From Mesorhizobium sp. M1E.F.Ca.ET.045.02.1.1 (GTDB lineage: Bacteria; Pseudomonadota; Alphaproteobacteria; Rhizobiales; Rhizobiaceae), in the NCBI RefSeq assembly GCF_003952485.1, contig NZ_CP034447.1:1178001-1242000 (forward strand): a stretch of DNA of 64,000 bases, given 5' to 3'. This document shows positions 1 through 64,000 of the stretch, one piece after another. Position numbers and translations under genes: made by a program. Each line of letters starts with the position of its first letter. The stretch's first letter is position 1. The notes beneath the pieces were generated by a model that was not told where the DNA came from, searched no databases, and saw only the letters and a list, made by a program, of their open reading frames with translations.

Positions 1-1
1 A

Positions 2-253
2 GTATTTCTGAAGGGCAGGTCATCACCGAAGACACGGATTCGTGACGTTATGGAACGGGACGTCGCCTATGTGGAGCCGGGGCAGAGCACCGAAGCTTGC
101 ATGGCCCTGATGACCGAGAAACGAATCAGGCACCTCCCGGTTTTGCGTGATGGGCGTCTCGTAGGACTGATATCTATTGGCGACCTCATGAAAAGCATAA
201 TCGCGGACCGTGAGTTCAACATCGATCAACTTGTGCGCTATGTACAAGGCTGA
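2..253 (+). CDS. CBS domain protein, 5' end outside the window
   Basis: This is the C-terminal part of a CBS-domain protein; the reading frame is already open at base 2 and the start lies to the left of the window. The visible 83 residues contain the typical second CBS motif: an RDVM entry, then a stretch ending in RIRHLPVL, then GRLVGLISIGDL. CBS pairs (Bateman modules) bind adenine nucleotides and act as energy or ligand sensors. Small stand-alone CBS-pair proteins are common in rhizobia, and the product ends soon after the domain, so this is probably one of them. It is followed after 16 bases by a flavin-binding-fold protein on the same strand, suggesting co-transcription. The effector and partner cannot be told from the fragment. 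Confidence 0.85.
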   Translation, partial: VFLKGRSSPKTRIRDVMERDVAYVEPGQSTEACMALMTEKRIRHLPVLRDGRLVGLISIGDLMKSIIADREFNIDQLVRYVQG

Positions 254-269
254 ATAGGAGATCGGGCCG

Positions 270-716
270 ATGATGATCCGCACGCTCTCGACTCTGGAAT
301 GCACGAAACTGCTGGCGGCCAATCGTGCCGGCCATCTGGCATGTGCGAAGGATGGACAACCTTACCTCGTGTGCTTCAACTATGCCTACGCCGACAATCA
401 CCTCTATTCGTTCTCTTTGCCGGGTAAGAAAATCGACTGGATGCGGGCCAATCCCCTGGTGTGCGCCCAGGTCGACGAACACACCCACGGGCGCGGATGG
501 AGAAGCGTGATTGTCGACGGCCGCTATGAGGAACTGCCGGACCTGGTCGGCCACAAGGCTCAGCGCGAGCATGCATGGTCGGTGCTGAGCAAGCACGCGG
601 ACTGGTGGGAGCCCGGTGCGCTCAAGCCTGTCATGCCTCCCGTGTCAGATAACTTGCCGCACGTTTTTTACCGGATCCATGTCGAGCAAGTCTCGGGACG
701 GGAAGCAAGTGAATAG
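270..716 (+). CDS. pyridoxamine 5'-phosphate oxidase-family (flavin-binding split-barrel) protein
   Basis: A 148-residue protein of the COG3467/NimA-like split-barrel family, which binds FMN, heme or F420-type cofactors. The pattern is characteristic: a short N-terminal helix (LSTLECTKLLAANRAGHLAC), a strand reading KDGQPYLVCFNYAYADNHLYSFSLPGKKIDWMRANP, then VCAQVDE and a strand with SVIVDGRYEELPD. The full family length is present. The start ATGATG at 270 lies 13 bases after a GGAG-like sequence; the second ATG is possible. It follows the CBS gene closely, a pairing seen in stress-related operons of rhizobia, but the substrate is unknown. Function beyond 'flavin-nucleotide-binding' is inference. 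Confidence 0.8.
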   Translation: MMIRTLSTLECTKLLAANRAGHLACAKDGQPYLVCFNYAYADNHLYSFSLPGKKIDWMRANPLVCAQVDEHTHGRGWRSVIVDGRYEELPDLVGHKAQREHAWSVLSKHADWWEPGALKPVMPPVSDNLPHVFYRIHVEQVSGREASE

Positions 717-735
717 GCTGTCGACTTTCGAATGC

Positions 736-2322
736 TTATAAAGCCGGGCTGTCGTCAAGCGTCGCTACGGTCTTCAGCGCGCCGTCGAGCATGTCGCCCT
801 TCTCGTCCTTCAGCGCCGCCTCGCGCAGGCGGCGGAGCCAGTCGGCGGCGTCTTCTCTGCCCTTGAGCATGGGAAGCGCCGAGAGCACACGGTCGAATTT
901 CGACTGGGCGCGGGCGTGGGTGTCGCTGTAGCCCTTGATCAACCGGCGGCAGTTCAGGATCTCTGTGCCGAGCGCATAATTTTCGCGCGCATGGGCGAGC
1001 GCCAGTTCGTACCAGCGCTCCAGATGCTCCATCTCGACCTTGTGGCGCAGCAGACGGCGGCGCCAGCGGCGCAGGCCGCCGATGAACCAGAGCGTGGCGA
1101 AGCCGGCAAAACTGTCGGTGCGGATATGGCGGCCGCGATTGATGCGGCGGTCGAGGAAGGCAGCGAGCTTCGGCCGGTTCTCGATGTAGCTGCCGAGCCC
1201 CACCGGCAGCGTGCCGCAGAACTCCTCGATGCGCGGATGGAAATATTCGGTGACCTGGAGGACCGAGCCTTCCTTGACGCCGATCTCCTTGCGCACGCGC
1301 CTGTCACGGGTCGAGCGCGTCTTGAGGTCGGCGACGCGGATCATGTCGTCATAGCACATGGCGTTGGCGAGATGCTTGGCGGCGGCAATCGACAGCGCGT
1401 AGCCGCGTTCCGCATTGTCCAGCGGAACCGCCTTGTCCAGCCGGTCGAGATATTCGCCGCCGTAGGCGATGTCCTGGAAGTCGACGACCTTCTTCAGGCC
1501 GCGTTCGGCCATGTCGCGCACCGGCTCTGGCAATGCCGCGACGCGGGCAGCAAGCTCCTGCCAGCCAATCAGCAGGGTTTCCGGGCCGCTGACCTTCGCG
1601 ACTGGGCGAGTCTCGGGAGCAGCGGGTTTCGCCGCAGCCGTACCCCCGGTCGGCGCCGCAGCGATGCCGCGCGCGCGATCGTAAGCAGCGCCAAAGGCGG
1701 CGAGGCTTGCCTTGACGCCGCGGCCGCCGGCGCCGATCGCCTGCTCGTAGCTTTCGCGCGCGAACGGCAGCGCGTCGGAACCGGCCAGCGCGCCGAGCAG
1801 GCTGGCCGAGATCATCGTGCCGTTCTCGACGGCGATCTTTTCCATGTCGAAGGCGATGAAGCGTTTTGAGGCGGCCTCGGCCGTCGCGTGCACCTTCTCC
1901 GATGAGGCGCGGCCGTCGCCCGGCTCGATCTTTTCCGAGACGGCGGCGATGCGGTGCGAGGAGGCGATCAGCGTCGTGCGCTCGGGCGTGACGAAGCCGC
2001 GGATGATGGCGCGGCCGGCTTCCATCAGCTCGGCGGCGATCAAAATGTCGACGTCGCCCTGGGAGGGCGACAGCGCGAAGACCGGCAGCCGGCCGGTGTC
2101 GCGGGCCATTTCGATGTAATAGATCGTCGCCCCCGTGCGCTGGGCGACGCCCGCCACAGACGTCGACTGGGCGATGTAGCCGCTGCGCTCGGCGACATCG
2201 GTGATCCAGTCGGCGAGCACGCCGCCGCCCTGGCCGCCGACCGCGAGCACGGCGAGTTTTATCACCCGCTCGTCATCAGTAGCGCCCACCTTCGGGCGCA
2301 AGGGTGAGGCCTGTTCAAGCAT
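736..2322 (-). CDS. iorB: indolepyruvate oxidoreductase subunit beta-family protein
   Basis: A 528-residue partner of IorA. Residues about 22-210 are the gamma-type domain of 2-oxoacid:acceptor oxidoreductases (glycine-rich AVGGQGGGVLADWI near residue 30, then AQSTSVAGVAQRTGATIYYIE). An Ala/Pro-rich linker follows near 215-240, then a C-terminal domain (DUF6537-like, about 245-510) found in long IorB proteins of alpha- and betaproteobacteria. With IorA it would oxidatively decarboxylate an aryl 2-oxoacid to an acyl-CoA, passing electrons to ferredoxin. The start overlaps the iorA stop by 8 bases, so the two are translationally coupled. In this operon I suspect the substrate is isatinate (2-aminophenylglyoxylate) rather than indolepyruvate; that is inference from context. 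Confidence 0.9.
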   Translation of the reverse strand: MLEQASPLRPKVGATDDERVIKLAVLAVGGQGGGVLADWITDVAERSGYIAQSTSVAGVAQRTGATIYYIEMARDTGRLPVFALSPSQGDVDILIAAELMEAGRAIIRGFVTPERTTLIASSHRIAAVSEKIEPGDGRASSEKVHATAEAASKRFIAFDMEKIAVENGTMISASLLGALAGSDALPFARESYEQAIGAGGRGVKASLAAFGAAYDRARGIAAAPTGGTAAAKPAAPETRPVAKVSGPETLLIGWQELAARVAALPEPVRDMAERGLKKVVDFQDIAYGGEYLDRLDKAVPLDNAERGYALSIAAAKHLANAMCYDDMIRVADLKTRSTRDRRVRKEIGVKEGSVLQVTEYFHPRIEEFCGTLPVGLGSYIENRPKLAAFLDRRINRGRHIRTDSFAGFATLWFIGGLRRWRRRLLRHKVEMEHLERWYELALAHARENYALGTEILNCRRLIKGYSDTHARAQSKFDRVLSALPMLKGREDAADWLRRLREAALKDEKGDMLDGALKTVATLDDSPAL

Positions 2323-4468
2323 CGGCGAACATCAAACGGCGGCTCTCGCGGCGGCGCTGCAAAAGGCCGATCGCAGCGCGGCGCGCGCTTTCCAGGAAAC
2401 GGTCCCAGCGGCCGGGATTGTGGACGACGTCGGCGCGATAGAAGGACGGGCAGAGCACGGCGGCATCCGCCACCTCGCCGCAATTGCCGCAGCCGACGCA
2501 GTTCTGGTCGATGCTGGCGACCGGATCGTCGCGCAGCGGATCGTCGAGCGACTTCACCGACAGCGACGGGCAGCCGGACAGCCGCATGCAGGCGTGGTCG
2601 CCGGTGCAGATGTCCTCGTCGACGCCGAATTTCGGCTTGACGATGCGCTCGCCCGCCTTGATCGCTTTGTCGACCAGCGGCTTCTCGCGGCGCTGGCGGT
2701 TGAGCATGCATTCCGACGAGGCGACGATGACCTTCGGCCCCTTCTCCTCTGTGGTCAGCGCCTCGCGCAACGCGGCTTGCATCTTGCCGACATCATAGGT
2801 GCGGTCGATGTGGCGCAGCCATTTGACGCCCATGCCCTTCACCGCCTCGGTGATCGGATGCTTGGTCGATTTCGTCCGGTTCGAGGCGCGCGAGGACAGG
2901 ATGTCCTGGCCGCCGGTAGCGGCCGAATAGAAATTGTCGACGATGACGATGACACCGTCATTCTTGTTGAAGACGGCGTTGCCGATCGAGGACGTGAGGC
3001 CGTTGTGCCAGAAGCCGCCGTCGCCGACGAAGGAGATCGAACGGCGCTTGGCCTCCGGCGAGTTGAAGGCCGATGCCGAGGCCGGCCCAAGCCCGTAGCC
3101 CATGGTGGTGGCGCCGAGCTCGAAGGGCGGCATGATCGAGAACAGGTGGCAGCCGATGTCGGAAGCTATGTGGTGCTTGCCGAGTTCCTGCTCGACCAGC
3201 TTGGTCGCGGCGAAGATCGGCCGCTCGGGGCAACCGACGCAGAAGCCTGGCGGGCGGCCAGGAACGACATTGACGAGATCGGCGGTATCGACACCCTCGC
3301 CCAGCTTGTTCGGCGCGCGAACCTCGCCGGGCAGCAGATGCGGCGCATAGGCGCGGAGGAAGGAGCCAATGCCGTCGAGCATCACCTGGCCGGTATATTC
3401 GCCGGCCATCGGCAGATGCTCCTTGCCGACCAGCTTCGTGCCGCGCCCGGCCTTGTGCAGCATGGCGGCAAAGGCCTGCTCGATATAGTTGGGCTGGCCT
3501 TCCTCCACGACCAGCACCGCCTGCTTGCCTTCGCAGAAGGCGAGGAACTCGTCATCGACCAGCGGATAGACGGCGTTGAGCACATAGAGCGGCACGTCGG
3601 TGTCGCCATAAGTGTCGGCGAGGCCGAGCCGCTGCAGCGCGCGGACGACGGAATTATACATGCCGCCCTGCATGACGATGCCGACGGAGCCGTGGTCCGA
3701 ACCGAATATCTCGTTGATCTTGCGCTCGCGGATGAAGTTCACGGCCGCCGGCCAGCGCTTGGCGACCTTCTCCTTCTCGTGCAGGAAGGAAGCGGGCGGC
3801 AGCACGATGCGGCCGGTGTCGCGGCGCGGCGCTGCAAGCGCATCGGCGACCGACATTGGCGGGCGCTTGTTGTCCTTGGCGATGAAATGGCCATGGACAT
3901 GGCAGCAGCGGATGCGCACCTGCAGCATGACCGGCGTGTTCGACGCCTCCGACAGCTCGAAGCCGTCCTCGACCGCCTTGACGATGCAGGGCAGGTTCGG
4001 GCGCGGATCGAGCAGCCAGACCTGGCTCTTCATGGCAAAGGCATGGCTGCGCTCCTGCATGATGGAGGAGCCCTCGCCATAGTCCTCGCCGACGATGATC
4101 AGCGCGCCACCGGTGACGCCGCCCGAGGCGAGGTTTGCCAGCGCGTCGGAGGCGACGTTCGTGCCGACCGTCGACTTGAATGTGGCCGCGCCCCGGATCG
4201 GGTAATGCACGGAAGCGGCAAGCATGGCGGTGGCGGTCGCCTCCGAGGCGCTCGCCTCGAAATGCACGCCGAGCTCGCCCAGAATGTCCTGCGCGTCGGC
4301 GAGCACGTCCATCAGATGGCTGATCGGCGCGCCCTGGTAACCGCCGACATAGCCGACACCGCATTGCAGCAGCGCCTTGGTGATGGCGAGGATGCCTTCG
4401 CCCGCGAATTCCTCGCCGGCCCCTAACCTCAGCCTCTCGACTTCCTTGGCAAAAGACCGTTCGGCCAT
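2315..4468 (-). CDS. iorA: indolepyruvate ferredoxin oxidoreductase, alpha subunit (TPP and Fe-S)
   Basis: A 717-residue TPP-dependent 2-oxoacid:ferredoxin oxidoreductase catalytic subunit. The N-terminal pyrimidine-binding domain has GYQGAPISHLMDVL at about residue 40. The TPP/Mg domain is marked by GCPERPIFAA, DIGCHLFS and GDGGFWHNGLTSSIGNA followed by VDNF. A C-terminal ferredoxin-like region (about 620-690) carries the cysteine sets C-x4-C-x5-C and CVGCGNC-x8-C, suitable for two Fe-S clusters. The length fits the family. It lies 49 bases downstream of a MarR gene and overlaps iorB. The classical reaction is indolepyruvate + CoA to indoleacetyl-CoA + CO2; the neighbourhood suggests another aryl 2-oxoacid, possibly isatinate, giving anthraniloyl-CoA. 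Confidence 0.93.
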   Translation of the reverse strand: MAERSFAKEVERLRLGAGEEFAGEGILAITKALLQCGVGYVGGYQGAPISHLMDVLADAQDILGELGVHFEASASEATATAMLAASVHYPIRGAATFKSTVGTNVASDALANLASGGVTGGALIIVGEDYGEGSSIMQERSHAFAMKSQVWLLDPRPNLPCIVKAVEDGFELSEASNTPVMLQVRIRCCHVHGHFIAKDNKRPPMSVADALAAPRRDTGRIVLPPASFLHEKEKVAKRWPAAVNFIRERKINEIFGSDHGSVGIVMQGGMYNSVVRALQRLGLADTYGDTDVPLYVLNAVYPLVDDEFLAFCEGKQAVLVVEEGQPNYIEQAFAAMLHKAGRGTKLVGKEHLPMAGEYTGQVMLDGIGSFLRAYAPHLLPGEVRAPNKLGEGVDTADLVNVVPGRPPGFCVGCPERPIFAATKLVEQELGKHHIASDIGCHLFSIMPPFELGATTMGYGLGPASASAFNSPEAKRRSISFVGDGGFWHNGLTSSIGNAVFNKNDGVIVIVDNFYSAATGGQDILSSRASNRTKSTKHPITEAVKGMGVKWLRHIDRTYDVGKMQAALREALTTEEKGPKVIVASSECMLNRQRREKPLVDKAIKAGERIVKPKFGVDEDICTGDHACMRLSGCPSLSVKSLDDPLRDDPVASIDQNCVGCGNCGEVADAAVLCPSFYRADVVHNPGRWDRFLESARRAAIGLLQRRRESRRLMFADA

Positions 4469-4517
4469 CTCTGCCTCCTTCCGTTGCCGCCGTTAGCTGG
4501 CGGCGCGTACGTCAAAC

Positions 4518-5000
4518 TCAAATGTCGTGCTTGCGGATATTCTTCAGCATCTTCTGGAGAATCGCGATCAGCGCGGCATATTCGGCATCGTCGACACCGT
4601 CGAACATCGCCTCGAAAGCGTCGTGCATGGCCGGCCATGCGCGGGTGAACAAAGCGCGCCCATCATCGGTCAGGAACACATGGCGGAAGCGGCTGTCGGT
4701 GACGCCCTGCTCGCGCCGGACGAGGCCCTGGCCTTCCAGCGTGTCGAGCGTGCGGCTCAAGGTCGATTGCTCGATCACCGTATAGACAGACAGATCGTTG
4801 ACGGTGACGCCGTCGGTGACTGAGAGCACAGCCAGCGTGCGCACCTGCGGAATGGTCAGGCCCTGCTTGCGGAAATCCTCGCGCAGCGTGGCGTTGTAGC
4901 GGCCCATGATGCGGTTCATCAGATAGGGCGCGAACTGCTGCAGGCCGATCTGGCCGAGGGTTGAGATGCGCTGGCGCGTTTCGGGAAGCTTCCCGTCCAT
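4518..5000 (-). CDS. MarR-family transcriptional regulator
   Basis: A 160-residue MarR protein. The winged helix covers about residues 45-115 (QGLTIPQVRTLAVLSVTDG, then a recognition helix region with VIEQSTLSRTLDTLEGQGLVRRE and the wing DSRFRHVFLTDDGRALF), flanked by N- and C-terminal dimerisation helices. I chose the ATG at 5000 because it overlaps the stop of the upstream FAD oxidoreductase as ATGA, a translational-coupling arrangement; the reading frame stays open further upstream but loses MarR similarity there. Local catabolic MarR repressors usually bind an aryl-CoA or free aromatic ligand. It is a candidate for binding the TTTMAGCNTRAAA palindromes found in this window; a second MarR is encoded at 18714-19178. 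Confidence 0.92.
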   Translation of the reverse strand: MDGKLPETRQRISTLGQIGLQQFAPYLMNRIMGRYNATLREDFRKQGLTIPQVRTLAVLSVTDGVTVNDLSVYTVIEQSTLSRTLDTLEGQGLVRREQGVTDSRFRHVFLTDDGRALFTRAWPAMHDAFEAMFDGVDDAEYAALIAILQKMLKNIRKHDI

Positions 5001-6571
5001 CACAGCCTCCCCGCCAGCAGGAAGCCGGAGCCGCCGCCAAGCCCCGCGCCCGGATGGGTTGAGGCGCCGATATGGTAGAGACCCTTGATGCCGGTCTCGT
5101 GGTTGCGACTTGCCTTGAACGGCCGCCACAGGAAGGACTGGTCGATTGTCGACGAACCGCCATAGGGGTCGCCGCCGACAAGGTTGATGTTCATCGCTTC
5201 GAGATCGGCCGGCGAATAGGCGCGGCGCGCAATGACCGTCTCCCTGAAGTCGTCGATGTGGTGGGCGAGGATCGCCTCGACCCGATCGGCAAAGGCTTCG
5301 CGCAATGCGTCGCTCCATTGTCCGTCAGCCGGTGTCTCCAACTGGCCCGCCGCATCGCCTTTGATAACGCGCGGCGCTTCGGGCAGTTGCAGCCACAGGA
5401 TCGCCTTGCCCTCCGGACAGCGCGATGCGTCTAGCGCGTGCGGCTGGCCGACGCAGATGGTCGGCACCTCCGGCAGCAGGCCGCGCACCGCCTCGTTGCA
5501 GGCCTTCGAGACACCGTCGAGCCCCGGCGTCAGATGCAGCAGCGCCACCTTGTCGAGACCCTCGCCCCGCCAGGCCGGCGGCTTGTTCAGGGCATAGTGG
5601 ATCTGGAAGTTGCCTTTGCCATAGCGATAGTCGTTCACTGCCTTGGCGGCGGCCTCCGGCGCATCCTTGCCGAGCAGGCGGCCGTAAAGCTGCGTCGGCG
5701 TGACCGAACAGATGACGCTCTCCAATGCCGTCAATGTCTCGCCGGAGGCGAGCTGCACGCCGATGGCGCGGCCATCCTTCCGAGCGATCGAGGCGACATC
5801 GGCGTTGACGCGGATGTCGCCGCCACGCTCCTTGATCAGCGCCTCGAAGGCGGCAAGCAGGTTCTTGGCGCCGCCTTTGACGATCGGCGCGCCGGCAGCC
5901 TCCAGCGCGAAGGCGATGACCTTGGCGATCTGGCCGGAGAAGGCGTCTTCCGGCCCGAGCCCGGCATGCAGCACCCAGGGCGCCCAGAGCGCGCGGACGG
6001 TGTCCGACATGTAGGCGGTCTCCAGCCAGCCACGCGCCGGCACCAGCGCCTCGCCCATGAAAGCGGCGAGGCCGCGCGGGCCGCGCCGCCAGGCCTCGCC
6101 GGCCAAGAGCTTCGTCGTCGGATAGGACCAGAGCGCACCGCCGAGCAGGCCGAACAGCAGGCCGGCATTGCGCTCGATCCCGCCGACATCGCCACCGTGA
6201 CGGTCACCGTCGCCGGAAGCGATCCGGTTCAGCGCCGCGATGTTGGCGGCGCGATCGGTGGTGAGCACGGCATGGCTGCCGTCCGGCCGAAGCACGCCGG
6301 TGGGCGTTGCGGTGTGGCAGAACTCCAGCCCATGCCGCGCGAGGTCCTTGCCAAGTGCCGCAAAGGCCGGCGAGGTGATGAACAGCACGAAGGTCGTCGC
6401 CATCACATCATGGACGAAGCCCGGCGCCGTGATCTCCTCGGTGCGCATGCAGCCGCCGATGCGGTCGTTGCGCTCGAGCACGAGCACCTTGGCGCTCTTG
6501 GCGCCAAGCATGGCCGCACAGACCAGGGCGTTGATGCCACTGCCGACGATGATGTGATCGGCGGCGGTCAT
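5000..6571 (-). CDS. NAD(P)/FAD-dependent oxidoreductase, phytoene-dehydrogenase-like
   Basis: A 523-residue flavoprotein of the phytoene desaturase-like superfamily (COG1233). An N-terminal Rossmann fold begins HIIVGSGINALVCAAML and continues with a LERNDRIGGCMRTEE stretch, the usual ADP-binding Gly-rich loop and ribose-binding acid. Near the C-terminus a PGAGLGGGSGFLLAG segment matches the FAD-binding end of this family. The ATG at 6571 is preferred because it sits just before the Rossmann strand; the open frame upstream runs into a palindromic repeat. The stop overlaps the MarR start. A paralogue is encoded divergently at 7778. The substrate is unknown; in this island dehydrogenation of an indolic intermediate such as dioxindole is plausible but unproven. 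Confidence 0.88.
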   Translation of the reverse strand: MTAADHIIVGSGINALVCAAMLGAKSAKVLVLERNDRIGGCMRTEEITAPGFVHDVMATTFVLFITSPAFAALGKDLARHGLEFCHTATPTGVLRPDGSHAVLTTDRAANIAALNRIASGDGDRHGGDVGGIERNAGLLFGLLGGALWSYPTTKLLAGEAWRRGPRGLAAFMGEALVPARGWLETAYMSDTVRALWAPWVLHAGLGPEDAFSGQIAKVIAFALEAAGAPIVKGGAKNLLAAFEALIKERGGDIRVNADVASIARKDGRAIGVQLASGETLTALESVICSVTPTQLYGRLLGKDAPEAAAKAVNDYRYGKGNFQIHYALNKPPAWRGEGLDKVALLHLTPGLDGVSKACNEAVRGLLPEVPTICVGQPHALDASRCPEGKAILWLQLPEAPRVIKGDAAGQLETPADGQWSDALREAFADRVEAILAHHIDDFRETVIARRAYSPADLEAMNINLVGGDPYGGSSTIDQSFLWRPFKASRNHETGIKGLYHIGASTHPGAGLGGGSGFLLAGRL

Positions 6572-6630
6572 CGGCGGTAGTTCCCCGTCTGCGGGAAGTG
6601 AGATCCAGTTACCCAGGATGGCGTTCCTTC

Positions 6631-6785
6631 GCGCCCCCCTCTGCCCTGCCGGGCATCTCCCCCTCTTGGGGGGAGATTGGCTGTCATCGCGGCTTTCGCC
6701 AATCTCCAAGGTCGCAGGACAGTGCGAGACGCCAAAACTGCCAATCTCGGGGGAGATGTCCGGCAGGACAGAGGGGGGTGAGCGC
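6631..6785. repeat. palindromic intergenic repeat, copy 1
   Basis: About 155 bases with long inverted ends: GCGCCCCCCTCTG on the left and CAGAGGGGGGTGAGCGC on the right, with inner arms CATCTCCCCC / GGGGGAGATG. A related copy in the opposite orientation lies at 20022-20181 and shares the interior GCTGTCATCG and CTTTCGCCAATC words. Such palindromes are frequent between genes in Mesorhizobium. Here it sits inside the 298-base gap between the isatin-hydrolase-like gene and the FAD oxidoreductase of the same operon, where it could form a transcript hairpin. I see no gene in the gap. Confidence 0.85.
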
Positions 6786-6868
6786 CAGCCTTGCCAGGCT
6801 GCCACCCATCGCCGATCATCACTTCGTTGCCCACGAGCATGATCTTCTCCCGAAGACTGCCACCTCGC

Positions 6869-7660
6869 CTATTTGCCCGGCACCAGCGCCAGGGCGCGGA
6901 TCGGGCTGCCGGTGCCGTGCTCGATCTTGAGTGGAGCGGCGATCAGGATCGCGCCCTTCGGCGGCAACTGGTCGAGATTGCAGAGGCTGGCGAGGCCGTA
7001 GCGGTTGGCCTTGTGCATCAGCGTATGCGCCGGGAATGGCGGCTCCATGCCGCCGGCCTTGCCGGCATCGGTGCCGATCGTCTCTGAGCCCCAGCCCTTG
7101 ATATCTTTGCTGATCAGGAACTGGATGGCTTCCGCCGTCGGTCCGGGCGTATGCGGGCCGGTCTCATTGGCGTTGAGGAACTCGGCCTCAGAGCCGTTGC
7201 GCTTGTACCAGTCGGTTCGCATCACCACCCATTCGCCGGGGTTGATGGCGCCATGCTTGGCTTCCCAGGCCTTGATGTGATCGACGGTGAGCAGGAAATC
7301 GTGATCGGCGGCGGCTTCCTTCGAGCAGTCGATAACATTGACCGGGCCGACGAAATTCTGTGCCGGAATGGTGTCGGTGGCGCCGTCCGGATAGTCCTTG
7401 CCGGTGATCCAGTGCTGCGGCGCGTCGAAATGCGTGCCCGAATGCTCGCCGAGCTTGAGCCAGTTCCAGGCCCACCACGGACCGTTCTTGTCATATTTGG
7501 AGATGGAATGGATCTCGACCTTCGGCGTGTCGACGGCGAGTTCCGGCGGCAGCTTGATCAGCGGTGTGTCCGGCCCGAGAGGCGCCGACAGGTCGACCAC
7601 CTTGATGGCGCCCGAGAGCAGCTGGCCGGCGACCTCGCCGAGGAGTTTTTGCGTATCCAT
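6869..7660 (-). CDS. cyclase-family metal hydrolase, isatin hydrolase-like
   Basis: A 263-residue protein of the cyclase/kynurenine-formamidase (PF04199) family. The metal-binding signature H-x-G-T-H-x-D-x-P-x-H is complete at residues 73-83. Length and layout (VVDLSAPLGPDTP start, WWAWNWLKLGEHSGTHFDAP, C-terminal LCNLDQLPPKGAILIAAPLK) resemble isatin hydrolases of Labrenzia and Bradyrhizobium more than the shorter KynB enzymes. His212 and Ser225 fall at positions I remember as important in the Labrenzia enzyme; that numbering is from memory. Isatin hydrolase opens isatin to isatinate with Mn2+. It is the first gene of the leftward operon, with GAGGG placed 9 bases before the ATG. The exact substrate is inferred; the family call is secure. 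Confidence 0.87.
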   Translation of the reverse strand: MDTQKLLGEVAGQLLSGAIKVVDLSAPLGPDTPLIKLPPELAVDTPKVEIHSISKYDKNGPWWAWNWLKLGEHSGTHFDAPQHWITGKDYPDGATDTIPAQNFVGPVNVIDCSKEAAADHDFLLTVDHIKAWEAKHGAINPGEWVVMRTDWYKRNGSEAEFLNANETGPHTPGPTAEAIQFLISKDIKGWGSETIGTDAGKAGGMEPPFPAHTLMHKANRYGLASLCNLDQLPPKGAILIAAPLKIEHGTGSPIRALALVPGK

Positions 7661-7747
7661 GTCTCTGTTCCCTCTTGTTTGTAAGGATCAAGGCTCGTTG
7701 CGGCCCTTAATATCCTACTAGACGAAAACATATGCATCTGCAATTAT

Positions 7748-7761
7748 CTTTAAGCATAAAG
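7748..7761. promoter_or_regulatory. palindromic operator candidate 1 (MarR type)
   Basis: CTTTAAGCATAAAG is a 14-base dyad with 12 of 14 positions symmetric. It lies in the 117-base gap between the divergent isatin-hydrolase-like and FAD-oxidoreductase genes, so it could control both operons. Related palindromes occur at 15343, 22947 and 23840. MarR proteins bind sites of this size and AT-rich character; which MarR binds here is not shown by the sequence. Confidence 0.6.
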
Positions 7762-7777
7762 CTTTTTGGGGCGGGGC

Positions 7778-9352
7778 GTGAGCGAGTTCGACGCCATCTT
7801 TGTCGGGGCGGGCCACAACAGTCTGGCATGCGCCGCGCATCTGGCGCTCAAAGGCTGGAAAACAGCGGTTTTCGAACGCAGCCAGACGATCGGCGGTGCC
7901 GTCCGGACCGCTGAATATACGCTTCCCGGCTTCCGGCACGATTTCGGCGCGATGAATCTGAGCCTGTTCGCCGGCTCTGCCTTCCACCGGAAATATGCAA
8001 ATGAATTGAAAAGCCACGGGCTGGAATTCGCACCCGTGGCCGACTGTTTCGCCAGCGCCTTCCCGGACGGCAAATGGTTCGGCGTCAGCAACGATCTCGA
8101 AAAGACCGCATCGCGGCTGACCGCCTTCTCCGCCGCCGACACCGCCGCATGGCGTCGGCTGGTCGGCGTCTTTCCGGGCGAGGCCGAACATCTGTTCCGT
8201 CTGTTGGGATCGCCGATGAGCGCGCGGGCGCTGGCCGGCACGGCCTGGAATCTCTGGCGCAAGAAAGGTCTTGCCGGCGCGCTCGACACCGGCCGGCTGC
8301 TGCTCTCCTCGCCGCGCGCGTGGCTGGAGGAAAATTTCGAGACGCCGCATGTCAGGACGACGCTCGCCGCCTGGGGCATGCATCTCGATTTCGCGCCCGA
8401 CATCGCAGGCGGCGCCGTATTCCCCTACCTGGAATCGATGGCCAACCAGAGCTTCGGCATGGTGCTGGGCAAGGGCGGCGCCGACACCATCATCCGCGCG
8501 CTTGCCGGCATGGTCAAAGCGGCCGGAGGCAAGATCGTGGCGGGGGCGGAAGTGGCGGAGATCACCGTCGCCGGCGGCCGGGCGACCGGCGTGCGGCTCG
8601 CCTCCGGCGATTTCCATGTCGCGGGCAAGGCCATCATCGCCGGCGTCGCGCCGAAAGCGCTTCCCGGCAAGCTCCTGCCCAATGGCTCCGGCGACGCAAG
8701 TTTCGATGCGACGATGAAGCAATTCCGCCATGCGCCGGGCACGATGATGATCCATCTGGCGCTGGACGACCTGCCGGACTGGAGCGCCGGAGCCGAGCTT
8801 CGCCGGTTCGCCTATGTGCATCTGGCGCCTTCGCTCGACGCCATGTCGCGCACCTATCAGCAGGCGATCGCCGGCATGTTGCCCGACCAGCCTGTGCTCG
8901 TCGTCGGCCAGCCGACGGCCGTCGACCCCTCACGTGCACCGGAAGGCAAGCATGTACTCTGGGTGCAGGTGCGCATGCTGCCGGCGGAGATCCTTGGCGA
9001 CGCGGCCGGCAAGATCGCGCCCGGTTCTTGGGATGCGGTCAAGGAGGCCTATGCCGAGCGCGTGCTCGACATCATCGAGAGCTACGCGCCGGGTTTGCGC
9101 AGCAAGATTCTTGGCCGCGCGATCTTCTCGCCGCTCGACCTCGAGCGCGAGAACCCGAACCTCGTCGGCGGCGACCAGATTTGCGGCAGCCACCATCTGG
9201 CGCAGAATTTTCTCTTCCGCCCGGCGCGCTCATTCGCGCGCTGGAACACGCCCATCGCCAATCTGCATCTCACCGGAGCCGCTACATGGCCCGGCGCCGG
9301 CACCGGTGCGGGATCGGGCTTCATGCTCGCGCAACAGCTCGGAGGAAACTAG
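7778..9352 (+). CDS. NAD(P)/FAD-dependent oxidoreductase, phytoene-dehydrogenase-like (second copy)
   Basis: About 524 residues, same family as the protein at 5000-6571. The N-terminal Rossmann motif is FDAIFVGAGHNSLACAAHLALKG, followed by ERSQTIGGAVRTAEYTLPGFRHDFGA; the C-terminal PGAGTGAGSGFMLAQQ is the family's FAD-contact end. I give the GTG at 7778 as start because the Rossmann strand begins a few residues later; a TTG at 7766 in the same frame is the alternative, and it stands only five bases after the operator dyad. It heads a rightward operon with a peptide-type ABC importer. Two divergent paralogues under one operator suggest successive or paired oxidations of the same compound class. 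Substrate unknown. Confidence 0.87.
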   Translation: MSEFDAIFVGAGHNSLACAAHLALKGWKTAVFERSQTIGGAVRTAEYTLPGFRHDFGAMNLSLFAGSAFHRKYANELKSHGLEFAPVADCFASAFPDGKWFGVSNDLEKTASRLTAFSAADTAAWRRLVGVFPGEAEHLFRLLGSPMSARALAGTAWNLWRKKGLAGALDTGRLLLSSPRAWLEENFETPHVRTTLAAWGMHLDFAPDIAGGAVFPYLESMANQSFGMVLGKGGADTIIRALAGMVKAAGGKIVAGAEVAEITVAGGRATGVRLASGDFHVAGKAIIAGVAPKALPGKLLPNGSGDASFDATMKQFRHAPGTMMIHLALDDLPDWSAGAELRRFAYVHLAPSLDAMSRTYQQAIAGMLPDQPVLVVGQPTAVDPSRAPEGKHVLWVQVRMLPAEILGDAAGKIAPGSWDAVKEAYAERVLDIIESYAPGLRSKILGRAIFSPLDLERENPNLVGGDQICGSHHLAQNFLFRPARSFARWNTPIANLHLTGAATWPGAGTGAGSGFMLAQQLGGN

Positions 9353-9462
9353 CAGCCAGGGAATTCCAGGATGGACAAGGCGCGGTTGCCCACCAACCCG
9401 AACCTACCGAATGAAACGCCGCGCGGACAATGACAGCCAAACAACCAACAAGGGGAACGACC

Positions 9463-10989
9463 ATGACAATCAACAGACGCGATTTGCTTGGATATGGCGC
9501 GGCGGCGATCGGTGCAGCCACGCTCGGCCTGCCGAGGGCGGCGAAGGCGGCGGATGAGCTCACCATCGCCTATAACGTCAACCTGCCCTCCTGGGACCCG
9601 ACGACCGGACCTTCGGCGGTGAACCCGACCATCCAGGGTCTCTACCAGTCGGTGTTCGACCAGTTCATCCCGCAAAAGCCGGACCTCTCCTTCACACCCG
9701 GCCTGCTCACCGAATGGGGCTGGAACGACGACCGCACCAAAGTGACGATGACGGTGCGCGACGGCGTGAAATGGCATGACGGCTCGCCCTTCACACCGGA
9801 AGACGTTGTGTGGTCGCTGCAGCGGGCCGGCGACGAGAAGACCGGCAATCCGATCCAGTTCGTCTGGAAGAACGTCAGCAACTTCAAGATCGACGGCAAC
9901 AAGATCACCGGCGATGTCGTGCAGTTCGACCCGGTCTATTTCAAGTGGATGTCGTTCCTGACCGGCTACATCATGCCGAAAGCCTATTACGAGAAGGTCG
10001 GGCCGGACGGCTTCGAGAAGGCGCCGATCGGCACCGGCCCCTATATGGTCGACAAGTTCGAGCGCAACGCCTTCCTGCGGCTTAAGGCCAATCCGAATTA
10101 CTGGGGCACCAAGCCGGCCTTCGAGAATGTGACGATCAAGTTCGTCACCGACGCGGCGAGCCGCGTGGCCGAGATCGAGTCCGGTTCCTCGCAGGTGACG
10201 CTCGAAATTCCTTATGAGGAATATGACCGGCTGATCGCCAAGGACGGGCTCGCCGGCTCGATCAAGAACGTCTCCGACATCGGCATGATCTTCTTCAACG
10301 ACATCGAGGCAATGCTGGACAAGAACGTCCGCCAGGCGGCGGTGATGGCGGTGGACAAGGAGCTTCTGGTCAAGCGGCTGCTGCGCGGCTACGGCCAGCC
10401 GATCGCCACGCTGGAGACGCCGGAATACACGGCCTTCGATCCGTCGATCAAGGTCGAGCACAATCCGGAAAAGGCCAAGGAGCTGCTCGCGGCTTCCGGC
10501 TATTCGGCCAAGAAGCCGGTCAAGTTCACCATACAGACGACCAAGGGCTTCAAACCCAAGGACTATGAGATGATCCAGGCGATCGTCGGCATGTGGCGGA
10601 AGGTGGGCATCGAGGCCAATATCGAGGTCTACGAGATCGCCAAGCACTACGAGCTGCGCGCCGCCGACAAGCTGGCGCCGGCCGCCTTCTACAATTGGGG
10701 CAACGCGATCGGCGACCCGACCACCTCGACCGGCTTTGCCATGTACGGGCCGAGCCCGCATTCGGTGTGGGACAGCAAGGACCTGGTCGACATGATCAAT
10801 CCGCTGTGGGGTGAGAAGGACGAGGCCAAGCGCATTGCCGGCTGGAAGGCCGTCGACAAATACATCGCCGAGCAGGCCTATGTGCTGCCGCTGATCCAGT
10901 ATGCGCAGCCGATCGTACACTCGAAGAAGGTCAATGTCGTGCAGCATGTGTCCGGCGCGCTGCTGCCGGCGCTGATGAGCCCGGCCTGA
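9463..10989 (+). CDS. ABC transporter substrate-binding protein, peptide/nickel family (family 5)
   Basis: A 508-residue periplasmic binding protein. The N-terminus is a twin-arginine-like signal (NRRDLLGYGAAAIGAATLG, cleavage probably after PRAAKA), so it may be exported folded. Family-5 hallmarks follow: PGLLTEWGWNDDRTKVTMTVRDGVKWHDGSPFTPEDV-type region near residues 75-110 and a GTGPYMVDKFE stretch. The ATG at 9463 is chosen for its position 7 bases after AGGGG and because it begins the signal peptide; a more upstream ATG lacks both. The four genes that follow complete an importer. In this island it probably takes up an aromatic or indolic substrate rather than a peptide, which is inference. 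Confidence 0.92.
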   Translation: MTINRRDLLGYGAAAIGAATLGLPRAAKAADELTIAYNVNLPSWDPTTGPSAVNPTIQGLYQSVFDQFIPQKPDLSFTPGLLTEWGWNDDRTKVTMTVRDGVKWHDGSPFTPEDVVWSLQRAGDEKTGNPIQFVWKNVSNFKIDGNKITGDVVQFDPVYFKWMSFLTGYIMPKAYYEKVGPDGFEKAPIGTGPYMVDKFERNAFLRLKANPNYWGTKPAFENVTIKFVTDAASRVAEIESGSSQVTLEIPYEEYDRLIAKDGLAGSIKNVSDIGMIFFNDIEAMLDKNVRQAAVMAVDKELLVKRLLRGYGQPIATLETPEYTAFDPSIKVEHNPEKAKELLAASGYSAKKPVKFTIQTTKGFKPKDYEMIQAIVGMWRKVGIEANIEVYEIAKHYELRAADKLAPAAFYNWGNAIGDPTTSTGFAMYGPSPHSVWDSKDLVDMINPLWGEKDEAKRIAGWKAVDKYIAEQAYVLPLIQYAQPIVHSKKVNVVQHVSGALLPALMSPA

Positions 10990-11010
10990 TCGTCGGCCTT
11001 GGATTGCCGC

Positions 11011-11035
11011 GCGCGCCGTCCGGAAGGCGGCGTGC
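11011..11035 (+). terminator. intercistronic hairpin between binding-protein and permease genes
   Basis: GCGCGCCG and CGGCGTGC form an 8-pair stem (one G-U pair in RNA) with a 9-base loop. No U-run follows, so it is more likely an mRNA-stabilising or attenuating stem than a full terminator. It matches similar hairpins after the binding-protein genes at 26063 and 31925. Confidence 0.5.
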
Positions 11036-11059
11036 ATTTCCATCCGGGCGTATTGGCAG

Positions 11060-12067
11060 ATGTTGCTGCAGAGATTCCTCGTTCGTCTCCTGACGATGCT
11101 GGTCACACTGTTCGGCGTGGCCGTCGTCGTCTTCGTCGTCATCCGCGTGGCGCCCGGCGATCCGATCGCCATGATGCTGCCGCCTGGCGCCAGCGATGAC
11201 GACATCACGCGGTTGCGCGCGCTCTATGGGCTGGACAAGGGTATCGTGCAGCAATTCTTCATCTGGCTCGCCGGCGTGCTGCATGGCGATTTCGGCACGT
11301 CGATCTCGCTGCGCCAAGACGTGCTCGGCCTGGTCTTCAACCGGCTGCCGGCGACGCTGGAGCTAGCGACCGTGGCGCTGCTGATGGCGATCGCGATCGG
11401 GGTGCCCGCGGCGATCTTCGGCGCGCGCTCGCGCGGCACGGCGGTCGAGGCCGGCATTGACATCGCCAGCGGCGCGACGCTCTCCATCCCCGACTTCCTC
11501 TGGGGCCTGGTGCTGATCCTGCTGTTCGGCGTGCTGGTGCCTGTCTTCGACATTTCCGGCCGCGTGTCGCCGCAGCTCGACCTGCCCTTCGTCACCCAGT
11601 TCTATCTCGCCGAGAGCATTCTCAGGCTCCGCTTCGATCTCACCTGGGATCTGCTGAAGCACATGTTGATGCCTTCGGTGGCGCTGGCACTGCCGCTGGC
11701 AGCGATCATCGCGCAGCTCCTGAAACAGTCGCTGAAGGAAGTGCTCGACCTCGACTATGTCGTGCTGGCCAGGGTCAAGGGTTTCTCGGAAACGCAAGTC
11801 ATCCTGCGCGAGGCGCTGAAGAATGCGGCTTTGCCGACGCTGACGCTGGTCGGCGTGCAGTTCACCTTCCTGATCGGCGGCACGGTTATCGTCGAGCGGC
11901 TGTTCTCCTATGAAGGCCTCGGCAACATGGCGATCGACGCCGTCATCAACCGTGACCTGCCGCTGATCCAGGGCATCGTGCTGGTCTTCGCGCTGCTCTT
12001 CGTTCTCATCAACCTCGCCGTCGACATGATGTATGCGCTGCTCAATCCGAGGCTGCGCCATGGATGA
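11060..12067 (+). CDS. ABC transporter permease, DppB-type
   Basis: A 335-residue inner-membrane permease. It begins LLQRFLVRLLTMLVTLFGVAVVVFVVIRVAPGDP, the standard first helix plus PGDP of DppB/OppB permeases, and has about six hydrophobic segments. The EAA coupling loop appears as VLREALKNAALPTLTLVG-type sequence near residue 255. It follows the binding-protein gene after 70 bases and overlaps the next permease by 8 bases (ATGGATGA), so the pair should be co-translated and form the heterodimeric channel. Confidence 0.92.
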   Translation: MLLQRFLVRLLTMLVTLFGVAVVVFVVIRVAPGDPIAMMLPPGASDDDITRLRALYGLDKGIVQQFFIWLAGVLHGDFGTSISLRQDVLGLVFNRLPATLELATVALLMAIAIGVPAAIFGARSRGTAVEAGIDIASGATLSIPDFLWGLVLILLFGVLVPVFDISGRVSPQLDLPFVTQFYLAESILRLRFDLTWDLLKHMLMPSVALALPLAAIIAQLLKQSLKEVLDLDYVVLARVKGFSETQVILREALKNAALPTLTLVGVQFTFLIGGTVIVERLFSYEGLGNMAIDAVINRDLPLIQGIVLVFALLFVLINLAVDMMYALLNPRLRHG

Positions 12068-12908
12068 GGCTCGCATCTCGAGGCGTGGCCTGAGCCCAAG
12101 GCTATGGCTGGCCGGCGGCTGGCTCCTCGTCGCGCTGCTCGCGGCCATCTTCGCGCCGCTGATCGCGCCGCAGGACCCATTGGCGCAGGACCTGATGCTG
12201 GAGCGCCTGCCGCCCTTCTGGTTGGACGGCGCCGAGCCCGGCTACTGGCTGGGCACCGACAGCCTCGGCCGGGATCTGTTGTCGCGGCTGATCTTCGGCG
12301 GCCGCATCGCCTTCATCGTCGCCTTTGCCGCGGCGTCCGCCGCCTGCATCGTCGGCTCGGCGCTCGGGCTGATCGCGGGCTATTTCGGCGGCTGGGCCGA
12401 CCGCGTCATCTCGCGCATCGTCGATGTCTGGATGGCCTTCCCGCCGGTGCTGTTCGCCATCCTGCTGGTGGCCGTTCTGGGCACGGGCTTGAGCTCCGTC
12501 ATCATCGCGATTGCCGTCATCGACTGGACGCGCTTCTGCCGCGTGATCCGCGCCGAAGCGATGAGCCAGTCGCGCATGGACTATGTCGAGAGCGCGCGCA
12601 TCGCCGGCTATGGCCGCATCGGCATCATGCTGCGCGAGGTGCTGCCCAACGTGGTGCCGTCGGTGGTCGCGCTGCTGTCGCTCGAAATGGGCATCGCCGT
12701 CATCGTCGAGGCGATCCTGTCCTTCGTCAATCTGTCGATCTCGACCGATGATCCGACCTGGGGCGGCATCATCGCCGAAGGCCGGCTGTCGATCCATCAG
12801 GCCTGGTGGGTGCTGGTGTTCCCGCTCATCACGCTGATCCTCACCGTGCTTTCCTTCAGCCAGTTCGGCGAGGGACTGAAGGCGCGCTTCGATCCGGTGC
12901 TGCGATGA
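12060..12908 (+). CDS. ABC transporter permease, DppC-type
   Basis: A 282-residue permease. The first helix is WLAGGWLLVALLAAIFAPLIAPQDP; the DppC hallmark GTDSLGRDLLSRLIFGGRIAF follows near residue 65, and an EAA-type loop appears as SARIAGYGRIGIMLREVLPN. The ATG at 12060 overlaps the dppB-type stop and starts where homologues start; an upstream in-frame ATG at 12033 would only add a few residues read through the previous gene's end. It pairs with the upstream permease. Confidence 0.92.
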   Translation: MDEARISRRGLSPRLWLAGGWLLVALLAAIFAPLIAPQDPLAQDLMLERLPPFWLDGAEPGYWLGTDSLGRDLLSRLIFGGRIAFIVAFAAASAACIVGSALGLIAGYFGGWADRVISRIVDVWMAFPPVLFAILLVAVLGTGLSSVIIAIAVIDWTRFCRVIRAEAMSQSRMDYVESARIAGYGRIGIMLREVLPNVVPSVVALLSLEMGIAVIVEAILSFVNLSISTDDPTWGGIIAEGRLSIHQAWWVLVFPLITLILTVLSFSQFGEGLKARFDPVLR

Positions 12909-13795
12909 GCGCCGACATGAAACCATGTCTCGAAATCCGCTCGCTCAGCGCCGTGCTGCCAAACGGCCAGCGCGTGCTGCGCTCGGTCTCGCTTGCCGTG
13001 CAGCCCGGCGAGGTGCGCGCGCTGGTCGGCGAGAGCGGCGCCGGCAAGACGATGATCGGCAAGGCGGTGCTCGGCGTCCTGCCGAAAAGCGTGCGCATCG
13101 TCGAAGGCGAGATGCTGGTCGAGGGCGAGGATCTCGGCCGCCTCGACGCGAGGGCGCGGCGGACACTGATCGGCGCCCGCACGGCGCTGATCCCGCAGGA
13201 CCCGCTCACCGCGCTCAACCCGTCGCGCCGCATCGGCCCGCAGACGACCGACCGGCTGGTGCGCATCCTCGGCTGGAGTGGCGAGAGGGCCGACAAGCGC
13301 GTCCGCCAATTGCTCGACGAAGTGCAGATCCGCGATCCGGAACGGGTGCTGAAAAGCTATCCGCATGAGCTTTCCGGCGGCATGCGCCAGCGCGTGCTGA
13401 TCGCGGCGGCGTTTGCGGCGGAGCCACGGCTGATCGTTGCGGATGAGCCGACGACGGCGCTGGACGTGACCGTGCAGAAGCAGATTCTGAGGCTGATCGC
13501 GCAACTGCAGCGCGACCATGGCACGGCGATCCTGTTCGTGACCCACGACCTCGGCGTCGTCGCCAAGATCAGCCAGAAGGTGTCGGTGCTCTATGCAGGC
13601 AAGGTAGTCGAGGAGGCCGAGACCGCCGATCTTTTCGCAGCGCCACAGCACCCCTACACCCGGGCGCTGATCGCGGCGACGCCGCGCTACACCGATCCCT
13701 ACGCATCGCTGAAGCCGGTGGACGAGACCGTGCTTGCCGGGCTGACGGCCGAGATCGCGGCTGCCGACAAGGCATGGAGGCCAAGCCATGGCTGA
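12905..13795 (+). CDS. ABC transporter ATP-binding protein, DppD-type
   Basis: A 296-residue nucleotide-binding subunit with Walker A GESGAGKT near residue 45, signature LSGGMRQR near 158, Walker [13 protein letters not shown] near 178 and the switch His in VTHD. The C-terminal part carries the [11 protein letters not shown] stretch of the oligopeptide-transporter ATPase extension. The ATG at 12905 overlaps the upstream stop as ATGA, which fixes the start better than an open upstream extension. It forms the ATPase pair with the next gene, which it overlaps by 8 bases. Confidence 0.92.
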
Positions 13796-14618
13796 GCCGC
13801 TGTTTTCCGTGCGCGGACTGAAGGTGGCGCTGCCCGATATGACGCGCAAGCCGCTGATCGGCCGGGCGCCGCTGGTCGAGATCCTCAAGGGGCTGGACTT
13901 CGACCTGCCGAAGGGATCGGTCACCGGCATCGTCGGCGAATCCGGCTCGGGCAAGTCGACGCTCGGCCGAGCGCTGGTGCGCCTGATCGAGCCGAGCGCC
14001 GGTACGATCAGCTTCGAGGGGCATGACATCAGCCATCTTTCGGAGGCCGAGCTGAGGCCGCTGCGCCGCGACCTGCAGATGATCTTCCAGGATCCGATGT
14101 CCTCGCTCAATCCGCGGCACACGATCTTCAACATCATCGCAGCACCCTTGAGGCAAAACGGGCTTGGCGACAGGCTGAAGGAGCGCGTCGCGGACGCCCT
14201 GCAGCGCGTTGGCCTGCCGCAGAACTTTGCCAGCCGATACCGCCACGAACTGTCCGGCGGGCAGCGGCAGCGCGTCGGCATCGCGCGGGCGCTGGCGCTG
14301 TCGCCGAAATTCGTGCTGGCCGACGAGATCGTCTCCGGGCTCGATGTCTCGACCCAGGCGCAGATCCTGACCTTGCTGGAGAAGCTGGCGGCCGAGATGG
14401 GGCTGACGGTCGCCTTCATCAGCCATGACCTGTCGGTGATCCGGCGGCTCTGCCAGCAAGTCATCGTCATGCGCGAAGGCAGGATCGTGGAATCGAGCGC
14501 CACCGATGCGCTCTTCGACAATCCGAAGGAGGCGTACACGCGCGACCTGCTCGCCGCCATTCCGTTGCCCGAGATCGACGCTGACTGGCTGCAGCCACCT
14601 GCCAAGGCTCCCGCATGA
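13788..14618 (+). CDS. ABC transporter ATP-binding protein, DppF-type
   Basis: A 276-residue ATPase with Walker [10 protein letters not shown], signature ELSGGQRQRVGIARAL, Walker B VLADEIVSGLDVSTQAQ and switch SHDLSVI. MIFQDPMSSLNPRHT is the characteristic Q-loop region of DppF/OppF. Walker B reads DEIVSGLD where most relatives have DEPVSALD. It is the last importer gene; an exported VOC protein follows after about 80 bases. Confidence 0.92.
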   Translation: MAEPLFSVRGLKVALPDMTRKPLIGRAPLVEILKGLDFDLPKGSVTGIVGESGSGKSTLGRALVRLIEPSAGTISFEGHDISHLSEAELRPLRRDLQMIFQDPMSSLNPRHTIFNIIAAPLRQNGLGDRLKERVADALQRVGLPQNFASRYRHELSGGQRQRVGIARALALSPKFVLADEIVSGLDVSTQAQILTLLEKLAAEMGLTVAFISHDLSVIRRLCQQVIVMREGRIVESSATDALFDNPKEAYTRDLLAAIPLPEIDADWLQPPAKAPA

Positions 14619-14700
14619 GAGAAGCTTAACCTTTCCGCACGCCGAACAGCGGGCCTCGGATGTGCGCGGTGAAAGAGCCAGCCCGCCAATGGAGGGTGAC

Positions 14701-15300
14701 GTGAAATACGCAATCCAGGCCGCGATGTTCGCAGCCACTTTGTTCGGCGCAATGGGAGCGGCGTCGGCCGACTCGATCCCCGGCATGCGCGGTCACGACC
14801 ATACCGGCATCACCGTGCCCGACATGAAGCAGGCCGTCGATTTCTTCACCAATGTCGTAGGCTGCAAGAAGGCGATGTCCTTCGGCCCGTTCGCCGACGA
14901 CAAGGGCACCTTCATGCAGGACCTGCTCGGCGTCGACCCGAAGGCGGTGATCGAGGAGATCACCATGGTCCGCTGCGGCACGGGATCGAACATCGAGCTG
15001 TTCAAATACACCGCGCCCGACCAGAAGGACCTGCAGCCGAAGAACAGCGACATCGGCGGCTTCCACATCGCCTTCTATGTCGATGACGTCGGCGCGGCGA
15101 AAACCTATCTTGACGCCAAGGGCGTGAAGACCAGACTCGGACCGCTGCCGGTCAAGGAAGGGCCGGCAGCCGGCGAGACCATCCTCTATTTCCAGGCGCC
15201 CTGGGGGCTGCAGCTCGAAGCGATCAGCTATCCCCAAGGCATGGCCTACGAGAAGGGCGCCGAGACGGTGCTGTGGAGCCCCAAGGATCCGCCCAAGTGA
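14701..15300 (+). CDS. VOC-family protein with signal peptide
   Basis: A 199-residue vicinal-oxygen-chelate protein with an N-terminal signal (KYAIQAAMFAATLFGAMGAASA, cleavage after ASA), so probably periplasmic. Two beta-alpha-beta-beta-beta modules are visible: HDHTGITVPDMKQAVDFFT and GGFHIAFYVDDVGAAKTYL. I choose the GTG at 14701 because GGAGG ends 5 bases before it and translation there starts exactly at the signal peptide; the ATG at 14689 would put the Shine-Dalgarno sequence inside the coding region. VOC proteins include dioxygenases, glyoxalases and binding proteins. Last gene of the importer operon, so it may handle the imported compound or its reactive derivative; the reaction is unknown. 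Confidence 0.85.
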   Translation: MKYAIQAAMFAATLFGAMGAASADSIPGMRGHDHTGITVPDMKQAVDFFTNVVGCKKAMSFGPFADDKGTFMQDLLGVDPKAVIEEITMVRCGTGSNIELFKYTAPDQKDLQPKNSDIGGFHIAFYVDDVGAAKTYLDAKGVKTRLGPLPVKEGPAAGETILYFQAPWGLQLEAISYPQGMAYEKGAETVLWSPKDPPK

Positions 15301-15342
15301 GTCGATCCGCAATGCGCATAGGCAATTGTTCAATTATAAAAC

Positions 15343-15355
15343 TTTAAGCTTGAAA
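15343..15355. promoter_or_regulatory. palindromic operator candidate 2 (MarR type)
   Basis: TTTAAGCTTGAAA is centred on AAGCTT with one asymmetric position pair and lies in AT-rich DNA about 145 bases before the anthraniloyl-CoA monooxygenase/reductase-like gene. It belongs to the same set as 7748, 22947 and 23840. Confidence 0.6.
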
Positions 15356-15421
15356 TAATTGCCTTCGCGCGCGATACTGACGGTCGGGTTCGCCGGTGCT
15401 GCCGGCGCCCCCGGATACCCT

Positions 15422-15482
15422 TAGAGCGTTTCGCGCAATTCCGGACGGAAAACCGCTACGCACCTTTCCTGGAATTGCTCTA
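15422..15482. repeat. RIME-like rhizobial palindromic repeat
   Basis: A 61-base element bounded by TAGAGC and GCTCTA, with inner arms CAATTCCGG / CCTGGAATTG and the central words GGAAAACCGC and TACGCACC. This sequence type is very common between genes in Rhizobium and Mesorhizobium. It ends just before the GAGGAGATC ribosome-binding site of the next gene and so lies in its probable 5' untranslated leader, between the candidate operator and the start codon. Confidence 0.8.
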
Positions 15483-15498
15483 GAGGAGATCGCAAGAC

Positions 15499-17793
15499 AT
15501 GAAGGTTGCGGTTCTCGGCGGCGGACCGGCCGGCCTCTACTTTGCCATCTCATTGAAGCTGCGCGACGCCGCGCACGAGGTGACTGTCTATGAGCGCAAC
15601 CGCCCGGACGACACCTTCGGCTGGGGCGTGGTGCTGTCGGCCGAAACGCTGGACAATCTGACCAGGAACGATCCCGTCAGCGCCGTCTGGATCAAGAAGC
15701 ATTTCGCCTATTGGGACGACATTGCCGTCGTCCATGACGGCGTGCGCACCGTTTCCACCGGCCACGGATTCTGCGGTATCGGCCGCAAGCGGCTCTTGAT
15801 CCTTTTGCAGCGGCGGGCGCGCGAGCTCGGCATCAAGCTGATGTTCGAGACGGAGATTTCAGATCCGAAGCCATTCATGGAAACGCATGACCTGGTGGTC
15901 GCGGCGGATGGGTTGAACTCTAAGTCACGCGCCATTTTCGTCGATGTCTTCAAGCCCGACATCGACACCCGCAAGTGCAAGTTCGTGTGGCTCGGCACCA
16001 CGCAGAAATTCGACGACGCCTTCACCTTCATCTTCGAGAAGACGGAGCATGGCTGGGTCTGGGCGCATGCCTACCAGTTCGACAGCGAGACCGCGACCTT
16101 CATCGTCGAATGCAGCGAGCAGACTTGGGCTGCTTTCGGCTTTGGCCAAATGACGCAGCAGGAATCGATCGCGGCCTGCGAACGCATCTTCGAAAAGCAT
16201 CTCGGCGGCCATCCGCTGATGACCAATGCCAATCACATCCGCGGTTCGGCCTGGATCAATTTCCCGCGCGTGCTGTGCGAGCGCTGGTCCTACAAGAACC
16301 TGGCGCTGATGGGCGACGCCGCGGCAAGTGCGCATTTCTCGATCGGCTCCGGCACCAAGCTGGCGCTGGAAAGCGCCGTCGCGCTCGCCGACTATGTCGA
16401 GTCCGAGCCGGACCTCGAAGCGGCCTTCCGCAAATACGAGGATGCGCGGCGCACGGAGGTGCTGAAGCTGCAGTCGGCGGCCCGCAATTCGCTGGAATGG
16501 TTCGAGGAAGTCGAACGGTATCTCGGCCTCGATCCAGTTCAGTTCAACTATTCGCTGCTCACCCGCTCGCAGCGCATCAGCCACGAGAATCTGAGGCTGC
16601 GCGACGCCGAATGGCTGGCGGGAGCGGAGGAATGGTTCCAGCGCAAGGCCGGCGCCGGCGGCAACATGCTGCGCCGGGCGCCGATGTTCGCGCCGTTCAA
16701 GCTGCGCGACATGGCGCTCAACAACCGCATCGTCGTCTCGCCGATGGCGCAGTACAAGGCGGTCGACGGCTGCCCGACCGACTGGCATTTTGCTCATTAT
16801 GCCGAGCGCGCCAAGGGCGGCGCCGGCCTCATCTATATCGAAATGACCTGCGTCAGCCCCGAGGGGCGCATCACCCCGGGCTGTACGGGCTTCTACAAGC
16901 CCGAACACGAAGTCGCCTGGAAGCGCCTGGTCGATTTCGTGCATGCCGAGACGGAAGCGAAAATCTGCGCCCAGATCGGCCACTCCGGCGCCAAGGGCTC
17001 GACCCGCCTAGGCTGGGAAGGAACCGACGAGCCGCTCATTTCCGGCAACTGGCCGGTGATGGCGCCGTCGGCGGTGCCTTGGTCGCCGCAGAATCAGATG
17101 CCGAAGGCGATGGACCGCGCCGACATGGACATGGTGCGAGACCAGTTCGTCGCCTCGGCCGAGATGGCAAAGCGCTGCGGTTTCGACATGCTAGAGATCC
17201 ACGCCGCGCATGGCTATCTGCTCTCCGCCTTCATCACGCCGCTGACCAACCACCGCACCGACGAGTATGGCGGCCCGCTCGAGAACCGCATGCGCTATCC
17301 GCTGGAGATCTTCCACGCGGTGCGCGCCGTGTGGCCGGCGGAAAAGCCGATCTCGATGCGCATCTCGGCCAATGATTGGGTGGGCATCGAAGGCGTCACG
17401 CCGGCCGATGCGGTCGAGATCGCCAGACTGCTGCATCAAGCCGGCATCGACCTCTGCGACGTCTCGGCCGGCCAGACGACGATTGCCGCCAAGCCGGTCT
17501 ACGGCCGCATGTTCCAGACGCCGTTTTCGGACCGCATCCGCAACGAGGTCGGCATGGCGACCATGGCGGTCGGCAACATCTACGAGCCTGACCACGCCAA
17601 CTCGATCCTGATGGCCGGGCGCGCTGACCTTGTGGCGCTGGCCAGGCCGCATCTTACCGACCCCTACTGGACGCTGCATGCGGCGGTCACCCTCGGCGAC
17701 CGCGGCGTCAAATGGCCGGATCCCTATCTGCGCGGACGCGACCAGATCTACCGCCTGGCCGAGCGCGAAGCGGCGGCAGGGCTCAAGGTATGA
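15499..17793 (+). CDS. bifunctional flavin monooxygenase / Old Yellow Enzyme reductase (anthraniloyl-CoA or salicylyl-CoA type)
   Basis: A 764-residue fusion. Residues 1-380 are a class A flavin monooxygenase: [16 protein letters not shown] at the N-terminus, then [24 protein letters not shown] binding FAD. Residues about 395-755 are an Old Yellow Enzyme domain: [20 protein letters not shown], the [15 protein letters not shown] substrate-site motif and [14 protein letters not shown]. The same architecture is known from 2-aminobenzoyl-CoA monooxygenase/reductase of Azoarcus evansii, which hydroxylates and then reduces the ring of anthraniloyl-CoA; databases call rhizobial versions salicylyl-CoA 5-hydroxylase/oxidoreductase. 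GAGGAG stands 9 bases before the ATG. It heads the operon with SDR, crotonase, acyl-CoA dehydrogenase and RidA, which fits processing of its CoA-bound product. Architecture certain; substrate inferred. Confidence 0.92.
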
Positions 17794-17814
17794 GTGCTTC
17801 CATGTTTTCACGTC

Positions 17815-17943
17815 GGCGCCGCCCCTCATCCGCCTACCGGCACCTTCTCCCCGTGAAGAACGGGGAGAAGGGACCTGCTCCAGCGCCGGTGACCCCCTCT
17901 CCGCGTTCTTCCCGCGGAGAGGGTAAGGGTGAGGGGCAGCGCC
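17815..17943. repeat. palindromic intergenic repeat (GCCCCTCA ends)
   Basis: About 129 bases with inverted ends GGCGCCGCCCCTCA and TGAGGGGCAGCGCC, and two inner hairpins: CTTCTCCCCGT / ACGGGGAGAAG and CCCTCTCCGCG / CGCGGAGAGGG. It fills most of the 168-base gap between the bifunctional enzyme gene and the SDR gene of the same operon. I see no coding capacity in it. It could influence downstream expression through mRNA structure. Confidence 0.8.
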
Positions 17944-17961
17944 CGCCTCGGGGATTGAGCT

Positions 17962-18720
17962 ATGATCGCCGGTAGACACGCCCTCGTCACCGGCGGTGGT
18001 TCCGGCGTCGGTCGTGCGATCGCGCTGGCATTAGCCGGCGTCGGCATCAACGTAACCATATGCGGGCGGCGCGAGGCGGCGCTTGCCGAGGTCGCGAAGG
18101 AGAACGCTTGCATCTTTGGTCTCGCCGCCGATGTCACCGATGAGGCAGACATGGCGGCTCTTTACGAGAAGGCGGAAGCGGCGCGCGGACCGTTCGATAT
18201 CGTCGTCGCCAATGCCGGCATGGCGGGCAGCGCGCCGGCGCACAAGACCTCGCTGGCCGACTGGCGGCGCACGCTCGACGTCAACCTGACCGGCGCTTTC
18301 CTGACGGTGAAGCCGGCACTGGCGGGCATGATCGCGCGGAAGGCGGGTCGGATCATATTCGTAGCCTCGACGGCCGGCCTGAAAGGCTACGCCTATGTCG
18401 CTCCTTACGTCGCCGCCAAGCACGGCGTGGTCGGGCTGATGCGGGCTTTAGCCACCGAGACCGCGAAGTCCGGCGTGACGGTGAATGCCGTCTGTCCGGG
18501 TTTCGTCGAAACCGACATGCTGGAGGAGTCCGTTCAGCGCATCGTGGGGAAGACCGGCCGCTCCGCCGACGAGGCGCGGGCGAGCCTCGCCGCGACGAAC
18601 CCGCAAGGGCGCTTCATCCAGCCCGAAGAGGTCGCCGCGGCGGTGCTCTGGCTGTGCAGCGACGCCGCCCGATCGATCACCGGGCAGGCGATCTCGATTT
18701 CCGGAGGCGAGACATGGTAG
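17962..18720 (+). CDS. short-chain dehydrogenase/reductase, 3-hydroxyacyl-CoA dehydrogenase type
   Basis: A 252-residue classical SDR. The cofactor loop VTGGGSGVGRAIA lies at the N-terminus, with NAG in VVANAGMAG; the catalytic Ser is in IIFVASTAG and the YxxxK pair in PYVAAKHG. GRR after the second strand suggests NADP preference, which is weak evidence. In anthraniloyl-CoA or beta-oxidation-like pathways an SDR oxidises or reduces the ring or chain hydroxy-CoA intermediate. It overlaps the following MarR gene by 7 bases, so expression is coupled. Confidence 0.9.
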   Translation: MIAGRHALVTGGGSGVGRAIALALAGVGINVTICGRREAALAEVAKENACIFGLAADVTDEADMAALYEKAEAARGPFDIVVANAGMAGSAPAHKTSLADWRRTLDVNLTGAFLTVKPALAGMIARKAGRIIFVASTAGLKGYAYVAPYVAAKHGVVGLMRALATETAKSGVTVNAVCPGFVETDMLEESVQRIVGKTGRSADEARASLAATNPQGRFIQPEEVAAAVLWLCSDAARSITGQAISISGGETW

Positions 18721-19178
18721 CAGGACCGACATCCACCGGGCCGGGCAAGGACAGGCTGCGCCTGTGGATACGCTTGCTGCGCGCCTCGCGCACGATCGAG
18801 GCCGAGCTGCGCGAACGGCTGAAGAAGGAATTCGACACCACGCTGCCCCGCTTCGATGTGATGGCAGCGCTCTATCGCGTGCCCGAAGGCATGCTGATGA
18901 GCGACCTGTCGCGCTTCCTGCTCGTGTCGAACGGCAATGTCACCGGCATCGTCGACCGGCTGGTTTCGGAAGGGCTCGTCGCCCGCGCGCGCCGCAACGG
19001 CGACCGCCGCACATCGATGGTGCGGCTGACCGAGGAAGGTACGAAGTCCTTCGCGGAGATTGCCGCCGCGCATGAGAACTGGGTCGGCGAGCTGCTCGGC
19101 AATGTCAGCGAGGACGAGGCCCGCCGCCTGACCGGCATGCTGAAATCGTTCCGCAGCAATTGGGAGGGACGCGAATGA
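18714..19178 (+). CDS. MarR-family transcriptional regulator (second)
   Basis: A 154-residue MarR protein. The HTH and wing are seen in [46 protein letters not shown] and [17 protein letters not shown]. The ATG at 18714 is preceded by GGAGG at a 7-base spacing, which decides against the longer upstream frame. It is embedded between SDR and crotonase genes with overlaps on both sides, an arrangement typical of autoregulated aromatic-CoA operons whose repressor is released by an acyl-CoA thioester. It is a candidate partner of the TTTMAGCNTRAAA palindromes. Confidence 0.92.
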
Positions 19179-19987
19179 GCAAGATGGCTGGCCTGAAACC
19201 CAAGCATTTCCTCTGGCAGGTGGAAGGCAGGATCGCCAGGGTCCGGCTCGACCGTCCCGAACGCAAGAACCCGCTGACCTTCGACAGCTATGCCGAGTTG
19301 CGCGACACTTTTCGCGACCTCGTCTATGCCGACGATGTCGACGCCGTCGTGTTCCTGCCCAATGGCGGCAATTTCTGCTCGGGCGGCGATGTCCACGACA
19401 TCATCGGGCCGCTGGTCAAGATGGATATGAAGGCGCTGCTCGCCTTCACGCGCATGACCGGCGACTTCGTCAAGGCGATGCTTAACTGCGGTAAGCCGAT
19501 CATCTCTGCCGTCGACGGCGTGGCGGTCGGCGCCGGCGCCATCATCGCCATGGCCTCCGACATCCGCATCGCCACGCCGGAGGCAAAGACCGCCTTCCTG
19601 TTCACCCGCGTCGGCCTTGCCGGCTGCGATATGGGCGCCTGCGCGATCCTGCCGCGCATCGTCGGCCAGGGCCGAGCGGCGGAGCTGCTTTATACCGGCC
19701 GCACGATGAGCGCCGCCGAAGGCGAGCGCTGGGGTTTCTACAATCGCCTCGTCGAGCCCGCTGCGCTCGAGGCCGACGCGCTCGACATGGCGGCGCGCAT
19801 CGTCTCCGGCCCGACCTTCGCGCATGGCATCACCAAGACACAACTCAACCAGGAATGGTCGATGGGCCTCGACCAGGCGATCGAGGCGGAAGCGCAGGCG
19901 CAGGCGATCTGCATGCAGACCGGCGATTTCGAGCGCGCCTATAAGGCCTTCGTGGCGAAGGAAAAGCCGGTGTTCGAGGGGAATTAG
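19175..19987 (+). CDS. enoyl-CoA hydratase/isomerase (crotonase) family protein with atypical active site
   Basis: A 270-residue crotonase-fold protein: [16 protein letters not shown] start, oxyanion-hole loop [13 protein letters not shown] and [19 protein letters not shown]. Both glutamates of classical enoyl-CoA hydratases are missing: the GGCELA position reads GAGAIIA and the QPE position reads FTR. Instead an Asp occurs in [13 protein letters not shown], near where dienoyl-CoA isomerases have a catalytic Asp. It may therefore be an isomerase, a ring-opening hydrolase or another CoA enzyme rather than a hydratase. Start ATG at 19175 follows GGGAGGG and overlaps the MarR stop as ATGA. Called enoyl-CoA hydratase by family only. 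Confidence 0.88.
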
Positions 19988-20021
19988 CGATGATTGCTTT
20001 GATGGAAACGTCGGCGGGACA

Positions 20022-20181
20022 GCGCCCCCCTCTGTCCTGCCGGACATCTCCCCCTCAAGGGGGGAGATTGGCAGCTTGGGCGCCGGCTCCCATCCTGCAG
20101 CGTTGGCGATTGGCGAAAGCGACGATGACAGCCGATCTCCCCCCTAGAGGGGGAGATGGCCGGCAGGCCAGAGGGGGGCGC
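20022..20181. repeat. palindromic intergenic repeat, copy 2
   Basis: About 160 bases with ends GCGCCCCCCTCTG and CAGAGGGGGGCGC and inner arms CATCTCCCCCTC / GAGGGGGAGATG. The interior, read on the minus strand, shares GGCTGTCATCG and CTTTCGCCAATC with copy 1 at 6631-6785, so the two copies are in opposite orientation. It fills the gap between the crotonase and acyl-CoA dehydrogenase genes and carries no gene. Confidence 0.85.
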
Positions 20182-20218
20182 CGTAGAGCGCAAACCCCGA
20201 AGTACTGCGGAGGCAGAC

Positions 20219-21367
20219 ATGCCTGACCGCTCCTTCCTCTCATGGCCGTTCTTCGAAGACCACCATCGCGCGCTGGCAGAAAAGCTCGACGCCTGGTGCG
20301 CGAAGAACCTTCCCGTAGATCACCACGATGTCGACGCGGCCTGCCGCGCGCTGGTGGCGATGCTTGGCCGCGACGGCTGGCTGAAGCCGACAGCGCTCGA
20401 CTCCGCCAACCCCGGGCCGCTCGATGTGCGCACGCTCTGCATCACCCGCGAAACACTCGCACGCCATGACGGGCTGGCCGACTTCGCCTTCGCCATGCAG
20501 GGTCTCGGCACCGGCGCGATCTCGCTTTTCGGCACACCGGACCAGCAGCGCTGGCTTGCGAAGACGCGGGCCGGCCAGGCAATCTCGGCCTTTGCTCTCT
20601 CGGAACCACGTTCGGGTTCGGACGTCGCCAATATGGAGATGACGGCGATCCGCGACGGTGACTTCTACGTGCTTTCGGGCGAGAAGACCTGGATCTCCAA
20701 TGGCGGCATCGCCGACCTCTATGTCGTCTTTGCGCGGACCGGCGAGGCGCCCGGCGCCAAAGGCATTTCCGCCTTCATCGTGCCTGCGGATACGAAGGGC
20801 CTCGGCATTGCCGAGCGGCTGGAGGTGATCGCCCCTCACCCGCTGGCGCGGCTCTCCTTCGATAATGTGCGCGTTCCCGTTTCTGCGCTGATTGGAAAGC
20901 CGGGCGAGGGTTTTCGCATCGCCATGTCGGTGCTCGACGTCTTCCGTTCGACGGTGGGCGCCGCTGCGCTCGGCTTCGCGCGGCGCGCGCTCGACGAGAG
21001 CGTCAAAAGGGCGGCCGAGCGCAAGCTGTTCGGCGCGCCGATGGCCGAACTGCAAATGGTGCAGGGCCACATCGCCGAGATGGCGCTCGATGTCGACGCC
21101 GCCGCCCTGCTGATCTATCGCGCCGCCTGGACCAAGGACATGGGGGCCGCGCGGGTGACGCGCGAAGCTGCGATGGCGAAGCTCTTCGCCACCGACAGGG
21201 CGCAGGAGGTGATCGACAAGGCGGTGCAACTGCATGGCGGCGATGGCGTGCGCAAGGGCCACATCGTCGAGAGCCTCTATCGCGAGATCCGGGCGCTGCG
21301 CATCTACGAAGGCGCCTCCGACGTGCAGAAGGTGGTGATCGCCAGGCAGGTCATGGGAGCGGCGTGA
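20219..21367 (+). CDS. acyl-CoA dehydrogenase
   Basis: A 382-residue flavoprotein of the acyl-CoA dehydrogenase family. FAD-contact segments are [18 protein letters not shown] and [18 protein letters not shown]; the catalytic base is the Glu of [11 protein letters not shown] near the C-terminus, as in short-chain dehydrogenases. The start ATG at 20219 follows GGAGG with an 8-base gap. It would introduce a double bond alpha-beta to the CoA ester of the dearomatised or ring-opened intermediate, passing electrons to ETF. Its place in the operon with the bifunctional monooxygenase mirrors aerobic 2-aminobenzoyl-CoA gene clusters. Confidence 0.92.
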
Positions 21368-21411
21368 GACCATGCCTTGCGAACCGCATTCGACTTAAGG
21401 GGAGGCTAGAC

Positions 21412-21807
21412 GTGCACACTATCCTGCAGCCGGAAGGCTGGGCCAAACCGATCGGCTACGCCAATGGCGTGGCCGCGCGTGGCCGGCTTGTCTTTATCGG
21501 CGGCCAGGTCGGCTGGAACGCCGAATGCCGGTTCGAGACCGACGACTTCGTCGGTCAGGTGCGCCAGACGCTCGCCAATGTCGTTGCCATTCTCGCCGAA
21601 GCCGGCGGCGAGCCGCAGCACATCACCTCGATGACCTGGTATTTCACCGACAAGGCCGAGTACCTCGCCAACCTCAAGGGGATCGGCGAAGCCTACCGCG
21701 CAATCATCGGCCGGCACTTCCCGGCGATGGCCGCCATGCAGGTGGTGGCGCTGGTCGAAGACCGCGCCAAGGTGGAGATACAGGCTACGGCGGTCATTCC
21801 GGACTGA
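21412..21807 (+). CDS. RidA-family protein (enamine/imine deaminase type)
   Basis: A 131-residue RidA/YjgF protein (QPEGWAKPIGYANGVAARG, then VFIGGQVGWN, FVGQVRQTLANVVAILAEAGG and AAMQVVALVEDRAKVEIQATAV). The GTG at 21412 has GGGGAGG 6 bases upstream and begins at the usual family N-terminus. RidA proteins hydrolyse enamines and imines, releasing ammonia. As the last gene of an operon whose main enzyme would yield a 2-amino-enone CoA ester, it could remove that nitrogen; this is inference. An Arg that binds the substrate carboxylate in classical RidA is not obvious at the usual place, so it belongs to a Rid subgroup rather than RidA proper. Confidence 0.85.
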   Translation: MHTILQPEGWAKPIGYANGVAARGRLVFIGGQVGWNAECRFETDDFVGQVRQTLANVVAILAEAGGEPQHITSMTWYFTDKAEYLANLKGIGEAYRAIIGRHFPAMAAMQVVALVEDRAKVEIQATAVIPD

Positions 21808-21808
21808 G

Positions 21809-22900
21809 CTATTCGCGATAGCCTGCCCGCTTCAGCAGCGGCAGCACACAATCGCAGAAATAGGGCAGTTCCTGTGTGTAATTGACGAAGGAAAGCGCGA
21901 TGCCTTGGTAGCCTTGCTCGGCAATGGCGATCATGTCGGCCGCGATCGTTTCCGGCGTGCCGACCAGGGGATAGGTGCCGGCGCCGCCGGCGAAACGCTG
22001 CCGGTAGCGCTCATAGGCATGCTGGTCATGCGATTGCGAGAACTCCTTCTTGCCCGCCATATGGGCGTCGACCGCCTCATGATCGGCCATCGTCACCGCG
22101 TAGCGCGTATAATAGGCTTGAGCTTCTTCCATCGTCGGCCGGCACACCACATGCGCAACCGTGTAGACGCCGACATTGCGGCCCAGCCTGTCCGCCCGCT
22201 CGCTGATGTCGGCCACATGCTTGCCCGCGTCGGCCATTTCGGAAAATGTCGTGAACAGATAGTCGCATCTGGCGGCGGCGAAATCCCGGCCGGGCCCACC
22301 GAAGGCGGCGTTCATCGTCACCGGGCGCGGCACCTGCAGGCTGGCCGGCCGGCTCACTGCCTCCTTCAGGCGATAGTAGGTTCCGTCGTAATCGAGCGGG
22401 GCGTCGGATGTGTAGAGCCTTTCGAGGATCTCGATCCACTCGGCCGCCTGGTCGTAGCCCTTCTCCACCAGCGGCGTGCCGAACATGCCGAATTCCTTCG
22501 GGTTCCAGCCGCAGACGATATTGAGGCCGGCCCGGCCCTGGCTGATATGGTCGACCGTCGCCAGCGCCTTGGCGGCGTAGAGCGGGTGTACCAGCGGCAC
22601 GTGCACGGTCATGAACAGGCCGATCCGCTCAGTCGCGGCGCCGAGCGCGGCCGCCCAGGTGAATGTCTCGAACGACCATTCGCGCACCTTGTTGCGGCCG
22701 CCGAAGCCCCGCCAGCGCGCGATCGGCAGCATGAATTCGAGACCCGCGCGGTCGGCTATCTGCGCCGCCGTCAGATTGTCCCGCCACCCGGCGGCCCAGC
22801 GTTCGGGCACGTCGGTGATGGCAAGGCCGCCATCCGCATTGGTCGAGAAGACGCCGAGCTTCAGTCTGTTCGGGCCTCGCAACGGATGGACTTTGATCAT
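21809..22900 (-). CDS. LLM-class flavin-dependent monooxygenase (RutA/SsuD-like)
   Basis: A 363-residue luciferase-like FMNH2-dependent monooxygenase. Visible features are FSTNADGGLAITDVPERW at the N-terminus, a GRAGLNIVCGWNPKEFGMFG stretch near residue 135 and MNAAFGGPGRDFAA. It resembles RutA and alkanesulfonate/dimethylsulfone monooxygenases. The ATG at 22900 starts at the family N-terminus; the open frame reaching 22954 runs through the operator palindrome and is not believed. It is convergent with the RidA gene (one base apart) and divergent from an HpcH/HpaI aldolase gene, with a strong palindrome between. A reductase partner is not in the window. Substrate unknown. Confidence 0.88.
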   Translation of the reverse strand: MIKVHPLRGPNRLKLGVFSTNADGGLAITDVPERWAAGWRDNLTAAQIADRAGLEFMLPIARWRGFGGRNKVREWSFETFTWAAALGAATERIGLFMTVHVPLVHPLYAAKALATVDHISQGRAGLNIVCGWNPKEFGMFGTPLVEKGYDQAAEWIEILERLYTSDAPLDYDGTYYRLKEAVSRPASLQVPRPVTMNAAFGGPGRDFAAARCDYLFTTFSEMADAGKHVADISERADRLGRNVGVYTVAHVVCRPTMEEAQAYYTRYAVTMADHEAVDAHMAGKKEFSQSHDQHAYERYRQRFAGGAGTYPLVGTPETIAADMIAIAEQGYQGIALSFVNYTQELPYFCDCVLPLLKRAGYRE

Positions 22901-22946
22901 GTCTCTAACTCGTTCTGGAATAGGCCACGCTAGGCCCGCGCGAAAA

Positions 22947-22964
22947 TATTTCAAGCCTGAAATA
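22947..22964. promoter_or_regulatory. palindromic operator candidate 3 (MarR type)
   Basis: TATTTCAAGCCTGAAATA is an 18-base dyad with 16 of 18 positions symmetric, in the 122-base gap between the divergent monooxygenase and aldolase genes. It is the longest member of the set at 7748, 15343, 22947 and 23840. Confidence 0.65.
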
Positions 22965-23022
22965 GCTTCGCCTCATCGTCGTTTGCGGGTATGAAACAGG
23001 GACACGACCGCAAGAGAGAGAC

Positions 23023-23799
23023 ATGAACGAATTTCGCCGGAAGTGCGTGGGCAGAGAAAACCTCGTCGGCTCCTTCGCAGCCATACCCCATGCCGTCGCC
23101 ATCGAGGTGATGGCACAGTCCGGCCTCGATTTTCTTTGCATCGACTGGGAGCACGCTCAGATATCGCGGGATCTCGTCGAAGGCATGGTCCGGGCGGCGG
23201 ATGTCCATCGCGTTCCGACCATGGTGCGTGTGCCCGGCCATGGATCCGAAGCCATAGCGGCGGCGCTGGACAGCGGCGCGCAAGGCGTGCTTGTCCCACG
23301 CGTGTCGAGCGCGGGCCAGGCCATGATGGCGGTGCAGGCTTCGCGCTACCCGCCAGCCGGCGAGCGCGGCGTCGGACCCGGGCGGGCCGCCGGCTACGGC
23401 TATCGCATCCCGGAATATCTCGCCGCCGCCAATGACAGGACCGTGGTCGCGGTTCAGGTCGAGACCGCGGAGGGTCTTGCGAATATCGAGGCCATTGCCG
23501 CTGTCGATGGCGTCGACGTGATCTTCGTCGGCCCTGGGGACCTTTCGGTGTCGATCGACGCGGTTGGGCCGACGGGCGCCGACAAGCTGGCTCAGGCGAT
23601 CCGGACGATCATCGGCGTAACGGTCGCACACGGCAGAACGGCAGGCATATTTTGCGCCAAGCCGCACGACACCGGCCCATGGGCGGCCATCGGCGCCAGT
23701 TTCTTCGTCCTTGCCAGCGACACGATGTTTCTCGGTGCGGGCGCCGGTGCCGGAAAGGCGGCGGCAACCGCCGAACTCGCCCGAGCGGCACACCGTTAA
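23023..23799 (+). CDS. HpcH/HpaI aldolase/citrate lyase-family protein
   Basis: A 258-residue class II pyruvate aldolase-type TIM barrel: EVMAQSGLDFLCIDWEHAQ near the start, VRVPGHGSEAIAAALDSGAQGVLVPRVSSA, GYRIPEYLAAAN, QVETAEGLANIEAIAAVDGVDVIFVGPGDLS (metal-binding Glu/Asp region). These enzymes cleave 4-hydroxy-2-oxo acids or 2-keto-3-deoxy sugar acids to pyruvate and an aldehyde. The purine-rich AGAGAGAC just before the ATG serves as ribosome-binding site. It is divergent from the LLM monooxygenase and followed by an aminotransferase with its own palindrome, which hints at a ring- or chain-cleaving catabolic branch. Exact substrate unknown. Confidence 0.88.
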   Translation: MNEFRRKCVGRENLVGSFAAIPHAVAIEVMAQSGLDFLCIDWEHAQISRDLVEGMVRAADVHRVPTMVRVPGHGSEAIAAALDSGAQGVLVPRVSSAGQAMMAVQASRYPPAGERGVGPGRAAGYGYRIPEYLAAANDRTVVAVQVETAEGLANIEAIAAVDGVDVIFVGPGDLSVSIDAVGPTGADKLAQAIRTIIGVTVAHGRTAGIFCAKPHDTGPWAAIGASFFVLASDTMFLGAGAGAGKAAATAELARAAHR

Positions 23800-23839
23800 A
23801 CTCCGCTGCAGCGCGTCACTGGCGGCAAGGCGCGATATT

Positions 23840-23853
23840 TTTTAAGCTTAAAA
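23840..23853. promoter_or_regulatory. palindromic operator candidate 4 (MarR type)
   Basis: TTTTAAGCTTAAAA is a perfect 14-base palindrome, 120 bases before the aminotransferase start and 40 bases after the aldolase stop. It shares the core of the sites at 7748, 15343 and 22947, implying a separate promoter for the aminotransferase and amino-acid importer genes. Confidence 0.65.
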
Positions 23854-23972
23854 CTTTTACCTTGAAAAGTCCGAGACTTTGGATAAGCATTCAACATCGA
23901 CGGTGACCGCGGCCAAGTGTGCTGCCGGTCCTGTCGCGGCGTCCAGGGTGCGAGGTTCAGTCCTTGTCGTTC

Positions 23973-25169
23973 ATGCTGCCCCAGTCATCATCTCTGGCCA
24001 GCGCGCGTTACGCTTTCGAAGGCGTCCGCGCACAAATCCGCGATCTTCACACCGAGAACATTGCCAACCTCGCCTTGCGCGCCCGCGAACTGGGAGACGT
24101 GATCGCGCTCTGGTACGGCGAAGGCGACATGGTGACACCCGCCTTCATCCGCGACGCAGCGAAGGCGGCTTTCGACGAGGGGCTGACTTTCTACGTTCCC
24201 GACATGCGCGGCTTTGGGCCATTGAATGACGCATTGTCGGAGTACCAGACGCGCATCCATGACCAGCCGATCCCCATCGCGCGGACCACGGTTACGCCGG
24301 GTGGCATGCAGGCGCTCTATCTGGCGCTGGAACTTTTGGTCGATACCGGAACCAATGTCGTCTATGTCGCGCCGCAATGGCCGAACATCCACAACGCGAT
24401 CCATCTGATCGGCGGTGAGCCACGGCCGTTTTCGCTCGATTTCAAAGGCGACTGGCAGCTCGATCTCGACCGTCTATTCGCGGCCTGCGACGCGCGGACC
24501 CGCGCGATCTTCCTGTCGACGCCATCCAACCCGACGGGCTGGACCGCGTCGCGCGAGGAGATGCAGGCGCTGCTCGAATTCAGCCGGCGCACAGGCATCT
24601 GGATCATCTCCGACGAGGTCTACGGCCGGCTCTATTTCGACGGCGACGTCGCCCCGTCGATCCTGCAGATCGCCGAGGACGGCGACAGGGTGCTTTCGGT
24701 GAACAGTTTCTCGAAAGCCTGGGCGATGACCGGCTGGCGTATCGGCTGGCTCACCCATCCGTCAGGAGTGACCGACCAGCTCGGCGCCATGACCCAATAT
24801 GTCAACAGCGGCACGGCCGCTCCGATCCAGGCCGGCGCGGTTGCCGCGATCCGCCAGGGCGAACCGCTGGTCGAGGAGATCAGGCAGCGGATCACGACCG
24901 GCCTCGACCTCGCTTATGACAGACTGGCGCGGATTCCCGGCATCGTGCTGCCGGCCAGGCCGCGCGGCGGGATGTACGCGTTCTTCGCCCTGGAAGGCGA
25001 AAGCGACGCGCGACGCGCCTGCGCCCGGATTCTGGAGACGACGCGTGTCGGGCTCGCGCCCGGCCACCTGTTCGGCAACTCGGCGGCGGCATTCCTGCGC
25101 ATGTGCGTCTGCCGCGACAGCGGCCAGATCGAAACGGCGCTCGACCGCATGGTCGCCGCAATGAATTGA
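23973..25169 (+). CDS. PLP-dependent aminotransferase, class I/II
   Basis: About 398 residues of the aspartate-aminotransferase fold. TVTPGGMQALYLALELL, FLSTPSNPTGWTASREEM, IWIISDEVYGRLYFDG and VNSFSKAWAMTGWRIGWL are the standard motifs; the Lys of SFSKAW binds PLP and the late Arg of LRMCVCR should bind the substrate carboxylate. The start is uncertain: a TTG at 23964 has GAGG 8 bases upstream, while the ATG at 23973 lacks one. Downstream are an amino-acid binding protein and permease, so it likely deaminates an imported amino acid or aryl amino acid to a 2-oxoacid. That could feed an oxoacid oxidoreductase such as IorAB, which is speculative. Confidence 0.9.
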   Translation: MLPQSSSLASARYAFEGVRAQIRDLHTENIANLALRARELGDVIALWYGEGDMVTPAFIRDAAKAAFDEGLTFYVPDMRGFGPLNDALSEYQTRIHDQPIPIARTTVTPGGMQALYLALELLVDTGTNVVYVAPQWPNIHNAIHLIGGEPRPFSLDFKGDWQLDLDRLFAACDARTRAIFLSTPSNPTGWTASREEMQALLEFSRRTGIWIISDEVYGRLYFDGDVAPSILQIAEDGDRVLSVNSFSKAWAMTGWRIGWLTHPSGVTDQLGAMTQYVNSGTAAPIQAGAVAAIRQGEPLVEEIRQRITTGLDLAYDRLARIPGIVLPARPRGGMYAFFALEGESDARRACARILETTRVGLAPGHLFGNSAAAFLRMCVCRDSGQIETALDRMVAAMN

Positions 25170-25243
25170 CGCCCTGCTGGAATCGGGGCGGCAAAAAACC
25201 GTGCGGGGCCAACCCGCCCGTTCAACAACAGAGGGAACAAGAT

Positions 25244-26041
25244 ATGAACTTTACCCGTCGCAACCTGCTTCTGCTAGCCGCCACCATCGGCATTGTAGCC
25301 GGCCCCGCCGCGTCTCACGCCGCTGACGTGCTCAATGTCGGCGCCTACCCGACCAATCCTCCGTTCGAGTACAAGAACGAGGGCGGCACATTCGAGGGCT
25401 TCGAGGTCGACATCGTCAACGAAGCGGCGAAGCGCGTCGGCATGACCACCGATATCGCCGACCTCGGATTCCAGGCGCTGTTCGCGGCGACAACGTCGAA
25501 GCGCATCGACGTGGCCATATCCTCCATCACGATCACCGCGGAGAGGCTGAAGTCACAGTCCTTCACCCAGCCCTACTACGATTCCGACATGGGCATCGCC
25601 ACCAAGACCGACAGCGCGATCAACACCGAAGCCGACCTCAAGGGCAAGGTCGTCGGCGTCTTGTCGGGCTCGACTGGAGAAACCTGGGTCAAGGAGCATC
25701 AGCAGGCCGACGGCTTCAGCGACGTGAAGGGCTATGACACGCAGCAGAACCTGCTGCTCGACCTCAGCGCCGGACGCGTCGACGCGGCCGTCAGCGACAT
25801 ACCCGGCGTGCAGTACTCCTTCAAGAAAATGAAGGATCTCGTCGTCAAGGAACGCATCAAGACCGGCGAGCAATACGGCCTGATGATGACCAAGGACCAT
25901 CCGCTGCTCGGCAAGCTGAACGACGCGTTGACCGCGATGAAGAAGGACGGCACGATCGCGGCGATCCACAAGAAGTGGTTCGACAGCGATGCTCCGGCCG
26001 ATTCCTCCACCGTCAAGGAAATGCCGCTGCCCAAGGCCTGA
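25244..26041 (+). CDS. amino-acid-type ABC transporter substrate-binding protein
   Basis: A 265-residue periplasmic binding protein of family 3. Signal region NFTRRNLLLLAATIGIVAG with cleavage after ASHA; then DVLNVGAYPTNPPFEYKNEGGTFEGFEVDIVNEAAKRVG in outline, the typical ligand-binding start with the GFEVDI motif. GAGGG stands 8 bases before the ATG at 25244; the longer open frame upstream is not coding-like. A permease gene follows after a hairpin. It likely binds a polar or aromatic amino acid. No ATPase gene follows in the operon. Confidence 0.9.
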   Translation: MNFTRRNLLLLAATIGIVAGPAASHAADVLNVGAYPTNPPFEYKNEGGTFEGFEVDIVNEAAKRVGMTTDIADLGFQALFAATTSKRIDVAISSITITAERLKSQSFTQPYYDSDMGIATKTDSAINTEADLKGKVVGVLSGSTGETWVKEHQQADGFSDVKGYDTQQNLLLDLSAGRVDAAVSDIPGVQYSFKKMKDLVVKERIKTGEQYGLMMTKDHPLLGKLNDALTAMKKDGTIAAIHKKWFDSDAPADSSTVKEMPLPKA

Positions 26042-26062
26042 TCGGCTACCGGCAAACAAGCG

Positions 26063-26097
26063 ACGTGCCGGCTCCAAAGGCCGGCACGTCCGTTTTC
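26063..26097 (+). terminator. intercistronic hairpin / partial terminator after the binding-protein gene
   Basis: ACGTGCCGGC (26063-26072) and GCCGGCACGT (26080-26089) form a perfect 10-pair stem with a 7-base loop, followed by CCGTTTTC. It probably stops or slows part of the transcripts, keeping the binding protein in excess over the permease. Confidence 0.8.
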
Positions 26098-26202
26098 ACG
26101 CATGACTTTCCCGGAACCCTTATCCGTTCGGCCAAGCCGATCTCAGTGTCCCCGGGTCTGGCTCCGGCGTCGTAGGGCGCAACACGGTTGGGGAATGCTC
26201 CC

Positions 26203-26877
26203 ATGTCGCTGATCGACACTTTCTTCAATCCCGACGTCATCGCGTCCAGCCTGCCGGCGCTGTTGCGCGGCTTCCTCAATACGCTTCTGCTCGGGCTGCT
26301 CAGTATCATTATCGGCATAGTTGTCGGACTGGCGATCAGCCTGGTGCGGCTCTACGCGCCGAAGCCGCTCCGGCTGCTCGCGGTCGGCTACATCGATATC
26401 TTCCGTGCCCTGCCGGTGCTGGTGGTGCTGATCCTGATCTACTACGCGCTGCCGTTCCTCGGCATACGCCTCTCGTCATGGACATCCGCGGTGACGGCAT
26501 TCGCCATCATCATGTCCGCCTATTCGGCGGAGGTGTTCCGCTCCGGCATCGAGAGCATTCCGCGCGGCCAGTTCGAGGCGGCGCAGGCGCTTGGCCTGCC
26601 GTTCGTGCTGACGCTGCGCAAGGTGGTGCTGCCGCAGGCGATCCGCGTGGTCATTCCGCCGATGACCAGCAACTGCGTCTCGATGTTCAAGGACACGTCG
26701 CTTGCCTCCACCGTGGCGTTGCCGGAATTGCTCAAGGAAGCGACCAATGCGCAGTCGCTCTATGCCAACCCCTCTCCGCTGATCGGCGCGGCCCTGGTCT
26801 ACCTCGTCTTCCTCTGGCCGATGGTCCGCCTCGTCAGCCTGCTCGAGCGCCGCTTCAAGGACGAGAAGGCGCGCTGA
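26203..26877 (+). CDS. amino acid ABC transporter permease
   Basis: A 224-residue HEQRo/HisMQ-type permease with five or so membrane helices ([31 protein letters not shown] in the first half) and the EAA loop as [23 protein letters not shown]. The ATG at 26203 starts at the family N-terminus; a TTG at 26188 is the alternative. It is the only permease in this operon and no amino-acid ATPase gene follows, so the importer must either form a permease homodimer with an ATPase encoded elsewhere or share one. Confidence 0.88.
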
Positions 26878-26926
26878 ACTCACCAACCGATCCCCAGCCA
26901 TCCAAGTCTTTCGCAGGAGCCTGCCC

Positions 26927-28216
26927 GTGAACAAGCATCAGACCGACAATACCAACGCCGCCGCGTTCCCGGTCGAAAAGGTCCGCGCCATGTTTCCGGC
27001 GCTCCGGCAGGCGGGCGACTTCATCTTCATGGACAACGCCGCCGGCGCGCAGATCCCGCAAAGCGTGTTCGACGCGGTGACCAACCATCTGGTCGCGCAC
27101 AATGTGCAGCGCGGCGGCCGCTATGGCCGCAGCGTCACCGTCGACCGGTCGGTCGCTGAGGCGCGCGAGAGCGTGGCGCTTTTGATCAACGCCTACAGCC
27201 CGTCCGAAATCTGCTTCGGCATGAACGCCACCTCGTTCATCCGTCTGGTCAGCCTCGGCATCGGCCAGATGCTTTCCAAGCACGTGGATATGGGGCGTGA
27301 CGAGATCGTTGTCACCGACATGGACCACGACGCCAATATCGCCACCTGGCTGGCGTTGGAATCCGCAGGCGCAAAGTTCAAATGGTGGCGCATGCGCGAG
27401 GACGGCAACCTCCATGTCGACGACCTCGAGCCGCTGGTGTCGGAGCGCACCCGGCTCGTCGCCTGCACGGTGACGGCGCATTCGATCGGCTCGATCGTCG
27501 ATGTCGCTTCGGTTGCCAGGATCGCGCATGCGGCCGGCGCCGAAGTGTTCCTCGACAGCGTGCATTACGGTCCGCACGGGTTGATCGACGTGCAGGCCTG
27601 GGATTGCGACTATCTCGTCTGTTCCGGGTACAAGAATTTCTCGCCGCATATGGGCTTCCTGTGGGGTCGCTTCGACACGCTGAAGCGGCTGCCGACCTTC
27701 CGCGAGGATTTCATTCCCGACGAGCCGCCCTACAAGGTCGAAGCCGGCACCTTCATCTACGAGAACGTCTCCGGCATGGACGCGGCGGTCCGCTATCTGG
27801 AATCGGTCGGCCGCAATTTTCTGCCCGAGAACAACCGCTCGCGCCGCGACAACATCGTCGCCGGCATGAACGCCATCCGCGACTACGAGCTGACGCTGAC
27901 GCGCGAGATGTTCAAGGTGCTGAAGGCGTGCGGCGCCACGATCTACGGCGTCGCCGAGGAAGACCGCATCCACGAACGTGTGCCGACCTTCTGCTTCAAC
28001 ATCGGCAAGCTCTCGCCGCAAAGGATCGTCGAGGATATGGCGGCCCTGCAGATCGGCATCCGCGACGGCCATATGTATGCGCCAAGGCTGATGAAGCGGC
28101 TCAACCTGTCCATGGACAGCGGCGCAATCCGTGCCTCGCTGGTGCATTACAACACGGTCGAGGAGGTGCACCGCTTCGGCGAGACGCTGCGGGCGATTAT
28201 CGCCAAGCTGTCGTGA
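26927..28216 (+). CDS. class V aminotransferase / cysteine desulfurase-family protein
   Basis: A 429-residue PLP enzyme of the cysteine-desulfurase-like (TIGR01976-type) group. [17 protein letters not shown] near residue 35, [37 protein letters not shown] and the PLP-lysine motif [11 protein letters not shown] are clear. GTG start at 26927 with GGAG about 9 bases upstream. No obvious conserved Cys loop of true desulfurases is seen near the C-terminus, so it may instead act as a lyase or aminotransferase on an amino-acid derivative. It is the last gene of the operon and is convergent with dppF after 84 bases. Confidence 0.87.
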
Positions 28217-28300
28217 TCTGATCTCTTCGCGAGAGGGGGGCGCGAAGGATCGCCAAGCCTCCCATTCTCCTGCTCCGCCCTGGGATTGACGACGCGGGGA

Positions 28301-29128
<828 letters not shown>

Positions 29129-29141
29129 GCGTTGGCTCCGG

Positions 29142-29993
29142 TCATGCACTAGCTCCCGAGGGCGCCGGCTCGAACAGCATGTCGGAGACGGTCGGCAGAC
29201 GGTCGCCGACGGCGTTCTCCGGCAGCGCCGACAGCAGCGCGCGCGTGTAGTTGCTCTTCGGGCTTTCGAACAGCGACAGCACGTCGGCCTCTTCCATCTT
29301 GCGGCCCTTGTACTGGACGATGACGCGGTCGGCGGTTTCGGCGACCACGCCCATATTGTGGGTGATCATGATCAGGCCCATGCCGTATTTGGCCTGCAGC
29401 GAGACCAGTAGATCGAGGATCTGCTTCTGGATGGTGACGTCGAGCGCCGTCGTCGGCTCGTCGGCGATCAGGAGCTTCGGATTGCAGGCGATCGCCATCG
29501 CGATCATGATGCGCTGGCATTGGCCGCCCGACATCTGGTGCGGGAAGGAATTGAGCCGCTCGGCCGGTTCGGGAATGCCGACCTGCTTCAAAAGCTCGAT
29601 GGCGCGCGCGCGGCGCTGCGCCCGGTCCATGCCGAGATGGAAGCGCAACACCTCCTCGATCTGGAAGCCGACGGTGAAGCACGGATTGAGGCTGGCGATC
29701 GGCTCCTGGAAGATCATGGCAATGTCCTTGCCGATGATCCTGCGGCGCTCGGCCGGGCTGATCTTGAGGAGATCGCGGCCGCCAAACGTCATGCGGTCGG
29801 CGGTGACGGTGGCGGTCCACGGAAGCAAGCCCATCACCGCCAGCATCGACACCGACTTGCCGGAGCCGGACTCGCCGACGATGGCGAGCACCTCGCGCTC
29901 GTCGACATGGAGCGATACGCCGTCGACGGCGCGGAACGGGCCTGAGGCGGTCTGGAATTCGACGACGAGGTTGTGGATGTCGAGCAATGCCAT
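29142..29993 (-). CDS. dppD: dipeptide ABC transporter ATP-binding protein
   Basis: A 283-residue ATPase with Walker [13 protein letters not shown]-loop [16 protein letters not shown], signature [15 protein letters not shown], Walker [15 protein letters not shown] and ITHNMGV. The signature reads GGQCQR where most have GGMRQR or GGQRQR. The ATG at 29993 overlaps the dppC stop (TAATG), fixing the start. Pairs with dppF. Confidence 0.92.
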
Positions 29994-30904
29994 TACGACC
30001 TCCTGAGCTTCGGATCGAGCGCGTCGCGCAAGCCGTCGCCGATCAGGTTGATGGCGAGCACGGTAATCAGGATGGCGAGGCCAGGGAAGGTCACCACCCA
30101 CCAGGCGCGCAGGATGAACTCGCGCGCCGAGGCCAGCATGGTGCCCCATTCCGGCGTCGGCGGCTGCGCGCCGAGGCCGAGGAAGCCAAGTGCTGCGGCT
30201 TCCAGGATGGCGTTCGAGAAGGACAGCGTGCCCTGGACGATCAGCGGCGCCAGGCAGTTCGGCAGGATGGTGCGAAGCATCAGGCGCAGATGTCCGGCGC
30301 CCGCGACCTTGGCCGCCACAACATATTCGCGGCTCTTCTCGGCCATGACGGCGGCTCGCACGAGGCGGGCGAAATGCGGCTGCAGCACCAGGGAGATCGC
30401 CAGCATCGCATTGAACAGGCCAGGACCGAGGATGGTGACAAGCACCAGCGCCAGAAGCAACGACGGGAAAGCCAGGATCAGGTCCATGACGCGCATGATC
30501 GCGACGTCGACCCAGCCACGGAAATAACCGGCAAGCAGGCCGAGCGTGATGCCGCCGGTGAGCGCCAGCGTGACCACGACCGCGCCGATCAGCAGCGAGA
30601 AGCGCGCCCCGTAGAGCAGGCGCGAGAGGATGTCTCGGCCGACCGGATCGGTGCCGAGCAGATATTGGGTGCTGCCGCCCGTCTGCCAGGCCGGCGGCCG
30701 GAGGAACGCGGTCTTGTCCTGCACGTCGGGCGCGTAGGGCGCAAGCAGCGGCGCGAAGAGCGCGGCCAGCACCAAAAGGATGAAGACGAACAGGCCGATG
30801 ACAGCGCCGCGGTTCACCGAGAAATAGTGCCAGAAGGTCTTGAAGCCGGTCAGTCGGTCCGGGCTGCCGGCGGCCATGGGGGCGATTTCGGTCGACTGGC
30901 TCAT
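29993..30904 (-). CDS. dppC: dipeptide ABC transporter permease
   Basis: A 303-residue permease with an N-terminal cytoplasmic segment, first helix GAVIGLFVFILLVLAALFAPLLAP, then GTDPVGRDILSRLLYGARFSL, the DppC hallmark, and an EAA loop in YVVAAKVAGAGHLRLMLRTILPN. ATGA overlap with dppB at 30904 and TAATG overlap with dppD. About six helices are predicted by eye. Confidence 0.92.
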   Translation of the reverse strand: MSQSTEIAPMAAGSPDRLTGFKTFWHYFSVNRGAVIGLFVFILLVLAALFAPLLAPYAPDVQDKTAFLRPPAWQTGGSTQYLLGTDPVGRDILSRLLYGARFSLLIGAVVVTLALTGGITLGLLAGYFRGWVDVAIMRVMDLILAFPSLLLALVLVTILGPGLFNAMLAISLVLQPHFARLVRAAVMAEKSREYVVAAKVAGAGHLRLMLRTILPNCLAPLIVQGTLSFSNAILEAAALGFLGLGAQPPTPEWGTMLASAREFILRAWWVVTFPGLAILITVLAINLIGDGLRDALDPKLRRS

Positions 30905-31911
30905 CACGCCGCCCTGATACGCGGGTTGATGACGGCGTAGAGCACGTCGACGATGAGGTTCACGGCCATGACGATGAGCGCGATCAAAAGCAGCCCTGAC
31001 TGCACGACGACATAGTCGCGCTTGAAGATGGAATCGACCATCCACTTGCCGATGCCCGGCCAGGCGAAGATGGTCTCGGTAAGGATGGCGCCGGCAAGCA
31101 GCGTGCCGACCTGCAGGCCGATGGTGGTGACCACCGGGATCAGCGCGTTGCGCAGGGCATGCACGCCGATGACGCGGGCGGCGGAAAGGCCCTTGGCGCG
31201 GGCGGTGCGGACGTAGTCCTCGCCCAGCACCTCGAGCATGGCCGAGCGCGTCTGGCGGGCGATCACCGCCAGCGGAATGGTGCCGAGCACGATCGCCGGC
31301 AGGACGAGATGGCTGAGCGCCGAGCGCAGCGCGTCCCACTTGCCGTAGAGAATGCTGTCGATGGTCATGAAGCCGGTGATCGGCTTCAGAAAGAACTGCA
31401 GGCCCATGCGGCCCGATACCGGCGTCCAGCCGAGATAGCCGGAAAAGAAGATGATGAGCAGCAGGCCCCACCAGAAGATCGGCATGGAATAGCCGACAAG
31501 GGCAGTGCCCATCAGCGACTGGTCGAACCATGAGCCGCGCTTGACGGCCGCGAATATGCCGGCCGGAATGCCGATCACCATGGCGAAGATCATGGCGAAG
31601 AAGGACAGTTCCAGCGTCGCCGGGAAGAGCGTCTTGAACTCTTCCATCACCGGGCGCTTGGATGAAATGGAAACGCCGAAATCGCCGGTGGCGACCTCGC
31701 CGACATAGCGCGCGTACTGCTCCCAGATCGGCAGATTGTAGCCGAACTGTTCCTTGAGCTCTTCGTAGCGCGCCGGCGATACGCCATGCTCGCCGGCCAT
31801 GGCCAGGATCGGATCGCCGGGCAGCAGCCGGACGAAAGCGAAGGCGCAGATGGTGATGCCGACCAGGGTCGGGATCAGGAGGGCGATTTTGTTGAGAAGA
31901 TATCGGAGCAT
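30904..31911 (-). CDS. dppB: dipeptide ABC transporter permease
   Basis: A 335-residue permease: LRYLLNKIALLIPTLVGITICAFAFVRLLPGDP is the DppB first helix and PGDP motif; EDYVRTARAKGLSAARVIGVHALRNALIPV is the EAA coupling loop. I take the ATG at 31911; a TTG two codons upstream is possible. It is separated from dppA by 51 bases that hold a strong hairpin. Confidence 0.92.
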   Translation of the reverse strand: MLRYLLNKIALLIPTLVGITICAFAFVRLLPGDPILAMAGEHGVSPARYEELKEQFGYNLPIWEQYARYVGEVATGDFGVSISSKRPVMEEFKTLFPATLELSFFAMIFAMVIGIPAGIFAAVKRGSWFDQSLMGTALVGYSMPIFWWGLLLIIFFSGYLGWTPVSGRMGLQFFLKPITGFMTIDSILYGKWDALRSALSHLVLPAIVLGTIPLAVIARQTRSAMLEVLGEDYVRTARAKGLSAARVIGVHALRNALIPVVTTIGLQVGTLLAGAILTETIFAWPGIGKWMVDSIFKRDYVVVQSGLLLIALIVMAVNLIVDVLYAVINPRIRAA

Positions 31912-31924
31912 CGTCAAATGGAAT

Positions 31925-31952
31925 GGGGCGGCGCTGGAATTTGCGCCGCCCC
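31925..31952 (-). terminator. intercistronic hairpin between dppA and dppB
   Basis: GGGGCGGCGC and GCGCCGCCCC form a perfect 10-pair GC-only stem with an 8-base loop. There is no U-run, so it is probably an mRNA-stabilising or attenuating stem that favours dppA expression. Confidence 0.7.
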
Positions 31953-31962
31953 GTTCGCAATA

Positions 31963-33561
31963 TTACTCGGACTTGTCAACGCCGTCGAAGCGGTGAATGC
32001 CGAGCGGGTCCATCTTGTAGCCGGTGACGTTGTTGCGAACGACCGAGTAGACCTGGCTGTGGGCCAGGAGGAAGGCGGGCGCCTGCTTGGCGAAGATCAC
32101 CTGCGCCTGCTCATAGAGCTTGGTGCGCTCGCCCTGGTCGCTGGTCTTCTTGGCCTTCTGGATCAGGTCCTCGAAGTCCTTGTCGCACCAGCTCGAGTAG
32201 TTCGACACACCGATGGCCGAGCAGGCAAAGAGGGTGGCGAAGAAGTTGTCCGGATCGCCGTTGTCGCCGGTCCAGCCGATCTGGAAGGCGCCGGGACGCT
32301 CTTTCTTCTTGCCTTCCTCGCGATACTTCGTCCACTCGTAGTTGACGATTTCGGCCTTGACGCCGACCTTGGCCCAGTCGGCCTGGATCAGTTCGGCCGC
32401 GCGCTGGAAGTTCGGGTTGTAAGGACGAACGCGGTCGGAGGCCCAGAGCTGGATTTCCTTCAGACCGGCATCGGCCAGCACCTTCTTGGCCGCTTCCGGA
32501 TCATAGGAATCGAACTTCACGTCCTTGTCCCAAGACCACATGGTCGGCGGGATCAGGTTCTGGGCAGGCGTAGCACCGGCATCCTGGAACAGCGACTTGA
32601 TCAGGGCTTCCCGGTCGATCGCCTGATTGAGCGCATGGCGAACCTCGGGCTTGTCGAGCGGCGGGATCGTCGTGTTGTAGCTCATATAGCCGATGTTGAG
32701 GCCGGCCTGATCGAGCAGGGTCACGTCCTTGTTGGCCTTGATGGTGGCGATGTCGGCCGGGTTCGGATAGGGAGCCACGTCGCATTCGCCGGCCAGCACC
32801 TTCTGGATGCGGGCGGTCGCGTCAGGCGTGATGGCGAAGACCAGATCGTCGATCTTCTCCTTGCCCTTGAAGTAGTCGGGGTTGGCCGCGTAGCGGATGA
32901 CCGAATCCAGCTGGTAGTCGACGAACTGGAAGGGGCCGGTGCCGATCGGCTTGGTCGAGAAGTCGGCCATCTTGCCGTCCTTCTCGAGCTGGTCGGCATA
33001 TTCCTTCGACACGATCGAGGCGAAGTCCATGCCGAGATTGGCCAGCATCGGCGCGTTCGGCTCGGTCAGCGTCAGCTTGACGGTGAGGTCGTCGACCTTT
33101 TCCCACTTGGCGACATATTTCGGCATGTCCATGCCGGTGTAGTAGTCCCAGGTCAGGTTCGGCAGATACTTCTCGCCGTTCCACGGATTCTGCTTGTTGA
33201 ACTGGCGGTCGAACGAGAAGACGACGTCATCGGCATTGAGGTCGCGGGTCGGCTTGAAATAGTCGGTGGTCTGGAACTTCACGCCCGGATGCAGGTGGAA
33301 AGTATAGACCAGGCCGTCATCCGAGATTTCCCATTTGTCGGCAAGGCCGGGCTCGATCTCGGTGCCGCCATGCTTGAACTCGACCAGACGCGAATAGACG
33401 GTGCGCGACGAGGCGTCGAAGTCGTTACCGCCCGTCGTCGTACCCGGGTCGAAATTGGCCGGCGACGCTTCCGAGCAATAGACAAGCGTCTTTGCATTGG
33501 CCATGCCACCCAGGACGCTTGCAGCCAGCAACGCGGCTGCAAAAGTCATTGTCTTTTTCAT
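31963..33561 (-). CDS. dppA: dipeptide ABC transporter substrate-binding protein
   Basis: A 532-residue family-5 binding protein with a Sec signal (KKTMTFAAALLAASVLGG, cleavage after ANA). Strong similarity to enterobacterial DppA is visible: CSEASPANFDPGTTTGGNDFDAS-type start, LNADDVVFSFDRQ, GTGPFQFVDYQ and IGWTGDNGDPDNFF. This last segment is a DppA/heme-dipeptide binding hallmark. The ATG at 33561 has AGGGAG with an 8-base gap; the longer open frame upstream lacks coding character. First gene of dppABCDF, likely importing dipeptides and perhaps delta-aminolevulinate or heme as known for Dpp systems. Confidence 0.93.
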   Translation of the reverse strand: MKKTMTFAAALLAASVLGGMANAKTLVYCSEASPANFDPGTTTGGNDFDASSRTVYSRLVEFKHGGTEIEPGLADKWEISDDGLVYTFHLHPGVKFQTTDYFKPTRDLNADDVVFSFDRQFNKQNPWNGEKYLPNLTWDYYTGMDMPKYVAKWEKVDDLTVKLTLTEPNAPMLANLGMDFASIVSKEYADQLEKDGKMADFSTKPIGTGPFQFVDYQLDSVIRYAANPDYFKGKEKIDDLVFAITPDATARIQKVLAGECDVAPYPNPADIATIKANKDVTLLDQAGLNIGYMSYNTTIPPLDKPEVRHALNQAIDREALIKSLFQDAGATPAQNLIPPTMWSWDKDVKFDSYDPEAAKKVLADAGLKEIQLWASDRVRPYNPNFQRAAELIQADWAKVGVKAEIVNYEWTKYREEGKKKERPGAFQIGWTGDNGDPDNFFATLFACSAIGVSNYSSWCDKDFEDLIQKAKKTSDQGERTKLYEQAQVIFAKQAPAFLLAHSQVYSVVRNNVTGYKMDPLGIHRFDGVDKSE

Positions 33562-34042
33562 TGAGCACTCCCTGATGTTCTTCCAAGCCCCTCTATCAGG
33601 CTCGAGAAGCGCGCATATAAGCACCGTTTTTAGGGCTTTGGAACACCCCGTTTGCGTACCCCATGGTAAGCAGGAAAAGAATCCGGATTTTCCTCAAATA
33701 GCGGAAATAGTGAGTAGAATTTTCCGCTCACGACATTGTTAACGACCGCATTTTTTTATTGATCGATCCCCTCCCGAAATCAGATCCGGGAGCTTCCCGC
33801 CCGCAATCCGGCTCGCAATCGGCGCGCAGTTCAAGCGACGGTTGGAGGAACAGGTTTCGACGGCAAATCTTTCCGCCGCTGCCGCTGGGGCAAGACTTGC
33901 ACGGCCGCCGATAGACGCAATACATAGACGGCATGCCGGATTTCTTGGGGAATCCGCAATCGGCGCCAGCGGAGGAGGCCTCTGACATTGGAGGCGGGCG
34001 CGACACGAGACTGTGAGACCAAGGATACCAGGGAGGGATTTG
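33562..34042. other. 481-base divergent intergenic region, no gene recognised
   Basis: The region separates leftward dppA and rightward fadD-like genes. It must contain both promoters. AT-rich stretches occur at about 33705-33765 (TTGTTAACG, ATTTTTTTATTGATCGATCC). Small open frames on either strand look random. I could not place promoter boxes with confidence. Confidence 0.6.
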
Positions 34043-36007
34043 GTGGCAAAAGCAGCAAAGACAACGCCCCCGGCGAAGGCAAAAGCCAAGGCCGCGGCCG
34101 CTAATGCCGGCGCGCCCAAGGCTTCACCTTCCAAGGCCGCTTCACCAGCCAAAGCGTCTTCACCTGCAAAGGCCACCTCCAAGCCGAAGGCCGCTGCAAC
34201 GAGCCCCAAATCCGCCACCAAGGCTGCAACCACAAAGACCGACAAGCCGGCGGCCGCCGGCAAGCCCACAACCGCAAAACCGGCCTCGGCGCCGGCTAGG
34301 CGGCTGCCGAAGGCGATCACGGAGCTCACCGCCGGGCTGCCGGAGAAGCCGTGGCTGAAAAACTATCCGAAGAACATGCCGGCCGAGATCGGCCCGCTGC
34401 CCTACAATTCCATCGGCGACTTCCTGGTCGGTGCCTGCAAGCAGTTTTCCGCCCAGCCGGCATATGTGTGCATGGGTAAGTCGATTTCCTACGCCGAGCT
34501 CGAGCGGCTTTCGGCCGCCTTTGGCGCCTTTCTGCAGTCGAAAGGCTTGGAGAAGGGCGCTCGCGTGGCGCTGATGATGCCGAACGTGCTGCAATATCCG
34601 GTGGCGATGATGGCGGTGCTTCGCGCCGGCTTCACGGTGGTGAACGTCAACCCGCTCTACACGCCGCGCGAGCTGGAGCATCAGCTCAAGGATTCCGGCG
34701 CGCAGGCCATCGTCATCCTGGAAAACTTCGCCAACACGCTGCAGGCGGTCATCGCCAGGACGCCGGTCAAGCATGTGGTGGTGGCGGCGATGGGCGACCT
34801 GCTGGGCGGCCTCAAGGGCACGATCGTCAATCTCGTCGTTCGGCGGGTGAAGAAGATGGTTCCCGCCTGGTCTCTGCCCGGCCATGTCCGGTTCAACGCC
34901 GCGCTGAAGGCCGGCTCCGCAAGCGCCTTCAAGCCGGCGGCGGTTTCGGGCGACGATATCGCCTTCCTGCAATATACGGGAGGCACGACGGGCATTTCGA
35001 AGGGCGCGACGCTGCTGCACCGGAACGTGTTGTCCAACGTGGCGCAGAATTCGCTCTGGGTGGAGGATGCCTACAGGTTCAAGCCGAAGCCGGCCCACCA
35101 AAACTTCATCTGCGCGCTGCCGCTTTACCATATCTTCGCGCTGACGGTGAACGCGCTGATGGGCATGCAGCAAGGTGCCCAGAACGTGCTCATCCCGAAC
35201 CCGCGCGACATTCCGGGCTTCGTCAAGGAACTGCAGAAATATCCGGCTCACATCTTCCCCGGCCTCAACACGCTGTTCAACGCGCTGCTCAACAACGAGG
35301 ATTTCCGCAAGCTCGACTTCAAGCCGCTGATCCTGACGCTTGGCGGCGGCATGGCGGTGCAGAAGGGCGTGGCCGAGCGCTGGAAGGCGCTGACCGGTTG
35401 TCCGGTGAGCGAAGGCTACGGGCTTTCGGAAACCTCGCCGGTGGCGACCGCCAACAAGTTCAGCTCCAGCGAGTTCACCGGCACGATCGGCCTGCCGCTG
35501 CCTTCGACCGAGATCGCCATCCGCGACGACGACGGCAACAACGTGCCGCTCGGCGAAGTCGGCGAGATCTGCATCCGCGGGCCGCAGGTGATGGCTGGCT
35601 ACTGGAACCGGCCCGACGAGACCGCCAAGGTGATGACCAGGGACGGGTTCTTCAAGTCGGGCGACATGGGTTTCATGGACGAGCGCGGCTACACCAAGAT
35701 CGTCGACCGCAAGAAGGACATGATCCTGGTCTCCGGCTTCAACGTCTATCCGAACGAGTTGGAAGAGGTCGTCGCGCAGCATCCCGGCGTGCTCGAGGCG
35801 GCGGCGATCGGCGTGCCTGACGAACATTCCGGCGAGGTGCCGAAACTGTTCGTGGTCAAGAAGGATCCGGCGCTCACCGTCGAGACGCTGACCGCCTATT
35901 GCCGCGAGAACCTGACCGGCTACAAGCGGCCGAGATACATCGAATTCCGCACCGAACTGCCGAAGACACCGGTCGGCAAGATCCTGCGGCGCGCATTGCG
36001 GGAATAG
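34043..36007 (+). CDS. long-chain fatty acid-CoA ligase with Lys/Ala/Pro-rich N-terminal extension
   Basis: A 654-residue acyl-CoA synthetase (ANL family). Core motifs: P-loop LQYTGGTTGISKGATLLH, EGYGLSETSP, GDMGFMDERGYTKIVDRKKDMILVSGFNVYPNE and the catalytic Lys in KTPVGKILRR. Before the core (PWLKNYPKNMPAEIGPLPYNS) stand about 90 residues made almost only of Ala, Lys, Pro, Ser and Thr, resembling histone-H1-like or PhaF-like tails. The GTG at 34043 has GGGAGGG 5 bases upstream, so the extension is translated by the best start. It activates fatty acids to acyl-CoA at the membrane. The tail may mediate membrane, PHB-granule or nucleic-acid contact; its role is unknown. Confidence 0.9.
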   Translation: MAKAAKTTPPAKAKAKAAAANAGAPKASPSKAASPAKASSPAKATSKPKAAATSPKSATKAATTKTDKPAAAGKPTTAKPASAPARRLPKAITELTAGLPEKPWLKNYPKNMPAEIGPLPYNSIGDFLVGACKQFSAQPAYVCMGKSISYAELERLSAAFGAFLQSKGLEKGARVALMMPNVLQYPVAMMAVLRAGFTVVNVNPLYTPRELEHQLKDSGAQAIVILENFANTLQAVIARTPVKHVVVAAMGDLLGGLKGTIVNLVVRRVKKMVPAWSLPGHVRFNAALKAGSASAFKPAAVSGDDIAFLQYTGGTTGISKGATLLHRNVLSNVAQNSLWVEDAYRFKPKPAHQNFICALPLYHIFALTVNALMGMQQGAQNVLIPNPRDIPGFVKELQKYPAHIFPGLNTLFNALLNNEDFRKLDFKPLILTLGGGMAVQKGVAERWKALTGCPVSEGYGLSETSPVATANKFSSSEFTGTIGLPLPSTEIAIRDDDGNNVPLGEVGEICIRGPQVMAGYWNRPDETAKVMTRDGFFKSGDMGFMDERGYTKIVDRKKDMILVSGFNVYPNELEEVVAQHPGVLEAAAIGVPDEHSGEVPKLFVVKKDPALTVETLTAYCRENLTGYKRPRYIEFRTELPKTPVGKILRRALRE

Positions 36008-36009
36008 AT

Positions 36010-36717
36010 TTGAGCGAACACGCTGCCGACGTGGCGCCGGCGCGCCGCGGAAGCCCCGATCCGGCGGAATTCATCAAGGCGAACATGCGGCTAACGCCGG
36101 TGCCGTCGCTGCCCGAAATCCGCCTCTACATGGCCCACCCTGGCAGCGGGCTGAGGCGGCTGCTGGAACCGGACGGCGACGCCGAGGAAAGCGCGGCCGA
36201 ACCGCCCTACTGGGCCTATGCCTGGGCGGGCGGCGCCGTGCTGGCGCGCTATGTGCTCGACCGGCCTTCGATCGTGATGGACCGCCGCGTGCTCGATCTC
36301 GGCGCCGGCTCGGGGCTGGTCGGCATCGCCGCGGCCAAAGCCGGCGCGCGCGAGGTGCTCGCGACGGAAATCGATTGCAACGGCGTCGTCGCGCTCGGCC
36401 TCAACGCGGCGGCCAACGGCGTCGTCATCACGACAATGGGCGAGGATATTACAGCCGGGCCGCCGCCGGCGGTCGACCTGGTGCTGGCCGGCGACGTCTT
36501 CTACGGGCAGGCGGTGGCGCGGCGGGTCATCCCCTTCCTCGACCGCTGCCTCGCCGCCGGCATCGAGGTGCTGGTCGGCGATCCGGGCCGCGCCTGGCTG
36601 CCCAGGGCGCGGCTTCGCCTGCTTGGCGAGTATCAGGTGCCCGATGTCGGCGGAAACGGCGGCGGCGCGCCGAAGCCGAGTGGGGTGTTTGCGTTTGAAC
36701 TGAAATCCTCAAACTAG
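36010..36717 (+). CDS. class I SAM-dependent methyltransferase (COG3897 / ETFB lysine methyltransferase-like)
   Basis: About 235 residues. The order FIKANMRLTPVPSLPEIRLYMA, PPYWAYAWAGGAVLARYVLD, VLDLGAGSGLVGIAAAKAGA (SAM motif I) and LVLAGDVFYGQAVARRV (motif II region) matches bacterial relatives of the ETF-beta lysine methyltransferase. I use the TTG at 36010 because the conserved FIKAN segment lies before the first ATG (36085), so an ATG start would cut the family N-terminus. It begins two bases after the fadD stop, so it is co-transcribed and could modify ETF or another beta-oxidation partner; this is inference. Confidence 0.8.
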   Translation: MSEHAADVAPARRGSPDPAEFIKANMRLTPVPSLPEIRLYMAHPGSGLRRLLEPDGDAEESAAEPPYWAYAWAGGAVLARYVLDRPSIVMDRRVLDLGAGSGLVGIAAAKAGAREVLATEIDCNGVVALGLNAAANGVVITTMGEDITAGPPPAVDLVLAGDVFYGQAVARRVIPFLDRCLAAGIEVLVGDPGRAWLPRARLRLLGEYQVPDVGGNGGGAPKPSGVFAFELKSSN

Positions 36718-36768
36718 ATCTTTCAAGCAGCCCAGGCGGAAACTGCTCCTCAAAGAGAGAGCCCAACC

Positions 36769-37101
36769 ATGATCAGCTTCGTCACAATCTTTGCTCATGA
36801 TATCGAGCGCACGGCTGACATCTATCGCCTGCTCGGGTGTGAATTCGTGACGGAACGGCATGGGTCAGGACCCGAGCATCTGGCCTGCACGAGCGGCGCG
36901 ACGGTTCTTGAAATCTATCCCGGCAAGGATGTCGTCGGCTCCGGGATCATGATCGGCGTGGACGTCGCCAATCTTGACCATGCTCGAGAGAGCGTGCTGG
37001 CGGCGGGCATTCCGTTATGGCGGGACGTTGAACCCGGCATGCGCCGCATGATCGTGAAGGACCCTGAAGGCCGCAGTATTTTCGTTCGCGAAGGTTCGTG
37101 A
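36769..37101 (+). CDS. VOC-family (glyoxalase/bleomycin-resistance-like) protein
   Basis: A 110-residue single-module VOC protein: FVTIFAHDIERTADIYRLLGCEFVTERHG, then ATVLEIYPGKDVVGSG, DVANLDHARESVLAAGIPLW and VKDPEGRSIFVREGS. The final DPEGRSIFV is the usual second-half metal/substrate strand. Such small proteins act as dimers in antibiotic resistance, glyoxalase or isomerase reactions. No context points to one; it ends 35 bases before the convergent HAD gene. Confidence 0.82.
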   Translation: MISFVTIFAHDIERTADIYRLLGCEFVTERHGSGPEHLACTSGATVLEIYPGKDVVGSGIMIGVDVANLDHARESVLAAGIPLWRDVEPGMRRMIVKDPEGRSIFVREGS

Positions 37102-37136
37102 GGCGCTCCCCAACGGACGGCTGCACGTTTCCCACG

Positions 37137-37862
37137 CTAGCCCGCCGGCACGCTCACCCGCGCCGACAGGAAATCCGGCAGGTCGGCCACCGAATCCAGG
37201 ATGACGTCGGCGATCGGCGACAGCGAGTCGCGCGTGCCGGTGCCGGAGAGAACACCAACCGCCAGCCCGCAGCCGCCGGCGCGCGCCATTTCGAGATCAT
37301 GGCGGTTGTCGCCGACCATGGCGATCTCGCTTGGCTTCAGCCCCGTCAGGTCGCAGAAGGCAACAACGGTGTCGGGCGCCGGCTTCGGGTTCGCCACGGC
37401 ATCATAGCCAAAGGCGGCCTCGAAGAGCTGCGCGACGCCGAGCGTGGCAAGCGTCTTCTCGGCACCGCTGGTGGAATCGTTGGTGGCGACGCCCATGCGG
37501 AAGGATTTCTTGTGCAGCGTCCTCAGCGAATCGATGATCCCGGGAAGCGCGACCGCCATCGATGAGCCCTGCACCGAGGTGATCTCGTTGAAGCGGGAAA
37601 CGGCCAGCATCTGATCCTCGTCGGACAGGCGCGGGAACCAGAGCTCCACGACATCCATGTTCGAACCGGAAGCAAAGATCGAGTCGGGCTTGAAGCGCTT
37701 GCTGACGAAATCGAAGCCGGCGGCGGCCAGCAGCCGGTCGGCCTTCCAGCGGTCGCCCTCGGCGGCGTCCATGGCCATGAAATCGGCTATGCCGAGCCAG
37801 GTTGCGTTGAAATCGACAAGCGTGCCGTCCTTGTCGAATAGAATTCCCTTGATGTCCGCCAA
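37137..37862 (-). CDS. HAD-family hydrolase, phosphoglycolate phosphatase-like
   Basis: A 241-residue HAD-IA phosphatase. Motif I is GILFDKDGTLVDF (nucleophile and acid/base Asp), motif II the Thr/Ser of MGVATNDSTSGAEKTL, motif III the Lys of VANPKPAPDTV and motif IV AMVGDNRHDLEMARAGG. A TTG at 37862 is the best start: GGAG, overlapping the end of pgi, lies 8 bases upstream and the hydrophobic strand begins three residues later. Only 5 bases separate it from the pgi stop, so it is translated from the pgi transcript. Likely dephosphorylates a small sugar phosphate such as phosphoglycolate. Confidence 0.88.
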   Translation of the reverse strand: MADIKGILFDKDGTLVDFNATWLGIADFMAMDAAEGDRWKADRLLAAAGFDFVSKRFKPDSIFASGSNMDVVELWFPRLSDEDQMLAVSRFNEITSVQGSSMAVALPGIIDSLRTLHKKSFRMGVATNDSTSGAEKTLATLGVAQLFEAAFGYDAVANPKPAPDTVVAFCDLTGLKPSEIAMVGDNRHDLEMARAGGCGLAVGVLSGTGTRDSLSPIADVILDSVADLPDFLSARVSVPAG

Positions 37863-37867
37863 GCCTT

Positions 37868-39511
37868 TTACTCCGCGCCGCGCAATTGGTGGATATGTCC
37901 CACCAGTCCAGCAGTCGAGGCGTCGCGTTTTGCGGCAGTCTCCTTGCCTTCCACGACAGGCAGCAGGCCCGTCGCCAATTCCTTGCCAAGTTCGACACCC
38001 CACTGGTCGAACGAGTTGATGTTGAACAGCGTGCCCTCGACGAAGACGCGATGCTCGTAAAGCGCGATCAGACGGCCGAGCGTGCGCGGATCGAGCTTCT
38101 TGTAGAGGATCGTCACCGAAGGTCGGTTGCCCGAAAAAACGCGGTGCGGCGCGATGCGGTCGACATCGGCCGGCTTCATGCCCTTGGCCAGCATCTGCGC
38201 GCGCGCCTCCTCCAGCGTGCGGCCCTTCATGAAGGCTTCGGACTGCGCCAGGCAGTTGGCGAGCAGCAGATCATGGTGGTTCTTCAGCTCGGGCTCATGG
38301 CTGACAGCGGCGGCGAGGAACTCGACCGGGATGAAATCGGTGCCCTGGTGCAGAAGCTGGAAGAACGCATGCTGGCCATTGGTGCCGGGCTCGCCCCAGA
38401 CCAGCGGGCCGGTCGGCGTGGCGACCGCGCCGCCGTCCAGCGTGACGCTCTTGCCGTTCGATTCCATGTCGAGCTGCTGCAGATAGGCCGGCAGGCGCGA
38501 CAGGCGCTGGTCGTAAGGGATAACGGCGCGCGCCGGATATTTGCAGACGACCCGGTGCCACCAGCCGATCAGCCCCAGCAATGCCGGCAGGTTCTTTTGC
38601 AGGGGTGCTGAGCGGAAATGCTCGTCCATCTCATGCGCGCCGTCGAGGAAGGCGCGGAAGTTGCGCGGACCGATGGCGATCATCACCGGCAGGCCGATGG
38701 CGCTCCAGACCGAGTAGCGGCCGCCGACCCAGTCCCAGAAACCGAAGACGCGATCCTTTTCGATGCCGAACTTCGACACCAGGTCGAGCGCGGTCGAGAC
38801 GGCGGCGAAATGCTTGCCGATCGCTTCCTTGCCCAGCGCCTTCTCCACCCATTTGCGCGCCGTCTCGGCATTGGTCATCGTCTCGACCGTGGTGAAGGTC
38901 TTGGAAGCGATGATGAACAGCGTCGTTTCGGGCGAAAGGCCCTTCAGCGTATCGTGGATATGGGCGCCGTCGACATTGGAGACGTAATGCGCACGCGGCC
39001 CGTCATGGTAGGGCGCCAGCGCCAGCGTGACCATCGCCGGTCCGAGGTCCGAGCCGCCGATGCCGATATTGACGACGTCGGTGATCTTCTTGCCGGTGGC
39101 GCCGGCCGCCTTGCCTGAGCGAATGTCGTCGGCGAAGGCGCCCATGGCATCGAGCACAGCAATTACATCGGCCTTGGTGTCCTGGCCATCCACCACCACG
39201 CCTTTGCCGGTCAGATTGCGCAGCGCCGTGTGCAGCACGGCGCGGCCTTCGGTGATGTTGATCTTCCTGCCTTCGAACATCGCGGCGCGGCGGCCTTCGA
39301 GATCGGCGGCGCCCGCAAGTTTCTCCAGCATCGCCATCGTGTCGGCGTCGACCGCGCATTTCGACCAGTCGAGTAGGAGGTCGCCATCGGTGGCGGAGAA
39401 TTTCTCGAAGCGCCTGGGATCGGCGGCGAAGGCCTCGCGCATGCTGCCCTTGGCTGCGGCGCGCTGGGCGCGCAGGGCGGCAAGCTGCTTGTCGAAAGAT
39501 GACTGATCCAC
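37868..39511 (-). CDS. pgi: glucose-6-phosphate isomerase
   Basis: A 547-residue phosphoglucose isomerase of the full family length. Signatures are [53 protein letters not shown] and [15 protein letters not shown], plus a C-terminal Lys region [13 protein letters not shown]. It interconverts glucose-6-phosphate and fructose-6-phosphate in the cytoplasm. First gene of a two-gene operon with the HAD phosphatase. Nothing unusual. Confidence 0.96.
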
Positions 39512-39714
39512 TGGCGGGCTCCTGGCGGGTTTTTAGACCATTTTAACAGGCCGGATGTTTCCGGCGCGTGTCGGCGCGTCATTCTATTGAGCCGATTTCC
39601 ATTTCGTTCAAGCGCGGCGATGACGCATCGCATCACGCTTTGATGATGCGCTGCAACACAGTTTCGGGAGCCAATGGATCACTGGCATAAATCCCAGCGA
39701 TCAGAAAAATTGAT

Positions 39715-39734
39715 TGGCGCAACCCCTTGTGCCA
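39715..39734. promoter_or_regulatory. weak dyad upstream of the MocR gene
   Basis: TGGCGCA and TGTGCCA, one mismatch, spaced by 6 bases, lie 60 bases before the MocR-type gene. The 283-base gap between pgi and this gene must hold both promoters; I see no gene in it. Autoregulation through this dyad is a guess. Confidence 0.3.
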
Positions 39735-39794
39735 CCCATACACTCGACTGGTCCAGCCAAGTGAAAACAGCTGGCCATCCGAGGAAGTTCTCCC

Positions 39795-41288
39795 ATGCCA
39801 CAGCGCAATGACACGGCCATATGGTCCGGCCTGTTCCGGATTTCGGCCGAATCCGGACAAACCCTCCAGGCACAGATCCGCCAGGCGATCGTCGCAGCCA
39901 TCCTCGATCGCCAAATCGCCGCTTCGATGCCGCTGCCGTCCTGCCGGATTCTGGCGGAAAAACTTGGCGTTGCCCGCGGCACGGTGGTGCTCGCCTTCCA
40001 GCAGCTGGTCGACCAGGGCTTCCTGGTGGCGCGCGAGCGGCGCGGCCATTTCGTCAACCCTGACGTGCTGGCCACCCCCGCCAAGCCGCACCAGAAGGCG
40101 CCCGACCAGCAGAACGAGATCGACTGGAAGGCACGCCGGCAGATCGCTGCCAGCGACATGCCGCCGCCGGCCAAGCACGACAACTGGATCAAGTCTTCCT
40201 ATCCATTCGTCTATGGCCAGTTCGACCCGGCGCTGTTCCCGACCGCCGAATGGCGCGAATGCAACCGCATGGCGCTCGCAGTGCTGGAGATCCGCAACTG
40301 GGCGTCCGACATGGTCGACCGCGACGATCCGCTGCTGATCGAGCAGATCCAGGCGCGGCTTTTGCCGCGGCGCGGCATCTTCGCCAATCCGGATGAGATC
40401 ATCGTGACGCTGGGCGCGCAGAACGCGCTCTACATGCTCGCCTCGCTGCTGATGACCAAGGGCTCGAAGGTGGCTATGGAAGACCCCGGCTATCCGGATG
40501 CCCGCTCGATCTTCCGGCTGGCGGGCGCCGACATCCAGGCGGTTCCGGTCGATCAGTCGGGCATCGTGACCTCGGCGATCCCCGCAGATTCCGGCTTCGT
40601 CTTCGTCACACCCAGCCACCATTGCCCGACCATGGTGCCGCTTTCGGCCGAGCGGCGGCAGGATCTTTTGGCGCGGGCCAACCGCAACAACCAGATCATC
40701 ATCGAGGACGGCTATGACAGCCAGCTTCTCGACGAGGCGCCGCAGCAGGCGCTGAAGAGCCTCGACCGCTCGGGCCGCGTCATCTATGTCGGCTCGATGT
40801 CGAAGACGCTGGCTCCTGGCTTGAGGCTTGGCTACATCGTCGCCTCGGCGGGGCTGATCGCCGAACTGCGCGCGTTGCGCCGCTTCATGCTCAGGCATCC
40901 GCCGGCGAACAACCAGCGCGCCGTTGCGCTCTTCCTGTCGCTCGGCCATCACGAGGCGCTGGTGCGCAGGCTCTCCGCCGCCTTCGACGAGCGGCGCAAG
41001 CGTCTGGTCCATGCGATTTCCGCTTTCCTGCCAGATTGGCGTTCGACCGACTCCGCGGGCGGCACATCGCTCTGGCTGGAGGGTCCGCGCGGCACCGATT
41101 CACGCGGCCTGGCCGAGGCGGCCGCTTCGCGCAGCGTCATCATCGAGCCCGGTGACCGGTTCTTCGACCGCAGCGAAAAGCCCTCTCGTTTCATGCGCTT
41201 GGGCATCTCCTCGATCTCGCTGCAGCACATCGAGCCCGGTATCCGGGAACTCGCCACGGCAGCCGGACGCCGGCCCGCTGCGGCCTGA
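39795..41288 (+). CDS. MocR-type GntR regulator with aminotransferase domain
   Basis: A 497-residue MocR/PdxR-family protein. Residues about 18-85 are a GntR winged helix (LQAQIRQAIVAAILDRQIAAS, LAEKLGVARGTVVLAFQQLVDQGFLVARERRGHFV). After a linker, residues about 130-490 have the fold-type I aminotransferase domain with VTLGAQNALYMLAS, EDPGYPDARSIF, the Asp/Tyr of IEDGYDSQL and the PLP Lys in VGSMSKTLAPGLRLGYI. Such proteins are PLP- or amino-acid-responsive regulators, usually controlling adjacent genes. It precedes an MttB-family gene on the same strand beyond a strong terminator, so it may regulate that gene, or pgi, or itself. Confidence 0.92.
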   Translation: MPQRNDTAIWSGLFRISAESGQTLQAQIRQAIVAAILDRQIAASMPLPSCRILAEKLGVARGTVVLAFQQLVDQGFLVARERRGHFVNPDVLATPAKPHQKAPDQQNEIDWKARRQIAASDMPPPAKHDNWIKSSYPFVYGQFDPALFPTAEWRECNRMALAVLEIRNWASDMVDRDDPLLIEQIQARLLPRRGIFANPDEIIVTLGAQNALYMLASLLMTKGSKVAMEDPGYPDARSIFRLAGADIQAVPVDQSGIVTSAIPADSGFVFVTPSHHCPTMVPLSAERRQDLLARANRNNQIIIEDGYDSQLLDEAPQQALKSLDRSGRVIYVGSMSKTLAPGLRLGYIVASAGLIAELRALRRFMLRHPPANNQRAVALFLSLGHHEALVRRLSAAFDERRKRLVHAISAFLPDWRSTDSAGGTSLWLEGPRGTDSRGLAEAAASRSVIIEPGDRFFDRSEKPSRFMRLGISSISLQHIEPGIRELATAAGRRPAAA

Positions 41289-41306
41289 CCGCGGACAGAT
41301 TTCTTA

Positions 41307-41340
41307 AAAAGGGAGCCGGCGCGTGCCGGCTCCCTTTTGT
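41307..41340. terminator. strong Rho-independent terminator after the MocR gene
   Basis: AAAAGGGAGCCGGC and GCCGGCTCCCTTTT form a perfect 14-pair stem with loop GCGT, followed by GTTT. The A-run on the left makes it functional in both directions. Confidence 0.92.
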
Positions 41341-41508
41341 TTAGCGCGCGGTTTGCTTTAGCACTCTGGCATATTCGACGGGATAGGCTGGCTCATAGGC
41401 TGTACCAATGCCGGCGGCATAGTCGGAGGCCATAGGGGACGAGGCAGGCCGATGGTGGACCAACCGCCACGCACCCTGCCCCTGAAAGCTAAAGGTGGAG
41501 TGCCTCCC

Positions 41509-43098
41509 ATGTCAGTGGCTCTTGAGAAGCAGGACGCGTCGTCGGACCAGCGTTCGCGGCGGTCCGGCGGGCGCGAAGCGCGCCGCGCGATGCGGGCGGC
41601 GCCGCTCGCGGACGACATCCGTCCGGTTCGGCCCGGCCTCGAAGGCGGCAGCTACGGGCCATTGAGCCAGAATGATCGCGAGCGCATCCACGAGGCGGTG
41701 CTGACGCTTCTGGAGACGGTGGGCTTCGCCAACGCCATCCCCTCCTGCATCGAGGCGCTGACCAGGGTCGGCGCGACCTATGGCGATGACGGCCGCATCC
41801 GCCTGCCGCGCGCGCTGGTGCTCGACACAATCAAGAAGGCCGCGCGCCACTTCACGCTCCACGGCCAGGACCCCAAGCACGACATGGTGATCCAGGGCAA
41901 GCGCGTGCATTACGGCACGGCGGGCGCCGCGGTGCATCTGGTCGATGTCGAGAAGCGCGAGTACCGCGAATCGCAATTGCAGGACATCTACGACGCCGCT
42001 CGCCTCGTCGACGGGCTCGACAACATCCATTTCTTCCAGCGCACCATGGTGCCGCGCGACATCCCCGATCCGCTCGAGATGGACTTCAACACGCTCTACG
42101 CCTGCGTGATGGGGACATCCAAGCATGTCGGCACTTCGTTCACGGTGCGCGAGAACGTCAAGCCGGCGCTGGAGATGCTTTATGCGATCGCCGGCGGCGA
42201 GGAGAATTTCCGGGCGCGGCCGTTCGTGTCCAACTCGAACTGCTTCGTCGTGCCGCCGATGAAATTCGCCGAGGATGCCTGCGGCGTGCTCGAAGCCTGC
42301 GTCGATGGCGGCATTCCGATCCTGCTGCTCTCGGCCGGCCAGGCCGGTGCCACGGCTCCCGCCGCGATTGCCGGCGCCGTCGTCCAGGCGGTGGCGGAGG
42401 TGCTGATGGGCCTGGTCTACGTCAACGCCATCAAGCCCGGCCATCCGGCGATCTTCGGCACCTGGCCGTTCGTCTCCGATCTTCGGACCGGCGCCATGTC
42501 CGGCGGCTCGGCCGAGCAGTCGGTGCTGACCGCGGCCTGCGCGCAGATGGCGCAATATTACGACCTGCCGGGCGGGTCTGCAGCCGGCATGACGGACTCG
42601 AAGCTGCCCGACATCCAGGCCGGCTACGAGAAGGGCATCACCAATGTCATGGCAGGGCTTTCCGGCCTCAACCTCGTCTACGAATCGGCCGGCATGCATG
42701 CCTCGCTGCTCGGCTTCTGCCTCGAAAGCCTGATCATCGACAACGACATGCTCGGCCACTGCCTGCGCTGCGTGCGCGGCATCGAGGTGACGGATGAGGC
42801 GCTGTCGATCGACACCATCACCGATGTCTGCCTCAAGGGTCCCGGCCACTACCTCGGCAACGAGCAGACGCTGAAGCTGATGCAGACCGAATATTTCTAC
42901 CCCGCCGTCGGCGACCGTTTCTCGCCGAAGGAATGGAACGAAAAGGGCCGGCCAGACATCCTGCAACGGGCGATCGCCGAGAAGAAGCGTGTGCTGGCCG
43001 AGCGTTTTCCGCGCCATGTGTCGCGCATTCTCGATGACAAGCTGCGTGCCCGCTTCGGCGAGATGATCAAGCTGCCGCGCAACAGGATGGGCGGCTAG
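41509..43098 (+). CDS. trimethylamine methyltransferase-family protein (MttB-like, non-pyrrolysine)
   Basis: A 529-residue MttB-superfamily protein. After a basic N-terminus (RSRRSGGREARRAMRAAP) come YGPLSQNDRERIHEAVLTLLETVGF, DIYDAARLVDGLDNIHFFQ, GQAGATAPAAIAGAVVQAVAEVL and SGLNLVYESAGMHASLLG. It reads through without an in-frame TAG, so it is of the non-pyrrolysine type such as MtgB, which demethylates quaternary amines (glycine or proline betaine) onto a corrinoid protein. The ATG at 41509 has GGAG 8 bases before it. No corrinoid protein or MtvA/MtrH partner lies beside it. Substrate probably a betaine; inference. Confidence 0.9.
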   Translation: MSVALEKQDASSDQRSRRSGGREARRAMRAAPLADDIRPVRPGLEGGSYGPLSQNDRERIHEAVLTLLETVGFANAIPSCIEALTRVGATYGDDGRIRLPRALVLDTIKKAARHFTLHGQDPKHDMVIQGKRVHYGTAGAAVHLVDVEKREYRESQLQDIYDAARLVDGLDNIHFFQRTMVPRDIPDPLEMDFNTLYACVMGTSKHVGTSFTVRENVKPALEMLYAIAGGEENFRARPFVSNSNCFVVPPMKFAEDACGVLEACVDGGIPILLLSAGQAGATAPAAIAGAVVQAVAEVLMGLVYVNAIKPGHPAIFGTWPFVSDLRTGAMSGGSAEQSVLTAACAQMAQYYDLPGGSAAGMTDSKLPDIQAGYEKGITNVMAGLSGLNLVYESAGMHASLLGFCLESLIIDNDMLGHCLRCVRGIEVTDEALSIDTITDVCLKGPGHYLGNEQTLKLMQTEYFYPAVGDRFSPKEWNEKGRPDILQRAIAEKKRVLAERFPRHVSRILDDKLRARFGEMIKLPRNRMGG

Positions 43099-43102
43099 AA
43101 CC

Positions 43103-43501
43103 TTACTCCGCACTCAACCCGTAGCGCTCGACGACTTCGGCGTTGATCAGCTTCGCGTGCAGCGTCATCAGCACGATCTGGGCATCGAAGCTGTCGCCGG
43201 CTTCGAGCGCGGCCTCGATGCGGCGCTCGGCTTCCAGCGTCGGCTCTCTGCCATTGGCCTGCTCGAACACCTCCGGTCCGGCGACGCAATAGCTGCAAAG
43301 CTGCGCCACCGATTGATAGGCCTGAAGCGGCGGCTCGTCCGGCCAGCGGTCGTTCATCAAATTGACGATGGTGAGTTTAACTCCCTCTGGCACCAAGGCC
43401 GGATGCAGGTCCGCCTGGCGCAGGGCGTCGTCGAGTTGGCGCAGGTCGCCGGAGCGGCCGAACATACCGAGGAAGCCGAGTGAAGAGCGCCGTTTCGCCA
43501 T
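43103..43501 (-). CDS. conserved hypothetical protein
   Basis: A 132-residue soluble protein that I do not recognise beyond a rhizobial conserved hypothetical. It starts KRRSSLGFLGMFGRSGDLRQLDDALRQADLHPALVPEGVK in outline and ends in a mostly helical segment with AERRIEAALEAGDSFDAQIV. The single pair of nearby Cys-type residues (LCSYCVAG) gives a CxxC. It is convergent with the MttB-like gene (4 bases between stops) and starts 133 bases after the sugar-acid dehydratase gene. No signal peptide or membrane helix. Confidence 0.75.
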   Translation of the reverse strand: MAKRRSSLGFLGMFGRSGDLRQLDDALRQADLHPALVPEGVKLTIVNLMNDRWPDEPPLQAYQSVAQLCSYCVAGPEVFEQANGREPTLEAERRIEAALEAGDSFDAQIVLMTLHAKLINAEVVERYGLSAE

Positions 43502-43579
43502 GGATTGCCGCTCCTTCGTAGGACCGCCGAGATCGGGCTTATCTGTAGACGCCCCGCGGCCGAAACAAGGGCCATGACA

Positions 43580-43611
43580 AAGGGCGGCCCGCCGGATAGC
43601 GGACCGCCCTT
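43580..43611 (-). terminator. Rho-independent-like hairpin downstream of the dehydratase gene
   Basis: AAGGGCGG and CCGCCCTT with inner CCGC/GCGG arms (one mismatch) form a 13-position stem around a 6-base loop, 22 bases past the dehydratase stop. On the minus strand it is followed by TTTGTC, a weak U-run. Confidence 0.7.
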
Positions 43612-43633
43612 CGATTTTCGCCGTGCTCTGAAT

Positions 43634-45439
43634 TCAGTGGTTGTCGCGCGGCACGCCGCTGGTATGCGCGACGTCCTGGTACTTCACCGCCGGCTTCAGC
43701 ACCATGCCGGCCGAGAACTGGTCGACCATGCCGCGCTGGATCTCCTGCCAAGGCGTCTGGTGCTTGGGATAGTGATAGCCGCCATTGCCCTGCAGCTCGG
43801 CCTGCCGCCTGGCGATCTCCTCGTCGCTGACGAGGATGTTGGCCGTGCCCTTCTTCAGGTCGATGCGGACGCGGTCGCCGGTCTTGAGCAGTGCCAGGCC
43901 GCCGCCGACGGCGGCTTCCGGCGAGGCGTTGAGGATCGACGGTGAGCCGGACGTGCCGGACTGGCGACCGTCGCCGATGCAGGCCAGCGAATGGATGCCC
44001 TTCTTGATAAGGTAGGCCGGCGGCTGCATGTTGACCACCTCGGCGCCGCCCGGATAACCGACCGGACCGGCGCCGCGCATGAACAGGATGGTGTGCTCGT
44101 CGATGCCCTGCGCCGGATCGTCGATGCGGGCGTGGTAATCCTCCGGGCCGTCGAAGACCATGGCGTTGCCTTCGAAGGCCTCGGGGTCGTTCGGGTTGGA
44201 GAGATAACGCTCGCGGAATTCCGGCGAGATGCCGCTGGTTTTCATGATCGCGGAATCGAACAGATTGCCCTTGAGATTGATGAAGCCGGCATTGGCCTTG
44301 AGCGGCTTGGCGGCGCTGCTGATCACATCCGGGTTCTCGTTGGCGGCATCCCTGCAATTGTCGCCCATGGTCTTGCCGTTGACGGTGATCGCATCGGGGT
44401 GCGGCAGCAGGCCGCCCTTCATCAGCTCGGCCACCACCGCCGGCACGCCGCCGGCATGGTGATAGTCCTCGCCGAGATATTCGCCCGTCGGCTGCAAGTT
44501 GACCAGGAGCGGAATGTTGAGGCCGACATTCTGCCAGTCGTCATTGTCGAGCGGCACGCCGAGATGACGGGCAATGGCGTTGAGGTGGATCGGCGCGTTG
44601 GTCGAGCCGCCGATGGCCGAGTTGACGACGATGGCGTTTTCGAAGGCCTTGCGGGTCATGATGTCGGACGGCTTCAGGTCCTCATGCACCATCTCGACAA
44701 TGCGCCTGCCCGTCTCGTAGCCCATCTGGCCGCGCTCGCGATAGGGCGCGGGGATGGCGGCCGAGCCCGGCAGCTGCATGCCGAGCGCCTCGGCCAGCGA
44801 GTTCATCGTGGTGGCGGTGCCCATGGTGTTGCAATAGCCGGTCGACGGCGCCGAGGAGGCGACGATGTCCATGAACTCGTCATAGTCGATCTCGCCCGCC
44901 GACAGCCGTTGGCGCGATTCCCAGACGATGGTGCCGGAACCCGTGCGCTTGCCCTTGTGCCAGCCGTTGAGCATCGGACCGACCGAAAACGCGATCGCCG
45001 GAATGTTGACGGTGGCCGCCGCCATCAGCAGCGCGGGCGTGGTCTTGTCACAGCCGATGGTGAGCACGACGCCATCGATCGGATAGCCGTAAAGCACCTC
45101 GACCAGGCTGAGATAGGCGAGGTTGCGGTCGAGCGCCGCGGTCGGGCGCTTGCCGGTCTCCTGGATCGGATGGCACGGGAACTCGAACGGGATGCCGCCC
45201 ATGGACACGATGCCTTCGCGCACGCGCTTGGCGAGCTCGAGATGGTGACGATTGCAGGGCGAGAGATCGGAGCCGGTCTGGGCGATGCCGATCAGCGGCT
45301 TGCCCGACATCAGCTCGGCGCGCGTCAGCCCGTAATTCAGGTAACGCTCGAGATAGAGCGCCGTCATGCCCGGATTGTCGGGATTGTCGAACCACTCCTG
45401 CGAGCGAAATTTCTTCTTCTTGGTGGGGGCGCCTGCCAT
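43634..45439 (-). CDS. IlvD/Edd-family sugar-acid dehydratase (L-arabonate/D-xylonate type)
   Basis: A 601-residue dehydratase with the family's Fe-S cysteines in [27 protein letters not shown] and [19 protein letters not shown] segments; [26 protein letters not shown] is the family signature and [15 protein letters not shown] the catalytic Ser region. The [29 protein letters not shown] start points to the sugar-acid branch (arabonate, xylonate) rather than branched-chain amino-acid IlvD. It dehydrates an aldonic acid to a 2-keto-3-deoxy acid. The ATG at 45439 is used; a GntR-type dyad lies 12 bases upstream of it. Confidence 0.9.
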
Positions 45440-45451
45440 CGTGGTCTCCGT

Positions 45452-45466
45452 ATTTGTATGACAAAT
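45452..45466. promoter_or_regulatory. GntR/FadR-type operator candidate
   Basis: ATTTGTATGACAAAT is a perfect 6-3-6 dyad. TTGT-N3-ACAA is the usual form of FadR/GntR-subfamily operators that control sugar-acid genes. It lies between the divergent dehydratase and CoxG-like genes, close to the dehydratase start. No GntR repressor of that subfamily is encoded in the window. Confidence 0.65.
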
Positions 45467-45589
45467 CGATATGCCAATGCGCTCATGCAGGCAAGAGGTA
45501 CAAGCGCCGCGACCCCGCACTTTGGTGCGATAGACAGATAAAGGGCCGCGCGCTACGACCAATGGGCATCAGCAATGCGGGAGGTCTTG

Positions 45590-46042
45590 ATGGCTTTGGT
45601 GATCGAAGGCGAGGAACGCATCGCCGCACCTGTCGAGAAAGTGTGGAAAGCCCTCAACGACCCGGGCATCCTCAAGGAGGCCATTCCCGGCTGCCAGAGC
45701 CTGGAGAAGAAATCGGACACCGAGATGGCCGCGACGGTGGTGCTGAAGATCGGGCCGATCAAGGCGACCTTCAACGGCGAGGTCACATTGAAGAACCTCA
45801 AGCCGCCGCATTCCTACACCATCCGGGGCGAAGGCAAGGGCGGCATTGCCGGTTTCGCCAAGGGCGGCGCCGACGTGACGCTGACCGCCGACGGCGCGGA
45901 CACGACAGTGCTCAAATACGCAGCCAAGGCCGATGTCGGCGGCAAGATCGCCCAGCTCGGCAGCCGGCTGATCGAATCGACCTCGAAGAAGCTCGCCGGG
46001 CAGTTCTTCACGACGTTCGGCAACAGGGTGGGGAACGGCTGA
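45590..46042 (+). CDS. CoxG-like SRPBCC-domain protein
   Basis: A 150-residue protein of the CO-dehydrogenase-subunit-G family: EGEERIAAPVEKVWKALNDPGILKEAIPGCQSLEKKSD-type start, then IKATFNGEVTLKNLKPPHSYTI and GFAKGGADVTLTADGADTTVLKY. The SRPBCC fold binds hydrophobic ligands or quinones; in cox operons CoxG helps attach the dehydrogenase to the membrane. No molybdenum hydroxylase gene is adjacent, so its partner is elsewhere. The ATG at 45590 has GGGAGG 5 bases upstream; the longer frame starting at 45575 lacks one. It lacks the C-terminal membrane helix of longer CoxG proteins. Confidence 0.88.
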   Translation: MALVIEGEERIAAPVEKVWKALNDPGILKEAIPGCQSLEKKSDTEMAATVVLKIGPIKATFNGEVTLKNLKPPHSYTIRGEGKGGIAGFAKGGADVTLTADGADTTVLKYAAKADVGGKIAQLGSRLIESTSKKLAGQFFTTFGNRVGNG

Positions 46043-46049
46043 GCCGTCC

Positions 46050-47207
46050 CTACTCGAACACGATCGAGGGTACGGCGGCTTCCGCCGCGCCGCGTTCCTC
46101 CTGAACCCTCTCCCAGACCCTCGAGGCGATGTCGCGATAGATCTTCGCCTCGGCGCCGTCGGGCTTCGAAACCACGACCGGGGCGCCGGCGTCCGAACTC
46201 TCGCGAATGCCCATTTCGAGCGGCACTTCGCCCAGGAAGGTGACGCCGAGCCGTTCAGCCTCGCGGCGCGCGCCGCCATGGCCGAAAATATCGTAGCGTT
46301 TGCCGGTGTCGGGCGCGAGGAAATAGCTCATGTTCTCGACGATACCGAGCAGCGGCACGTCGACCTTCTTGAACATGTTGAGGCCCTTGCGGGCGTCGAT
46401 CAGCGCCAGATCCTGCGGCGTCGAAACGATAACGGCGCCGGCGAGCGGCACCTGCTGCGCCATGGTGAGCTGGGCGTCGCCGGTGCCGGGCGGCATGTCG
46501 ACGACCAGTATGTCGAGCGCGCCCCACTCGACCTCGCGCAGCATCTGCGTCAGCGCCGACATCACCATCGGGCCGCGCCAGATCATCGGCGTCTCCTCGT
46601 CGACGAGGAAGCCCATCGACATCACCTTGAGGCCGTAATTCTGCATCGGCCTCAGGATCTTGCCGTCAACGGTCTGCGGCCGGCCGTGGATGTTGAGCAG
46701 CCTCGGCATCGACGGTCCGTAGATGTCGGCATCGAGCACGCCGACCTTCAGGCCGTTCGCGGCAAGGCCGAGCGCCAGGTTGACGGCGGTGGTCGATTTG
46801 CCGACGCCGCCCTTGCCGGACGCGACGGCGATGATCGCATCGATGCCGGGCACGCCGCGCTTGCCGTGGCTGTGCGAAGCGGGCGCCTGCGGGGCGGAAC
46901 GCTGCGGAGCGGGCCGTTGCGCCGGGCGCGGCGGAACCGGCGCTTCCATGCCGCCGCCTTTCTTCTCGGCCGTCAACGCGACAACGGCGTTGGCGACACC
47001 GGGAATGGCTTTGACGGTGCGTTCGGCGGCGGCGCGCAGCGGCTCCAGTTCCTGCGCGCGGGCGGCGGGAACGGTGATCGAGAAGAACACCTTGGAATCG
47101 GCGATGAAAATTTCGGAGACCAGGCCGAGGTCGACGATATTGCCGGTGAAATCCGGCCCGTTGACCGTCTTCAGGTGCTCGATGACGGTTTCCTTGGTGA
47201 CGGTCAT
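46050..47207 (-). CDS. mrp: Mrp/ApbC-family Fe-S cluster carrier ATPase
   Basis: A 385-residue Mrp protein. An N-terminal MIP18/DUF59 domain (residues 1-90) is joined by a Pro/Ala/Gln-rich linker (about 95-130) to a ParA-like ATPase with the deviant Walker A VASGKGGVGKSTTAVNLA, DADIYGPSMPRLL and DMPPGTGDAQLT. The CxxC that coordinates the bridging cluster in many Mrp proteins is absent: after ENMSYF the sequence reads LAPDTGKRYDIFGHGG. Start ATG at 47207 follows GAGGAAAG. It is convergent with the CoxG-like gene (7 bases between stops). Confidence 0.93.
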   Translation of the reverse strand: MTVTKETVIEHLKTVNGPDFTGNIVDLGLVSEIFIADSKVFFSITVPAARAQELEPLRAAAERTVKAIPGVANAVVALTAEKKGGGMEAPVPPRPAQRPAPQRSAPQAPASHSHGKRGVPGIDAIIAVASGKGGVGKSTTAVNLALGLAANGLKVGVLDADIYGPSMPRLLNIHGRPQTVDGKILRPMQNYGLKVMSMGFLVDEETPMIWRGPMVMSALTQMLREVEWGALDILVVDMPPGTGDAQLTMAQQVPLAGAVIVSTPQDLALIDARKGLNMFKKVDVPLLGIVENMSYFLAPDTGKRYDIFGHGGARREAERLGVTFLGEVPLEMGIRESSDAGAPVVVSKPDGAEAKIYRDIASRVWERVQEERGAAEAAVPSIVFE

Positions 47208-47424
47208 GATCTTTCCTCGGGGTTTGGCATTCCAGATAGTGCAGTTCTCGGAGAGAACCAAGCCGTGGAGCAATGGCTCTTCCGATGTGCCTCGGAAATC
47301 GACGGATGGTGTCGGCTTGCCGACCGGCCGAAACCGGTTTCAGGCTCGGTCATAGATAAACGGGGCGCCCGCGCTATTTCGATTGCCATCAACATCGGCA
47401 CGACAACCGTCAAAGGAGACAGTC

Positions 47425-47802
47425 ATGCTCGAAAACAGCAACGCAACGGCCAATCTCGCGGTCAAGGACCTGGAGAAGGCAAAGGCCTTCTATGAAGGAA
47501 CGCTCGGCCTCAAGCAGGTCGACGACATGGCCGGCGAGCTGATCGTCTACAAAAGCGGCGACACGGTCATCAATGTCTATCATTCGCAATTCGCCGGCAC
47601 CAACAAGGCGACGGCGGTGACCTGGGCGGTCGGCGGCCAGATCGAGCCCATCGTCAAGTCCCTGAAGTCGAAGGGCGTCAGCTTCGAGCACTACGAAATG
47701 CCCGGCCTGACCCTCGAGGGCGATATTCATGTCGGCTACGACATGAAAGTCGCCTGGTTCAAGGATCCGGACGGCAACATTCTAAATCTCGTGGGCAAAT
47801 AG
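47425..47802 (+). CDS. VOC-family protein
   Basis: A 125-residue glyoxalase/bleomycin-resistance-type protein: NATANLAVKDLEKAKAFYEGTLGL start, central VINVYHSQFAGTNKATAVTWAVGG, and end VAWFKDPDGNILNLVG. AAAGGAGAC ends 5 bases before the ATG at 47425, which decides that start over the upstream in-frame codon. Single-module proteins of this type dimerise. Divergent from mrp; function unknown. Confidence 0.87.
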   Translation: MLENSNATANLAVKDLEKAKAFYEGTLGLKQVDDMAGELIVYKSGDTVINVYHSQFAGTNKATAVTWAVGGQIEPIVKSLKSKGVSFEHYEMPGLTLEGDIHVGYDMKVAWFKDPDGNILNLVGK

Positions 47803-47830
47803 CTTCGCCCGCAGAAGCAGGCAGGCCGCA

Positions 47831-48835
<1,005 letters not shown>

Positions 48836-48838
48836 CGC

Positions 48839-49480
48839 CTATACGTTCTCGATCACGATGCCGCTGATCTCATTGGCGACGTCCTCGAAACGGTCGACCA
48901 CCTTTTCCAGCTCACCATAGATTTCGCTGCCGATGAGATAGGCCATGGGATCGCTGCGGCCATGCCGCTTGAAGAGGTCCTTCAGACCCTGCTCGTGCAG
49001 ATCGTCAGCCCGCCCTTCGACGCGCATGACCTCCTCGGCGATGGCGTTCAGCCGTACCGTGTTTGCCCCAACCTTGCCGAGCAGCGGGATCGCCTCCGCG
49101 ATCAGCCGGGCGGCTTGGACGATGATACCGCCCATCTCCTGCATCAGCGGATCGAATTCCTTCTTCTCGAACAGCTTCACGGTCTTGACCGTCTTGTGCA
49201 TCATGTCGATGGCGTCATCCATGGACTGGATCAGGTCTTTGATGTCGCCGCGGTCGAACGGGGTGATGAACGAGCGCCTGACGGCAAGCAGCACCTCCGC
49301 GGTGATGCCGTCCGCTTCGTCCTCGAGATCGACGACCTTCTGACACCAACGGTCGGTGTCCTTGCCCTGGAGAAGCTGCTCGAGCGCCTCGGCGCCGCCA
49401 ACCACCGTGCGCGAATGCCGTTCGAACAGGTCGAAGAAGCGATCCTCGCGCGGCAACAGCTTGCGAAACCAACCCAGCAT
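48839..49480 (-). CDS. DUF47-family PhoU-like phosphate transport regulator
   Basis: A 213-residue all-helical protein: LGWFRKLLPREDRFFDLFERHSRTVVGGAEALEQLL in outline, then DLEDEADGITAEVLLAVRRSFITPFDRGDIKDLIQSMDDAID. The ExxxD and DxxxD acidic sets are as in PhoU, which bind metal clusters. It is encoded first in the operon with pit and probably adjusts Pit activity at the membrane. Nothing unusual. Confidence 0.93.
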   Translation of the reverse strand: MLGWFRKLLPREDRFFDLFERHSRTVVGGAEALEQLLQGKDTDRWCQKVVDLEDEADGITAEVLLAVRRSFITPFDRGDIKDLIQSMDDAIDMMHKTVKTVKLFEKKEFDPLMQEMGGIIVQAARLIAEAIPLLGKVGANTVRLNAIAEEVMRVEGRADDLHEQGLKDLFKRHGRSDPMAYLIGSEIYGELEKVVDRFEDVANEISGIVIENV

Positions 49481-49635
49481 GTCATCCTCCCTGCTTCCGC
49501 CTATCCCACATAACGCCTTGCGCGGCGCGGGAAAACAGATAGCCGGCTCAAAAATGTGGACGATGCGGCCTTCAAGCGCTTCTTGCGAAGCAAGGCAATT
49601 TCCCCGACTTTGGGGGAACGCCGAGACCGGATGAC

Positions 49636-50535
49636 ATGATCGACAAGCTGGAATTCTTCATCGCTTTAGCCAAGGAAGAGCATTTCGGCCGGGCGGCGGA
49701 GATGTGCGGCGTCACCCAACCGACGTTGTCGGCCGGCATCAAGCAACTGGAGGAGCAACTCGGCGTCATGCTTGTGCTGCGCGGCTCGCGTTTCCAGGGG
49801 CTGACGCCGGAAGGCAAGCAGGTGCTGGGATGGGCGCGCCGCATCGTCGGCGATTCGAGGGCGATGCGGGAGGAGATGCGGGCGGCGCGGCGCGGTTTGT
49901 CCGGCCGCATTCGCATCGCGGCGGTCCCCACCGCTTTGGCCATGGTGGCGCGGCTTACAACCCCGTTCCGCGAGAAGCATCCGGGCGTCACCTTCTCGGT
50001 GCTGTCGCGCACCTCGATCGAGGTGCTGACACTGCTCGGCAATCTCGATATCGATGCCGGCATCACTTATCTCGACAACGAGCCTCTCGGCCGGGTGACC
50101 AGCGTGCCGCTCTATGACGAGCGCTACCAGCTGATCACGGCGATCGGAAACCCCTATTCCGACCGCGACAAAGTGTCGTGGGCCGAGATCAGCCAGCTGC
50201 CGCTCTGCCTTCTGACGCCGGATATGCAGAACCGCCGCATCATCGACCAGCATCTGGCGGAAGCGGGCGTCCAGGTGTGGCCGACGCTGGAATCCAACTC
50301 GATGATCGTCTTGTTCTCACATATCCGGACCGGCAAATGGTCGTCGATCATGCCGCTTAACCTTGCGGAAACATTCGGCTTTTCCGAACCGATCCGGGCC
50401 ATTCCGATCGTCGAGCCGGATGCCAGCCACACGGTGGGGCTGGTGGCGGCACCGCGCGAGCCGCATACGCCGCTGGTGCAGGCGCTGCTGGACGAGGCAA
50501 TGGCGCTGGCAGACGATTTCCGCGCCCACCGCTAG
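49636..50535 (+). CDS. LysR-family transcriptional regulator, probable fds regulator
   Basis: A 299-residue LysR protein: winged helix in residues 1-65 (IDKLEFFIALAKEEHFGRAAEMCGVTQPTLSAGIKQLE in outline), then a periplasmic-binding-like effector domain from about 90 (SGRIRIAAVPTALAMVARLTTPF). It stands upstream of, and reads toward, the formate dehydrogenase operon, the position of the formate-dehydrogenase LysR regulators in other proteobacteria. Two dyads lie between it and fdsG. LysR proteins typically bind T-N11-A dyads and respond to a small metabolite, perhaps formate or an oxidised C1 compound. Confidence 0.9.
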   Translation: MIDKLEFFIALAKEEHFGRAAEMCGVTQPTLSAGIKQLEEQLGVMLVLRGSRFQGLTPEGKQVLGWARRIVGDSRAMREEMRAARRGLSGRIRIAAVPTALAMVARLTTPFREKHPGVTFSVLSRTSIEVLTLLGNLDIDAGITYLDNEPLGRVTSVPLYDERYQLITAIGNPYSDRDKVSWAEISQLPLCLLTPDMQNRRIIDQHLAEAGVQVWPTLESNSMIVLFSHIRTGKWSSIMPLNLAETFGFSEPIRAIPIVEPDASHTVGLVAAPREPHTPLVQALLDEAMALADDFRAHR

Positions 50536-50562
50536 GTTAGACAATGCGGACCGATCGTCTTT

Positions 50563-50579
50563 GATAGAAATTTTCTATC
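50563..50579. promoter_or_regulatory. ATAG-N7-CTAT dyad upstream of fds
   Basis: GATAGAAATTTTCTATC is a perfect 8-1-8 palindrome 28 bases after the LysR stop. ATAG-N7-CTAT is the half-site pair described for the LysR protein OxyR, so LysR binding is plausible. A second ATAG-N7-CTAT pair in phase is not present. Confidence 0.6.
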
Positions 50580-50652
50580 GATCGACGGGACGGCTTTATT
50601 GATCTCGGGGGTTTCCTCTGATTTCGTAAGGACTTAGCGATATTGCGTCCTG

Positions 50653-50698
50653 TGTATGTCGTTGCCCCAAAACCGCTCTATATTTGGGGTGACATACA
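50653..50698. promoter_or_regulatory. large nested dyad immediately upstream of fdsG
   Basis: Outer arms TGTATGTC / GACATACA and inner arms CCCCAAA / TTTGGGG surround an 11-base spacer, ending 31 bases before the fdsG start. The inner pair fits the LysR T-N11-A layout. In RNA it could fold into a stem of 15 pairs with an asymmetric bulge (4 against 1 base), so a leader structure is also possible. Confidence 0.6.
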
Positions 50699-50729
50699 TT
50701 AGGTCGCCAACGACCAGGGAGGGCGCTGC

Positions 50730-51209
50730 ATGCCGATGCAGCCTGCAAGTACCGAGATCGCGTCGCGCACGGCGGCGATCGTCAATGAGTTGAAGGGCCT
50801 CGAAGGCCCCTTGCTGCCGATCCTCCATGAACTCCAGGAAGAGTTCGGCCATGTGCCGCAGGCCGCCCTGCCGGTTATTGCCGACGGGCTGAACCTGTCC
50901 AGGGCCGAAGTCCACGGCGTCGTCACGTTCTATCATGATTTCCGCGCCCGGCCGGCCGGCCGGCATGTCTTGAAGCTCTGCCAGGCGGAAGCCTGCCAGT
51001 CGATGGGTTCGGAGGCGGTCGCCGCCAAGGTCAAGCAGTTGCTCGGCATCGATTTCCACGAGACCGCCCGCGACGGATCGGTTACACTGGAGCCGGTCTA
51101 TTGCCTCGGGCTTTGCGCCTGCTCGCCATCGGCAATGCTGGACGGCGAAGTGATCGGCCGGCTCGATGACGAGAAGATCGAAGAGATTGTCGCGGAGGTG
51201 CGTTCATGA
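50730..51209 (+). CDS. fdsG: NAD-dependent formate dehydrogenase gamma subunit
   Basis: A 159-residue NuoE-like thioredoxin-fold subunit binding one 2Fe-2S cluster: LPILHELQEEFGHVPQAALPVIADGLNLSRAEVHGVVTFY in outline, ligands C-x4-C in CQAEACQSMG and C-x3-C in CLGLCACSP. It passes electrons within the soluble FDH diaphorase part. GGGAGGG lies before the ATG at 50730; a second ATG two codons on is possible. It overlaps fdsB by 4 bases. Confidence 0.95.
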   Translation: MPMQPASTEIASRTAAIVNELKGLEGPLLPILHELQEEFGHVPQAALPVIADGLNLSRAEVHGVVTFYHDFRARPAGRHVLKLCQAEACQSMGSEAVAAKVKQLLGIDFHETARDGSVTLEPVYCLGLCACSPSAMLDGEVIGRLDDEKIEEIVAEVRS

Positions 51210-52762
51210 TCCCGCGCATCTATATTCCCGCGGATTCCGGCGCGCTGGCGCTTGGCGCCGAAAAGGTCGCCAAAGCGATCGAGAAGGAGCTCAAGGAGCG
51301 CGGCGTCGAAGCCAAGATCGTGCGCAACGGCTCACGCGGCGCCTATTTCCTGGAGCCGATGGTCGAGGTGGCGACAGCCGAGGGTCGCGTCGCCTACGGG
51401 CCGGTGAAGCCATCTGACGTCAAAAGCCTGTTCGACAGCGGCTTCCTCAAGGGCGGCCCGCACAAGCGCTGGCTCGGCGCACCCGACAAGATTCCCTTCC
51501 TCGCCAAGCAGACCCGGCTGACCTTCGCGCGCTGCGGCGTCATCGATCCGCTGTCGCTCGACAGCTACAAGTCGCATAGCGGGCTGAGCGGCCTGCAGAA
51601 TGCTGTGGCGATGGCGCCCCCCGACATCGTGAAACAGGTGACCGAATCCGGCCTGCGCGGCCGCGGCGGCGCCGGCTTCCCGACCGGCATCAAGTGGAAG
51701 ACGGTGCTGGATACCAAATCCGACCAAAAATACATCGTCTGCAACGCCGACGAGGGCGACAGCGCCACTTTCGCCGACCGCATGATCATGGAAGGCGATC
51801 CCTTCGTGCTGATCGAAGGCATGGCGATCGCCGGCATCGCCACCGGCGCGACCAAGGGTTTCGTCTATATCCGCTCGGAATATCCGCATGCGGTGGCGAC
51901 GATGAACAAGGCCGTCGCGATCGCCCGCAAGGCCGGCGTGCTCGGCGCCAATGTGCTCGGCTCGCCCAATGCCTTCGACATGGAGATCCGCGTCGGCGCC
52001 GGCGCTTATGTCTGCGGCGAGGAAACCTCGCTGTTGAACAGCCTTGAAGGCAAGCGCGGCGTGGTGCGCGCCAAGCCGCCGCTGCCGGCGATTCAAGGCT
52101 TGTTCGGCAAGCCGACGGTGATCAACAACGTCATTTCGCTGGCCTCGGTGCCGATCATCATGGACAAGGGCGCCGCATACTACAAAGATTTCGGCATGGG
52201 CCGCTCGCGCGGCACGATCCCGATCCAGATCGCCGGCAACGTCAAGCATGGCGGGCTGTTCGAAACCGCCTTCGGCCTGACGCTGGGCGAGATCGTCGAC
52301 AAGATCGGCGGCGGCACGGCTTCGGGACGTCCGGTGAAGGCGGTGCAGGTCGGCGGCCCGCTCGGCGCCTATTTCCCGCGCACGCTGTTCGACACGCCGT
52401 TCGACTACGAAGCCTTCGCCGCCAAGGACGGGCTGATCGGCCATGCCGGCATCACTGTGTTCGACGACACCGCCGACATGATGAAGCAGGCGCGCTTCGC
52501 CATGGAATTCTGCGCCATCGAAAGCTGCGGCAAGTGCACGCCCTGCCGCATCGGCTCGACGCGCGGCATGGAGGTTCTCGACAAGGTCGCGGCCGGCATC
52601 GAAGCGGAGAAGAACCTCGCTCTGGTCACCGACCTCTGCAACACGATGAAGTTCGGATCGCTCTGTGCGCTGGGCGGCTTCACGCCTTACCCGGTGATGA
52701 GCTCGATCACGCATTTCCCCGAGGATTTCAAGCCGGCGCCGGCGCGCGTGGCTGCCGAATAG
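51206..52762 (+). CDS. fdsB: NAD-dependent formate dehydrogenase beta subunit (NADH-binding)
   Basis: A 518-residue NuoF-like subunit. An N-terminal thioredoxin-like part (about 1-110) precedes the FMN/NAD domain with LRGRGGAGFPTGIKWK, NADEGDSATFADRMIMEGDP and GAGAYVCGEETSLLNSLEG. The C-terminal 4Fe-4S site is ESCGKCTPCRIGSTRGM plus the later CNTM/CALGG cysteines. It reduces NAD+ with electrons coming from formate. Start overlaps the fdsG stop as ATGA. Confidence 0.96.
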   Translation: MIPRIYIPADSGALALGAEKVAKAIEKELKERGVEAKIVRNGSRGAYFLEPMVEVATAEGRVAYGPVKPSDVKSLFDSGFLKGGPHKRWLGAPDKIPFLAKQTRLTFARCGVIDPLSLDSYKSHSGLSGLQNAVAMAPPDIVKQVTESGLRGRGGAGFPTGIKWKTVLDTKSDQKYIVCNADEGDSATFADRMIMEGDPFVLIEGMAIAGIATGATKGFVYIRSEYPHAVATMNKAVAIARKAGVLGANVLGSPNAFDMEIRVGAGAYVCGEETSLLNSLEGKRGVVRAKPPLPAIQGLFGKPTVINNVISLASVPIIMDKGAAYYKDFGMGRSRGTIPIQIAGNVKHGGLFETAFGLTLGEIVDKIGGGTASGRPVKAVQVGGPLGAYFPRTLFDTPFDYEAFAAKDGLIGHAGITVFDDTADMMKQARFAMEFCAIESCGKCTPCRIGSTRGMEVLDKVAAGIEAEKNLALVTDLCNTMKFGSLCALGGFTPYPVMSSITHFPEDFKPAPARVAAE

Positions 52763-52772
52763 GAGCTGGCAG

Positions 52773-55685
52773 ATGAACATCAAAGCCGACTTCCCGACAC
52801 TCATCGAAGAAATCGACTACGGAACGCCGGAGTCGAAAGCGACGAAGCAGGTCACGCTGACGGTCGACGGGCAAAGCATCACCGTGCCGGAAGGTACATC
52901 GATCATGCGCGCGGCGATGGAAGGCGGGGTCGAGATCCCGAAGCTTTGCGCCACCGACATGCTGGACTCCTTCGGCTCCTGCCGCGTCTGCCTGGTCGAG
53001 ATCGAAGGCCGCGCCGGCACGCCGGCCTCCTGCACGACGCCTGTTGCCGAAGGCATCGTGGTGCGCACGCAGTCGGACCGGCTCGACGCCATCCGCCGCG
53101 GCGTCATGGAGCTCTACGTCTCCGACCACCCGACCGGCTGGAACGAGAAGGCCGGCACCGGCGCCAGCGAATTCGACGCGGTGGCGAAGTCGGTCGGGCT
53201 CTCCGAGAACCGCTACGGCGTCGAAGGCCGCAATCACGTCAAGGAAGAGAACGGCGTCGCGCCCGGCCATGGCTCGCTGGCGGTCGATTATATCGCCCGC
53301 GACGAATCCAATCCTTATTTCACCTACGACCCTGCACAATGCATCGTCTGCTCGCGCTGCGTGCGGGCCTGCGAGGAGGTGCAGGGCACCTTCGCGCTGA
53401 CCATCGAGGGTCGCGGCTTCGAGTCGCGCATGGTCGCCGGCATGCATGAGGACTTCATCGCTTCCGAATGCGTGTCCTGCGGCGCCTGCGTTCAGGCCTG
53501 CCCGACCGATGCGCTGCGTGAGAAGACGGTGCTCGAGAAGGGCATGCCGGAGCGCTCGGCCGTCACCACCTGTGCCTATTGCGGCGTCGGCTGCTCGTTC
53601 AAGGCCGAAGTCAAGGGTGACGAGGTCATCCGCATGATGCCCTACAAGGACGGCAAGGCGAACCACGGCCATTCCTGCGTCAAGGGCCGTTTCGCTTATG
53701 GCTACGCCACCCATAAGGACCGCATCCTGTCGCCGATGATCCGCGAGAAGATTTCCGATCCGTGGCGCGAAGTGAGCTGGGAAGAGGCGATCGCCCATAC
53801 TGCCAAGGAGTTCCGCCGCATCCAGTATCAGTATGGACGCAGCGCCATCGGCGGCATCACCTCCTCGCGCTGCACGAATGAGGAGACCTATCTCGTCCAG
53901 AAGCTGGTGCGGCAGGGCTTCCGCAACAACAATGTCGATACCTGCGCGCGCGTCTGCCATTCGCCGACGGGCTACGGCCTCGGCCAGACCTACGGCACCT
54001 CGGCCGGCACGCAGGATTTCGACTCGGTCGAATTCACCGATGTCGCCGTCATCATCGGCGCCAACCCCGTCTCCGCCCACCCGGTGTTCGCCTCGCGGCT
54101 GAAGAAGCGGCTGCGTCAGGGCGCCAAGCTGATCGTCATCGATCCGCGCCGGACCGAGATGGTGAAATCGGCGCATGTCGAAGCGGACTATCACCTGCCG
54201 CTCAAGCCCGGCACCAACGTGGCGGTGCTGACGGCGCTGGCGCATGTCGTCGTCACCGAGGGCCTGTTCAACGAAGCCTTCATCCGCGAACGCTGCGATT
54301 GGGCCGAGTTCCAGGACTGGGCGTCCTTCGTCGCTTTGCCGGAGAACAGCCCCGAAACCGTCGGCAAGCTTTCCGGCGTCGATCCGGAGCTGATCCGGGG
54401 TGCCGCGCGCCTCTACGCCAAGGGCGGCAATGGCGCGATCTACTACGGCCTCGGCGTCACCGAACACAGCCAGGGCTCGACCACGGTGATGGCGATCGCC
54501 AACCTCGCCATGGCCACCGGCAATATCGGCCGGCCAGGCGTCGGCGTGAACCCGCTGCGCGGCCAGAACAACGTGCAGGGCTCCTGCGACATGGGCTCCT
54601 TCCCGCATGAGCTGCCCGGCTATCGCCACATCTCCGGCGAGGCCGTGCGCGACATCTATGAGAGCCTGTGGGGCGTGAAGCTGGACGAAGAACCCGGCCT
54701 GCGCATCCCCAACATGCTGGATGCCGCCGTCGACGGTTCCTTCAAGGGCATCTACATCCAGGGCGAGGACATCCTGCAGTCCGACCCCGACACCAAGCAT
54801 GTCGCCGCAGGGCTGGCCGCGATGGAATGCGTCGTGGTGCACGACCTGTTCCTCAACGAGACGGCGAACTACGCGCATGTCTTCCTGCCAGGCTCGACCT
54901 TCCTCGAGAAGGACGGCACCTTCACCAATGCCGAGCGCCGCATCAACATGGTGCGCAAGGTGCTGGAGCCGAAGGCGGGCTATGCCGACTGGGAGGCGAC
55001 GCAGGAGCTTGCCCGCGCCATCGGGCTCGACTGGAACTACACGCATCCGTCTGAGATCATGGACGAGATCGCCAAGACGACGCCGAGCTTCGCCGGCGTG
55101 TCGTTCGAACTGCTCGACCGCGTCGGATCGGTGCAATGGCCGTGCAACGAGAAGGCGCCGCTCGGCACGCCGATCATGCATGTCGGCGGCTTCGTGCGCG
55201 GCAAGGGCAAGTTCATCCGCACCGAATATGTGGCGACCGACGAACGGACAGGTCCGCGTTATCCGCTGCTGCTCACCACCGGGCGGATTCTCTCGCAGTA
55301 CAATGTCGGCGCGCAGACCAGGCGCACCGAGAATGTCGCGTGGCATGCCGAGGACCGGCTGGAGATCCACCCGCACGACGCCGAGAACCGCGGCATCCGC
55401 GACGGCGACTGGGTGCGGCTGGCGAGCCGTTCCGGCGAGACCACGCTGCGCGCGCTGATCACCGACCGCGTGTCGCCGGGCGTCGTCTACACGACCTTCC
55501 ACCACCCGGACACGCAGGCCAACGTGATCACGACCGACTTCTCGGACTGGGCGACCAACTGTCCGGAGTACAAGGTCACCGCCGTGCAGGTGGCGCCGTC
55601 CAACGGCCCGACCGAGTGGCAGACGGAGTATAACGAGCAGGCGCGCCAGAGCCGCCGCATCGCCCCGCTGCAGGCGGCGGAGTAG
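52773..55685 (+). CDS. fdsA: NAD-dependent formate dehydrogenase alpha (molybdenum catalytic) subunit
   Basis: A 970-residue Mo-bis-MGD subunit. Order: an N-terminal 2Fe-2S domain (LCATDMLDSFGSCRVCLVEIEG, residues 25-105), ferredoxin-like cluster motifs CIVCSRCVRAC and CVSCGACVQACP (about 190-250), then the molybdopterin domain beginning CAYCGVGCSFK with its fourth Cys in HSCVKGRF. The Mo ligand is Cys395 in DTCARVCHSPTG, followed by the catalytic His396; this is the cysteine rather than the selenocysteine form. The C-terminal guanine-dinucleotide-binding barrel ends TTFHHPDTQANVITTDFSDWATNCPEYK in outline. It oxidises formate to CO2. 10 bases after fdsB. Confidence 0.97.
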   Translation: MNIKADFPTLIEEIDYGTPESKATKQVTLTVDGQSITVPEGTSIMRAAMEGGVEIPKLCATDMLDSFGSCRVCLVEIEGRAGTPASCTTPVAEGIVVRTQSDRLDAIRRGVMELYVSDHPTGWNEKAGTGASEFDAVAKSVGLSENRYGVEGRNHVKEENGVAPGHGSLAVDYIARDESNPYFTYDPAQCIVCSRCVRACEEVQGTFALTIEGRGFESRMVAGMHEDFIASECVSCGACVQACPTDALREKTVLEKGMPERSAVTTCAYCGVGCSFKAEVKGDEVIRMMPYKDGKANHGHSCVKGRFAYGYATHKDRILSPMIREKISDPWREVSWEEAIAHTAKEFRRIQYQYGRSAIGGITSSRCTNEETYLVQKLVRQGFRNNNVDTCARVCHSPTGYGLGQTYGTSAGTQDFDSVEFTDVAVIIGANPVSAHPVFASRLKKRLRQGAKLIVIDPRRTEMVKSAHVEADYHLPLKPGTNVAVLTALAHVVVTEGLFNEAFIRERCDWAEFQDWASFVALPENSPETVGKLSGVDPELIRGAARLYAKGGNGAIYYGLGVTEHSQGSTTVMAIANLAMATGNIGRPGVGVNPLRGQNNVQGSCDMGSFPHELPGYRHISGEAVRDIYESLWGVKLDEEPGLRIPNMLDAAVDGSFKGIYIQGEDILQSDPDTKHVAAGLAAMECVVVHDLFLNETANYAHVFLPGSTFLEKDGTFTNAERRINMVRKVLEPKAGYADWEATQELARAIGLDWNYTHPSEIMDEIAKTTPSFAGVSFELLDRVGSVQWPCNEKAPLGTPIMHVGGFVRGKGKFIRTEYVATDERTGPRYPLLLTTGRILSQYNVGAQTRRTENVAWHAEDRLEIHPHDAENRGIRDGDWVRLASRSGETTLRALITDRVSPGVVYTTFHHPDTQANVITTDFSDWATNCPEYKVTAVQVAPSNGPTEWQTEYNEQARQSRRIAPLQAAE

Positions 55686-55726
55686 TTTGTGTCGAGGCAA
55701 GAGCTTCAATCTTGACGGCTGATCGA

Positions 55727-55862
55727 CCCCCACTCCGTCGAGCTTCGCTCGACACCTCTCCCCCGATCGACGGGGGAGAGGAAAGCGCGCGTACGACAGG
55801 CTCCCTTCCTCTCCCTCCGGAGGGGGGAGAGGTGGCGCTGCGAAGCAGCGACGGAGTGGGGG
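55727..55862. repeat. palindromic repeat inside the fds operon
   Basis: A 136-base element with ends CCCCCACTCCGTCG and CGACGGAGTGGGGG and inner hairpins CTCTCCCCCGA / CGGGGGAGAG and CCTCTCCCTCC / GGAGGGGGGAGAGG. It lies in the 256-base gap between fdsA and fdhD, which otherwise carries no gene. Repeats of this type are scattered in Mesorhizobium. Confidence 0.85.
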
Positions 55863-55941
55863 ATGGCCTGGGAGAGCAATCGCCCGTTGAAGCAAGACGC
55901 TTCCTAAGTGAAATGGCCGGCAGGCCAAAGGTTGGCGCCTC

Positions 55942-56766
55942 GTGACCCGCCCTCCTGTCTCTCAGATCTCTCGTCTCGCGCATCGCGCCGGCGGCACCGC
56001 GGCCGCGAACCGCATGGTGCCGGAGGAGACGCCGGTGGCGTTCTCCTATGCCGGCACCACCCATGCGGTGATGATGGCGAGCCCCGCCGATTTCGAGGAT
56101 TTCGCGCTCGGCTTCTCTTTGACCGAAGGCATCGTTGCCGACCCGAAAGAGATCGAGGCGATCGAAGTCGAGGATCTCGGCGCCGGCATCGACATCCAGA
56201 TCCGTCTGAAAGACAAGGCCAACACGCGCTTCCAGGCGCGGCGGCGTCGGCTTGCCGGGCCGGTCGGCTGCGGCTTATGCGGCATCGAATCCATAGAGGA
56301 AGCGATGCGCTCGGTCGACGCGGTCGGTTCGTCCAAGCTTACGCTTGATGCCGAGGACGTGACCCGTTCGGTCAAGCTTCTGTCGAAGCTGCAGCCGCTG
56401 CACACTGAGACCGGCGCAGTGCATGCCGCAGGCTTCTATGTTCCCGGCAAGGGCATCGTGATGGCGCGCGAGGATGTCGGCCGCCACAATGCCCTGGACA
56501 AGCTCGCCGGCGCGCTGGCGAAAGCCGGCATCGACGGCGCGAGCGGCGCCGTCGTGGTGACCTCGCGCGTGTCGGTGGAGATGGTGCAGAAGACGGCTGC
56601 CATCGGCGCCCCGATCATCATGGCCGTCTCGGCGCCGACGGCGCTGGCCATCCGCACGGCCAAGGCCGCCGGCATGACGCTGGTGGCGCTGGTGCGCGGC
56701 GACGATTTCGATATTTTCACCCACCCGGACCGGGTGGCTTCCGGAGTTGCCAAGCATGTCGCATGA
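55942..56766 (+). CDS. fdhD: formate dehydrogenase accessory sulfurtransferase
   Basis: A 274-residue FdhD protein: PEETPVAFSYAGTTHAVMMASPADFEDFALGFSLTEGI in outline, then GPVGCGLCGIESIEEAMR with the conserved CxxC that carries the transferred sulfur, and the late REDVGRHNALDKLAGAL. It delivers sulfur from a cysteine desulfurase to the Mo cofactor of FdsA. GTG start at 55942. It overlaps fdsD by 11 bases. Confidence 0.95.
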   Translation: MTRPPVSQISRLAHRAGGTAAANRMVPEETPVAFSYAGTTHAVMMASPADFEDFALGFSLTEGIVADPKEIEAIEVEDLGAGIDIQIRLKDKANTRFQARRRRLAGPVGCGLCGIESIEEAMRSVDAVGSSKLTLDAEDVTRSVKLLSKLQPLHTETGAVHAAGFYVPGKGIVMAREDVGRHNALDKLAGALAKAGIDGASGAVVVTSRVSVEMVQKTAAIGAPIIMAVSAPTALAIRTAKAAGMTLVALVRGDDFDIFTHPDRVASGVAKHVA

Positions 56767-57070
56767 CGAAGAACACATCGCCAGCACCAAGGAAAAGCTG
56801 GTGCGCATGGCCAATCAGATCGCCACCTTCTTCCATTCGAAGCCGCGCGAAGAAGGCATCGCCGGCGTTGCCGAGCACATCAACAAGTTCTGGGAGCCCA
56901 GGATGCGGCGGCAGTTCTTCGAGCTGCTGGACGGCGACCCGGAGGATTTCGACGAACTGGTGATCGCAGCCTCTGCCAAGATCAAGCGTCCGCTGACGCC
57001 GGAACAGGCCGACAAGAGCCTCGGCTATGCCAAACCCGCTGAAGCCGGGAGCACCGCTCCGCACAAATAG
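56756..57070 (+). CDS. fdsD: formate dehydrogenase delta subunit
   Basis: A 104-residue FdsD protein: VRMANQIATFFHSKPREEGIAGVAEHINKFWEPRMRRQFFELL in outline. This small subunit is needed for activity of the FdsABG complex and helps protect or stabilise the Mo centre with the FdsC/FdhD chaperone. The ATG at 56756, starting SHDEEH, overlaps the fdhD stop. It closes the fdsGBA-fdhD-fdsD operon; no fdsC is adjacent beyond fdhD. Confidence 0.92.
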   Translation: MSHDEEHIASTKEKLVRMANQIATFFHSKPREEGIAGVAEHINKFWEPRMRRQFFELLDGDPEDFDELVIAASAKIKRPLTPEQADKSLGYAKPAEAGSTAPHK

Positions 57071-57194
57071 GAGCTGCCGCGTCCCTTGGCGCCAAAGGTC
57101 TTATATTCCCGCTCTCTAAAGTTTTGCTGCCGCCGACGGCCTGCTTCTGCTATGGTCGCCGACAGGAAATCGTCTGGCCGGGCGGGACAGTGGC

Positions 57195-58748
57195 GTGAGG
57201 CCGATCGAGACCAGGTACGCCCGTAGCGGGGACGTGCGGATCGCCTATCAGGTGATCGGCCAGGGTGCGTTCGATCTCGTCTTCGTGCCGGGCTTCATCT
57301 CCAATCTTGATCTGCAGTGGGAGGACGAAGGCTACAGCCGTCTGTTGAAACGGCTCTCGGCCTTCTCGCGGCTGATCCTGTTCGACAAACGCGGCACCGG
57401 GCTTTCCGACCGCGTCGATACCCATCACCTGCCCAGCCTAGAGACCCGGATGGACGACGTGCGCGCGGTCATGGACGCCGCCGGCAGCGGCCGCGCGGCG
57501 ATCCTCGGTGCCTCGGAAGGAGCGCCGATGGCGATGCTGTTTGCGGCCACCTATCCGGAGCGGACGCGGACTTTGGTGCTCTATGGCGGCTATGCGCATT
57601 TCCACAAATGGGTGATGCCGCCGGAGCGCCTGGAAGCCTTCATCGAAACGGCGGAGATATCGTGGGGTACCGGTGCGACCCTGCCCAACTTTGCTCCGGG
57701 CCGGGTGGACGATCCTCACTTCTCCCGGTGGTGGGCACGATTCGAGCGGCTGTCGGCCAGCCCGACGGCCGCTGCCGCGCTGGCGCGCATGAATGCGGGG
57801 ATCGACGTGCGCGGGATCCTCCCGGCGATCAGCGCGCCGACGCTCCTCATCCATCGCCGCAACGACGCGCGCGTCGACCCGGAGGCCAGCCGCTTCCTCG
57901 CCAGGAAGATCCACGACGCCCGGCTGGTCGAGATACCCGGACGCGACCATCCGATCTGGACCGGGGACGTCGACCGGGTGGCCGACCTGGTCGAGGAGTT
58001 CCTGACCGGCCAGCCGGCGGTGGCCGACACCGAGCGCGTGCTCGCCGCGCTGCTGGTGACGCGCATCTACGACACGGCCAAGCTCGGCGACCGGATGTGG
58101 AACGAGCGGAGCCAGCGCTTCCAGGAGACATGGCGGCTGCTGGTCGGCCGCCATGGCGGGCGCGTCACCGGCACGCATGGCGAGCTGATGATCTCGCGCT
58201 TCGACGGACCGGCGCGCGCCATACGCTGCGCGGCGGCCCTGCGCGACGCGGCGCATCAGATCGGCGTTGCGAGCGCGCAAGGGGTGCATGTAGGCGAGAT
58301 CGAAATGCGCGGCGCGCCGGTCGGGCTGACAGCGCGGGTGACCATGCAACTCGCCACCCATGCCGGACGCGGCGACATCCTCGCCTCCAGGTTGGTCTCC
58401 GAACTCGCGGTAGGTTCCGGCCTGCATTTCGTCGATGCCGGGCGCATCAGTCTCGACGAACTGGGCGAACCGCTGCCGGTGGTTCAGGCAACGTCGGAAC
58501 AGCATCTGGAACCAGCCTGCCGCCCCAAATCCAGGCCGGCAGAGCCGGCCGCGCTAACGGCGCGGGAAAGCGAGGTGGTGAACCTGATCGCCGGCGGCAT
58601 GAGCAACGCGGCGATCGCCGCCGAACTGAAGCTCAGCGAGCATACGGTCAAGCGGCACGTCGCCAACATACTGCTCAAGCTCGACCTGCCGTCGCGGGCT
58701 GCCGCGGCGGCTTTCTCGGCAAGGCAAGCTGGCCCGGACGGGCCATGA
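57195..58748 (+). CDS. alpha/beta-hydrolase / degenerate nucleotide-cyclase / LuxR-HTH fusion regulator
   Basis: A 517-residue three-part protein. Residues 1-270 are an alpha/beta hydrolase with the nucleophile elbow GASEG (Ser107), an Asp in HRRNDARV and a His in GRDHPIW, so the triad looks intact. Residues about 280-430 resemble a class III adenylate-cyclase domain, but the metal Asp is replaced (VTRIYDTAKLGD where cyclases have a TDIVDST-like stretch) and the GDG turn reads HGEL, so it should not make cAMP. Residues about 455-510 are a LuxR-type HTH (LTARESEVVNLIAGGMSN, EHTVKRHVANILLKLDL). Probably a transcription regulator sensing or hydrolysing a small ester or lactone. GTG start at 57195. 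Confidence 0.88.
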   Translation: MRPIETRYARSGDVRIAYQVIGQGAFDLVFVPGFISNLDLQWEDEGYSRLLKRLSAFSRLILFDKRGTGLSDRVDTHHLPSLETRMDDVRAVMDAAGSGRAAILGASEGAPMAMLFAATYPERTRTLVLYGGYAHFHKWVMPPERLEAFIETAEISWGTGATLPNFAPGRVDDPHFSRWWARFERLSASPTAAAALARMNAGIDVRGILPAISAPTLLIHRRNDARVDPEASRFLARKIHDARLVEIPGRDHPIWTGDVDRVADLVEEFLTGQPAVADTERVLAALLVTRIYDTAKLGDRMWNERSQRFQETWRLLVGRHGGRVTGTHGELMISRFDGPARAIRCAAALRDAAHQIGVASAQGVHVGEIEMRGAPVGLTARVTMQLATHAGRGDILASRLVSELAVGSGLHFVDAGRISLDELGEPLPVVQATSEQHLEPACRPKSRPAEPAALTARESEVVNLIAGGMSNAAIAAELKLSEHTVKRHVANILLKLDLPSRAAAAAFSARQAGPDGP

Positions 58749-58844
58749 GAGCCATGGCGCTTTCGGGCGAAGCGGCTCTGCGGGCTGGAGCGCTATGAAT
58801 TCTCTCCATGCAGGCCGGAAAAGGACCTGCCAACGGAGGATGAA

Positions 58845-59318
58845 ATGGAGAAGTCGAAGCTCAAATCCCTGGTGATCGTGGCGAGCATTGGCGCGCTGTT
58901 CACCATTGTTCCCGCGAAGGCCGAGGACGCTACCGCGACCGCCGCCTACAAGGACATCCAGGCCACGCTCGGCACGGTGCCCGACATGTTCAAGACGCTG
59001 CCGGATGTTGCGGTCGCCGGCGCCTGGGCCGAGATCAAGGGTGTGCAGCTCAATCCGAACACCGCCCTTAACGGCAAGACCAAGGAACTGATGGGCCTTG
59101 CGGTGGCCTCGCAGATTCCCTGCCAGTACTGCATCTATTTCCACACGCTGGCGGCCAAGGCCAACGGCGCGAGCGATGAGGAGATCAAGGAGGCCATAGC
59201 GATGGCGGCGATCGTGCGCCACTGGTCGACCATGCTCAACGGCAGCCAGGTCGACCTCGCCACCTTCAAGAAGCAGACCGACGACCTGTTTGCCGCCGTC
59301 AAGGCCAAATCGCAGTGA
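58845..59318 (+). CDS. carboxymuconolactone decarboxylase-family protein with signal peptide
   Basis: A 157-residue CMD/AhpD-like protein. An N-terminal signal (LKSLVIVASIGALFTIVPAKAEDA, cleavage after AKA) predicts periplasmic location. The redox pair CxxC lies in QIPCQYCIYFH followed by the family's His and then ASDEEIKEAIAMAAIVRHWS. AhpD-type proteins act as disulfide-dependent peroxidase partners. GGAGG precedes the ATG. It follows the LuxR-fusion gene by 96 bases and precedes an NTF2-like gene, so it may be controlled by that regulator. Confidence 0.88.
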   Translation: MEKSKLKSLVIVASIGALFTIVPAKAEDATATAAYKDIQATLGTVPDMFKTLPDVAVAGAWAEIKGVQLNPNTALNGKTKELMGLAVASQIPCQYCIYFHTLAAKANGASDEEIKEAIAMAAIVRHWSTMLNGSQVDLATFKKQTDDLFAAVKAKSQ

Positions 59319-59396
59319 AACGCAACGCCGCCCCGGCATTCGCGCCGGGCGGCGCCTCAATCGAACGCCCGGTCAGACGGACACATGGAGGATGAA

Positions 59397-59759
59397 ATGC
59401 TGACCAAGACCCAAACAGTGGACGGCGCGGCGATCAAGAAGGCGATCGAAGGCCGTGACGGCAAGCTGCTGGCGAGTTTCTATAACGACGATGCGCTGGT
59501 GCGGGTGATCGACCGCAACAATCCGCCGAGCAAGCCGCGCGAAATCCGCGGCCGTGCGGCGATCAGCACCTTCTGGGACGACATCTGCAGCCGGGCGATG
59601 ACCCATAAGGTCGACACCACCATCGCCGAGGGCGACAGCCTCGCCTTCACCCAGGCCTGCGTCTATCCGGACGGCACGAAGGTGTTCTGCGCGGCGATGC
59701 TGGAGCTGAAGAACGGCCGCATCGCCCGGCAGACGGTCGTGCAGGCGTGGGACGAGTAG
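59397..59759 (+). CDS. NTF2/SnoaL-like protein
   Basis: A 120-residue cone-fold protein: IKKAIEGRDGKLLASFYNDDALVRVIDRNNPPS start, IRGRAAISTFWDDICSRAMTHKVDT middle, and VFCAAMLELKNGRIARQTVVQAWDE end. The family includes ketosteroid isomerase-like enzymes and scaffold proteins. GGAGG stands 5 bases before the ATG at 59397, which decides it over the ATG at 59385. Cytoplasmic; substrate unknown. Confidence 0.82.
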   Translation: MLTKTQTVDGAAIKKAIEGRDGKLLASFYNDDALVRVIDRNNPPSKPREIRGRAAISTFWDDICSRAMTHKVDTTIAEGDSLAFTQACVYPDGTKVFCAAMLELKNGRIARQTVVQAWDE

Positions 59760-59788
59760 ATCAACCCAAAACATGGAGGAGAACCAAG

Positions 59789-60103
59789 ATGTTCAGCGCC
59801 AGATGGCAGATCGACGCCAAGTTCGGTCACAAGCAGAGGGTGCTCGAGATGATGCGGCAATGGGAACGCGAGATCGGCTCGCAGGTCGGCATCGCCGATC
59901 TCGGGTTCCAGATCATGACCGGCTCGATCGGCGCGCGCGAAGCCACCGTCGAGACGCATCACCAGGTCCAGAGCCTGGCCCAGTTGGAGGAGTTCTTCGC
60001 CAAGATCGGCAAGATCGACGCGCACGCCAAATGGGGCAAGGAGCTGGAGCCCTATGTGGTGTCGGGCACCAGCGTTTGGCAGATCTTCCGGATCGTCGAG
60101 TAG
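59789..60103 (+). CDS. hypothetical protein, possibly dimeric alpha-beta barrel
   Basis: A 104-residue protein. FSARWQIDAKFGHKQRVLEMMRQWEREIG at the start and a later ETHHQVQSLAQLEEFFAKIGKIDAHAKWGKELEPYVVSGTSVWQIFRIVE in outline look like the beta-alpha-beta pattern of small dimeric ferredoxin-like-fold (ABM/NIPSNAP-like) proteins, but I do not recognise a named family. ATG at 59789 preceded by GGAGGAG. It follows the NTF2-like gene by 29 bases in what seems a three-gene operon. Confidence 0.72.
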   Translation: MFSARWQIDAKFGHKQRVLEMMRQWEREIGSQVGIADLGFQIMTGSIGAREATVETHHQVQSLAQLEEFFAKIGKIDAHAKWGKELEPYVVSGTSVWQIFRIVE

Positions 60104-60117
60104 TGGCCTGCTTGGCC

Positions 60118-60227
60118 TACCTCTCCCCTTGTGGGAGAGGTCGGATTGCCCCGATTTGTCCTTCACAAATCGGTTGGCAATCCGGGTGAGGGGTGATTTG
60201 GCGCCAAGCTGGAACACCCCTCATCCG
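60118..60227. repeat. inverted repeat copy A flanking an exported NTF2-like gene
   Basis: About 110 bases starting ACCTCTCCCCTTGTGGGAGAG and containing the hairpin ATTGCC..GATTTG / CAAATC..GGCAAT. The same sequence in inverted orientation lies at 60835-60943 with about nine differences by eye. Between 60228 and 60317 there is further palindromic sequence (TTGTCGC / GCGACAA and GGCGAG / CTCGCC arms) and no gene. Confidence 0.88.
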
Positions 60228-60317
60228 TCTTGTCGCTTCGCGACAATCCACCGCCCGGGGGCGAGCCACGGGTCTCGCCCCGTCCTTCGGACCCCGCAAG
60301 GGGGCACCGACTCGCCC

Positions 60318-60803
60318 CTACATCAGGCCGAGCTGCTTGTAGAAGCCGAGCGCGTCGTAATAGTCGCTCTGGGTCGCGATCTTGCCGTCCTTGACGGAAA
60401 ACATCGAGGCGCCGGTGAAGGAGAACTTCTTGCCGGTCGCGGCGGTGCCGTCTGCCCAGGCGCCGGTATTGGTGCCGGAGAACTCCCATTCGAAGGAGAC
60501 GCGGTCGCCGTCTACCAGCGGCTTGCCCTTCATCGTCCATACGGCATCGGGAACGGCCTTCAGGAAATTGTCGATGACGCCGGTCTTGGCGGCGTCTTTA
60601 CCCGTGACGGGCTTGCCGACTGAGGCGTCATAGTAAGTGACGTCGTCGGCGAAGTAGCCGGCGGCCTTGGCCGAGTCATGCGCATTCCAGGCTGCGACAT
60701 AGGCCTCGACCACCGACTGCGCGGTGTCTCCGGCGAAGGATGGCGTCACGGCGAGAACCGTAGCGGCGATGGCTGCGGATGTCAGAAACTGGCGGCGTTG
60801 CAT
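60318..60803 (-). CDS. exported NTF2/SnoaL-like protein
   Basis: A 161-residue protein with a twin-arginine-like or Sec signal (QRRQFLTSAAIAATVLAVTP, cleavage after SFA). The mature part has the SnoaL fold: VVEAYVAAWNAHDSAKAAGYFADDVTYYDAS, then FEWEFSGTNTGAW and a C-terminal ATQSDYYDALGFYKQLG. Such ketosteroid-isomerase-like proteins include polyketide cyclases and limonene-epoxide-hydrolase relatives. It is the only gene enclosed by the 110-base inverted repeats and is oriented opposite to the preceding small genes. Function unknown. Confidence 0.85.
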   Translation of the reverse strand: MQRRQFLTSAAIAATVLAVTPSFAGDTAQSVVEAYVAAWNAHDSAKAAGYFADDVTYYDASVGKPVTGKDAAKTGVIDNFLKAVPDAVWTMKGKPLVDGDRVSFEWEFSGTNTGAWADGTAATGKKFSFTGASMFSVKDGKIATQSDYYDALGFYKQLGLM

Positions 60804-60834
60804 TGTTGTTTTCCTCCCTGGTTGAATCTCGGTC

Positions 60835-60943
60835 GGATGAGAGGTGTTCCAGCTTGGCGCCAGGCTTACCCCTCACCCGGATTGCCAACCGATTTGCGAA
60901 GAGCAAATCGGGGCAATCCGACCTCTCCCACAAGGGGAGAGAT
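60835..60943. repeat. inverted repeat copy B flanking an exported NTF2-like gene
   Basis: Reverse-complement copy of 60118-60227, separated from it by about 607 bases. It fills most of the 148-base gap between the NTF2-like gene and the aldehyde dehydrogenase gene. Confidence 0.88.
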
Positions 60944-60951
60944 AAAGGCGC

Positions 60952-62379
60952 CTAGCCATGCGCCACCATCACGTGGCGGACGGCGGTGTAGTCCTCCAGC
61001 GCGTAGAGCGACATGTCCTTGCCGTAGCCGGACTGCTTCAGTCCGCCATGCGGCATCTCGTTGGTCAGCATGAAGTGAGTGTTGATCCAGGTGCAGCCAT
61101 ATTGCAGGCGGGCGGCTGTCGTCATGGCGCGGGAGACGTCCTTGGTCCACACCGACGAGGCAAGGCCGTAGTCGCTGTCGTTGGCCCAGCTCACGGCTTC
61201 GTCAACATCCGAGAAGCGGGTGACCGAGACGACGGGGCCGAAGACCTCGCGGCGCACGATCTCGTCCTCCTGCAGCGCGCCGGCAACCACCGTCGGCTGA
61301 TAGAAGAAGCCCGAGCCGTCGCCCGGCTTGCCGCCGGTGGTGATCTCGATGTGCTTCAGTTCCGAAGCGCGCTCGACGAAGCTCGACACGCGGTCGCGCT
61401 GGCGGCGCGAGATCAGCGGCCCGATCTCGTTTTCGGTGTCATCAGGCTGGTTGTACTTGATGGTCGATACGGCGGAAGAGAGATCGGCGACCAGCTTGTC
61501 GTAGATCTTCTTGCCGGCATAGATGCGGCATGCGGCGGTGCAGTCCTGGCCGGCATTGTAATAGCCGAAGGCGCGCAGGCCGTTGACCACGGCGCCGAGA
61601 TCGGCATCGTCGAAGACGATGACCGGCGCCTTGCCGCCGAGCTCGAGATGCGTGCGCTTGACCGATTTGGCGGCCGCCTGCAGCACCTTCTTGCCGGTGG
61701 CGACGTCGCCGGTGATCGAGATCATGTTGACCTTGGGATGGTTTATCAGCGCGTTGCCGACGCTGTCGCCGCGGCCGAGCACAACATTGACGACGCCCTC
61801 GGGCAGGATTTCGGCGAGGATCTTCGCCAGCTTCAGCGTCGTCAGCGGCGTCTGCTCCGACGGCTTGAAGACCACCGTGTTGCCGCCGCCGATCGCCGGC
61901 GCCAGCTTCCAGGCCATCATCATCAGCGGATAATTCCAGGGCGCGATCGAGGCGACGATGCCGATCGGGTCGCGCCGCACCATCGAGGTGTGACCGGGCA
62001 GATATTCGCCCGCAACCTGGCCCGGCATCGAGCGTACCGCGCCGGCAAAGAAGCGGTAGCAGTCGACGATCGCCGGGATCTCGTCGTTCAGCACGGCATT
62101 GATCGGCTTGCCGCAGTTCAGCGCCTCGAGCGCGGCGAATTCCTTGGCTTCCGACTCGATGCGGTCGGCGATCTTGAGCAGGTAGCCCGAGCGCTGCGCG
62201 GGCGTCGTGCGCGACCAACTGACGAACGCTTGTTCGGCAGCACTGACAGCAGCATCGATCTGCGCCGGGCTCGCTTCGGCCAAGTTGAGGATCGTCGCCC
62301 CGGTCTTCGGATTGAGGATCGGCTCCTCGGTTTCGGTGCCCTTCTCGAATTTCGAGCCGATCAGCATCTGGGTGTCCAT
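60952..62379 (-). CDS. patD: gamma-aminobutyraldehyde dehydrogenase
   Basis: A 475-residue aldehyde dehydrogenase. NAD-site and catalytic motifs: [29 protein letters not shown], the general-base Glu in [14 protein letters not shown] and the nucleophile Cys in [15 protein letters not shown]. The closest known type is PatD/YdcW, which oxidises 4-aminobutyraldehyde to GABA in putrescine breakdown. The two permease genes upstream match the ydcSTUV-patD order of enterobacteria, which supports the assignment. A cluster of heptamer repeats separates it from the permease. Confidence 0.92.
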
Positions 62380-62399
62380 TGGGTTCTCCTTGATCAGGA

Positions 62400-62477
62400 G
62401 CGAGTAGCGAATAGCGAGTAGCGAGTAGGGTTTGACCGCCGATGTCCCCTATTCGCTATTCGCTACTCCCTATTCGC
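62400..62477. repeat. inverted clusters of tandem heptamers
   Basis: Four 7-base units GCGARTA run from 62400 to 62427; four inverse units (TATTCGC, one as TACTCCC) run from 62450 to 62477. A 22-base loop separates them, so a hairpin of about 28 pairs with several mismatches can form between the permease stop and the patD start. Confidence 0.85.
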
Positions 62478-62482
62478 TGTTT

Positions 62483-63298
62483 TCATTTTCCACTCCCCGC
62501 GATCTGGTCGCCGTCGCGGGTCAGGTAGTAAGCCAACAGGATCGGCAGCAGCGTCACCAGCACGACCACCATGGCCACGACATTGGTGACCGGGCGCTGG
62601 CGGGGGCGGATCAATTCCTCCAGCATCCAGATCGGCACGGTCTGCTGCTGGCCGGCGGTGAAGGTGGTGACGATGACCTCGTCGAAGGACAGCGCGAAGG
62701 CCAGCATGCCGCCGGCAAGGAGCGCGGTCGCGATATTGGGCAGCACGACATGCCTGAACGTCTGGAAGCCGTCGGCGCCGAGGTCCATCGAGGCCTCGAT
62801 CATCGAGCCGGAGGTGCGGCGGAAGCGGGCAACGGCGTTGTTGTAGACGACGACCACGCAGAAGGTGGCGTGGCCAAGCACGATCGTCCAGAACGAGAAC
62901 GGGATGTCGGCCAGCGCGAAGGCCGAGCGCAGCGCGATGCCGGTGATGATGCCGGGCAGCGCGATCGGCAGGATGACCAGCAGCGAAATCGTCTCGCGGC
63001 CAAAGAAGCGCGTCTGCGAGACGGCGGCGGCGCAGAGCGTGCCGAGCACCAGCGCGATCGCCGTCGAGATGGCGGCGACGCGGATCGACAGCGACAATGC
63101 CTCCCACACGTCCGGGCGGTTCCAGGTGACGGCGAACCATTGCGTGGTCAGCCCCGGCGGCGGCCAGACGAAGCTCTTCTCCTCGGTCGTGAAGGCGTAG
63201 ACGAAGATCAAGAGGATCGGCAGGTGCAGGAAGAGCAGGCCGCAGGCAGCGGCGATCTTCAGGCGAAGCGGGGCGGATTGGCCGCGATCAGAGCGCAT
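62483..63298 (-). CDS. polyamine-type ABC transporter permease (YdcV/PotC-like)
   Basis: A 271-residue permease: [42 protein letters not shown] in outline, [24 protein letters not shown], and the EAA loop [27 protein letters not shown] at about residue 165. The [11 protein letters not shown] segment between helices 1 and 2 is typical of PotC/YdcV. It overlaps the upstream permease by 11 bases. With it, it would form the channel for a polyamine such as putrescine. Confidence 0.92.
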
Positions 63299-64000
63299 CG
63301 AAGGCCCCCATGCGCTTGGCGCCCCAAAGGTAGAAGCCCATGATGACGATCGGCACCACGGTGAAGGCGGCGGCTAAAGGGATGTTGCCGGCGGTGCCCT
63401 GCTGCGAATAGACGGCCTGGCCGATGAACAGGCGCGAGGTGCCGATGATCTGCGGGATGATGTAGTCGCCGAGCGTCAGCGAGAAGGTGAAGATCGAACC
63501 GGCGACTATGCCGGGCAGCGCCAGCGGAAACAGCACGTTGCGGAAAGTCTGCCCGGGCGAGGCGCCGAGATCGGACGAGGCCTCGACCAGGTTGCCGGGA
63601 ACGCGCTCGAGCGCCGCCTGAACGGGGAGGATCATGAAAGGCAGCCAGACATAGACGAAGACGATGAAGGTGCCGGTGAAGGACACAGACAGCGAGTTGC
63701 CGCCGACGATGGGCAGCGACAGCCAGCCGTCCAGAAGCCAAAGCAGGTTCAGCTTGACCAGCAGCCAGGTGAGGATGCCTTCCTTGGCGAGGATCAGCTT
63801 CCAGGCATAGATCTTGACCAGGTAGCTCGACCAGAGCGGCAGCATGACGCCGAGATAGAACAGCGCCTTCCAGCGGCCGCGCGCATAGCGCGCCGCATAA
63901 TAGGCGATGGGGAACGCCACGACCGCCGAGGCGAGCGTGACGAGCGCCGCCATCGTCACCGTGCGCAGGATGATGTCGAGATTGGCGGCCTGGAACAGGT
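63288..64000 (-). CDS. polyamine-type ABC transporter permease (YdcU/PotB-like), 5' end outside the window
   Basis: The C-terminal 237 residues or so of a permease; the frame is open to the window edge (NLDIILRTV before the internal Met at 63959), so the start lies to the right. Visible are [52 protein letters not shown] and the EAA loop [27 protein letters not shown] in outline. It pairs with the YdcV-like permease. The ATPase and binding-protein genes of the importer should lie beyond the window. Confidence 0.9.

Follow-up and report, generated by a model that had tools for sequence, protein, structure and literature searches.

A Mesorhizobium gene island that may lead isatin to anthraniloyl-CoA without an aryl-CoA ligase

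The soil Mesorhizobium sp. M1E.F.Ca.ET.045.02.1.1 carries a set of genes that most likely degrades isatin, a breakdown product of indole and of a plant hormone, straight to an activated thioester, bypassing the ATP-using enzyme that is usually required. The genes lie at 736-21807 of the window, the 64,000-nt stretch analysed here (contig NZ_CP034447.1, positions 1,178,001 to 1,242,000), and encode an isatin hydrolase (IH), IorAB, two CrtI-like flavoenzymes (FAD1 and FAD2), a Dpp-type importer, a fusion monooxygenase/reductase (FUS), an SDR, a crotonase, an acyl-CoA dehydrogenase and RidA. Genome comparisons give good support to our reading, made with considerable confidence, that it is an isatin/indole catabolic island feeding into aerobic aryl-CoA degradation with no ligase step. 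The inventory given in a preliminary description of this DNA, which included two MarR genes and an importer, was confirmed, as all named genes have open reading frames, keep their coding register, lie at the positions claimed and match their families.

Here it is proposed that an indolic precursor would be imported by the Dpp-type importer and oxidised to isatin, with FAD1 and FAD2 as candidate enzymes, and that isatin hydrolase would then open the isatin ring to give isatinate. IorAB, as a ThDP/Fe-S enzyme, would convert isatinate and CoA to anthraniloyl-CoA and CO2, passing the electrons to a ferredoxin-type carrier, and FUS would hydroxylate and reduce the anthraniloyl-CoA. The non-aromatic product would be processed by the SDR, crotonase, acyl-CoA dehydrogenase and RidA proteins, in the order described for Azoarcus.

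The product of isatin hydrolase is isatinate, a 2-oxoacid (2-aminophenylglyoxylate). The IH gene (6869-7660, minus strand), previously noted as encoding an isatin-hydrolase-like enzyme, matches isatin hydrolase B (PDB 4J0N) with 430 bits over 260 of 263 residues, and PDB 5NNB with 316 bits, which bears out that reading. The Mn ligands and catalytic residues of LaIHA, given in the available part of PMC6117287 as His69, His73, Asp75, His79, Asp193, His207 and Gln219, are aligned and kept in IH, in the EHSGTHFDAPQHW, GTDAG, PFPAH and NLDQLP stretches. The likeness to the isatin hydrolases A and B of Labrenzia aggregata and Ralstonia solanacearum (4J0N, 5NNA, 5NNB, 5NMP) extends over the full length, and no sequence-level difference from them arguing against activity was found. 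The identity of IH as an isatin hydrolase is well supported by these matches, and it would hydrolyse isatin to isatinate. The name kynurenine formamidase was rejected for IH, with 35 bits on TIGR03035 against the 430 bits to the solved isatin hydrolase.

Ior-type enzymes decarboxylate aryl 2-oxoacids to acyl-CoA, and isatinate is the ortho-amino derivative of phenylglyoxylate. The IadB-like subunit IorB (736-2322, minus strand, with a possible alternative downstream start at 2301) has 712 bits on NF006179 (cut-off 348) and contains the POR gamma domain and DUF6537 (PF01558, PF20169). The IadA-like subunit IorA (2315-4468, minus strand) has the ThDP domain (PF02775) and C-terminal Fe-S cysteines; its GDGG motif and Cys 621, 627, 633, 657, 660, 663 and 673 are invariant in an alignment of 32 sequences, and the Fer4 model gives 21.5 bits, below its cut-off of 25.5. 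It is 68.6% identical over 96% to IorA of a Variovorax plasmid. With the ThDP domain, POR gamma domain and Fe-S cysteines, IorAB presents the hallmarks of 2-oxoacid:acceptor oxidoreductases; however, IorA reaches just 273 bits on the classical IOR-alpha equivalog TIGR03336 (cut-off 651), and therefore its substrate is not readable from the named family. The proposed step is comparable in chemistry (aryl 2-oxoacid and CoA to acyl-CoA and CO2) to phenylglyoxylate:acceptor and indolepyruvate ferredoxin oxidoreductases, the phenylglyoxylate enzymes being likened by reaction type; from the indolepyruvate enzyme the island differs in this low IOR-alpha score and in an IorB with DUF6537. Sequence searches of the PDB with IorA returned no informative match, and the PDB matches of its poor AlphaFold model (mean pLDDT 68, pTM 0.59) are ThDP enzymes at an rmsd of about 20, which indicates no more than membership among the ThDP enzymes. 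An exclusive tie of IorAB to IH was ruled out, as the same subfamily is also found in TRAP-permease loci (the permease confirmed at one locus by dctM with 293 bits and judged from gene size elsewhere), and the different contexts intermingle on the IorA tree of 84 rows, 29 of them labelled by hand.

The Azoarcus evansii abm gene set, for the aerobic CoA pathway of 2-aminobenzoate, comprises a fusion monooxygenase/reductase, SDR, crotonase, acyl-CoA dehydrogenase and RidA, and the fusion enzyme of Azoarcus reportedly acts on anthraniloyl-CoA. All of these accompany one another in the island, on the plus strand. FUS (15499-17793), of the 2-aminobenzoyl-CoA monooxygenase/reductase type, has 1262 bits on NF006101 (cut-off 1078), with an N-terminal FAD monooxygenase half and an Old Yellow Enzyme reductase half (PF00724, residues 396-728), as the earlier reading of it as a fusion of these two had claimed. 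It is followed by the SDR dehydrogenase (17962-18720, profile match), a frequent FUS neighbour, the crotonase (19175-19987, NF006107 480 bits, cut-off 330), the acyl-CoA dehydrogenase (20219-21367, profile match) and, at the operon end, the RidA-family enamine/imine deaminase (21412-21807, profile and domain matches). The aerobic CoA pathway for 2-aminobenzoate (anthranilate) is also mentioned in the available part of PMC6221969. The same set occurs in the ligase-bearing operons surveyed; the island operon differs from the abm pathway in having no 2-aminobenzoate-CoA ligase, none being found in the genome, and its entry is proposed to pass through IorAB.

The three enzymes are linked across genomes. 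Among 249 Rhizobiales genomes, IH was found in 33, the window-type IorB in 39 (48 with matches at E <= 1e-60 minus 9 at 37-43% identity) and FUS in 80 (70 above the NF006101 cut-off and 10 at 962-1043 bits, a few cut by contig ends). Every one of the 33 IH genomes also carried IorB, and every one carried FUS (Fisher p 2e-35 and 2e-19, respectively, kinship ignored). Of the 33 genomes with both, 23 have IH and IorB no more than 10 kb apart (locus coordinates entered by hand), whereas random placement in genomes of 5 Mb would give about 0.13, so their closeness is not due to chance. In another 15 IH genomes, from throughout the phylum, IorB was present in 13 and FUS in 14, compared with 1 and 3, respectively, of 40 IH-less controls, the FUS counts resting on a looser threshold; 8 controls belong to the same class and 32 to other classes of the phylum, some of them incomplete (57-69%), and none came from the family of the window, which makes them on average more remote than the IH genomes. 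As exceptions, one genome has IH alone (G459), and another has IH, FUS and a ligase without IorB (G545).

No aryl-CoA ligase is present in the island, in agreement with the preliminary description; the one AMP-binding gene of the window (34043-36007) was considered as a nearby aryl-CoA ligase and rejected, being a long-chain FadD. The genome has 13 AMP-binding ligases, and a search with TIGR02262 at E <= 1e-88, in which 5 of 14 initial candidates were scored, found no 2-aminobenzoate-CoA ligase; the best of the 8 ligases scanned has 278 bits on this model, against about 346-415 for the listed FUS-operon ligases. A survey of the gene set with and without ligase, as had been suggested earlier, showed that, where FUS and IorB lie no more than 36 kb apart, 3 of 16 genomes have a ligase at most 16 kb from FUS, versus 51 of 64 others (p 1.0e-5). 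The ligase list ended at about 346 bits, and the FUS-operon ligase of G020, missing from it, was seen in the operon survey, giving 51 instead of 50; some of the remaining 13 ligase-free genomes are short contigs. Similarly, tree rows without a ligase were 24 of 32 with FUS near IorB and 8 of 47 for the others (p 4e-7), and 18 of 24 versus 8 of 47 (p 3e-6) when the named rows, six of which lack a ligase and were judged on 10 kb flanks, were left out. A relatedness-aware test of ligase loss was not significant (9 independent pairs, on average 3.6 for, 0.3 against and 5.1 undecided; median p 0.25). Some loci keep both, with IorAB and a ligase near FUS in G248, G071, G231, G421, G549, L167 and L197 and a ligase kept beside IorAB in Jiella, Aurantimonas and G609; the Alloyangia pacifica island keeps its ligase about 19 kb from FUS, and four Mesorhizobium relatives (G069, G136, G209, G229) have it away from FUS, elsewhere in the genome.

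In Mesorhizobium relatives, a ligase of the FUS-operon family adjoins tryptophan 2,3-dioxygenase and kynureninase, and from this context FUS is proposed to act on anthraniloyl-CoA. The kynurenine locus of the strain studied here has kept kynureninase, without the tryptophan dioxygenase and ligase of its relatives, and FUS is still in the genome, in effect a natural deletion of the ligase with FUS retained. The NF006101 family is named "bifunctional salicylyl-CoA 5-hydroxylase/oxidoreductase", in line with a FUS that serves salicyloyl-CoA and has IH and IorAB as neighbours by an accident of island building; we give this almost no credence, since the ligase adjoins genes of anthranilate supply and the co-presence of IH and FUS is complete in Rhizobiales.

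Gene rows joining IorAB to FUS also favour the proposed route. IorA, IorB, a thioesterase and FUS follow one another on a single strand in G447 (which has a second FUS elsewhere, in a row with a ligase), G514 and Caballeronia SBC1, and an IorA-IorB-IH row adjoins FUS in G593, where no ligase was found genome-wide. Azospirillum thermophilum has, on a single strand, IorA-IorB-IadCDEF-IadJ-type genes-FUS-SDR-crotonase-acyl-CoA dehydrogenase-thioesterase-RidA, the AMP-binding gene of the row being IadF-like (77%) and not the ligase (30%). Against this, FUS was present in 3 of 10 annotated plasmid stretches around IorA; IorAB with a thioesterase and without FUS is found in Ruegeria pomeroyi and Sulfitobacter THAF37. 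A StyA-like monooxygenase near IH at four loci suggests a link to indole. The inference that IorAB feeds FUS with anthraniloyl-CoA from isatinate without a ligase predicts that IH, IorAB and FUS are associated, that gene rows join IorAB and FUS, and that the ligase can be dispensed with; each of these expectations is borne out, and the inference, already made in the preliminary description, is supported to this extent.

The 4HBT thioesterase that adjoins IorAB or FUS in several of these loci, and the anthranilate reported for iad strains in the available text of PMC9613470, would fit a mainly transient anthraniloyl-CoA, hydrolysed by the thioesterase, with free anthranilate (or a hydroxylated acid) as the actual intermediate and re-ligation supplying FUS. 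This is very unlikely, although slightly less so than the salicyloyl-CoA alternative: neither 4HBT query has a match in the window, a ligase of the usual family was not found in the genome, which leaves no obvious enzyme for re-ligation, and where a row includes a gentisate-dioxygenase-like cupin, the step of the thioesterase may come later than that of FUS.

IorAB and an isatin-hydrolase gene are already known as a pair from the iad auxin loci of Variovorax, Achromobacter and Bradyrhizobium (iadA-N), in which iadA and iadB are called exclusive markers (PMC9613470, PMC12633357, as far as their available text goes). In the same portions of these papers, isatin and isatinic acid were detected as intermediates and anthranilate is given as the end product, IadAB are given no reaction, and IadI, annotated as kynurenine formamidase, is taken by the authors for a late-acting amidase of broad specificity; we equate IadI with IH. 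The route had been put forward as not known to be described, which holds for the IadAB reaction within that text and not for the gene pairing. According to the available part of PMC12633357, V. paradoxus strains that overexpress iadC-K2, which does not include iadAB, show a strong build-up of C8H7NO3, the formula of isatinate, and still give anthranilate. The latter is in favour of an IorAB acting on another 2-oxoacid (indolepyruvate, phenylglyoxylate or similar), with free anthranilate formed by decarboxylation of isatinate, non-enzymatically or through another enzyme, and activated for FUS by another ligase of the genome, as are the possible promiscuity of the 13 AMP-binding ligases, the occurrence of IorAB without IH (in 6 of 39 IorB-bearing Rhizobiales genomes, and at several loci with a TRAP permease), and the genome that lacks IorB in the presence of IH, ligase and FUS. 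We regard this as improbable, given the presence of this IorB in all Rhizobiales IH genomes and the low scores of the own ligases; moreover, the minimal IH-MarR-IorA-IorB cluster of Sulfitobacter indolifex and the IorA-IorB-thioesterase-FUS rows leave little else unexplained.

It is instead proposed, with somewhat better than even confidence, that the DUF6537-type IorAB is a CoA-acylating isatinate oxidoreductase. Through it, the degradation of auxin, indole and isatin would lead directly into aerobic aryl-CoA metabolism or, via the thioesterase and the cupin, into a hydroxylated ring-cleavage branch; the free anthranilate seen in iad auxin degraders would in that case arise by leakage or hydrolysis and not be a true intermediate, and the thioesterase beside IorAB at several loci would account for it. 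Auxin degraders of the iad type would probably use this IorAB for the isatinate step after the auxin oxygenase steps, and the comparison suggests that the ligase-free route may be shared by many bacteria that degrade auxin and indole. One IorAB reaction would fill both the role of the marker genes iadA and iadB and the isatinate step in the pathway as given in the available text of PMC9613470 and PMC12633357. If this is true, the entry of plant-auxin and indole carbon and energy into central metabolism would be explained, ATP would be saved by drawing CoA activation from the decarboxylation, and the anthranilate measured in auxin degraders would, as this suggests, be partly a side product. The gene set could also serve to recognise isatin-linked catabolism among Alphaproteobacteria of soil and sea.

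Unlike the iad locus, the island combines FAD1/FAD2 and a Dpp-type importer with the FUS operon; it contains neither the Rieske oxygenase IadDE nor IadC, F, G, H and J within 736-21807, with IadF, IadG, IadH and IadJ missing beside IH. The two Rieske alpha matches of the genome have 117 and 96 bits on PF00848, against 43 bits for the iad-type one, and by these scores alone auxin entry through an iad oxygenase was ruled out. Auxin itself is therefore probably not a substrate of the island, and of the earlier suggestion that isatin, and possibly auxin, breakdown is linked to the CoA-thioester pathway, the isatin part is supported by the co-presence of IH, IorB and FUS and the auxin part is not for this strain.

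The remaining genes include FAD1 (5000-6571, minus strand) and its paralogue FAD2 (7778-9352, plus strand), 38% identical to each other, which confirm the two phytoene-dehydrogenase-like FAD enzymes noted before as CrtI/CrtO-like by profile and domain matches, far below the cut-offs of those models; FAD1 is proposed to be an oxidase upstream of isatin. The importer (9484-14618, plus strand) is a Dpp/Nik-type ABC system with profile matches for a substrate-binding protein (9484-10989), OppB-like (11060-12067) and OppC-like (12060-12908) permeases, and OppD-like (12905-13795) and OppF-like (13788-14618) ATPases. It is followed by a VOC/glyoxalase-superfamily protein (14689-15300, plus strand; profile and domain matches), recurrent in such loci. 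The two divergent halves of the island are probably regulated by MarR1 (4518-5003, minus strand), assigned by family match, and MarR2 (18774-19178, plus strand), assigned to the FUS operon by profile match and neighbourhood survey. The best PDB matches of MarR1 are 3CJN (152 bits) and 7KYM (94 bits), the latter among the structures of the auxin MarR paper, with 30 bits for the auxin regulator 7KFO.

The island (736-21807) lies within the window (G000:C1:1178001-1242000), part of a 7.35 Mb genome on a single contig, and consists of two divergent blocks with their junction at 7660/7778. The minus-strand block has the genes for isatin hydrolase (IH), a CrtI/CrtO-like flavoenzyme (FAD1), MarR1, IorA and IorB, and the plus-strand block those for a second such flavoenzyme (FAD2), an importer (the binding protein SBP, OppB, OppC, OppD and OppF), a VOC protein, the 2-aminobenzoyl-CoA monooxygenase/reductase-type fusion (FUS), SDR, MarR2, crotonase, acyl-CoA dehydrogenase (ACAD) and RidA. 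Intergenic gaps are short or overlapping at IorB/IorA, MarR1/FAD1 and MarR2/crotonase and within the importer. The enzyme first described as isatin-hydrolase-like is by its sequence a clear isatin hydrolase, carrying the residues that the accessible part of PMC6117287 assigns to the enzyme of known structure, and FUS scores above the NF006101 cut-off. IorA and IorB match 2-oxoacid oxidoreductases in their ThDP and POR domains and Fe-S cysteines; the 14 closest named IorB homologues (83-91% identity) are from 13 Mesorhizobium and one Hyphomicrobiales MAG, which places the host in Mesorhizobium. Many such loci also have a VOC-family protein, at 14689-15300 in the window, between the importer and FUS or adjoining IorA.

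The preliminary description proposed that IorAB converts isatinate to anthraniloyl-CoA for FUS without a CoA ligase, a predicted catalysis which several independent genomic tests support. Among 249 Rhizobiales genomes, IH was present in 33, window-type IorB in 39 (9 more distant ones having been set aside beforehand) and FUS in 80 (70 above the model cut-off). IorB (33/33) and FUS (33/33) were found in all IH genomes, from 15 genera, at a significance that ignores relatedness; six genomes had IorB without IH and two IorB without FUS, one of these (G047) with a partial FUS. In a phylum-wide sample of 398 genomes, IH was found in 25, of which 15 were additional to the Rhizobiales set; these had IorB in 13/15 and FUS in 14/15, compared with 1/40 and 3/40 in IH-less controls, which were chosen by handle number and are on average more distant, the significance again ignoring relatedness. 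The IH genomes without IorB were G545, with FUS and the ligase present, and G459, where IorB, FUS and ligase are all absent.

The usual FUS operon includes a benzoate-CoA-ligase-family gene (f7), whose representative scores 403 bits on TIGR02262. The ligase-free gene set recurs in other genomes: the ligase was within 16 kb of FUS in 3/16 cases where FUS is near IorB versus 51/64 where it is not (p 1.0e-5). On a FUS tree of 84 rows, 79 of them labelled, the ligase was absent in 24/32 IorAB-linked rows versus 8/47 others, its presence and absence requiring 13 changes. In a relatedness-aware test of ligase absence with IorAB linkage, 3.6 of 9 pairs on average spoke for the link, 0.3 spoke against it and 5.1 were undecided; with a median p of 0.25 the result is in the same direction as the counts and not significant. 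Some loci retain the ligase together with IorAB and were counted against the ligase-free reading. No such ligase was found at E <= 1e-88 in six Rhizobiales genomes with IorB and FUS (the window's own, G105, G208, G183, G085 and G202); a seventh FUS-bearing genome of the order without ligase is 75% complete and lacks IorB. Outside Rhizobiales, G567, G593 and G514 have IorB and FUS, with no such ligase found.

A natural deletion bears on the same point. In Mesorhizobium relatives (G136 scanned; G069 and G494 alike by sequence start), the ligase adjoins tryptophan 2,3-dioxygenase (TIGR03036, 430 bits) and kynureninase (TIGR01814, 391 bits), and therefore probably serves tryptophan-derived anthranilate. 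The window's genome keeps the kynureninase (88% identical), followed after ~140 bases by the gene found beyond the ligase in the relative; the dioxygenase and the anthranilate-CoA-ligase homologue are absent at G000:C1:5373445-5377497 (L274, L275) compared with L244, and the only dioxygenase-like match left is a weak 252-residue frame. FUS is nevertheless an open reading frame throughout, with 95% identity to its nearest relative, which indicates that it is fed another way, IorAB being the candidate supplier.

Gene rows also join IorAB to FUS. IorA, IorB, a thioesterase and FUS form a one-strand row in G447, in G514 and on a plasmid of Caballeronia SBC1, which has IH a few genes past it. In G447, ~1.5 kb separates the matched stretches of the two Ior genes; on another contig this genome has a further FUS that shares its row with the ligase, as though one FUS worked for anthranilate and the other for IorAB. 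The FUS operon of G593 adjoins IorA-IorB-IH, and no ligase was found in that genome. Azospirillum thermophilum has on one strand IorA, IorB, IadC/IadD/IadE/IadF/IadJ-type genes (names assigned here from annotated products), FUS, SDR, crotonase, ACAD, thioesterase and RidA. The AMP-binding gene of this row has 77% identity to the IadF-type family versus 30% to the ligase family, and an acyl-CoA ligase further upstream was likewise rejected as a ligase-family member (30% identity), so that genes for auxin attack share a ligase-free row with those of the aryl-CoA pathway.

IH and IorB lie within 10 kb in 23/33 genomes and within 35 kb in 26/33. In 80 named IorB loci, partly overlapping in strains with the genome sample, ~10 kb on either side contained IH in 57, FAD2 in 43, FAD1 in 42, the binding protein in 43, FUS in 14 and the ligase in 5; those with IH include Mesorhizobium, Nitratireductor, Jiella, Aurantimonas, Hoeflea, Roseibium, Pseudooceanicola and Paracoccus. 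A minimal cluster, IH-MarR-IorA-IorB, is on a Sulfitobacter indolifex plasmid, and ten annotated plasmid stretches around IorA had a cyclase-family (IH-type) gene in 8/10 and FUS in 3/10. On the conjugative plasmid 3 of Variovorax PBS-H4 (L271 18001-24301), a strain from linuron-contaminated soil, IorA is not followed by an annotated IorB and is flanked on both sides by copies of IS1071. The same IorAB subfamily occurs with a TRAP permease (L076 11101-12417) and no IH nearby; L170, L172, L185, L187, L194 and L223 are similar, the permease there being judged by gene size, and the substrate in such loci may be an imported aryl 2-oxoacid.

A StyA-like (styrene/indole) monooxygenase near IH in Alloyangia, Gemmobacter, G447 and G514 (L266 1196-2425; L192 13997-15157; L226 4568-5701; L228 8022-9173) points to indole among the isatin sources; the one scanned reached 214 bits, below the StyA model cut-off of 550. 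Loci that combine it with IH and CrtI-like flavoenzymes possibly hold a complete indole-to-anthraniloyl-CoA gene set. The window's island has neither this monooxygenase nor an iad oxygenase, and FAD1 and FAD2 would be its candidate oxidases upstream of isatin.

In eight cases (Caballeronia, Ruegeria pomeroyi, Sulfitobacter THAF37, G447, G514 and the genomes with iad-type loci G112, G171 and G194), IorAB has nearby a cupin resembling gentisate or 5-aminosalicylate 1,2-dioxygenase and a fumarylacetoacetate-hydrolase-family protein, and 6/8 also have a nitrilase-family protein there. Loci with such genes are L267 20733-23945 and also L224, L227, L053, L264 and L273. The one cupin scanned was under both dioxygenase cut-offs. 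These genes suggest a route that combines hydroxylation with hydrolysis of the thioester and direct cleavage of the ring, possibly a second fate of anthraniloyl-CoA.

In the accessible parts of the published record, iad loci lead through isatin to anthranilic acid, with iorB/iadB and iadA as exclusive markers (PMC9613470), and iadC-K2 produces anthranilate, C8H7NO3 and C7H7NO accumulating strongly only in iadC-K2-overexpressing strains (PMC12633357). The available text of the latter does not name iadA or iadB, and iadC-K2 excludes both, because iadA is gene 72 and iadC gene 70 in PMC9613470 as accessible. No IorAB reaction appears in the available portions of PMC8383072, PMC10374108, PMC11630574 and PMC6221969. 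In a literature collection without most subscription papers, 'anthraniloyl-CoA' together with 'isatin' returned a single paper, which to judge from its title deals with fungal alkaloids.

Downstream of the island (window 21809-33504) are a luciferase-like monooxygenase, an HpaI-like aldolase, a cysteine-desulfurase-like protein and two OppD/OppF-like ATPases, the latter suggesting a second, putative Dpp-type importer.
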